NCBI GenBank assembly: GCA_017506865.1
Contig: JAFCMP010000445.1
Location: 310,001-374,000, forward strand
DNA from: Tribonema minus
Lineage: Eukaryota; Sar; Xanthophyceae; Tribonematales; Tribonemataceae
Length of the DNA: 64,000 bases
Direction: 5' to 3'
Positions 1-64,000 of the stretch are shown in pieces; within the stretch, counting starts at the first letter, position 1; the number at the start of each line of letters is the position of its first letter. Both the position numbers and the translations under genes were made by a program. The notes beneath the pieces were generated by a model that was not told where the DNA came from, ran no database searches, and saw only the letters and a list, made by a program, of their open reading frames with translations.

Positions 1-129
1 AGAGCAGTGCTCAACCAATGCAAGGCGCCCGTGGACTTGAAGAATTGGGCAAACTGAGCCACGAGAAGCGCTCTCTGTGGCAGATGAGCAAAAGTCAAGC
101 GCTAGTGGCAAATGAGCAAAGACGGTGGC

Positions 130-610
130 TCAATTCCGTGCCCTTCACCCACCCTCGGGCGCCAGGCATTGATTGAGCACGCGCCTTGAGGTGCGTCTTG
201 AACGCAGCAGGGCCCAGCTGTCGCGTGGCGGCAGCCAACATAGCATTGTAGACATCGTGAGCGGCGCGCTGGTCAGGGGCGGTGACTCGGAGCAGGTATT
301 AGACATCAGTCTCCCCTGGCACCGCCGTCAGCGTGAGACAGGGCCGTATCGTCTGCGGCGATGGCTTGCACAATGGTGCGCACGCCCTTCAGGTGCATGG
401 CCGACGTGTCGGCACCCTCGACCCAGTTGGCGGCAGCGCCTCCATCGCTGCGGCGCTTGCGGGCGGTCACGGCCAGCTGGGCCTGCGCCTCTGCAGCGCG
501 CACACCCTCGGCGAGGCGAGCCGCATCGTCCTGAGCGCCCGCCGTTGCCGCATGCGCACCGCGCGCCACTTCCGCGGCTGCCTGCGTCTCCCCCCCGCCG
601 TGAGCCCCTT
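130..610 (-). pseudogene. Degraded alanine-rich coding remnant
   Basis: Read on the minus strand, a stretch from about 610 to 305 is open and Ala/Arg-rich (segments AEAQAQLAVTARKR and TSAMHLKGVRTIVQAIAADD) and ends at a TGA near 306. Protein-like sequence then resumes in another frame (VTAPDQRAAHDVYNAMLAAA, then RQLGPAAFKTHLKARAQS) down to about 130, after an in-frame TAA. This pattern suggests a coding sequence broken by a frameshift and a stop. A possible splice acceptor (C-rich tract then CAG) lies near 597. I do not recognise the family; a mobile-element protein is one possibility. The other long ORFs over this stretch are frame shadows. Confidence 0.35.
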
Positions 611-859
611 GGAAAGGAAATCAAGCGTGCAGGCTACCACACCACCGCACCAATGCGTAGCGCAGAGGCAACCAGGAGAATCTCCTCCACCTGGACCTCC
701 TGCAGTAGCTCCCACCGCTCCAGTTTGCATGCTGCTGTCCAGCTGCTGCTCATGTCAAGGATGACAAGCCTCGAGCATGAACGGTACCCGCCGGAACAAG
801 GTCGAGTCGCTCAAGCTCACAACAGAGCTCCAAATCGCAGCCTTCAGCTGCTCATGCAT

Positions 860-926
860 GGGTTAGGGTTAGGGTTAGCTTTAGGGTTAGGGTTAGCCTA
901 ACCCTGACCCTAATCCTGACCCTAAG
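860..926. repeat. Interstitial telomere-like repeat, head-to-head
   Basis: Several TTAGGG units with variants are followed directly by CCCTAA/CCCTGA units, so the tract switches strand in the middle (near 897-900). Its neighbours are ordinary unique sequence, so it is internal and not a chromosome end. Confidence 0.85.
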
Positions 927-1029
927 GCAAGCACGCATGCCGGCCTCGCCTTCCGCCCAGCGATGACTAATTGGCGTCAAAGCTGGAGTCTTCCCTCCGT
1001 ACGCTAGCCACCTCCTCCGTAACCGCAGG

Positions 1030-1212
1030 CTCATGACCGTACATGGCAATATTGACATTGCGCAAAATCACCGTGCAGAGGAACCTGAGCTTGAGCCATG
1101 ACGGCAACAAGTCACACACACGTGCTTGTGTGTAGGGAAGGAAGGTGGTGAAGGACGTGATGTCACTTTGAACAGCACACCTGCGCATGCCAGCTCAGGA
1201 GTGCTGAGTAAC
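1030..1212 (+). repeat. Dispersed repeat, copy 1 (pair with 22190-22362)
   Basis: The stretch from 'ggcaatattgacat' through 'aagtcacacacacgtgct' to 'gccagctcagga' is matched with substitutions and small indels at 22190-22362 in the same orientation. Neither copy makes a convincing protein. It is probably an old dispersed element; its ends are not resolved. Confidence 0.7.
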
Positions 1213-1480
1213 CGAACTTAATTGATCTGGAACTGATTGTGTACACTTCTTCAAAAAGTGCTAACCTCAAGTAGGACATGTACGTACCGTAATTGTGCAA
1301 CAGCACCATATATACTGTGAACGTTAAAAGTTAGACCTCACCCCGGTAATTCTGCTGTCTACTTACACTTCGGTGTGGGAAGCGCGTGACACATTCCTGC
1401 AACTTCCGTCGTCTACTGTCTTGGCAGAGAGCACATTACTGCAATTTCTGGTCGTCTAGATACAACTTTGACACCGGTCC

Positions 1481-1590
1481 CACGCACCGAGAGTGTGCCC
1501 CCAGAAGCCGCGCAGCACGCCCGCCGCGCACGTGTCGCTGCTCAGCTCGTAGCCAACGCGCCCCTCCTCCACGCCACGCCCTCCGCAACC
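1481..1590 (-). repeat. Exon echo: donor side of the DUF1415-like exon
   Basis: This stretch repeats the last ~100 bp of the exon at 1639-1900 together with its donor (CTCG|GTGCGTGGG on the minus strand), with scattered substitutions. Similarity fades just beyond the donor. Confidence 0.85.
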
Positions 1591-1638
1591 AACTACTGTC
1601 CTACTGCAACCTTTACGTCAACATGTTCCCCCACGCAC

Positions 1639-4532
1639 CGAGAGTGTGCCCCCAGAAGTCGCGCAGCACGCCCGCCGCGCACGTGGCGCTGCTCAGCTCG
1701 TAGCCGACGCGCCCCTCCTCCACGCCGCGCTTCTCGAGGCCGCGCGGCGCCGCGTCGACGCTGTGCGTGAACGGGCACACGCGCAGCCCCACGACGACGC
1801 GCGCGACCCACTGGCGCAGGCGCGTCACCGCGGCGCGCGCGTGCGGGTTGCCGCGCGCGACGGGGGGCGCGGGGGGGCCCGAGGGGCGGATCCTGAAGCC
1901 CTGCGTAGGGGAGGGGGGAGGGGGGGGAGTTTGGCTTGTGTTGATGAAGGCCCAGAGAGGAAAGAAGGCATTGGGGGGGGTGGAGTGTGTGAGTGTGTGT
2001 GTGTGGGGGGGGGGTGAGCTTGTAATGATGAAGGGCCCGAGAGGGGGGAAGGGGGGTGAGGGGGAGGGGGGGGCATGAGCGTCTGTTGATGCAGGGCATG
2101 AGAGGGGTGCGACATGTTTGCGGCCCTGACTCACTGGCAGACTCGCAACCTGACGCTCAGCACACCCACTCAGCTCGAGGCGCGCCGCGCCGCCGCTCAA
2201 AGGGCACCGCGAATGCCACGCGCACACAGCACCCCTAAACCCACCCCTGACCCAACCCTCAATTAAACCTTGAGTTGCGCCGCGTCGGGCGGAGCGTGAA
2301 GGTCGCGCGTACGGGGTAACGCGCACCTTGACTGTGACCCTGCGCATAGCTGTACCTTGAGCCCACATTGCGCCGCAGGGGACTCAAGCATCGAACATGC
2401 ATACGGCGTATCACTGACCCTGGCCGTCATCCTACATAGTTTTTCAGCAAACCAGTGCGAGCACCTTGAGGCGCGTGGCGCCGGCGGGAACTCGAACGTC
2501 GCGCGCACGGCGCGGAGGTCGGGCAGCTCATCGCCGAGCGCTGCTGCGGCGCTGGCATAACTGTCGCACAGCATCTCACGCATATGGGGAGAGTCACTGG
2601 ACTTGTTTTCTATGTATTCAGCACACCTTCGCACCTTGAGGCGTGTGGCGCCGGGCGGGAACTCGAACGTGACGCGCACGGCGCGGAGGTCGGGCAGCTC
2701 GTCGCCGAGCGCTGCTGCGGCGCTCGCGTAACTGTCGCACAGCATCTGCATGGCGCCCTGCTCGACGTCCGGCACCATGAGGATGACGTCGTGCACGGGC
2801 TCGGGGGTCTCCGCGGCGCGCGCCACCTCGGCCTGGGGGGTATGTATATATGCATGGATGAACATAGGGTAAGTAAGAGACAGCGTGTAGTCAAAGGTCT
2901 GAGGTATGTACGCATGTTTCTTTGAACATTGTAGAAAAGAGGAAGTGGACAGTCAAAAGTCAAGTGTGGAGGTAGGTATGCGCAAGCGGGGACTTGGCCA
3001 CCTGGGCGGCAGTGTTGCTGGCAGCCCTCTGAGAAGCTCCGTGGCGGAAGTTGTACTTGCTCTCTGGACCTTGCAGACTTGTGCGTTTGCAGTTGCAGCT
3101 CAGTGACACATCGCGCAGGAATTGATGCACTGTTGAAGTAGCGTACATCTTGAAGCTACAGGTTTTTCGTCCGTGAAGCGGAAACGAACGGGGTCCATGA
3201 CTGTGAGGACAGACGCTCTTTCTTATAGGCTTGTGACGAGGTCAAGCTGCATAGGCTACTTGATTATAAATCAGGTACTTGGAAGGATCTGGCATGTGTG
3301 TTGCGCTTCTATGGGCCCCCGCGCCACCCTCGAGGGTAGCGCAGTAGGAGCCGCGAGCAACAGTGCCCTCCACAAAGCGCCAGAGCTACAAATTGAACCG
3401 GCATCTCTGCTGATGCCATGAGACGCATCACATGCACAGATTTGTACAAGTGCTTGATCTGTATCGATGATATTGCTCAAGGTATGGATCCTGTAATGCA
3501 CTTGACTTCGCTCGAAATAAAGACAGGTGTTCGACAACCACGTAGGCTGACTGAGATCGAATACTCCTGCGCCCCATACCAGCAATGTGCAGCCAGCCAT
3601 GCTTGTCCGCGCACCTAGTTCAGAAAATTGTGTTGTGAGCCCATGCTGCAATGCAGCGCGCAGCTGTGCGCTCATGAGCCTACAGGACCAACGTGTGCAC
3701 ACACGCATATTTTTGACAGCACTGCTAGCAGCAGTGCTCAAGCTGGCATGCGTACGGCTGCACTGCTGGCGGGTGCCCTCGCAGCATGGCAGAAGCGCCA
3801 GTGAGTCTACAGCTGCACGCTTTGCTGCAGCATGTGCTGCGCGCGTTGTGGCGCAGAGTCAATGGCTAACAGGTCGTTGTCATGCGTGTGGTCGCGGTGG
3901 ACTGACCGCCTGCGTGATGTGACACTGCTCAACCTAACTTCAGCTTCTTTGAATCAAACTTCAAGTGCAGCCAAGGCGCGCTGGTGTGGCCTTGCGCGTA
4001 CAGCTCAGTGCGCGCGCTTGGTAGCATGGCGAGAGTGCTGCTTCTGAGGTGAACGCCAATACGCTTTCCGTTGCAAGTATAGTAAGCTATCAGTTGCCAA
4101 AACAGAAGATCATGTTTCCTGCCATACAACGGTCTTGAAGCCAGCGAAGCACATCAAGCCACAAGGCGCCATTTGGTATTCAGCAGACGCAGCAGCTTGA
4201 GCAGTAGCCGAGCGCCCCTCAGTCGTCGCCGCGGGCAACGGTCTGCTATGGCTTACTCGGGACGGAAATAGCGACGCAAAGCGGAAATGAAGGTGTATCG
4301 CCAGGAAACTCACCCAGAATGCAGCCGTGAGCGTGAGAACGTTGTCGCATGACGCCTCCAATATCGTGGGCGGGCTGATGGGCTCCTGACTAGGCAAGGA
4401 GATCGCAATTCCTGCTCCCACCCCCAGCACTGGTGCGCGCAGCCCATGGCTGCTGCTTTTGACAGCACCTAGGGGAGCGAACGCATGAGCGTTCCCAGCT
4501 ACGGCTGCAGACAGCAGATACCGCAAGCGCAT
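1639..4532 (-). CDS. Plastid-targeted protein with DUF1415-like segment, 3' end missing
   Basis: Three exons join with matching phases: 4314-4532 (ATG at 4532, donor TGG|GTGAGT), 2635-2832 (phase 0) and 1639-1900 (ends phase 1). Residues 1-20 form a signal peptide (MRLRYLLSAAVAGNAHAFAP) followed by AFAP, as in bipartite targeting to red-derived complex plastids. Exon 2 (66 codons, ending VTFEFPPGATRLK) is not recognised. Exon 3 contains TRLRQWVARVVVGLRVCPF, which resembles the start of DUF1415 proteins (a W, then GLxxCPF); its tail CAAGVLRDFW also fits. DUF1415 has no established function. The coding sequence must continue beyond 1639, but I see no further exon in 1-1480, so the 3' part lies outside or is lost. 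Linking the three exons into one gene is an inference from order, strand and phase; exons 1 and 2 could belong to a different gene. Confidence 0.55.
2267..2575 (-). repeat. Exon echoes: donor side of exon 2635-2832
   Basis: 2463-2575 is a close copy of the 3' half of the exon at 2635-2832, including the AAG|GTGC donor; 2267-2320 is a shorter, more diverged copy. Both lie in the following intron in the same orientation. Confidence 0.88.
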
Positions 4533-5945
4533 GGCGACTCACTGCTGCCGACGCTTGCTTGGTTATCTGCTTATCTACTGTGCACGCTGCACCTGAAGTG
4601 CTGAACCCTTGGATGAGGCACGCGCCTCTTCACCGACGCCATCGAGACGTCTGGAGCGACGTCGTGCCCTTGAGGCAGCATCCGCTGTGCCTGCTTTGCT
4701 GGATGCTGCTTCTTCCGACAACACAGCCTTCCAGCTTTGCTACAGTAATCCTTGGGTCCTGGCTCTGCAGTCTGTGGCCCCGAAGCGACAGCGGTGCACG
4801 ATTTTGTGCACACAGTTTGTGCCTGAAACCTTGCGCCTTCACACATCACATGGCGCACAGGTTGGCACCACAGCGTCGAACTTGAGGAAGTGCCCGCGCG
4901 CCAGCATCCGGCTTCACACGGAGAGAGAGTTGACCCGGAGTGAAGCCGTTACTTTTGCAGACGTGAACTCAACTTTGCATCCAAACCTTTTAGAAGAGAG
5001 AGACATCCAACACCATTGGCCGCCTGGAAGGACGCTTTCCAAATTCCACTGCAGCAGGCATTTTCCATCCACCAGACGCAGTGCACTATGTACCAAGTAT
5101 GCTCTTGTTGAATAAGGAAAGATGATCATATGTGGTAATTACACCATGCCTGTGTGAACATCCATCTCTGTGCACCAAGACTGTGTCTGACAGAAGGGTG
5201 TCAAGACTGATCAAAAGTCAAAAAAACGGTTGTTGATATGGTGTCAAGGGTTGGCAAGATGAGTCAGCAATGCCCGTAATCGAGTAGCAGCACAGTCAAA
5301 CCGTCAACACATGTGATAGAGCTGCAGGCATCATGTTGCCGGCTGCATGATGAAGCGCGTGCGAAGGGAGGACAAGTAGACCTTCGCATCACGTCGCGCA
5401 CAACAAGCACAGATGCAGCAGTGCAGATTCGACATCGACTGCAGCTGCAGCGCCACACGTGTGTACCACGCGCTTGCCATTGTCAGAGCTGAAGGTGCCT
5501 GTCGTACGCGCGTCTACTGTAGTGCCGCGCGCGGGCAGCATGCGCGCCTGCCCAAACATGCGGAGCCGCGCGTCCGCGCCGTGACTCATTGTCGCGGCGG
5601 ACGGCTTGTGTTTTTGAACATGAGCGTTTTGTACATCCATGGACCTACACGACAGATTGCGGTCCCGCACGCCTCTCCACGCGCCCTTCTTTGTGTCCTT
5701 GCGGCCAGTAACTGCAAGAGTACTGACATGTTGCGCTGCGCTTGTCCTTGCGGCTGCAGCACGAGTGCACTGCACAGCAACTTATCGAATGCGGGGGCCC
5801 TGGCCCCTTTTGCACAATAGAGAGCAGCGGCAACGCTCGGCAGCTGCCGCCAGCTGCAGTCAGAACCCAAACTGCCATGCCTCCTGCCCTGCGCGGGAAA
5901 ATCAACGCCGATACCCCAACCTCAACCGGCGACTCTCCGCGCCGC
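4533..5945. other. Intergenic region, nothing firm
   Basis: This lies between the start of the AFAP gene and the stop of the CRT-like gene, both on the minus strand. A 168-codon open frame on the plus strand (4609-5115) has no recognisable domain, signal or splice structure and I do not call it. Confidence 0.5.
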
Positions 5946-8900
5946 CTACATCTCATACTCAAAAGGCGACTCTCCTGCCTTCTTCCCCCCCTTCTTGCCC
6001 CCCGCCAGCGGCGGCCGCCCCGAAAACGGGTTCTCCTCGTCGCCCCCCGACTCCGCCTCCGACAGCGAGTCGCGGAACGCGACGCGCTTCTTGCCGCCGC
6101 TGTTGAAGTTGCCACTGCCACTGTTGAAGTTGTCAGCGGCGGCGGCGCGCTCGTCGATGTCCAGCAGCGGGCGGCGGCGCTCCTTGGCGGCGTCGTTGCT
6201 GTCGCCCTTGGTTGCGGGCGCCGCCGCGCGCGCGAGGCGCGGACACAGCGACGCGCCAAAGCGGTACAGCACTAGCCCGCCCATGATGGCAAAGAGGCCG
6301 ATGATGTCTGTGGACTGAGCGAGTGGAAGGGGGGGGGGAGAGAGCGATCACCGGAGATGGTACGGCGCGCGACGGTGGTCAGCGGGGGGGGGATGGGGCT
6401 GGATTCGACACGATGTGTTTGAGTTCTGTCACCCATAAGGCTTGAGTCCTGCTGAAGCTGCCACCTGAAGCTGTAAGTATTCGGCGGTATGCAAGTTAAC
6501 TGGCCAAGCGGCAGCTAAGCCTGGGGATTTGCTTACGGTACTGGCGGACTACTGTCTCATGACACGCTCAGTGTAGAGGAAGGCCCCAGGGTCCACGGCG
6601 CTACCTACATACCAGTGAAACTGAGCTGCATGCGTGCTCACACCAGGTGTGTGCTTATACAAAGCAGACGTTCATGCTGTGCAAAAACTTCAAGTACATT
6701 ATGCTCAGATATTCTGGGAGCGTTGCGTGCTAAAGCCATGGCTGATTACCATGTCGGCCACTGCTGAAATCGGCGCTGCACTGTCACGCCAGAGTTGGCC
6801 GTGCCGCGCGAAGCGGGTGTGCACACAATGAGTGTCATGTGATGCGCCAGTGCAGCAACTGTATACTTCGAAGTAGACTGATTCATACGTGTTCACGTTG
6901 GCGATGGCAATCAAGAGCACGCCGCGCGCGCCTGCAGCGGCGTGTGTGCGGGGATGAACGGCAGCGCCAACCGGCCTGTACGCAGCAGGTGATCATTACA
7001 GTACAGGTGCGTCAAGTGTGTGCTTGTCAGGACTCTGAAGCCGCCTCTTAAACTACCACTCCCCCCTACAAAGTAATCAATTTGTTGATGGTTGTCAGAA
7101 TCACATCAGGCTCACCTGCAGCGGCGTGTGCCCCGGGATGAACGGCAGCGCGAATGCGGCGTTGCCCAGCGCTAACACCTAGCCACTGAATGAATCACCT
7201 TTTCAAATTCATTTGATGATGGTATGATTGTCAGAATCACGTCACGCTCACCTGCAGCGGCGTGTGCCCCGGGATGAACGGCAGCGCAAACGCGGCGTTG
7301 CCCAGCGGCACCGTGATGGTCATCGCCATGAAGAGGATGTTGGCGCTGCCGTACTTGAGGATCAGGATGATCAGGATGTTGTACGTGATGCTGCAAACGC
7401 GCGAGGGGCACGTACGCCGCCGGTCATCATGGAAACGAGTCAAAAAAACGTAGAGCTTCAGGTGACAAGTGTGGCTAGCCGTCGAATTGAAAGCCTTCCA
7501 GCTGCTGCTGCAATTGGCCACGAGTCAAGCATTGCCACCATATTGTGATTTCTGGTACTTGACAAAGCCGATATTTTGCTGGAAGCTTGCAGCGTGTCGC
7601 GGTGCGATCGACATGCAGTTTGTGGTACAAGCATCCACAGAAGGGGTTCCCCAATCACGTAGGTTTGCTCAGGTCAGTCCACTTGACAATCAGGGACACC
7701 ACCAACATCGCTACCGGGCACTACCGTAGTTAGACACCTGGTACTTCAATGCCCTGCATCCCCTGCACCCAACAGACGTCTGTCAATCCCGCGGCCTGTC
7801 GCTCTTCCACACGACGCATCGCGCTCACTTGAAGATGAGGTGTAGCGTCACTCACTTGAAGATGAGGATGAGCGTCACATACAGCGGCCCGCCGGCCAGC
7901 AGTGGTCTGCGTACGGCCCCTCTTCCACGCTGTCGACGCCCACGTTGTCAACTTAAACATGAAGTTCAAACTCAGAGTTTCTGAAACCAACTAATGCCGT
8001 CTTTCATGGCAATCAAATCGGGCGATTCAAATCGGGGCCCAAACGCCCCTTTTAAATCTTCGCCAGCTTCGAACAAAAGTGACCTGGACTTTTGCGTGAA
8101 AATGAGGCAAACAGAACGGCCACGCAAATCGGGCACGGACTCTTCGAGGCGAACAGGCGCAGAACTGCTGACGTTTGCATGGCGCAGGCTCAATGCGGCG
8201 ACACCCGATCCATTTTGAATGGGACTTTTGTGCCCCATAAAAGATGGCTTAAACGCGCAAAACGGAACGACACATTGCACTCACTTGAAGATGAAGTAGA
8301 GCGTCACGTACAGCGGCCCGCCCGGCCAGCAGTGGTCCGCGTACGGCCCCTCCTCCACGCTGTCGACGCCCCCACGTCACTAAGTTCAACATGAAGTTCA
8401 GACTTGAGATCCTTCTCGACGGTTTCTGAAACCAACACAACGCGCAATACGGAACGACACATTGCCAGCACTCACTTGAAGATGAGGTAGAGCGTCACGT
8501 AGAGCGGACCGCCCGGCCAGCAGTGATCCTCATATGGCCCCTCCTCCACACTATCCACACCCACATAGCACTTGAGCCCGTCCCAGATGTTCTCGGGCAG
8601 GTGCAGGGGGTCGACGCGGGGGTCCCCAGCCATCGCCGCCGGCAGCGCCAGCGGCAGCGACACTGCGAACTGGAATATCGCCACCCAGCCGTTGAGATAG
8701 ATGGGGTCGAGCTCCGATTCGCCGAGTGCGATCTCCTTGTAGACGGAGGATAGTGCCATCGGCACGCACGAGAGGATCATAACGGTGGACCAGCCGAAGC
8801 TGCCGCCGGCGCCGCCGTCTGCCATGGACGGGCCCAGTACGACCAGTATGCCCAGGGCCACGGTGAACGCGCCCATGTACTGCGTGAGGGAGTATCTGCG

Positions 8901-11900
8901 GAGAAAGAGGTGGAAGAGGGAATGGGACCTGCGTCAGGCTTGAAGTCTGAGTCATCTTGGGCAACTCAAGGTCAGCACGGTGAATGCGCCCATGTACTGC
9001 GTGAGTACCTGAAATTCGAATGGAGTCAGAGTCTGAGTAAGTCATGATGACCAGTATGCCCAGGGCCACGATGAACGCGCCCATATACTGAGTGAGGGAG
9101 TACCTGGATTCTTTCAATGGAAATCATGCGAATGGAACTCATGTCCGGCTTGGAGTCACAGTCTGAGTGAGGCATTTCGGACAAACCGTGATCAGTTTGC
9201 CCGTAGCAATGGTGAAAGGCGCCCATGTACTGCATGAGGGAAACACCTGCTGGTAGAAGAGAGAATGATACTTGCACAACGATGGCCCGGCAGTCTGAGT
9301 TGGTCGTGATGCTGCGCGCACGTGTACTGGGCACTCAAGCAGCTTCTGGCTGACGGCCACGCAATCCCTTATTCACTCAATGTCAACATGTCCTTCACCA
9401 CGTCGAGCACTGGAGCACGCACGGCGCCTGCAGCAGCCGCTTGCTTATGGCCATGCTGATCCATTGTTCAACTATAACCATTATTTCGCCAGTATCAGTG
9501 GCCAGTGCCTGATGGTCATGTTGATTCAACGTCTGATTATAATGAATTACTTGCCACTATTAGTGCGCATTGAGCACGGCGGCATGCACTGCACGAGCAG
9601 CAGCCGCTTGCTGATGGCCATGCTGATGCACTATCGGTTTATCTATGACTTTAGATACTTCGCCATTATTAGCAACTATACTCAAGTAGCGAAAGACACC
9701 AATCATGTAGCACAATGCACTTGCCACCTTCCTCGATACAAGGAATTCATCGATAGCGAACACGGACACATAGCCACAGGGAATGTCGACGTACTACAAG
9801 ATTATGATGAAGTATACAAGCTAATGAAATTAGGCACTCAGCATAGAACTGACTTTTTCTTGGAAGGAGAGGACATATATGAACTAGTGTCTGACAAGTT
9901 ACAGCAAGTAGCAAGCACCTATGCATTCAGAGACCAGCAGTCAGATGCTAAATACTATCCATGGATCAAGGCCATACTGGCACCAATTGCGACACGATTA
10001 GTGGCACTTGGAGTACGTAAGCCAAACAAGCAAAAAGAGCCTACACAAGAAGATGAGGCAATTGACTTAAGTCAGGATGACATATCTACTCAGACAACTC
10101 AGAGTCAAAACCATCCTTACCACACAACAGATAACCCACAACAAGCAGGAAAACTGTTGAACAGCAACTACGTCAGATACATAGACACTATGTTGTCGGA
10201 TTTGCAGACAAAGCAGCCAAGCGGTTCACTGTAACGTGTAAGCACTGGTATGTAAGCAAATTGAACAACAGTCTTACTAAGCAGCAGTACATTCCACTAC
10301 CAAATGATTGGGATAAGACCGCTTGGGTCGAATTCAATAAGGAAAAACTGGCTAGTTGGCGTCTTTACCCCGACATGAAAGAAACTAAAATAGATGGGAA
10401 ATCAACCTGGGTCACGGTTGATGATCTTCCAACATTTTTTGGGGTATTGAAGTTACACAAAACTCCAACAGGTATACGTGAAGTAGCCAGCGTACAAGGC
10501 ACGCCTACTAGCTCAGCCTCTCGCTTCCTGGTACCAGCACTTCAAAGAATAACAGAAACGTTAAACTCAGTTTGGGCGCTGCTAGCGAATAAGGTTGGAA
10601 TAACCACACCTGAAGGTTCTTGGATCACCAATGATTCAGTACAAGCAGCACCCAGATTAAGGGAGATTTTCAAGGAACCAGAATGCAGAGGCAGGCCGTC
10701 CTACATACTTGATTTCAAAGCAATGTATAATCTTTTTGACCAAACAGACATGAGAAGCAAAATAAGGCAACTAATAGTAGACATGTTCAAGTATAACACT
10801 GGCGGTAGACTTCCGGAAGAAGGCGCTTTTCATGTCAGAGCACCTTCGACCACTAACAGATGGAATTCACTAGAAGTTGAAATGAACAAAAGAGTACGTA
10901 AAGGCTCTGAGAATGTTAAAACAGAAAGATGGAGCGTCATAAATAAAGAAGATGTAAGTCAACACAGAAAAGCATGTTGGTACGCTGATGCGGATACAAT
11001 AGCGGATTTAGCCGACCACATAATTGATAATGCAGTAGTGGCTTTCAGAGGAGCCAATTACAAACAAAAACAAGGTTTACCAATGGGCAATCCTTGCGCA
11101 CCACAACTAGCGAACCTATACTGCGCATACTACGAATTACAACTAGTCTTTCGTCGAGTTCAACTATATAGAGCAGATCCCACAGATTCAGAGAAAACAG
11201 TACTGATTTCGCTTTTCAATTGGGCTCGATATATTGATGATATACTGGCCCCAGGCCTCCCAAGTCACATTGACATAAATGACACTTTATACGATAATAG
11301 ACACCTACAGGGGGGTACTGACGGAATATACCCTGGACGAATGGCCATCGGGAACACAGACACATACATTGACAACCCTATGGAACTCAATCTAGAACAA
11401 TCAGGTACCACAGTAAACTATCTTGACTTACAAATTAAGGTAACAAACACTGAACATTTCACCATAGACCTATATGATAAACTGCGGCACATGCCTGTTT
11501 TGAAGGATTACATTCGATTTCCAACCATACACACAATACTTACCGACGAGATAAGATACGGAGTCTTTTGGTCCTAACTGTACAGGTTTGCTCGAATCAT
11601 CACCAAACCTAACGATTTCATGAACAGGGGCATATCATATTCCAGGGACATGTTCAGCCACGGATACTCAACATTCCGACTCACTATTAAGCTCAGACGC
11701 TTTAGCAAAAAATATGCCAAAGTACACAACAGACATCATGTCAATCACATAACAGAACGATTAGCTGTAAAGTTTTTCAGAATTATCATACGAAAAGTGA
11801 CAGCGACTAAGCAGAAATAAATGCGACTAGCGTATTTATTCTATATTCATGGCTATGAATCACTACAACCTAAGCTAAGTAGTGTGGCTCAAAGCTGTGG

Positions 11901-14900
11901 ATATGGTGCGTACGGGGAACCTCCCTGCAAATGGAAATGGGACTTTTCACCCCACTCTGGGGTGATCTGACCGTACGTACCACTCATTTTCTTCAACTTC
12001 AACTTGAAGTTTAGAACCTGAAACGGCCGTAACGGGATGTAACGGGATGTTACATCATGTGAATCATTGTATATGATTCGCCTATGCAGGGGAGCACATA
12101 TCAGTGCCCTACATAATCAATAAGTCGAAGAAAATAAGCTGTTACGCACCACATACGTTGCTTTTGAAATTATTGCTGACGGACAACCCGAGACGGAGCG
12201 AAAACTGGGTAGATGGAACTAGAGAAAGAGGTTCACACCTCTAGCGCGGCGAAGCTAGGGGACCAGACAAGGCTCCTGACACGCGCTCCACTGCTACGCT
12301 ACTGCTCCTAGGTGAGGAAAGGAGAACGCTACGGATAGCTCGTGCTAAACAACCTGGAGCCTTCCATGTCGCCGCATGGATTGGTTCAAAACCCGCGTCA
12401 TCACCTTCTACACTACGCGCATTCAAGAGCGCTGTCAATAGCTGCTGACCTCTGTGTTGGGCTGCCGGCTGGAGCTGGCCTACCGAACACGTGAGACCTT
12501 TCAAATACTGAACACCCATGCCTCGAACGCTAAAAGCAAAAGCTTGCACACAAAGTCATTTTGACTGGTGGATTACGGTGGTACTGTTTGACTCGTGGCC
12601 AATTGCTGCAGCAGCGGCGACCACGGTTATTGGTGGAAGGCACTTGCGGCTAACCATCCCTTGTCACCTAGAGCTCTACGATCTTTTGATTCGTTTTTAT
12701 TAGTGCGCTCCACGGTGATTCCTTGTCGGTCTATTGATGATTTTAGATACTTCGCCATAAATTAGTGCGCGTTGAGCGCTGGGGCACGCACCGCGCGCGC
12801 AGCAGCAGCCGCTTGCTGATGGCCATGCTGATTCGCTGTCGGTGTATCTACTGCTTTGTAAAGTACAATTTTGATACTTCGCCACTATGAGTGCGCATTG
12901 AGCCCTAGGGCACGCACCGCGCGCGCAGCAGCTGCTTGCTGATGGCCATGGTGATGGGTATCGCGGACTGCGTGAGGAGGATGACGAGCGGTCCGCTGAG
13001 GTATGTCGCGGCGAAGATCTGCATGATGGCTATGTTTTAATTCATTGTCCAATTGTAATGGATACTTTGCCACTATAAGGGTGCGTTGAGCACTGGGGCA
13101 CGCACCGCGCGCGCAGCAGCCGCTTGCTGATGGCCATGCTGATTCATTGTCCGTCTACTTATCAATAATCAAATACTTCGACACTATTAGTGCTTGTTGA
13201 GCATCGGGACACGCACCGCGCACGCAGCAGCCGCTTGCTGATGGCCATGCTGATGGGTATCGCGGACTGCGTGAGGAGGATCACGAGCGGTCCGCTGAGG
13301 TACGTCGCCGCGAAGATCTGCATGATGCCCGACACCCCGTCTAGCGCGCCCATGACGGCGAAGACGCGCTTGGGGACGCGCAGCTGGTCGGGCGTGATGG
13401 CGGAGCCGCAGCGCACCATCGGCACGATGTACGCAAAGCTGAAGGGGATGTAGACGAACGTCGTAAAGAGGTTCAGGAAGTTGGGGTAGTTCCTGGGGTG
13501 GGGAGGGGGGGAGGGGGGAGGGGGGGGGGGGGGGGGGGTCAGTGTTGACGGAGCCCGTGCGATTGATTCGCGGCGCAGGGGTGCGCACAGGATGAATTCA
13601 TCGTTTGCAGTTCATGATTTGCAACCTCAGCTGGCACGCAAGGTGGTGACAGCGAGCAACAGTCAGTACGGATCACGACGCGCAAATGCAAATGCAAATG
13701 GCTGTCTGCTGCCGCGCTGAACCTTGAAGTTGTGCATAGAGTTAGATCACCGCTCCAGCAGGCACGCTCACAATGCAAGCACGCATGCGCGACCTTTGAA
13801 AAACGTGGAGATTGCAGAGTTGAAGTGGGTGAGTGGCATACAACAGCTGGCTATTTGGTACCAAACAGGGGCAGCCACTGCCGATATCTGGCTAGCGCAA
13901 GCACAAGGTTCAATGAGGAGTATAACTTGAACCCCAAAACCGCAAAGCGAAAAGCAACCCCTGCAGATGTCAACGTACCACACTGTCTACCTCTGAGTCG
14001 TACATGGCTGAAATGGTGCAGCGCTGCCCGTGTGGGGTCGAGTATGATATTGCAACTTGAACACTTCATGTAGGATACAGTGATCAACTGTGGAAGGGCC
14101 CCGCTACAGTAGCATGGCCACATGATGCAGATCAAACGTTGCACTTCGAACACAAAGTACGAAAAAGTACTGAAACCAACATTCGCTAGCTACTGTGGTC
14201 ATGATGTAGATCAACACACGCGCGCGTTTGCGCGGGATTCAGGGATCGGCTCACCTCATTGGCACCTTCAGGCGATCGGCAAGCACAGGACAAACACAGA
14301 AGAGACGGTACAAGCACATGAATGAGACTTGAGGATGAATATGAACTGTTGGGCTGTGCCCCAGGTGTACGTCGTTCACTGTTTCTATAACTGTGTGTTA
14401 CTGCACTTTTGACACATCCCTAAAGCGTCCACATGTGCACGAGACTTAAGGATGATAATGAATTGTTGGGCCGTGCCCCGGATTGTATGCCGTTCACCCT
14501 TCCACTGTTTGTCACTGTTTGTAACAGCACCTTGAAACGTCAACCTCCACATGCATGAGCATATGTACATCACTGTCAGCAGCAAGCCGGAAAATGGCAT
14601 GCATGCATCGAAAGCCTTCACTTGCAATGGCAGCCCTGCAACAGTTGAGTGACTGACTGCATGAAACAATGAATGAATGAGAATATGAATTGAGGGGATA
14701 GAGTGAAGCTCTGGACTGAGGCCACCGATGCGGACTGCACCATCCATGAAATGTGAGCTGTACTTAGAGCACAGCGCAGCACCTCAGAGCAGTCTGTGGT
14801 ACACGAGCGGCATGTGCCAGACCGGCCAACGCTGACATTACAACATGTTCACGTGAAAGTCTCAGCCTAGAAATGGTGCTAAAATACACTTGCAAAGTCG

Positions 14901-17900
14901 CACCCAACGTGGCGGCCATCATTGCACTATCAATGCCACCAGCTTTGCATTCTGTGCGACGGCAATACTGTCCACAATACATACTAAAATAAGTGAAGAT
15001 GGCCTGGCACATGCTCAGTTGGTCCCGCCGTGGCAAAATGCATCAGTGCATCTGCTGACAAGCGGCAGTACGTCGGCACGCGCTTATCGCAACACGACAA
15101 TGAGTACACTGAGACATGTGCTCAGCAGCAAAAGTATATGGGGTGAGACCATTTTGCATTCTGTCCCACAGCCACCTGCCGTCAATATATATATATAGGT
15201 TCGATGCTCACAGCAGCATATTGAATGAATCAAATACCGACATGAAGTTCAAGGCAGACTTCATGCCATAATTTCTGTGGTTCTAAAGCACCACGTTGCA
15301 TCAGCAATATTGTGAACCCACAATGCTTGAGTCTAGCAGTGACATCAATTCCCCTCCTGACTTTTCGCAGCAAAGCCAACCATTGTGCGTACTGCGTTAA
15401 AGAAATGGCTCGTCTTTTCTCTTCCTCTGACCACTTTCCTTCGACGCTGGCATGGACCAAAAATCGGGGCGTTTGGCCCCCAATATATCTCGCCTGATTT
15501 GAAAGCCATAAACGTTGGCCTGAAACTCAACTTTTAGCCGATGTGACTACTTTGAAACCCTGTTGACTTTTCACAAGTCTTTGTTCCCAACAGAGCATTT
15601 TATCCTATATGACAATCAGACTTCCATACGCACCAGCTCATCGATATGAGCCAGGCTGTATCAGCGCTGGCGCAAGGATCGTGAGCAGCTATAGCCGCCC
15701 CCCGCCCCTGTCCCATTAACACAGCATTGGCCATGTAGCACAACGTCAGAACATCGTTGCCACTGGGTGACCTCACATGACGTCTCGTCAGCAAATCATG
15801 CAGAGACAGCAGTAGGGATACAACGCATGGATCACATACACACGACATCCTTTTCATTCAGGTCATTGACTCCTTCCAACCCCAGCCCTAACAATAAACC
15901 TAATCTAATCTTTTGTCTTCATTTTTCATCACCTCAGAGTACCAGTTATTTGTGCATCGGCACACTGAGGCTATCCGCCATGACACCAGCATACAGCTGC
16001 CATCGGCTGTGGTGGTGGGGTTTGCGGGCAGTTACGCACTTTGAAACGGCTCTTTGAGCAGCGGTCAGCATCAATGATGTGCCACCGTCAGTCATTGACA
16101 GAGTTGTGCGAACGTTTACATGAGGCAAAGCATAAGTGGCACGTCAACTTCAACTCACAACTGGCGAGCTTCAACGGTGGCGCACCGGAGTGCTTGCTCG
16201 ACGGTACCGCGCATGCGTCGCAGTGCCTGGTGCCACACGTGATGACTTCCGCAGCTACACCATGGTGTCTGTTGTACTTCAACTTCTTGATGGTCGCTCA
16301 GGGCGCGAAGGAGCCCGGACTAGTGCACATACCAAGCTTGCTACACGAGACTACATGTGCCCTTGTGGTCACACAGAGTTTCAAGGCTGATTGACAATGA
16401 CATCAGCAGATGCCCCCATCACCCTCTCTACACACTACATATCCGCCCTAAGCCTACGACTGTTGTACTTTGAAAGCTAACACTATCAGCGAGCAGTGGG
16501 CATAATGTCACAACATTCGTAATGTTTTTTACAAATCAGCTTTTGACGTCACATTAGGTCAACAGATTGATAACATAGAGGAAGTTTCTGGGAAGTAGCC
16601 GTCCACAGAGCGGACTCACCGTTTCCAGTTTTTGCATGATCTTATTCCCCAGCGACACAAACACCATCGCCACAAATGACAGCATGAGCCCCCGCTGCCG
16701 CCGCTTCACAATGTTTTCCTTTATGGTCTGAGCATCTGCCGTGTAATCGCCCGCCGCCTGCGCGCATAGAAATTTGGCACACGCAGTTTCATGTCAATGA
16801 TGCCATGCTCGTGTGCTATGTATGCACATCACTCTACTGAACAAATCATGCACATACTCTGAGGACTGTTGTATTTAATCGTCAGAGCATCCGCTGTGTA
16901 GTCTCCCGCCGCCTGCGCGCGTAAAGCCGTTCATGATCAATGGAAATGAATCAAAAGACCGTAGAGCTCTAGGTGACAAGGAGTGGTACGCCGCAAGTGC
17001 CTTTCACCAATGACCGTGGTCGCCGCTGTTGCAGTCATTGACCACGAGTCAACAGTGCCATCATGTCCACAGTAGTCAAAAGACGTCTTTTCAGATCAAT
17101 GGTGGCAAACTCATGCGCCATGTATCCTGTGCCATGCACATCACTTTACTGAAGAAGTTGTGTACATACTTCGAGGAATGTTGGTTTTATTTGACTGTGC
17201 GTCTGCCGTGTAATCGCCCGCCGCCTGCGCGCATAGAGCATTGCGCGCGTGGTTTCATATCAATGATACCATGCTCATGCGCCATGCATGCACATCACTT
17301 CACTTGGTCTCATGGTCTCTCATATCAGTGATGTCGTGATCATTGAAATCATGCTCATGCGCCACATATGCACATCACTTTGTATCAACGATATCATGTT
17401 TACTTGGTTTCATGTCAATGATGCAATGCTCACGCGCCATGCATGCACATACTTGAACGGAATCACGTTCTTCGAAGTACATACATCGAGGCATATTAAA
17501 ACTTTTTGGTATGTGCGCCTGCCGTGTAAGTGCTTGCTGCCACCGCGAGCAGGCTTTGCGCAGGTGGTGTTTAGATCATAGTGCTTCAAGCACATGTAGA
17601 CTACATGCATTTTTTTCACAGCGCTCACGAATGTTATCTGGTCATCTGTGCGTCTGCTGTGTGATTGCCGGCCGCCACTACATGCGCATGAAAAGGCATG
17701 AAGCATGCAATTTCAGCCCGTAATACCTTGTGCGCCACATGTACTTCAAGTGATTGGAGTAGAGAAATACCATGATGAGCACATGTCACACAACTGAACG
17801 GAATGTAGTACTTCAGTACAGTACCAGCAAATGGCTACTGATAATTGGCGACCTCAACTAGCAGATGTCGGCAGCCGCTGCCTGCACACGTGTGCATCAG

Positions 17901-18777
17901 GGCACAAGTTCTTGTCATGAACAGTACATGGCGCTCTTCGCATGAAGACTGTATTTACATGAGTGTTTGGTTGAGGCAAGCTTCCAGAATAAGCCAGGAG
18001 GTACAGTCCATGTCTTGGGTCTGATGCGTAGCTTGGCTTTTGTTGATTGACATGATGCGAACTTCAGGCACCATGTAGGTTCAATCAACTGCCAACAGCG
18101 TTCAGTGATTATTATGTACTGCAAATGATGGTAGCAGAATTGGAAACCAGGAGAAGCATGGCAGCCCACCATGCCTCAGCTTCATTGAGGTAACTTCAGT
18201 GACAACCAGCCTCACTGTGCATTGATGAAAGGACGTACCAGGATGGACAGGGAGGGGTATTGTGGGCAAACAATGTGTACAAGGTGGTATGGGCATGATT
18301 TTGCGCAAGTGCAAGAGCGTAGCAAAGTAGGTTATCGCAACAAGAGTACGAGGCCAGCTGCTGATCCTCAGACTGGACTTTCCAAAGCACGTGAAACTGC
18401 TCAAATCAGTAACAAAAAGTAAGCCAAAGCGCTGCGCGATCGCCCGTCTCCGACGATTGTTGTTGCCTCTCAAACAGCAACATCATTTGCTTGAAAGCGC
18501 CTTGAACGCCAGTGCCAATACTAGGTGCAGCATTCACAACCTTATAACCACCTCTACGTCCGATATCAATACTGTATTCGACGCGCACTGGCTCAATATT
18601 AGCAAGCATTAAGTCGACACGTGGGAGGGCAGTTGCAGCGCAACCCAGCCATTATCTCACCTCACGCAAAACGGAAAGCTGCAAGTACTCATCCACCTCG
18701 TCCTCGATGGTTGGCGCCTCCGCCTGTACATGCCTGGCGTGATCCAGGTACTCCTCGGGCTGCGCCGGCAGCGACAT
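5946..18777 (-). CDS. CRT-like (chloroquine resistance transporter family) permease
   Basis: Exons on the minus strand: 18661-18777 (ATG at 18777), 16620-16757, 13217-13492, 8476-8895, 7252-7390, 5946-6314 (TAG). Phases agree at every junction except between exons 2 and 3, where a microexon of 3n+2 bases (about 11) seems missing. Joined, they give about 490 residues. Family hallmarks are VSLGNKIMQKLET, NYPNFLNLFTTFVYIPFSF, GALDGVSGIMQIFAATYLSG, PLVILLTQSAIPISMAISKR, SLTQYMGAFTVALGIL, STVMILSCVPMALSSVYKE, YGSANILFMAMTITVPLGN and STDIIGLFAIMGGLVLYRFG; these match the drug/metabolite-transporter-like fold of CRT (Plasmodium) and CLT (plant plastid) proteins, multi-pass permeases that carry peptides, glutathione or amino acids. 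The N-terminus is acidic and soluble and the C-terminus is a charged tail. The introns hold exon echoes and a retroelement. Substrate and membrane cannot be told from sequence. Confidence 0.9.
6925..7175 (-). repeat. Exon echoes: donor side of CRT exon 5
   Basis: 7093-7175 repeats the CTGCAG|GTGAGC end of exon 7252-7390 with ~70 bp of exon; 6928-6985 is a shorter diverged copy. Both lie in the intron before the last exon. Confidence 0.88.
7436..7552 (-). mobile_element. Dispersed ~120-bp element, copy 1
   Basis: This is a diverged copy of a family also present at 12583-12692, 16945-17065 and 41848-41969. The shared core on the minus strand runs from GACTCGTGGCCAAT past a CACTTGCGGCTA-like segment to a GATTCGTTT-like end. 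It lies in a CRT intron and does not code. Confidence 0.75.
7825..8372 (-). repeat. Exon echoes: donor side of CRT exon 4
   Basis: 8277-8372, 7850-7945 and a short copy at 7825-7849 repeat the end of exon 8476-8895 with its CTTCAA|GTGAGT donor. The two longer copies reach ~90 bp into the exon (region coding EEGPY.DHCWPGGPLYVTL). Confidence 0.92.
7985..8262. mobile_element. Possible MITE-like element with imperfect terminal inverted repeats
   Basis: It separates two exon echoes. The left end (near 7993-8040, CCGTCTTTCATGG, then ATTCAAATCGGG) resembles the reverse complement of the right end (near 8200-8250, CCATCTTTTATGGGG, then ATTCAAAATGG). A related sequence is at 15395-15530. The open frames here show no domain. 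Confidence 0.4.
8970..9245 (-). repeat. Exon echoes: acceptor side of CRT exon 4
   Basis: Three copies (about 8970-9006, 9045-9110, 9187-9245) repeat the head of exon 8476-8895 (codons for YSLTQYMGAFTVALGIL) with decayed acceptor sequence. The real exon is the copy that keeps a clean CAG acceptor and the open frame. Confidence 0.9.
9404..9650 (-). repeat. Exon echoes: donor side of CRT exon 3, distal pair
   Basis: About 9404-9460 and 9570-9635 repeat the end of exon 13217-13492 (ATGGCCATCAGCAAGCGGCT region on the minus strand) plus its donor. They are separated from the other echoes (12770-13150) by the Penelope-like element, so that element inserted into a pre-existing array. Confidence 0.85.
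9675..11820 (+). mobile_element. Penelope-like reverse transcriptase element, lightly damaged
   Basis: Plus-strand open frames 9675-10234 and 10237-11820 together encode an intronless RT protein. The N-terminal part has a Cys/His-type segment (CTCHLPRYKEF) and EHGHIATGNVDV; then come FADKAAKRFTVTCKHWY, GVLKLHKTP, LDFKAMYNLFD (motif A), QGLPMGNPCAPQLANLYCAYY (motif B), ARYIDDILAP (motif C, catalytic YIDD) and NYLDLQIKV. The C-terminal Arg/Lys-rich thumb region ends at 11820. This order resembles Penelope-like elements. No GIY-YIG endonuclease is seen. Two lesions are visible: a frameshift between about 10180 and 10234, and an in-frame TAA at 11575-11577 where relatives usually have Gln (S-Q-L-I-R-Y-A-R). 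Base composition is much more AT-rich than the host exons. TTATTAG occurs at both 9668 and 12696, possibly marking the wider insertion. Confidence 0.85.
11821..12582. other. Non-coding stretch downstream of the RT
   Basis: No gene is seen. The stretch may include the 3' part of the Penelope-like element and, around 12180-12530, a different sequence whose plus-strand reading RTLRIARAKQPGAFHVAAW looks protein-like but is short and unrecognised. Confidence 0.4.
12583..12692 (+). mobile_element. Dispersed ~120-bp element, copy 2
   Basis: It shares its core with 41848-41969 almost base for base (GACTCGTGGCCAAT, then CACGGTTATTGGTGGAAGGC, then ending GATTCGTTT). It is non-coding. Confidence 0.85.
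12770..13150 (-). repeat. Exon echoes: donor side of CRT exon 3, proximal set
   Basis: Copies near 12770-12835, 12896-13028 and 13083-13145 repeat the end of exon 13217-13492 and its donor. The middle copy is the longest and reaches the codons for GIMQIFAATYLSGPLVILLT. Each carries the same intronic tail (…GCTCAACGCGCACTA…). Confidence 0.92.
15395..15530 (-). mobile_element. Relative of the MITE-like element
   Basis: On the minus strand it reads ATGGCTTTCAAATCAGGCGA, then GGGGGCCAAACGCCCC, matching the left end of the 7985-8262 element. Its other end is unclear. It lies in a CRT intron. Confidence 0.4.
16860..17690 (-). repeat. Exon echoes: acceptor side of CRT exon 2
   Basis: Four decaying copies (about 16865-16925, 17185-17240, 17500-17560, 17645-17690) repeat the CGCGCAG|GCGGCGGGCGATTACAC head of exon 16620-16757. 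The shared spacer between them (CATGCTCATGCGCCATGCAT, then CACATCACTT) shows that the duplicated unit contained the intron tail as well as the exon head. Confidence 0.88.
16945..17065 (-). mobile_element. Dispersed ~120-bp element, copy 3
   Basis: This diverged, reverse-oriented copy of the 12583/41848 family sits within the CRT exon 2 echo array. Confidence 0.75.
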
Positions 18778-19069
18778 GGTTCAATTTTTGGGTTGCAACC
18801 CAAGTTGAAACACGCGAAAGCGACGTGAAGCAGCTGTCGCGGGCGCAATCCGGCCCCTTGGAAAAAAACGCTGCTGCAGCTGACCTCACCACTGCCCCCA
18901 CACACTATCGCCCGCAGCTGATGCAAGAACTGCAACAGGTTGATTCCGCCTATCCGCCGGGCGAAACTTACTTGAAGTAAGTTGGGCTGAAGTCGGAGAG
19001 TCACCACAATTGAACTTCTGTGTTGTTCTGTGCCAGAAAGACAAACCTTGGGTACAGGCGCATCGCATC
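18778..19069. promoter_or_regulatory. Shared divergent promoter region
   Basis: These 292 bp separate the start codons of the CRT-like (-) and VTT (+) genes. It must contain both 5' UTRs and promoters; I see no clear TATA box. A CTTGAAGT copy lies at about 18970. Confidence 0.5.
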
Positions 19070-21181
19070 ATGAAGTGGGTTGCCGTGGCGGCGGTGGGGC
19101 TCACTTGCTCCTGCGGTGGCGCACTGCGTGTGCCAGGCAGCACCAGGAGCCTTTCGGCAGCACGTAGCGCCACATTCAGAAGCCCATGTAGAATTGGCAC
19201 CGATGCCGAACCTTGGCGACAGCTGCATCCGACAGTGCCGCCGCCTCCACGATCAGCGGGGATCTTGCAGTATAGGCCTAGTGGTGACCGGGAGGACGCG
19301 GTGGAGCGGAAGCAGCGGCTGAGAGCTACGGCGACTCCTGAACTTGTAGCAAACGATGAAATTTCATCGAATCAGACAGCGCTGATTGCAGGCGCTAGCC
19401 TGCTTGCGGTAGTTGTGGCGCTGGCGGTGGCGATTGGAAACTCTGGAGCAGGGCCAGATGGGACATTGCTGGATGGCGCTTTAGAGGCGCTGAGCCAGGT
19501 GGCCGAGGATTACAACCCGGTACACTTGCTCCAGTTGGCGGTCACATTCGTGAAGTCTCAGGAGGCAAGTCAGTTAACTGACCACGTCGGCTGCATGTTA
19601 TTTGGAGGACGACGCCGTATTGATTGACCAAGCAGCCGCAATGCGTGGCTATTGTTTGTGGCTGCTGTTGCGTGCCCTGGCCACACGCCGTGCTGCCGAA
19701 GACTGAATCTTCGTCGCCGGAGTAGCTGCTTGTGTTGTAAGACATTATTGGCTGTGGCTGTCCTAGAACTACTGCATGCACGCAGGTTCGGTAAATTGAT
19801 GCATGGTCCCACCTCTTCTGCCGCTATGTCAACCAGCACTGGTGTGATTGGCAAGACTGCCGAATCGGTTTTGTAGCTTAGGAGCTCCACAGCATCAAGT
19901 GCCGCAGTGTATGCAAAGCTGCACTTCGATCTAGCATGATGTGGGAGAGGTCACGTGCATCGTGCTTTCGGCAGATACAGCGTCGTCCAGGTCTTGATGC
20001 CTTCACAATGGCGGCTCACGTGCATGCCACGGTCATCATCTGCCTCTGATGTTGAACTATTGTGCAGTGATTGCGCGAGCTTCAAAGCTTGCGCTTGCAT
20101 TTATCATGACGGTCCATCTGCTTCGATCATATTCACAGAAGCTTGCACCAACTGTTTGCTGGCACCTTCCCCTGCTAGTGCCCCTGAGGCTGCTCTCCCG
20201 CTTCACCCCACCTTCAGGGTTAGGATGAGGGTCACGGTACCGCCTTTTGCCTTCTGAAGACTGCCTCTCGCAACGTGTACCCGTCGTGAGGTATAAAATG
20301 CTAGCAACCGCTGGTGCGGGCCTGGTCATCCACTGCTCAGTACAGGGAACCTCAACTTCACCCACATGCCCATGATTGCTGCTGTGTCAGCCATCCCCAC
20401 CTCCCCCGTGCTGTCAGCGGATACCGTGTGCTGCCTGAAATGCCAGCCTCATGACATGCAAGTCCCAGATCTCTCCGGGCAGTCATCACAGCGAGTTCCT
20501 AAGCACCCTCATGCGAACTGACCCCCCTCCCCCCCCCCCACAACCCCCACCCCACCCCCCCACCCCTCCCCCCTGCAGGCCCCCTGGTGCTACCTCTACT
20601 TTGGCCTCGTCTACGTCGTCGCGGAGGTCCTCGCGATCCCCGCGCTGCCGCTCACCGCGAGCAGCGGCTACCTCTTCGGCCTTGCGGGCGGGACCGCCGT
20701 CGTCGCCATCTCCGCGACCATCGCCGCCGCCATCGGCTTCCTCCTCGGCCGCACCTTCCTGCGCGGCTGGGTGGAGGGCGCGCTGCGCGGCGACGCGCGC
20801 TTCGCCGCGATAGACGCCGCCGTCGCGCGCGAGGGCTTCCGCATCATCCTCCTCCTGCGCCTGTCGCCGCTCCTCCCCTTCTCCCTCTCCAACTACCTGT
20901 ACGGGACGACCGCCGTCCCCTTCTGGGAGTATCTCGCCGCCAGCATTCTCGGCTTCCTCCCCGGCACCATCGCCTATGTCTACGGCGGCGACAGGCTGGG
21001 GGCAGCGCTTGACGCCGGCGGCGGCGGCGGCGGCGGCGCGCCGTGGTACGCGTACGCCGCCGGCGCGGCGGCGACGCTCCTCGCGTTGAAATTTGTGGGC
21101 GACGTCGCGACGCGCGCCGTGGAGGACGCCGAGCCGGGGCTGCGCGAGGGGGGCGGGGACGACGACGACCGTGGTGACTGA
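19070..21181 (+). CDS. Plastid-targeted VTT/DedA-like (TVP38/TMEM64 family) membrane protein
   Basis: Two exons: 19070-19564 (165 codons) and 20579-21181 (TGA), phase 0, 365 residues. The intron is GC-AG: exon 1 ends CAGGAG|GCAAGT, and the acceptor follows a ~55-bp C-rich tract. Exon 1 starts with a signal peptide (MKWVAVAAVGLTCSCGGALR) and a Ser/Arg-rich stretch, which fits bipartite plastid targeting, then a hydrophobic segment (ALIAGASLLAVVVALAVAIG). Exon 2 is a VTT domain: YFGLVYVVAEVLAIPALPLT, SSGYLFGLAGGTAVV, IAAAIGFLLGR, FRIILLLRLSPLLPFSLSNY, LAASILGFLPGTIAYVYGG, a final membrane helix and an acidic tail. VTT proteins are scramblase-like or transport proteins of the secretory system and plastids; the substrate here is unknown. 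The ATG at 19070 is preferred to the upstream one at 19010 because it directly precedes the hydrophobic core. Confidence 0.9.
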
Positions 21182-22189
21182 GCGCTGCTGCTGCCGCTAC
21201 TGCTGCTGCAGCCTCCCCCCCCTGCCCGCCGCGTCCTTCCGTTCGAGGGGGAGGGGGGGGGGGCAGAAGTGACGCCCACCAGCTTGAAGTTTGCACACGC
21301 CGCTGGGGTGGTCACCTCGTGAGCGATACGAAAGGCGGAGGTGGCGGCGCAGGTGGAGGGGGGGGGCGGGAGTGCCACGATGGAGCGGCGCTGCGCTGCG
21401 CTGCTGCTCTCAGCTCTGAGCGCTGCAGCCGTGCTCGATCAGTGTAGACCACGGTATGAGGGCATAGCGCACGCAGGTGGAGGAACAGCTGCAAGCAGAA
21501 AGGGGGCACACAGGGCAACGACGGTTGGAGTGTTGAGGTTCAGCGGCGCTGCTGCTTTAGTGGGGAGCACTGCTGCTTCCGACTTTTGAGTGCCCTCACT
21601 CCCTGCTGTCTGGCGAATGCATGCGCAGGGTGTTGGGGGGGGGGGGGGTAAGATGCGGCAAAAAGCAGTGAGCTCCAAAGCTCGCTCTGTGCTACTACTA
21701 GTAGTGGGACCTGTACGCTGAGTCACACATCATTCGATAGACGTATAGCAAGATTTGTGTTCCTTCAGTCTCTTACATGGCCGTGCGCTTTTCCACAGGG
21801 GCGCTCCTGGCACTGAGGAAACGGGGGGGGGGGGCTGCGGATCTACGCAACAGTGCTCATGCACTTTTGCCACAGCGCTCAGCACATGCCAGACAGCGAT
21901 GCTCAGCGCTGTGCGGCGTCACCTGTGAGCGCGCGGCAGCGCAGTACGTACCCGTTTTTTTGGTGATTGGTATGTCTGTGCTTATCGCGGTAGCCTTCGC
22001 GTAGGTGCACGCATGTGTATGTGTAGTGAGCGATACACGGCTGTACATACAGAATATCCACAAAACAACCATCGTGGACGCATACCATTCGTATGCTGCT
22101 GCACAATGCTGCTGCTTGGCTCTTGGAAGTGAATCCAAGATCGTAGCATGTTCAGCTGCCAGCATCGAATGTCCTTCTCAATGATGACT

Positions 22190-22362
22190 GGCCTTGGTTT
22201 CTCACACATAGCAATATTGACATGGCGCAAATCACCGCGCAGAGGAATCTGAGCTTGAGCCATCACAGCAACAAGTCACACACACGTGCTAGTGTGTAGG
22301 AAAGGAAGTGGTATTACAAAGCACAGCAAGCCTGGGCATTCCAGCTCAGGATTGCTGAGTCA
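22190..22362 (+). repeat. Dispersed repeat, copy 2 (pair with 1030-1212)
   Basis: It aligns through most of its length with 1030-1212, including GCAATATTGACAT, then AAGTCACACACACGTGCT, then CCAGCTCAGGA. Confidence 0.7.
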
Positions 22363-22828
22363 TCCATGCGAAAGATCTCGAACTCATCTCGAACAGATCT
22401 CAAACAAACTGCAATGTCAAGTGCACAACTTCAAGTGCAACCTGACTGCATAACAGTGCTCATTTCAACACACTCATATGGCAGAGTTGACTCGGGGGGG
22501 TGGGGGGGCAGATGAACGGGGCTGTTGCGCAGGGAGAAGCGGAATGCGGGCAACTAAGCAGTTTCGGTGAGCACTGTGTGTTGCGTAGCAGCAAGTTGTG
22601 ATGAGGCAGTACACTCGCCTGTGGCGGAAGGGTCACCTGGCCTTCTTTGTTAGACACACCACATGGCTGCCCTGCATGCCATCAAGCAAGCCATTCTTGT
22701 GCTCTTTGTAGCAATTCCTTCACTGAGTCCATATCATTAGAAGGTACTTTGCGAGGCAGGGCTTGCCCAGCGTCAGAGTCTAAGCCTGCCCTGCGCATGT
22801 CACTTGCATAAGCACTGGCAGAGCGCAT

Positions 22829-22926
22829 CATGAGGGACTGGGCATGTCGACAGTGTACAGCCTGTGTAGCACAGTGTCATGAGGGACTGGGCATGTCGAC
22901 AGTGTACAGCCTGTGTAGCACAGTGT
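22829..22926. repeat. Perfect 49-bp tandem duplication
   Basis: Two adjacent identical 49-bp units start CATGAGGGACTGGGCATGTC. The absence of differences implies a recent event. Confidence 0.95.
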
Positions 22927-24156
22927 CCAGAATTATGGGGTGCTGCGCAGCATGAGTTGTCATGTGACTTGGCCATAGGCTTGCACAGACGTCCAGCCGA
23001 CCTTGGGCCTTCATGAACACACATATATGAGTTCTTTGCATACACCAGACAGCAACTGTGCAGGAACAGGAGGCTGTGACAGAGGCATTGCAGATTTGCG
23101 CGGTATCAGAGCACTCCTCAATGTCACCCATGAGTGATGCGCGCCTCGAAAGAATCGCCGTGTATGCTACAAGTCGCAATAGCACGCTTTTCAGGTCCAG
23201 CATCACATGACCTTACATTGGGCATCTGGTTAATTGAAAAGTTCAGCGTGTCGCTGACAAGGGCTGCTGAGGGGTCACCAAATGAGTTTTGAGCATCACC
23301 ATTGGCAGTGCACATCTCGTGCTTGACCCTAGTGCAAGAGTAATTGTAAGGTGAAGAGCTGAGTCAACTTCAAGTTTGCTGATGGCATGCAGCACTCTGT
23401 CTTGCACCAAACCGTCTAGGGCAAGCATCACCAAGACCGCGCACACATCTCGTGCATTTGTTGTTGCTGAACATTCGGCAGAACAGCTGTGATCTGTTGA
23501 ATCTACTTAGAATGGCAGCGCTCGACACTATGACGGTGCAGACACCATCTCTTGATATTTCATGCAGATCACATGTGCTTTGTGTGCTCGTATTGTAGCA
23601 TAGGGGTTTCAGCAGGACTTTCCAGCCATCCGAGCGTCAACAACAATGTCCGTGCGGCGTGCAAGTGACAAGAGGCAACAACTTCCGCAAGAATGTGTCT
23701 ACTGCTCTCTCATTGTGTCTACTGCTCTCTCATTTACCATACTGCTCTTTGCGAACCGCCCATGTAGAGGCAGACGTGACAACGTGCGTCATCTGTTCGC
23801 AAACCGTCGGCCGTCTTTAAATACGCCACTGCAAGAGAGGAAAAAAAACAGACTGCAACCTCAATTGCATACTCATCCAAGGACCACATACATCTCTTGT
23901 CGTTTTCCACGCTAGGTCATACTTCCAAAGCTTGCAGGCCATCAGCCGCAGCAGTCCGATGAGCAGACACTGTTACACTTGAAGTTTTACTTGGTCCAAC
24001 TGCAAGTGCGTCTCCAGTGTCAGCCCCACTGTGCACCCCATGATATGGGGAGATGCCCCTATTCAAATCCCTTCTGCAGCTGCTGACTGAGCCGCTGACC
24101 CATATGATCCAACTGTATGTTGAAGTGGGACTTGAAGTAGATGGCGGTGGAGGGCT

Positions 24157-27100
24157 TCACTCTTCTGGTTCCGGTGCTTTCGAGCGGTGAAAGAGGCCCT
24201 TGAAGCCGTACTTGAATCCCCTGTCTTCCCGGACCTGCACAGCACCAAAGGCAGCGCTCAGCATTTGAGTCACAAGTGACGCGTAAGCATCCTGACATAA
24301 AACACTGTTATGTCTGGAGGTATACAATGCTTAACCATGCCAACACTACTATGGTCAACTAAGACGAAATGTCGGAGGGTGAGGATGCTCATCTCACGCG
24401 TGTGCAACTACCGCGCAATCATGGCGACGCATAGCGGGCTAACGGTGGCGGCGCGCTGGGAGAGGACGACGCACCACGCATTGTCCGCCGGGCAGTCGGC
24501 CGCATTGGACCTGCCAAGGGGCAGCGCTCAGCCAACTGGCCAAAATTTGATTGTGGGACAAGGCTGAAAGCACCACATCATGCGTGTCTTGAGTAGCGGA
24601 TGACGATGGTGATGATGATGGTGATGATCAGCAGCGGCGCGCTGGAACGGGGGTGTCGCACCACACAGTTCATGCAGCGCAGCCGTGTCCGACGGGCGCG
24701 CACGCGGCCGCAAACCACTACGCTTGCGAGCCCGATCGTATCAGCAGGGGGCTATGCAGGGGGTATGACAGACGGGCAGGGGCTCGCCACGCACGAGTCA
24801 GAGCGGCGCACGGCGAGCGCGACACCGCTGCAGTCGCATGCCATCAGACACGCGCACAGGCAGGGCGAGCCACTACGCTTGCAATCCGTCAGACACGCGC
24901 AGCAGTGGGCGAAACCACTCGCAAGCTTGACGGTGCTAATAGGGGCTGTGCTGTAAGGGGGGTGCAACAGGCAGCCGAGCGCTCGCCTTGCGCCTGTCGG
25001 AGTAGCGCACGGCGAGCGCGACACTGCTACAGTTACAAGCCTTACGCCACAGGGGCTATGTAGGGGGCACGACAAGGGTGACACTAAGCTTACAAGCCTG
25101 GCGGCATCAGCAGGGGGAACTGTGGCGGGTACAAGAGACTCACCTTGCGCGTGTCGGAGTAGTGCACGGCGAGCGCGACAAGCACTATGTACGCTTGCAA
25201 GCCGTCAGACGCGCGCAACGCAAGTGCGGACCACTGCGCTTGAAGCTTGAGTTACAAGTCCGACGGCACGAACAGGGGCCGTGTAGGAGCCATGAAAAAA
25301 AGTAAGGCGCTCACCTTGCGCGTGTCGAAGTAGCGCATGGCGAGCGCGACACCGCTACGGTTGCAACTCTGATGGCTCCAACAGGGGCTGCATACGGGTC
25401 ATAAAAAAAGGATGCGTGCTCACCTTGCGCGTGTCGGAGTAGCGCACGGCGAGCGCGACGAAGCACAGCCCGACGGCGGCGGCGGGCTGGAAGAGCACGT
25501 CGCGCCACACGAGGCGCGCGTAGCGCAGCAGGCTGCGGCCGACGTTCGCGCCCGCGATCGGGCGCGTGAGGATGCGGATCATGAGTAGCGAGACGCAGCC
25601 GAGGAGCGCCGTGATGGCGTTGGCCAGCGAGCGCTCCGACTCGGCGCAGTAGAGGACCCAGACGCGCGTGAGGATCGTCGCCAGGAACGCGATGAGGCCC
25701 ACCGAGAAGCACAGCTGGACGGTGAGGAAGAGCAGCTCAAACTGGCCCAGGAGGAGGCCGACGGCGGTGGTCGCCGTGTCGTCGAATCTGGGGGTGGGGG
25801 GGGGGGAAGGGGGGGGGAGGGGTGAGGGGAGGGGGGGGATGCCTGAGGCGCCTGCGTGAAGAAAATGTGAAACTTTTCCCTGGCAGCACTCTACATGTGA
25901 TTGTAGTCAATCGAAGTGTAAACTTGTCCGGAAGAGCAGCTCAAAGGCCGACTGCGGTGGTCGCAGTGTCGTCAAATCTGGGGTGTGTGTGTGTGTTGGC
26001 GGGGGGGGGGGGGGGGGGGTTGAAGGCCTGGGGGGCGCCCGTGTGGAAGAAAATGTGCAAGTTTCTCCCTTGCTTGTAACTAGCTACTTCGCTGTGATGT
26101 GTTCGAAAGCAGGGGGTACAGTATGTTCGAGGCCTAAAACATCACTGCGCGCTGAGCGTTATCAGGCATTATCAGGTATGTCGTAACACAAGGCAGATTC
26201 GCGGACGCTTGCAGCCTTGCCGGCCTGCCAGCGTCCAATCATCTGCACAATTAAAAGCACTACCAATGTACTACTGCATGCTTGTTCTGAGCTCTGTCAT
26301 GCAGGAGCTATACTCTGATTTTTTTCTGCATCTTCGGCTTGTCTGCTGCAGGCTTCAAACGCCAGCGGTTTACACATGCCGCCGTGCACTCTGAGGTAAG
26401 CACGACACTACAAGCAACTGGCAGAACGGGAAGTTGAACATGAAACACAGGTCAAGCTGAGTAAGCACTGCAGTGCGAACTTAGGGGTAGGGCTAGAATT
26501 TTTAGAAGTGCCTCCATCTCTCTCCTGGGTAGGGAGCCGGCTGTATGACAATGCACATGCGCGTGAACCGCTATGGTGCTATACTTGGCGCGCACTGAGA
26601 CGTTAACGATGCGTGTCTCCATGCGGTGCGCGCAGCCTCCGCCACAGCCTCAGCCTAAGCCTAACCCTCTCCGTCGAGCTGAATCGCACTGCTACAGAGT
26701 CTGAGTGAGATAACGCCATCTGCGGCTGGGACATACTTTTTGTAAAGAAGGGTTAGATTAGGGATAGAGGTACCTACCCCTAGCCCCAACCATGAGATGC
26801 GGGTAGCACAAGAAAGTTCGTGTCGCAAGCCTCGTAAATTACAATTGTAATTGCTGTTTTTGCCTGTTGTGGATCTGAACTTCACATCCATAGAATTTTC
26901 ATAGCACTGCCGATGGGCCTCATAGGTGCGGTTAACAATTTTGCAATTGCCGAAAGCCTCTGGTTTGAATACAGAAATTGGTCAAGACAAATTGCAGCCT
27001 CAATTCGCAAGATAATCAAGTGTCATATCACCTGTGCCTAACCCTACACATGACAACAACGGCAGTGATGTGCTGCAAATACATGCACTGGGCAATATAC

Positions 27101-28682
27101 AGTCCCTGACACAGGAGAACCATATAACCTCTACACAATCGCGACACCTGGAGTGTTTAGGCAAGGACCGGTCAAGCACCCTAGCCCTAAGCCTGAATCT
27201 GATCCTACCCATGGGCATGGCATGACAGGTCAGCGTTGTAACTGTGTTAGGTTGTACCTCAGTCACATGCTTTCAAGACAATTCATGATGTGTAATGAAC
27301 ATCTTTTTGAAGAAAACTCGGTTCAATTCCCTGATGATTGCAACCTGGCCTCTCTGCGCACAACGCGGCAGCCGTCCCTGCATTGTGTGTGCGCTGCCTT
27401 TTTGTGTAGAGATTGCGCGGTTCATCAACTAGGTTAGATATAGCCCTAGCTGCTAGTCCACTCTAGTTCTTTGCGGTACGCGGCTGCGCACTCACTCACC
27501 CTCCCGCCAGCAGCTGTATGCACGTCATGCTGCTCCCCACCACCGAGCACAGCTGCATCCCAAAGCTTAGGTACGCGCACAGGATGTTGATGGATTTGAC
27601 CGTGCGCGTGCGCGGCAAGTCGTCGCCCTCTATTGAAGTTATCGCCGTCAGCGACGCTCCCGCCAGGAACGCGGACGGCGTCAGGACTTGGCCCTGAAAG
27701 GGGTGCGCGCGGTGAGGCAGAGAGACGCGTTCGATGATGTAGAGGAGCGGCATATCGTTCTGCTGTATCCGCGCAGCAAATGGCGGCTCCATGACTCCGT
27801 GTTGTTTGTCTAGATTGGCATGGCTGGGTTTCGCGTGTTGCCTAGGGGTACACGTGTGCTGCTACGGGGTACAGCAGCACGTGTGAAAAAGTAGCCAGAG
27901 CCATCGTCATGACTTCGTGTTGACTGAATGGCAGTGCTGGTGTCGCGTGTTACTGCGGGATGACAGGTGTGCTGCTACAGGATACAGCAACGTGCGTGAG
28001 ACACAGCCAGAGCCATCGGTCAAGCCTCTGCAACTTGCGGCAAAACCAGTCCCGTGCGGAGTCTCGAAACATACAACTTCGGTCAATGACACGATCCGAT
28101 GCAAACAAAATACATGTTCAGCATTGCTGAATTTGGCCATGGTTCTAGCTACTATAAGGCTGTACTGGTGTCGGCGAAGCTCTGGCAAACTCTGCAGCTG
28201 CGACTGTCAGCAACTCATGCTGCCACTCGGTAAAATAGCCAGCACGCACGCGATGCAACAACGATAAAGCGCATTTAATTTGCTCAATTGGTCATGCAGT
28301 GTCGATACAGCCAGTGAATTGCGCATTGGCCAGCAATGCAATAGCACCGTCTCCGTGAGGTTCGAGACTTGACATAAGAGCGCTGTCAAAACTCCTCAAA
28401 AAAGATACTTTCAGTGTCCAAACAACTCACCATGAGAGTGACAGCTTCAGACACTGCTGATGCCTGAGCGCCGCCGCGAATGCGAGCTGCCTGACGAATG
28501 CTGGCGACATGGCGAGAGGAAGCTCTGCGGTGGGCCTGGTAAGCCAACCCAGGGAGGGTACTTAGGTGAGCATGTTTTTGAGGCCTGCTTGTGGCGGGGT
28601 TGATGGCAAAGGCGGTGACAGCGGAGCACAGACCCAGCACCACTACGCCCAGTGACGCCAGCGGGGTCAAGAGCAGCCTCAT
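24157..28682 (-). CDS. Plastid-targeted multi-pass membrane protein, family unknown
   Basis: Four exons: 28431-28682 (ATG at 28682), 27500-27693, 25424-25787 and 24157-24234 (TGA). Junction phases are 0, 2 and 0 and all match, giving 295 residues. Residues 1-30 are a signal peptide ending SAVTAFAINP, an AFA motif typical of bipartite plastid targeting, followed by a basic Ser/Arg-rich stretch to about 75. The mature part has four or five hydrophobic segments: SAFLAGASLTAIT, SINILCAYLSFGMQLCSVVG, LLFLTVQLCFSVGLIAFLAT, ANAITALLGCVSLLMIRIL and PAAAVGLCFVALAVRY. The C-terminus is charged (KAPEPEE). I do not recognise the family. An upstream ATG (28706) adds eight residues and is less likely. Introns 2 and 3 hold exon echoes. 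Confidence 0.8.
24778..25372 (-). repeat. Exon echoes: donor side of exon 25424-25787
   Basis: At least four copies (about 24778-24845, 24968-25040, 25135-25185, 25308-25372) repeat the CGACACGCGCAAG|GTGAGC end with 30-40 bp of exon coding ALAVRYSDTRK. Spacing is about 175-190 bp. Confidence 0.92.
25926..25985 (-). repeat. Exon echo: acceptor side of exon 25424-25787
   Basis: This copy of the exon head (AG|ATTTGACGACACTGCGACCA on the minus strand) is preceded again by a pure C/G-rich tract, like the real acceptor at 25788-25835. Confidence 0.88.
27800..28022. repeat. Tandem duplication of ~110 bp
   Basis: Two adjacent diverged units share CGTGTTG, a GTGTGCTGCTAC segment, GTACAGCA/ATACAGCA and AGCCAGAGCCATCG. 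It lies in intron 1 of the plastid membrane protein gene, just upstream of exon 2. Confidence 0.8.
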
Positions 28683-29584
28683 GACGTGCGTGTGAGGCTT
28701 GTGCAACCTCTCCAGGATCTTATTCCGAGATTTTTTTTTCTGTTTGAAGTTCCGAAAGTTTGGATTTGAAGTTGCGTTGGGATGTTGGGAACTGTCATCC
28801 CCTGTACATCATGCTGGGTCTCAAGATGTGGGTGTCATCTTGCATTTGGATTGTCACACGCAGTCCACACCTTTGATGATGTATCTTTGCTTGGATACTC
28901 AATGCACTGGCATCACCTGACATGGCATGATGGCATGGCATGTTACCACATCAACTTGTCATGTGAAGTCACGTGAACATCAACATACATATATGCTTGT
29001 TGTGAAAGCAGCTGCAAAGTCATTGTGTGGCGCACAGAGGGACCAGGAGATGCCAAGTGATATTATTATCCAGCAAGCCAGAGCGACATCCATTGCTGTG
29101 AACACGATCACCTAAATTCTAGGGAGCTCAGCATGTGGCTGGCGATTCTCATGGCCCCTAGACAATTGTGATGCACAGTGTCGTTGCTTGAAGCAGACCA
29201 ACAGCACGGAGGTAGGGGCGTGGCACAGGCATGTCGCCGTACACGAGTGATAAACAACGTTACATGACGTCTCTTGCGCAAATGCACAGCCCCCCCACCC
29301 CCATAACAAATCTTTGCCAATACTACTGTACACGTGCACAGCTGTTACCTACTCACCCCCCAAACCTCAACTCTCCTGCGCCACAGTTGAAGTTCCGTTG
29401 TGCAGTTCCCGCGAATTTTCAAAACCAGAGTTGCACAAGCACACGAGCCAGCCAAGGACTCAGGCTGGTGATGCAAACTAAGTGACTAGAATCCGTTGCC
29501 TGTCGGCGCGAGACAATTCTGGCATCTACAACACTCAGCAGCACCAATTTGATCTTATAGCCCGGAAAGAGCTTGCAGCGAGGT
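28683..29584. promoter_or_regulatory. Divergent promoter region, unknown plastid protein / MCM5
   Basis: This ~900-bp spacer lies between the two divergent start codons. It has two TTTGAAGTT motifs near 28740-28770 and one GTTGAAGTT near 29385. No further gene is seen; the short open frames show no domain. Confidence 0.4.
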
Positions 29585-49562
<19,978 letters not shown>

Positions 49563-50458
49563 TACATCATACAGTCATACCTTGTCCCTCTCTGTTTTTT
49601 CTTGGCAATGCATACCAATGGTGTGATTGATTCAAGCTTGCAGAGCTGGTGAAGAAGAACAAGGGGTTCCTGCTGTTTAGGGGCCGATAATACATCATAC
49701 ATACATACCCTATCCTTTGTGGCGATGCATACCGATTGTGTGCTTGTCTCATGCTGTCCAATTTCGCTTGCAGAACAACGAAGGTTAGCGGGCAGAGAAG
49801 AATGTACCGGCTGCGTGTTTGGGTCAAGCTAGTTCAAGTTGGCCTGCAGGACAATGAAGCTTCTGTGCAAATTGGACGCACACACGGGCCTTGTGTATTG
49901 TGTTTGGCTGCGCCTCTGCCATATCCCGCGGCCTGCCTGTTGGGCGTTGGAAACTGATGGTGCATGGCCACCGGGAGTGCAGGCTTGTGTGTGCGGCATC
50001 AGGGTTACTAAGCCTAACCCTAACCATACCCCCTACATTCCACCTTCGTTACACAATAGCTTTGTTGCCAAATAGAAGTGCGAAGCATAGTCATTACACA
50101 TCAGGGCGCAGTCAGGATTCTGCGGCGCCGTTGCTTCACCGAAAATCAATAGCAGCATGCGCTGAGCGTGGCAGCAGCAATGGCATACTCATGGCTGTTG
50201 CAAACGAAGCGCAGTGCCAAAAATGCACGCCATATACATGCGATGTCTCAGAAAATGTGGGGAAATACAATCCTGCAGTGTTTCTATGGTGTCTCTCAAT
50301 CTGGCATTGATCAGCACCGGCTTGCGGTCAATGGTACGGGCACTCACAACAAATTGAAACAACAAACACAACGCTTCTACAAATCATAAATGAGCACTGC
50401 CGCAAGCAGCAGTGCTCAAGCAGCAGTGCTCAGCACCAAGGCCGCTGAGACAGCGGCG
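49563..50458. other. MCM5 / cyclophilin convergent spacer with a terminal-exon echo
   Basis: 49636-49715 copies the end of MCM5: AGAGCTGGTGAAGAAGAACA through the TAA and the following ATACATCATACA. Just before it, CTTGCAG forms a possible acceptor. The rest contains a short telomere-like tract near 50010 and no gene. Confidence 0.88.
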
Positions 50459-53400
50459 CTACCGCTGGAAACGGTCGACCTTGCGGGCGCGCTGCATGCC
50501 CAGTATGAGCAATGCCACCGCGCTGACACCGCCGCCAAGCACCAGCAGCGACCGCCACTCCGGTGCCGGTGTGGCCGGGGGGGCGTCGGCAGCGCTCGCG
50601 TTGGGTGCAAGCGCGGCGTTCGCTGCACGACACGAGCGGCGGCACGCGGGTCGCTGTCAGCACCTGTTGGCCAACCGTCAATTTCTTCTGAGAAAATTGA
50701 AAAAAGGACAGTAGACGTTGGCTGCACCCGCTGCACTCGCTGCGCGACACGAGCGGCGGGACACGGGTAATGGTCAGCACCTCTTGAGCAACAGCCTTTT
50801 TCTTGGATAAAACAAATACTTCGAAGTAGCACAGAAGGGTTTGGTGGTGGTGCTGGCACATGGGATGACAACGGGGGGGGGGGTGTTGCAGTCGAGCCTC
50901 TCTTTGCAGAAGGGATGCTGCATCAGGCGCACATGCAATTCGAAATGACTGGCCTTTCACGCCCCAAACACAGTCAGCAGTGGCGGAAAAAAGGTGGTCA
51001 CTTTTCCTGAGATGAAGTCAGCAAGATGACACCGTCCCCTGTGTTTGCGGTTTCCAGCCTAGTGGGTAAAGCAAGAGGGAGGGACCACATATCTCAGTAT
51101 CTTGTACTTCAAGGTACCTTTGTAGCAGAGACCATCTGGAATCATCATAGTTGTACCCTGCGTTGACATTGTGACAGAGCTTGCAGTTATGAATCAGGCA
51201 GCCCCTTGTCTTGCAGCGCATCGCACACGCACCACTCACCACTTGAACTTACTTAGGCGCAGGGCATGGAGATCATGCGCGCCGCAGCAACAGCCCAGTC
51301 TGCTGATAAAGCAGATGGCAGCCATGCTAGGTACATTGGCGCTCCTACCTAAATGCCAATGTACCTGCCAATGCCCGTGCATACTGGCACCACGGTGGGC
51401 TTCGCAGTGTCGTCGCTGCTGTAGCTGATGCGCGCTGCGTGCAGTGAGCTCGTGGCACACCTGCGCCTGCACTGAAAGGGCTCCTCTGAGAGCAGAGTGT
51501 TAACACTGGCCCAGAGTCGGCATCAAAGAAGGCGCGCATTCATGCGGATGCGAGATGCTGCCCCACCACAATCCTAACCCTAACAACCGCCATAGCCCGG
51601 CGTGTTCACGTAACGACACACGGAGACGTCCGCAGCAGCAGTGGGTGTGGCTCAGACCAAGTGCCACTCTGTGCGGCCCCCACTTACATCGCAGTGGCCA
51701 GCAGTGCTTAGGGTTAGGGTTAGGGTCATTCGCAGGGCGAGTCCCAGCGCCCGATTTGCAGTACAACTTGCGTGCTGCTGCCAATACGCTGCATGTACAC
51801 TTGTCAAGAAATTCGAAATGCTTCTATGCGTCATTACTTATAGAGTGTACTCCTGCTTCTATGAAACAGCGGGGATGCTCGGATGAATGTGTTCTCATCG
51901 CACCTGTGGCGGACCCTCTTTGCACAGGCCGCCGCGGCGCTCCCACAATTGCGCACGACTTGATGTAATCGAGCTTTGGGAACTCGCGCCTGACGTTCAG
52001 GGAAATGAAACGCAGATTTTGTGTGAGCAGCATGCCGAAATAGGAACGACGGAGATGAAAGCACGTGTTGTTGCCATGGCAGCAGGGCTTAATGGTCTTT
52101 GAGTATACGGACCTACACCTGCTGAGAGAGTTGAATAGCTTGAGAAGCCCGCGCCTGACGGGCAGAGACAGAAACAACGCGTATGTGAAGCGCGCATGAG
52201 CACCTGCCTATTAACCCTGACCTAACCGTGATCCTAACCCTAGTTCAAGGCCGTAATAATTGGCCTAATGTCGCCCTCGCTTGCGGCAGAGAGGAAACCA
52301 CTTAGGCGGCGATGAAAGCACTGCGGTCGCCACTGTTGCTGAGGGGGTTAACGTTGCCATGAGTATGGCGGTCTGTCCCACAAAAGCGGGTGGTGGTGCG
52401 ACTGAGCCAATCACACGCATGCTGCGGAGGTGCAGGGCTAGTGTTAGGGCTAACCCTAAGGGTCCCGGCACGTCAAAGGGGGCGACTGCCCTGCTAAATG
52501 TGCACGAGCTATTTGACTCAGTGAGTAAAGCCAGAGTCGCCACAGGTGGTTCCGACGCAGGCAATCATCACTGATATTTGCTTGAAGGGTCACACGCGAC
52601 TCGGCGGTACTGTACGCTCTGGCCCACTGCATGCCGCAGCACAGCGCACTTTACGCGACTGTGCAACAGTGCCTGCGGGGTCACGAAACGCTCCCCTCAT
52701 AAGCACTTCAAGTTGCGTACTTCTACTTTAGAGTTCCTTGGACTAATCCATGCCGCAAAACAAGCATACATGATTTTCAAGCTAGCGGGGGCGCGGAAAA
52801 TCCACAATGACGCACCTGAGATACGCGTTCCCCTCCTCGTTGATGAGGTCCTGGTTCACGCCGGCGGGGTTGAACGGCTGCATCTCCCCATACCCATCGT
52901 AAAAACCCCTCACCACCTCGCCCATACCCCCCACCACCACCCCAAATGGCGTCTCCCACGGCGACCCCCCCAGGAACTCCGAATCCGCGTACGCGATGAA
53001 GAAGTCGGTGGCGCGCGAGTCATCGCCCCCCCCCGCGAAACTGACCATGCCGTCCTTGAACGGGAGGCGCGGATGCGGGCGGTCGTCGGGGAACTCAGGG
53101 AACAGCTCTGCCCACTGCGCGCACACGCCGGGCGCCGTCGCGCCGCACATGCCCGTCTGCACGATGAAGTCCTTGTCGACGCGGAAGAGCGCGAGGTCCG
53201 TCATGAGGCCGCTCGCGATCATGGCGACGAAGCGGTCGGCGCCGAGCGGGGCCCACTCGTGCCGCACCTGCACAGTCACAGAATTGGCGGCAGCGACGTC
53301 GGGAAGAAAAATCAGGTGCTGCGCGTTCAGAGTTGCACTTGTGAGGGTCTGCGATGGACGATTGTTGTGAGGCCGCTCGCGATCATGGCGACGAAGTGGT

Positions 53401-54929
53401 CGGCGCCCACTCGTGCCGCACCTGCAGGCTCATAACATTGGTGACAGCGGGAAGCAAAGTAGTTGCCACACGTAAAAGGTCTGCGATGGACGATCGTTGT
53501 GAGGCATCGACGGCAGCGGTGTCGAGGAGCTGCAGATCACGTGATGTGCTACGCATTGAGGTTTGTACATTGAAGGTCACTGCCACTGGCGTCAGTCGTC
53601 AGATGCTCTGGGTAATGGAGGCAGTCGGTGCGGAGACGGGCGCACTCGTTTGGCACCTGCAGACTCATGGCATTGGCAGCAGCGATATAAGGGAAGCAAA
53701 TCATCTGCCGCGCGTCGACATTTGTCTTGAAGCTCACGTGCAATAGGCAACACCTGGTAATAAAGCCGCTCTGGAGAATGCGGTTGCCTGCCATGCACCG
53801 CAGTGCGTGCCTTGAACGCCAATCGAGCCGAGCATCCCCACGGGGGTGCACAACCAATGATGTCGACGACGCGGCGAGCGCCGCGGGCACTGCGCATGTG
53901 GAGTGCTGCGAGTGCGTCATTGAGAGTTACAGTGCGTGCGTGAAAGCCACTCCGATTGCGCGAACGTCACGTGGCTGCATTTGGGTACGATGACAGGGTG
54001 GGTGGCGCCGCGCAGGGTCTCGCGCACCGCATAAGTATAGTATGTGTGTATGTGCACAGCATGGATAATGATCAATTGCGTTGACAGACAGGTTCGATGC
54101 TTTAAGGCATCCGTCACGGTGACAATGCGGTCAGCGCCACTTCGCAGCTTGCGGGCTCGGCAGCGGCAGGCGCACAATGGGACTGCGCAGTTTGGACTTG
54201 AAGTGCAACAGCTACTTGGAGGCTGGTTGAGATGAGCGCAAGAGCCACTTCTGAGCGTTGACGCCAATGCAATCATGCCAACAGGAGGCCCGCCTGCACG
54301 TCTCATGCTCAGCAGCAGTAGTATGTAGCGGCACCGTGAGTCACCGTTGCTATCAGCAGCAGCACCAGCACCAGCACCAGCACCAGCAGCATTGCACAGC
54401 AATGCTGTCAGGCTCCATTGCCTATTTAGGACGGTGCTTTCGCATCAAGCTGCATACTCATAATCTGCCTGAATGTCTTCTAAAAAACAGACACGTTGCA
54501 GGTGGTGGCACCGTGGTGCGCTGCAGTGTCGACACAGACGCAACACAATGAGCTCTGATCAACACGCGGTGCTGTGTGTCTGCACAGCAATCGAGCTGAC
54601 GTCTTCGACACACAGTTTGTCAGGCAGGGCACAATTCATTGTGCGACTAAACCTCGTGCGCCAGTGACAGGACTGGACAAATGACATCAAGGCGCCTCTG
54701 CTCTCACCAGCGTATGCTTAGGCTGATGGCTTCATCACATGATGTTTGTCAACGCCCTTACTTAAACATAGGCACCCTTGCTTACCTCTATCGCGAAGGG
54801 CATCGGAGCCGCTGTTGTCATGCACTCTATCGTGGTGATGGTCTTGTAGTTGGTTTCCCACCATCGATCCTCCTCGGCCGCGCTGGCGCAGAGCGCCAGC
54901 AGCCAATGCACCAGCAGCATCGCCAGCAT
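50459..54929 (-). CDS. Secreted, membrane-anchored cyclophilin-like protein
   Basis: Four exons: 54786-54929 (ATG at 54929), 52816-53267, 51904-51989 and 50459-50622 (TAG). Phases 0, 2 and 1 all match, giving 281 residues. Exon 1 is a signal peptide (MLAMLLVHWLLALCASAAEE) plus the first cyclophilin strand. Exon 2 carries VRHEWAPLGADRFVAMIASG, LFRVDKDFIVQTG, FFIAYADSEFLGGSPWETPF and GVVVGGMGEVVRGFYDGYGE, the peptidyl-prolyl isomerase fold of divergent algal cyclophilins; NEEGNAYLRREFPKLDYIKS is their usual C-terminal motif. Exon 4 adds a Pro/Ala linker, one transmembrane helix (SLLVLGGGVSAVALLILG) and a basic tail, making it a type I membrane protein. The normal active-site Arg (FHR/FFR) is present as LFRV; other active-site positions are poorly conserved, so activity is uncertain. 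The predicted place is the ER/Golgi lumen. Confidence 0.88.
50705..50790 (-). repeat. Exon echo: acceptor side of cyclophilin exon 4
   Basis: The stretch CGCTCGTGTCGCGCAG|CGAG on the minus strand repeats the acceptor region of exon 50459-50622, with upstream intron sequence also shared (GAGGTGCTGACC against CAGGTGCTGACA). Confidence 0.8.
52133..52172 (-). repeat. Exon echo: acceptor side of cyclophilin exon 3
   Basis: GCCCGTCAG|GCGCGGGCTTCTCAA copies the junction at 51989 and ~20 bp of exon. Confidence 0.8.
53367..53700 (-). repeat. Exon echoes: acceptor side of cyclophilin exon 2
   Basis: 53367-53462 closely copies the exon 2 head and upstream intron (CTGCAG|GTGCGGCACGAGTGGGC on the minus strand). 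53600-53705 is a more diverged copy. Both include the intron part GCTTCCCGCTGTCACCAA / GCTTCCCTTATATCGCTG. Confidence 0.9.
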
Positions 54930-55088
54930 CCCACACACACACACCCTCCCGGCTACAAACTAAGGCACGCACTGTTTGAAGTTGCAAACTGGTGAATCGC
55001 CCACTTCAAAAGATTTTTCAGGGGGGGGGGCACTTCACGCGTGCCCCCCCACCCCAACAGTGTTCGTCTGTGCCCCTTGCACATGAGT
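54318..55088 (-). repeat. Duplicated promoter + first-exon unit, copy A
   Basis: This ~770-bp unit includes cyclophilin exon 1, its donor, the first part of intron 1, and upstream sequence. It aligns with the interrupted copy B (55090-55250 plus 58914-59440), in tandem and same orientation. Confidence 0.9.
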
Positions 55089-55250
55089 ATAGAATGTAGC
55101 GAGACCGTGACCACAGTCACTGTTGTTATCAGCATCAGCATCAGCGCCAGCGCCACCAGCAGCAGCAGCAGCACCAGTAGCAGCAGCAGCAGCAGCACTG
55201 GCAGGCTCCATTATCTTAATGTAGTGCCCTGCATCAAGCTTCATGTGTAC

Positions 55251-58200
55251 GTATGGACTTGTATTTATAAAGGCCCAAGGGAGGCCGGGTTGCCTATGCA
55301 ATCGAAAAGCTTGCGTCAACGCAGCAGCCTAGTCTGCGCTGTGCCCTAGGAGTTTGGATACCGGCGCCGCAACACAGCCCAGCATTCGCGCTCCACGTGT
55401 GTATGCCATGACGCGCTCCGCCAACTCCCGCGCCAGCGATATGCTCAGCTCAATGTGGATCTGACGCTTAGCTAACCCGGCCTTGCGTAACACATCTGCC
55501 TTCCCCCCCCCTGAGCACAGTGCTGAGTGCATTGCCAACTCCTTAACAAAAAGGCTTGTCTGCTTGCCCAGCCGTCCGTACGACTCCTGCACGAACGGCA
55601 CAAAAGCCCAAGATGACGTCAAGGTGCCGGTGTGGTGCTTGACCTTCGCGTCCTCCCCCACCCCAGCAGCATAGCCGTCCGTGTTCGAGGCATTTGTTTT
55701 GCCTGTCAGGTACGAGCTCGCTGTGGGTGCGCGCACACTTGTGTCTAGCACTATTCCCTTGTTACGGTATGCACTGCTAAAGTGCAGACACCCTGGGTCA
55801 ATGACTGTGTCCGCCCGATACCCCGGTACCTTGAAGACGCTAGCGTCCTCATTGCGGACAATAGAGACATGGTGCTGTCTCAAGATGCGCTGTAGGCACC
55901 GCTTTTGGGCAGTGTGTGTCGCGTTGTGCCCCCGTATGTGCTGGCTGGGGCAGCTGATCGCATGCGTGGAGGTGGGGCTCACGTCACTGCACCGCCATGG
56001 GCACACCTCGCCCTGTATGCCCCACCCGTCTATAAAGATCGCAACCATAATCATCGTGGCTGCTGCCATACTGGACATGGGCGCCGCACCCGGGCGGTCA
56101 TTGGCAGCGGGTGGCACGCTCATCCACGCCATTGCCCCGGACGCACGCTGGCTGCGCAGCTGCGCCAGGACCCGCGCGCTAGCCTGTTGGCGGCGGCGGC
56201 TGGTGTCACGCAAGTCACCAGTAAGTGTAGCCTGCGTCGGCTTGCCCACGGCACCAGCCGAGGCAGCCTCTAGGTCCTCCACCAGGCAGTCCTCGTATTG
56301 ACGTCGAAGAACATTTGAAAGGCCGGCTTGTAGTCCGTGCGTGAAGTGACCGCGCCGGCGGCGGGGCACTACCTTTCTGCAGATCTCGTCAGCATAGGCC
56401 TCCCAGTCGTCGTCGTCGTCCTCCTGCCCGCCGCTGCAGCTGCTTTCTTCCGCGCTAGTTTGTGTTTTAGCGGGCGTGGAAGAGGCAGCCGCGGCAGCGG
56501 CTTGAGGGCCAGGTACGGTCGCCGCCGCAGCGGCCGCCTCGGCGCCAGGCACAATGCCGTGGGTGTGTGGGGCTGGCTCAGTGGTCCCCGTCTCCGTGAC
56601 GGCAGTTGCGGCGTAGATCGCTTGCACCGCAGTGGGGAGCGTCGACGCTGCGGCCGTTGTATCCGCTGCCCACCGTAGCAACGATGCTGGGAGCTGCTCG
56701 GCCACAGCTGTGCGTGATTTTTCGCCGCCATCAGCTGTCAGCGCTCGCGTAGAGCGTCGCACGGCCTCGATGATTGGCGGCAGTCCCTGGTCCTCGCGTA
56801 TTGCGCATGAGTGCTGCGCGAACCAGGTGACTGCGCCGTGTTCGTCAGTGCCGAGCCTCAGGGCCCCTGCTGCCACAGTGGCATGAATTATTGCAGGCCG
56901 CAGTGTTGTGCATGCCTGGGCCGTGTATGCGGCTGGTGCCAGTAGCCCCAAAAGCGGCATGCCCAGACCGCCTCGTCGCTCCGGCAACCGTGACGCCCGC
57001 AGTGGCACTGCGATGTCCGTGAGTTCTGGCGGGCCCAAGCGCGGCAATACCAGCACGCTGCCACTGCTGGCTACCTCATTGTCACCAGCAGTGCAGGCGG
57101 CCAGCAGGTGTGACTTCATGACTGCCGCGGTAGCGCAGCCGTGCAGGTGCAGCATGCGTTCAAGCGTCCATGCACAGAACCCGTCAAATGCGTGCAGCCA
57201 TGTCTCACTCAAAGCCGTGTCAACGACCCGAGCTAAGAAGCCCATGCGCTTCGTCAGTGACCTGCGCAGAATGAACTGTGCTGCCTGTAGGTGATGCCGC
57301 GCCATCCCAGCTAGCTGCCACGACAATCGCCATGTCCCTGCGTCAACAAGATGCTTGCTCATGGCAGCATGCACATAGGCTGGGTGCCCTACCGGTACCC
57401 CGACCGACGTAAAGCCCTGACTGGATTCTGGCATGGTGGCGTCCACAAACGGTATGTCAAGGGCGCGCAGGCGTGCTCTGGCCGCTTCATCAAACACTGT
57501 GCCGCGCATGGCAATGGCCAGCGACTTGTCTGGTCGAACGCGTAGGCCCCCTGCCGCAAGCCGACGGATCACCTCTGCCACCCCAGCGGCCGCTGCATCG
57601 TCGAAGTAGGCAGCTTGCAGCACGTTGAGGTCATCCAGGAAAGCGCAGTGCGGGGCTGGCGGTTCCGCTGTGCTGTGGCCGTAGGCCGGCATACTGCCGG
57701 GCGTCGCACTCACTCCATCAGGGTAGAAGAGTAGGAATGCCGCTGCCACTGCAAAGTACAGCGGCCCTAGAGGGTCCCCTTGCTGGCACCCTAGGTGGGA
57801 GCAGATAATGCGAGCTTCACCGTTCACCTCCACTCGCATCTCTGGGGCAGTGTCACCACAGTATACGGACTCAAAGTGCGGGAGCAGCTCCGGACAGAAG
57901 AGCATAAGTCCCCGCACAATGGCGGCGCGATCCACACTGTTAAATGCGTTCTCACAGTCCAGCTGGATTGTGGTGCCATACAGCTCGTGCCACACGCGCG
58001 CGCGCGCTGCCACATGCTCGACGCCAGACCGGTATCCTACGCCAAACTGCGACATGGAGGCCAGCAGCCCCGATATTTTGCCCTTGACACCCCGTGCCGC
58101 TGTGGACCCGAGGAGTCTGCGCCAGACACTGGAGCAGGCGATCGGACGCCGCTTCTGTCCTATGCCTGAGAGGGCCGCGGCGCGGAGAAGCCGTTGCGAT

Positions 58201-58904
58201 TGCTCCGGCAGCAGTTCGGGCTCAACAAGCAGCGTCGTGAACACCTTGGCCAGGTGATGGGCGAATGCCGGTTCCATCACATCCGATTCTGAATCACCAG
58301 CTAGTCCTGGCGAGGCACTGCCCACGGGGCGGGTGGCTGCTTTCACTGGTGCACCAGGCCCAGCGGCCATCAAGAGGTGTTCATAGCGTAGGCCGTCCAG
58401 CCCTCCTGCCTTCCCCGCCCCTGCTGCGGACAAGGTCGACAGTATGTCTGTCGCCTCCACCTCGAGGCGCCGTCCGGCTGCGCTGGCAGCATCCTCAGGC
58501 CTATCGCTGCGATCATGCGCCTGACCCGATTCGAAGACGGGACTGCCGCTGCCAGCGGGCCCGGCGGTCGTTGCCACCCCTGCGCCGTGCAAGCAGTGCC
58601 GCCGGGCGTCGCGTACCAGGCCGCGCACTTGCTCCATTGGCGTATCGACTACCCCGGGCCGGGTGCCAGTTTCAGGGTGCTTTGCTGCCAGCACCTGTGC
58701 CGTGACCTCGTCTGCTGGGGCGCATGCTTCACGCGCCTCTAGTCGTGCGGCAGCCAGGCCTACCCCCCGTCGCTTGCCTGAGAGGGCAGCGCATGCTGTT
58801 TGCTGCCTGGAGTCAGCCTCCGTCCAGTCGGCATCGAAGTTCGTTTGTGCCGACGCCGTAGCTGCGTTGTTTGGTTTGGGGGCCCGCAGCGCCGCTGCTG
58901 CTGA
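55251..58904 (-). mobile_element. Non-LTR retrotransposon insertion with 9-bp target site duplication
   Basis: The element is flanked by CATGTGTAC at 55242-55250 and 58905-58913. Its single ORF fills nearly all of it, followed by a ~80-bp 3' UTR that is also present behind the truncated copy at 61193-61771. No poly-A tail is visible. The reading frame's ATG uses bases of the target duplication, so this copy may lack its true 5' end. Confidence 0.9.
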
Positions 58905-58907
58905 CAT
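55329..58907 (-). CDS. Reverse transcriptase / endonuclease of the non-LTR element, 1192 residues
   Basis: This uninterrupted ORF encodes a LINE-type protein for target-primed reverse transcription. RT landmarks: GLDGLRYEHL (169), RPIACSSVWRRLLG (254), DCENAFNSVD (317, motif A), GCQQGDPLGPL (373, motif B), CAFLDDLNVL (421, catalytic DD, motif C) and VRPDKS (457). A Cys/His cluster at 973-994 (C973, H982, C986, H990, then GHN) is followed by RADTVIDPG (1031) and VLDTSV (about 1053). This order (RT, zinc knuckle, R-x-D…D) fits the C-terminal restriction-like endonuclease of early-branching LINE clades; no N-terminal APE domain is seen. Residues 800-860 are an Ala/Pro/Thr-rich linker with an acidic run. 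The N-terminus may be truncated. Confidence 0.93.
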   Translation of the reverse strand: MSAAAALRAPKPNNAATASAQTNFDADWTEADSRQQTACAALSGKRRGVGLAAARLEAREACAPADEVTAQVLAAKHPETGTRPGVVDTPMEQVRGLVRDARRHCLHGAGVATTAGPAGSGSPVFESGQAHDRSDRPEDAASAAGRRLEVEATDILSTLSAAGAGKAGGLDGLRYEHLLMAAGPGAPVKAATRPVGSASPGLAGDSESDVMEPAFAHHLAKVFTTLLVEPELLPEQSQRLLRAAALSGIGQKRRPIACSSVWRRLLGSTAARGVKGKISGLLASMSQFGVGYRSGVEHVAARARVWHELYGTTIQLDCENAFNSVDRAAIVRGLMLFCPELLPHFESVYCGDTAPEMRVEVNGEARIICSHLGCQQGDPLGPLYFAVAAAFLLFYPDGVSATPGSMPAYGHSTAEPPAPHCAFLDDLNVLQAAYFDDAAAAGVAEVIRRLAAGGLRVRPDKSLAIAMRGTVFDEAARARLRALDIPFVDATMPESSQGFTSVGVPVGHPAYVHAAMSKHLVDAGTWRLSWQLAGMARHHLQAAQFILRRSLTKRMGFLARVVDTALSETWLHAFDGFCAWTLERMLHLHGCATAAVMKSHLLAACTAGDNEVASSGSVLVLPRLGPPELTDIAVPLRASRLPERRGGLGMPLLGLLAPAAYTAQACTTLRPAIIHATVAAGALRLGTDEHGAVTWFAQHSCAIREDQGLPPIIEAVRRSTRALTADGGEKSRTAVAEQLPASLLRWAADTTAAASTLPTAVQAIYAATAVTETGTTEPAPHTHGIVPGAEAAAAAATVPGPQAAAAAASSTPAKTQTSAEESSCSGGQEDDDDDWEAYADEICRKVVPRRRRGHFTHGLQAGLSNVLRRQYEDCLVEDLEAASAGAVGKPTQATLTGDLRDTSRRRQQASARVLAQLRSQRASGAMAWMSVPPAANDRPGAAPMSSMAAATMIMVAIFIDGWGIQGEVCPWRCSDVSPTSTHAISCPSQHIRGHNATHTAQKRCLQRILRQHHVSIVRNEDASVFKVPGYRADTVIDPGCLHFSSAYRNKGIVLDTSVRAPTASSYLTGKTNASNTDGYAAGVGEDAKVKHHTGTLTSSWAFVPFVQESYGRLGKQTSLFVKELAMHSALCSGGGKADVLRKAGLAKRQIHIELSISLARELAERVMAYTRGARMLGCVAAPVSKLLGHSAD

Positions 58908-59156
58908 GTGTACTCATTCTCTGTCTGAATGTCTTCTGAATCAGACGCGTAGCACTTAGTGCGCCGCTGTGTGTCTGCACAGCAGTCGAGCTGGCGTCTT
59001 CGACACACAGCTTGTCGGGCCAGGGCACAAGGCGCTATTTTCGTTTTGCGACAAGACTCAAGGCCAGTCTGCTCTCACCAGCGTATGCTTAGGCTGATGG
59101 CGTCCTCACATGATGTTTTGTGAACACTTGTCTTAAACATTGGCACCCTTGCTCAC

Positions 59157-59300
59157 CTCTATCGTGAAAGGCATCGAAGCCGCTGTTGTCATGCACTCTA
59201 TCGTGGTGATGGTCTTGTAGTTGGTTTCCCACCATCTCTCCTCGCCGGCCGCTCTGGCGCAAAGCGCCAGCAGCCAATGCACCAGCAGCATCGCCAGCAT
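59157..59300 (-). CDS. Second intact copy of the cyclophilin first exon
   Basis: It encodes a signal peptide (MLAMLLVHWLLALCARAAGE) and the same following residues as 54786-54929, ending ATAGAG|GTGAGC, with an open frame and a working donor. It could act as an alternative first exon spliced over the retrotransposon to 53267, or be a silent duplicate. Differences from copy A are mostly single substitutions (e.g. AAEEDR against AAGEER, APMPFA against ASMPFT), suggesting retained constraint or a young duplication. Confidence 0.75.
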
Positions 59301-59835
59301 CCCACACCCACACACCCCTCGGCTACAAACTACGTGCACTGTTTGAAGTTGCAAACGTGACTCGCCCGCTTCAAAAGCTTTTTCAGGGGGGGGGGAGACA
59401 CGCGTGCCCCCCCACCCAACAGTTTGTGCCCCCTTCCACATGTGCATGCACTCCTTCACTTCCACAGTGCAAGCCCGGCGCCCAATCTCTCTCTCTACAC
59501 ACACATGCATACATATGCATCCATCTTGTATTTTTGCTCTGAGTTCAAGCATGTTCAAATTAGGGCAAAATGCACGCCAAGCAGGGGCCGCCAGCCGAGC
59601 ACTGACGCATGCCGCCATCATCACACATCGATTCTTGAGTACTCGTGCCTGCAAAGTCCCCCGGGAAGGCCATGGCTCTGCCCGGTACATACCTACATGC
59701 AGCCAAGGCTGCACAATCACTGGATCGAGTACCTTGAACTACAGCTACTACTTGCAGCAACACTCAATGCCTACGTTTACACTATATGTTCACACAGCGT
59801 CCCAGCGGCTGCGTTCGGACGCCTCGATGTCCCTC

Positions 59836-60071
59836 TCACGCGTCCGCCTCGTCGTTCAGCCGCCGGCGCCGCGCCATCGCCGCCGCCAGCTCCTTGGACT
59901 GCGAGCTCGCGCCCGCGCGGAGGTGGCGCTGAGCTTTGCCACCCGCGCCAGCGCTCGGCGTGGCGCTGCGCGCCGCCGCCACTGCGCGCAGCACGCCAGC
60001 GCCGACGGGCTGCACTGCGAGCACGTCTGGCGCAAACATGATGCGGCCAAAGGTGCGTGCGGCAGCGTGTA
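59836..60071 (-). CDS. Possible terminal exon of an unidentified gene
   Basis: On the minus strand, ATATGCAG at 60072-60079 could be an acceptor. The frame then runs TFGRIMFAPDVLAVQPVGAG through an Ala/Arg/Ser-rich stretch (ELAAAMARRRRLNDEADA) to TGA at 59836-59838. High GC and codon-like pattern support coding. No upstream exon was found in 60100-61140, and the family is unknown. Confidence 0.35.
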
Positions 60072-61176
60072 CTGCATATGTGTTCGCCTATCCGTAATGT
60101 TCAATGCCCATTCGGATCACGTTTGAACTGCTGCAGCATTGCGCCAATGGTGCCCATGAAGTTGGGTCTTGCATGGGCCGACGGCGTGACAGGCCGTAGC
60201 ACACCAGGACTTTGAAAAGTGTACGCATGTGCACACATTGCGCAACAAGCATTCCATTGCGATTGAGCCTGTCGCCCTTCCCTTGTTCACCTGAGCCGGC
60301 AATTAGAGGCGGCAACGTATATAATTTTTTCATGTAGCAGGAAATACATTTGGGAATTGAGCAAGAAGGGGGGAAGGAAGGGAGAAAGGAGGAGAAGAGA
60401 GGGGAAAAGGAGGGCCAAGGAGTAGAACAAACGAGCAGGCGCAAAGGGCATGGTACATAAGCAGCTTGCAGCAGCTCTCGAAGCAGGCATGAACAATTGA
60501 CTTATCATTTGCAACACAGCATCGCGTTGTTGCACAAGTTTTGGCTGTTGCAGCTAGAGCAAAACCAAAATGGCTGACAGACAAGCATTACACCAAAACC
60601 TTGAAATCATGCCCCATAGGAAATGAACTTGTCCATTATCAGTGTTGGGTTGTGTTTTTGCGCTGATAAGCTGAACATCAACACACCGCAGTGGGCGCTG
60701 CTGACAAGAATGAGGTATGCTCCGCTGATGCGGTGCACGCCCGTATCAGCAACGCCCTGTACAACGCTGCTGATCATGGTTGGTGCAGGGCCTGCGATAC
60801 GGTAAGGGATAACCGCCAGAACCAACATCGGCAGCGGCGGCAGCGGCAGCAACAACAGCAGCAGCAGCTTGCACAGAACATGCGCCGCGATATGAACAAT
60901 CATACGCCTTTGCTTGAGTCTCACTATGAGAATTAGCTCAATGACGAGGTGGCAGCACGTACTTTCGATTGCACAACTTTTCTATGCTGTTTGGGGGCTT
61001 GCGTTTAAGGGCAATTTGCGCGCGCTTGTCCTTGTGTGGCAAACCTGGCCATGGTGCCTGATCGCCACACATCTTGATTATGCTGGGAGCACGCTGTGCA
61101 TCAGCAGGCTGATGCAGTCGATGAAACACAACTGATTGGAACAAGTGCTTGCACCTGCACGCAAGATTTCGCAGTG
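60072..61176. other. Non-coding spacer with a purine tract
   Basis: It contains a strongly purine-biased tract at 60361-60420 (GAAGGGGGGAAGGAAGGGAG type) and a short CAG/CAA-rich stretch near 60826-60870. No gene was recognised. Confidence 0.5.
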
Positions 61177-61192
61177 CATCAATTGACAAGGT

Positions 61193-61771
61193 ACCGGGGT
61201 ATCGGGCGGACACAGTCATTGACCCAGGGTGTCTGCACTTTAGCAGTGCATACCGTAACAAGGGAATAGTGCTAGACACAAGTGTGCGCGCACCCACAGC
61301 GAGCTCATACCTGACAGGCAAAACAAATGCCTCAAACACGCACGGCTATGCTGTTGGGGTGGGGGAGGACGCGAAGGTCAAGCACCACACCGGCACCTTG
61401 ACGTCATCTTGGGCTTTTGTGCCATTCGTGCAGGAGTCGTACGGCGGCTGGGCAAGCAGACAAGACTTTGTGTCAAGGAGTTGGCAATGCATTCAGCACT
61501 GTGCTCAGGGGGGGGGAAGGAAGATGTGTTACGCAAGGCCGGGTTAGCTAAGCGCCAGATCCTCATTGAACTGAGCATGTCGCTGGCGCGGGAGTTGGCG
61601 GAGCGCGTCATGGCGTACACACGCGGAGCGCGAATGCTGGGCTGTGTTGCAGCGCCGGTATCCAAGCTCCTAGGACACAGCGCAGACTAGGCTGCTGCGT
61701 TGACGCAAGCTTTTCGATTACATAGGCAACCCGGCCTCCCTTGGGCCTTTATGAATACAAGTCCATACGTA
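61193..61771 (+). mobile_element. 5'-truncated, frameshifted copy of the non-LTR element
   Basis: It copies the last ~165 codons (from KVPGYRADTVID) and 3' UTR of the 55251-58904 element in the opposite orientation. The frame shifts near 61440 (…QESYGG | RRLGKQT…). The flanks carry CATCAATTGACAAGGT at 61177-61192 and 61772-61787, a 16-bp target site duplication. 5' truncation with a duplication is what target-primed reverse transcription leaves. Confidence 0.95.
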
Positions 61772-62317
61772 CATCAATTGACAAGGTGGCATAAACCAGG
61801 CTGTACTGTACGCTGCAAATTGATGATGTGCTGGCAGTGGCTTTTGACGAGTGCGCTGGCGTTATGTCATGAGTATAAATAGCACAGGTTATTCAATGAC
61901 TGTGACTGCGCTGGTCATGTACTTAGTGGCCTAGACTTGCTTCTGGCTTTCTCAACACTGCTCTCATTCACATTCATAAATCCCAATTACCTTTGAGAGT
62001 TAGCGGTCAAAACAGGTGCCGCCCACGTAGGCAGAGCCTGCCTCTGCTTCAGCTTTCTTGCTGTCCTCACCAGCAGCAGCCCTCCCTGACAGCTTTCTTG
62101 CTGTCCTCACCAGCCCCTGACAACTTTTTCTGGAACCCAGCCGGCTCTCCCCCACAGTTCAAGTTCAAGCCTCTGGTCTGCCGAAGAGGCTCATGGCAGC
62201 TCTCACCGCCTCTATCTCCGCTGTGCTGAAGTAACACACCGAACACGGAGTAGCAACCTCCCATCGCACGGCAAGAAGCAGCCCAACCATTGTAAAGCCC
62301 AGCAAGCCAAGCAAGCC

Positions 62318-64000
62318 ATGAAGTGTGGAGGCGTCGATGTGGCAGAGGACTTTGCTTGGGGCCGCTACTTGGCGCTGGAGGGCACTGGCGTCGAGAGCCG
62401 AGGCGATAAGCATGCCGGCCTCTTCGACGTCGTCGTGTCTCTCAGAGGCTGCACAGACAGCTCCCTGCCGCTGCGTCTGTTGCTGCTGGTAGACTGCAGC
62501 GGCAGCATGTGTTGAGCCAAACTGGCCGGCGTGCAGGATAGCATCTGCTGCATAGTCAAAAGGCTCAACGCGTTCAGCGCAAACTGCGAAGTGGCCATCT
62601 GACCCTTCACCACGGAATGCAGTGCCTGGGGTGCTCTGCCGCCCACTTCCGTGTCCCAGTTTGAAACCATTGAAGATTTTGTGCGGGCACTGCAAGCTTC
62701 CGGCGGCACCAACATAGAGGCAGGCATCACGACGGCAATTGATATGCTCAGGGCTTACCGGGCTGCTAACTGCTCACCTACGCCGCCCACCGAAAGCATA
62801 CTGCTCTTCTCCGATGGCAAGCCCAACATTGGGATGGTTGCGGCAGCGCCGCTGGCAGAGGTGGTGCGCCGCAGCAGCAACACCTTCTTTGAGGGCAACC
62901 TCATATTTGCGACGCTCGGCTACGGCAGCGAGCCCGACCTGAATCTGCTGAAGGCGCTGGCCGCCGCCGGCGACGATGGCCGCACCAACATGTGCACTCA
63001 CGTATACTGCGAGCCCGAGAGCTACGAGACGCACGCGCCCTCCTTTACCAATGGTGGCAGCGGCGGAAGCGCCAGCTCCAACGGCGGCGGCGGCGGCGAC
63101 GCCAGTGCCGCTGGCACCGTCAGTGCGCTTGAGAGCTTCCTCTTGCAGTTCGTGGTCGGCTACCTGAGCGACGTGGCAGAGCGCGCGTGCACCATCAGCG
63201 CGCGCGCCGGCTCGCCCAACGTGACGGCGGCGCGCGACATCGGGGGCTTCCGCGGCGCGCTCGCGATGCCGCCGCTGTCGCGCGGCGCCGTGCGCCACGT
63301 GCTGCTGGGGCCCTTCCGCATCGCGCCCTGCAGCGGCGCGGGCCGGATCACCGTGCACCTGAGCACTGCTGTCACGGACGGCGGCACGCGCGCTGAGGTC
63401 CACGTCCCCGGCGCCGACCCCCGGCCGCCGCCGCCGCCGCCGCCGCCGGTTCGCACGCAGCAGGGCTCCGAGGATGGCGTGGAGCAAGTTGAAGCTGAAG
63501 ATGCATTGGAGGGTGGTGACGTGCCTGTGACGTCGCTGGACATCCCCGCCCAGCTGGGCCAGCCGATACCGTACAACGCCAGGGTCATCGCGGAGCGCGT
63601 GAGGCAGGTACGGACTGGTGCCCGCCGGCGTCGTATGTGGAAGCTGCCCACCTGCGTTGCGTGTGCTGCGCCGCGTGCCGCACGCGTGCGTGATGCTGGG
63701 TGTGTCCGAATGTGTGAATGTGTGGCGGGGACGTGTCACACGTATCAGTGCGCTCTTGCCTGCGCGACTCACGTCCGCACATGTGCTGTCAGAGTCAGAG
63801 TCACCACCTCTCGCTCACGCTCAGCACCACCCGACACAGTCTCTCCACGCAACTGCTGCGGCGCCAGGAATTCACTGACGCGCTCAAACAGGTCACATTT
63901 GATCCGTCAGCCCCGCGCCGCGAGGTCGCTCTGCCGCTGTCTCCTTGCTTTGCCATTGAAGTTTTACAAACACTGTTCATCCAGGAGTCCGCTTCAAGTT
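62318..64000 (+). CDS. VWA-domain protein, continues past the window, two in-frame TGA
   Basis: Exon 1 is 62318-63607 (donor CAG|GTACGG, phase 0). Exon 2 likely starts at 63793 (CTGTCAG|AGTCAG) and stays open to the end (…QEFTDALKQVTFDPSAPRRE…). The von Willebrand A domain shows LLLLVDCSGSM (MIDAS DxSxS, D59), GGTNIEAGITTAIDMLRAY, ESILLFSDGKPNIG and NLIFATLGYGSEPDLNLLKA. A Gly/Ser/Ala-rich linker, a second β-rich part and a Pro run (63421-63450) follow. VWA proteins mediate metal-dependent protein binding. TGA at 62513-62515 and 62600-62602 interrupt an otherwise intact frame, without a frameshift and without splice sites that would remove both neatly. Selenocysteine, a young pseudogene and sequencing error are all possible. 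Other genes in the window use TGA as a stop, so reassignment is unlikely. Confidence 0.75.

Follow-up and report, generated by a model that had tools for sequence, protein, structure and literature searches.

Results

Exon-edge copies in the window

The window analysed here, a 64,000-nucleotide stretch of the Tribonema minus genome, carries a gene for the DNA replication licensing factor MCM5 on the plus strand (29648-49559), together with a cyclophilin gene and a DUF1415-like region, both on the minus strand. Spliced protein-to-DNA alignment rebuilt MCM5 at about 29.6-49.6 kb in 20 pieces; the probe was human MCM5, and our conclusions rest on the rebuilt exons, the probe itself not being load-bearing. 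The main MCM5 counts use 17 of the 20 pieces, leaving out those at 33383 and 35559, which are short and looked spurious, and the most N-terminal piece at 29648, which is still included in the MCM5 edge-retention (26/28), echo-base and duplication-coverage figures. The donor of exon 32687 was placed by hand at 32835.

The initial annotation reported that introns here contain copies of the neighbouring exon edge with its splice site. These echoes are genuine exon-edge copies: they occur at 13 of the 17 kept MCM5 exons, in the cyclophilin gene and in the DUF1415-like region. On the acceptor side of MCM5 exons (all plus strand), echoes of exon 30926-31187 lie at 30431-30823 (edges 30436 and 30573, with an extra head piece at 30774-30823), those of exon 32687 at 32331-32602 (edges 32407 and 32553), those of exon 34964-35101 at 34602-34892 (edges 34608 and 34836) and those of exon 36334-36469 at 35639-36208 (edges 35784, 35951 and 36107, with a head piece at 35639-35700). 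Single acceptor-side echoes accompany exons 37587-37672 (37309-37361, edge 37339), 39982-40098 (39843-39927, edge 39890), 40953-41069 (40758-40789, AG lost), 46677-46788 (46473-46526, edge 46477, 94% identity), 47473-47581 (47311-47347, edge 47317) and 49418-49559 (49218-49289, edge 49243). The most elaborate array precedes exon 39247-39438 and occupies 38222-39149 in units of 163-189 bp, with four scored edges (38366, 38551, 38740 and 38903), a fifth copy near 39063-39149 and a duplicated two-unit block (38518-38804 versus 39045-39311).

Donor-side echoes follow the same exons and others, likewise on the plus strand. Exon 30926-31187 has two at 31276-31554, a plain 189 bp tandem unit whose intron portion is similar as well. 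The remainder belong to exons 33740-33861 (33947-34049, edge 33974), 34964-35101 (35190-35531, edges 35239 and 35376, with a third copy ending near 35531), 39247-39438 (39532-39763, the copy at 39763 being without GT), 39982-40098 (40203-40290, edge 40278), 40953-41069 (41150-41429, edges 41189 and 41424) and 43301-43386 (43524-43727, edges 43539 and 43705). On the minus strand, the cyclophilin exon (PF00160) has two copies of its head upstream, at 53368-53505 and 53618-53715, within the feature at 53204-53715. The DUF1415-like region, whose DUF1415 match is weak and below cut-off, contains a pair of donor-side echoes: one at 1479-1579 copies the exon tail 1630-1730 (1479-1730 overall, 96% identity), and the other at 2461-2576 copies the exon tail 2631-2747 (2461-2747 overall, 94% identity).

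To these exons we added five MCM paralogues found elsewhere in this 158-Mb genome, limited to their conserved domain: 33 of 168 alignment exons, picked by eye, were counted. At least one echo was found at 27 of 50 exons across the six genes, and some exons have four or more copies. The paralogue on contig C334 has echoes at 0 of 7 exons, so that the claim of echoes in nearly every gene was too strong. To call the introns filled is likewise an overstatement: echoes account for 1897 of 17830 non-exon bases in MCM5, and detectable duplications of all sorts for 31%. On average, introns are shortest in the echo-free gene and longest in the gene designated C1, six genes being too few for a trend.

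Many echoes retain credible splice sites. Across the six genes, AG is retained in 27 of 30 acceptor-side echoes and GT in 23 of 28 donor-side echoes (50/58 together; 26/28 echo edges in MCM5). The copy scores at least as high as the real site it copies in 14/30 acceptor and 9/28 donor echoes, or 23/58 when pooled. A real site thus stands against at least one copy at 36 exon edges (18 acceptors and 18 donors). Splicing at 55 of the 58 echo sites would cause a frameshift or introduce a stop.

Direct tandem duplications within and beyond exon edges

When the window was compared with itself by BLAST (E up to 1e-3), 102 direct and 0 inverted pairs less than 3 kb apart were found, the direct pairs forming 102 of 143 self-matches. 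In 294 kb sampled from this genome, pairs less than 1 kb apart numbered 398 direct versus 5 inverted, and 50 kb of E. coli gave 6 versus 0. Chance is ruled out because direct pairs so outnumber inverted ones, and the local copies are direct and close together, as in tandem genomic duplication. Units measured 60-200 bp in 168 of 216 adjacent pairs, with the alignment spanning at least 80% of the unit in 82 of the 216. Simulated searches recovered 30/30 units at each size from 80 to 600 bp, 25/30 at 60 bp and none at 30-50 bp; the upper limit on unit size is therefore real and the lower one is set by detection.

Aligned length minus offset has a median of -5.5 in 46 two-copy tandems, compared with 0 in a simulation without indels, and divergence blurs the exact junctions. 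No surplus of microhomology was seen at the junctions of these 46 tandems, which are too diverged for exact junction reading. The copies frequently do not abut exactly, suggesting filler or edge decay. Telomere-like repeats were considered as edge filler and rejected, with 13 of 68 clusters lying at most 10 bp from a duplication edge against 17% expected, which indicates no association. Identity reaches at least 95% in just 6 of 188 adjacent pairs (at least 40 bp, less than 400 bp apart), below the expectation for a steady rate.

Twenty-four of the 70 adjacent pairs in the six genes lie in intron only; the pair at 41623-41818, with a unit of about 101 bp, is an example of the same process with no exon. 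The duplication process is accordingly not exon-specific and is present outside exons in the sampled stretches, which gives no support to a process bound to exon edges. When a shifted map was used as control, exon-touching pairs were in 1.2- to 1.9-fold excess in the five genes having pairs, clearly so in MCM5 and C1 only. Duplications cover 0.42 of MCM5 exon bases, just slightly above the 0.32 ± 0.06 expected (p 0.07). Overlapping pairs were treated as separate in the shifted-map controls, as they were in the near-full units, codon-position changes and mismatch and gap rates given below. Exon pairs stay detectable for longer because one partner is conserved (mismatch 0.105 for exon-echo versus 0.151 for intron-intron pairs).

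Decay of the copies

Are the echoes relics, or are they maintained? Selection, or gene conversion from the real exon, might keep them, for instance as regulatory decoy or poison sites. Echo-echo pairs compared at equal length are 0.82 alike on the exon side and 0.59 on the intron side, with about 0.49 at random (15 pairs), and this excess is not predicted by plain neutral decay. Maintenance would also account for the retention of AG or GT at 50/58 sites, many of them scoring like real ones, for several MCM5 blocks that by eye stop 4-8 bp into the intron, and for gaps fewer than in intron DNA (in GC-rich columns, 21.5 per kb for echo-echo versus 32.9 for intron-intron pairs). However, substitutions on echo lineages are spread across codon positions (105/89/134), whereas those in real exons fall mostly in the third (16/4/59), and echo-echo divergence (0.156) equals that between intron copies. 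Gap openings per kb were 21.4 for echo-echo and 8.3 for exon-echo pairs. A slight third-position excess on echo lineages counts against plain neutrality.

Partial units are, moreover, at least as common without exons: a spacer of at least 30 bp is present in 16/24 intron-only pairs versus 18/34 exon-touching pairs. Given that intron-only pairs are no less often partial and the substitution rates agree, we attribute the exon-side excess mainly to ascertainment by exon similarity. Exon-edge copying, selection and gene conversion as its source were thus mostly rejected through the partial intron-only pairs and the codon-position and rate tests. Outside MCM5, no consensus for AG or GT emerged at the block ends of 211 pairs, a weak test with all end types pooled, and echoes of the 39247 exon lack, by eye, most of that exon's own synonymous changes. 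Overall, echoes decay near-neutrally, and active maintenance appears improbable. The neutrality tests and decoy-site counts agree with the earlier proposal that the copies are tolerated since one working junction suffices, and then decay.

Geometry of the copies

The position of each copy relative to its exon was evaluated for 74 exon-derived matches in the six genes, 68 of which lie upstream or downstream of the exon. Of 39 upstream copies, 30 come within 6 bp of the exon head, none touches the tail alone and 9 touch neither; among 29 downstream copies the corresponding counts are 24 touching the tail, 1 touching the head only (7.7 kb away) and 4 touching neither. Heads upstream and tails downstream are a requirement of tandem duplication across one splice junction, in agreement with the repeated duplication that the initial annotation had proposed. 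In fifteen near-full tandem units the exon part and the intron part are each still similar between copies, with pooled mismatch of 0.090 in exon and 0.149 in intron, as exemplified by 31087-31554; in other units similarity survives in the exon part only.

The same geometry bears on whether the introns themselves arose when exon segments bearing AGGT were duplicated in tandem, with echoes as scars of their birth. Five of the 20 MCM5 pieces do start with GT after AG, as this Rogers-type gain needs. Such gain expects exon tails at intron ends, yet no upstream copy is tail-only (0/39) and the tandem units contain intron sequence, making this origin very unlikely. Use of echoes as alternative or mutually exclusive exons would be favoured by their near-normal splice sites, but the counted echoes comprise one exon edge and one splice site and not a whole exon with both, 55/58 would bring a frame shift or stop, and codon constraint on their lineages is small, so we regard such use as highly improbable. 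An assembly artefact is scarcely credible: two small rDNA contigs seem rich in single-base deletions relative to 18S, which means that base quality is imperfect in places, but most copies are 5-30% different and lie in genes with open exons, and N is absent from the 294 kb. The partial 18S on two small contigs contains a heterokont probe site exactly and one chlorophyte probe site with 1 mismatch, whereas two haptophyte probe sites find no match in it at up to 4 mismatches, and a pavlovophyte identity was dropped on this ground. Reinsertion of spliced mRNA into introns would explain derivation from exons and has negligible probability, as echoes share gene and strand with a nearby source and carry splice dinucleotides and often intron bases, and the one match of 74 that spans an exon-exon junction consists of the real exon 44797-44866 plus 23 bp.

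Discussion

Taken together, the echoes are very probably the product of many short direct tandem duplications in introns and across splice junctions, in which the spare copy is absorbed by the intron and decays neutrally. The genome would have acquired such duplications many times, chiefly with units of 60-200 bp, inside introns as well as over splice junctions. If the duplicated unit spans an acceptor, it is the downstream copy that stays attached to the rest of the exon and would go on serving as the exon, and the upstream copy would become an acceptor echo; where it crosses a donor, the upstream copy would serve as the exon and the downstream copy become a donor echo. The intron would take up the spare, which then decays neutrally, and some arrays may enlarge through further in-register duplication. 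The duplications may originate in break repair, with a staggered break or paired nick followed by fill-in and end joining, and exon definition may allow the spliceosome to skip the decoys. A more far-reaching version is rather unlikely, although conceivable: introns in this lineage would owe most of their growth to tandem duplications about the size of a nucleosome, which favour transcribed exon-intron junctions over other DNA, and the spliceosome, through exon definition, would always use the body-joined site over decoys of equal strength, making junction duplication nearly cost-free.

Introner elements are similar copies scattered over many genes and bear on intron origin and expansion. The echoes touch on the same subject; unlike introners, each of the local copies that we counted resembles the exon next to it. 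Events in which a tandem duplication crosses an exon edge are of a known kind, seen in this genome at many exons of a few genes. The initial annotation knew no named system of this type; that the type is new is not supported, tandem genomic duplication being known already. Earlier work on it is said to include Rogers 1989, Gao and Lynch 2009 and Hellsten 2011, and Vaughn and Bennetzen 2014 reportedly described small tandem duplications from break repair.

Tandem genomic, or internal gene, duplication is reviewed in a paper on intron gain in potato RdRp, which also mentions an 83-bp intronic tandem duplication (PMC4974935). The duplications that it describes resemble ours in being direct, within genes and built of units that include an intron-exon boundary. 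Its focus is the creation of new introns in a few cases, whereas in our genes the exons stay as they were, the spare junction ends up in an intron that was already there, and 27/50 tested exons carry echoes, four or more in some cases. Among short human insertions (<100 bp), tandem duplications are described in another study as the commonest type, and a break with complementary overhangs followed by fill-in and end joining has been proposed for small tandem duplications (PMC8355091). Those duplications are likewise direct and local, but measure <100 bp, while units here reach about 200 bp and their break-repair origin is inferred. Among the titles and abstract openings that searches of open-licence papers brought up, a weak basis, none describes serial exon-edge copies in introns genome-wide.

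Of most interest in this genome are the density of echoes and the near-perfect decoy splice sites that they supply, E. coli being the one comparison genome in the analysis. For gene predictors they are a warning, since echoes may be called exons. If general, the process would let introns lengthen by a simple route whose scars can still be read. It would also amount to a natural experiment on how splice sites are chosen, with the real site set against its own copies at 36 exon edges.

Local direct duplications in the window and the wider sample

Comparison of the window (G000:C445:310001-374000, from a eukaryote genome of 158 Mb in 554 contigs) with itself revealed 102 direct and 0 inverted pairs less than 3 kb apart, confirming that the exon copies claimed in the initial annotation are real. 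Statements beyond the window are based on 294 kb in total: the window itself, four additional contigs sampled in twenty 10-kb stretches (of which ten were chosen around MCM genes), and another six contigs that contributed six 5-kb stretches. Compared in 10-kb pieces, these 294 kb yielded 398 direct versus 5 inverted pairs less than 1 kb apart; 50 kb of E. coli gave 6 and 0. Coverage by these pairs ranged from 1% to 49% across the twenty 10-kb stretches and is therefore patchy.

Exon echoes in MCM genes

We define an echo as a decayed copy of an exon edge and its splice site, left in the neighbouring intron. Echoes were counted in the window gene MCM5, modelled by spliced alignment, and in the conserved domain of five paralogues (named by contig), modelled by the same method. 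At least one echo accompanied 27 of 50 counted exons: 13/17 in MCM5, 4/7 in C156, 1/4 in C146a, 4/8 in C146b and 5/7 in C1. The remaining paralogue, C334, had 0/7, contrary to the earlier statement that echoes fill the introns of nearly every gene; its sampled stretches (L011, L012) contained zero local duplication pairs over the 6.7 kb compared, whereas the other five genes have pairs. The mean intron of C334, 656 bp, is the shortest of the six.

Among 68 exon-derived copies located beside an exon, upstream copies touched the exon head in 30/39 cases (neither edge in 9), and downstream copies touched the exon tail in 24/29 (neither edge in 4, a distant head in 1). This geometry agrees with the proposed tandem duplication across a splice junction, because the copy still attached to the body of the exon would remain exon and the spare would remain in the intron. 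Relative to a shifted-map control, exon-touching pairs were in excess in MCM5 (35 versus 18.7 ± 4.1) and C1 (16 versus 8.4 ± 2.9), with no clear excess in C146b (8 versus 5.0 ± 2.1), C156 (5 versus 4.3) or C146a (2 versus 1.6). The initial annotation knew of no named system of this type, but tandem duplication inside genes, also across intron-exon structure, is already in print (PMC4974935). Judged by titles and the start of abstracts, the open-licence literature searched yielded no description of decaying junction copies that occur in series throughout a genome.

Decay of the copies

Certain young units are simple tandem repeats, alike in both exon and intron parts (e.g. 31087-31554), while others retain a similar exon side (identity 0.66-0.98; 34 comparisons, eight families) beside a near-random intron side. 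Selection or conversion, our first reading of this likeness, is disfavoured by three controls. Partial copies are at least as common among intron-only duplications as among exon-touching ones; echo-echo mismatch (0.156) matches intron-intron mismatch (0.151), with exon-echo mismatch lower at 0.105; and, in three-way comparisons of an exon with two of its echoes, changes at codon positions 1/2/3 numbered 105/89/134 in echoes versus 16/4/59 in real exons, the pairs in these counts sharing sequences and thus not being independent. One residual difference is the gap rate, which is lower in echoes (21.5 per kb) than in intron DNA of similar GC (32.9 per kb).

Size and origin of the units

Units measured 60-200 bp in 168/216 adjacent pairs and in 76/82 near-full tandems; only the upper bound is real, since the search detects units up to 600 bp and misses those of 50 bp or less. 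Duplication junctions showed no evident microhomology surplus, although most pairs are too old for exact junction reading. Filling-in of staggered breaks followed by end joining, described as a source of small tandem duplications (PMC8355091), is our preferred candidate cause. Only 6/188 pairs are at least 95% identical; the rate may have fallen, or young copies may have been lost.

Other repeats and features

Many variants of TTGATGTTTGAACTTCA and ACTTCAAATTTGAAGT, seen by eye in introns at 32230-32780 and 31250-31640, add another level of local repetition on a finer scale. Telomere-like runs (TTAGGG/CCCTAA), short and interstitial, form 68 clusters in 294 kb, in both orientations, versus 0 in one Markov shuffle; 37 bins hold 24 bp of such sequence at ≤3 mismatches. 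Window examples lie at 860-896, 33527-33550, 36953-36977, 41478-41495 and 47347-47359. Their density is far higher than in an early human genome build, for which a paper on mammals cites 83 loci with four or more telomere repeats (PMC7215372). No association with duplication edges was found.

Partly tandem direct repeats (9401-9672 and 12710-13327) flank about 3 kb with ORFs of 284 and 438 aa lacking Pfam matches; this AT-richer stretch with strong AT skew is possibly a mobile element. A minus-strand ORF of 1192 aa (55329-58907) has a reverse-transcriptase domain (PF00078, just above cut-off) and no local pair inside it in the window self-comparison list. On rRNA contigs C300 (L036) and C303 (L037), 18S seems to carry many single-base deletions relative to a reference sequence, which may reflect unpolished long reads there. 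A partial 18S-like stretch lies at L038:1450-1765 within contig C157, which is 338 kb or longer (Rfam model SSU_rRNA_eukarya, positions 1229-1474).

Splice sites within echoes

Weight matrices were trained on real splice sites (50 acceptors, 45 donors). Median acceptor scores were 7.1 for echoes, 8.2 for real sites and 1.0 for other intronic AG, and donor medians were 7.6, 9.8 and -1.4 (other intronic GT), echo scores being somewhat favoured by training on their parent sites. AG is kept in 27/30 echo acceptors and GT in 23/28 echo donors; 14/30 and 9/28, respectively, score at least as high as their own real site. If used, 29/30 echo acceptors and 26/28 echo donors would cause a frameshift or introduce a stop, and we infer that splicing skips them by exon definition.
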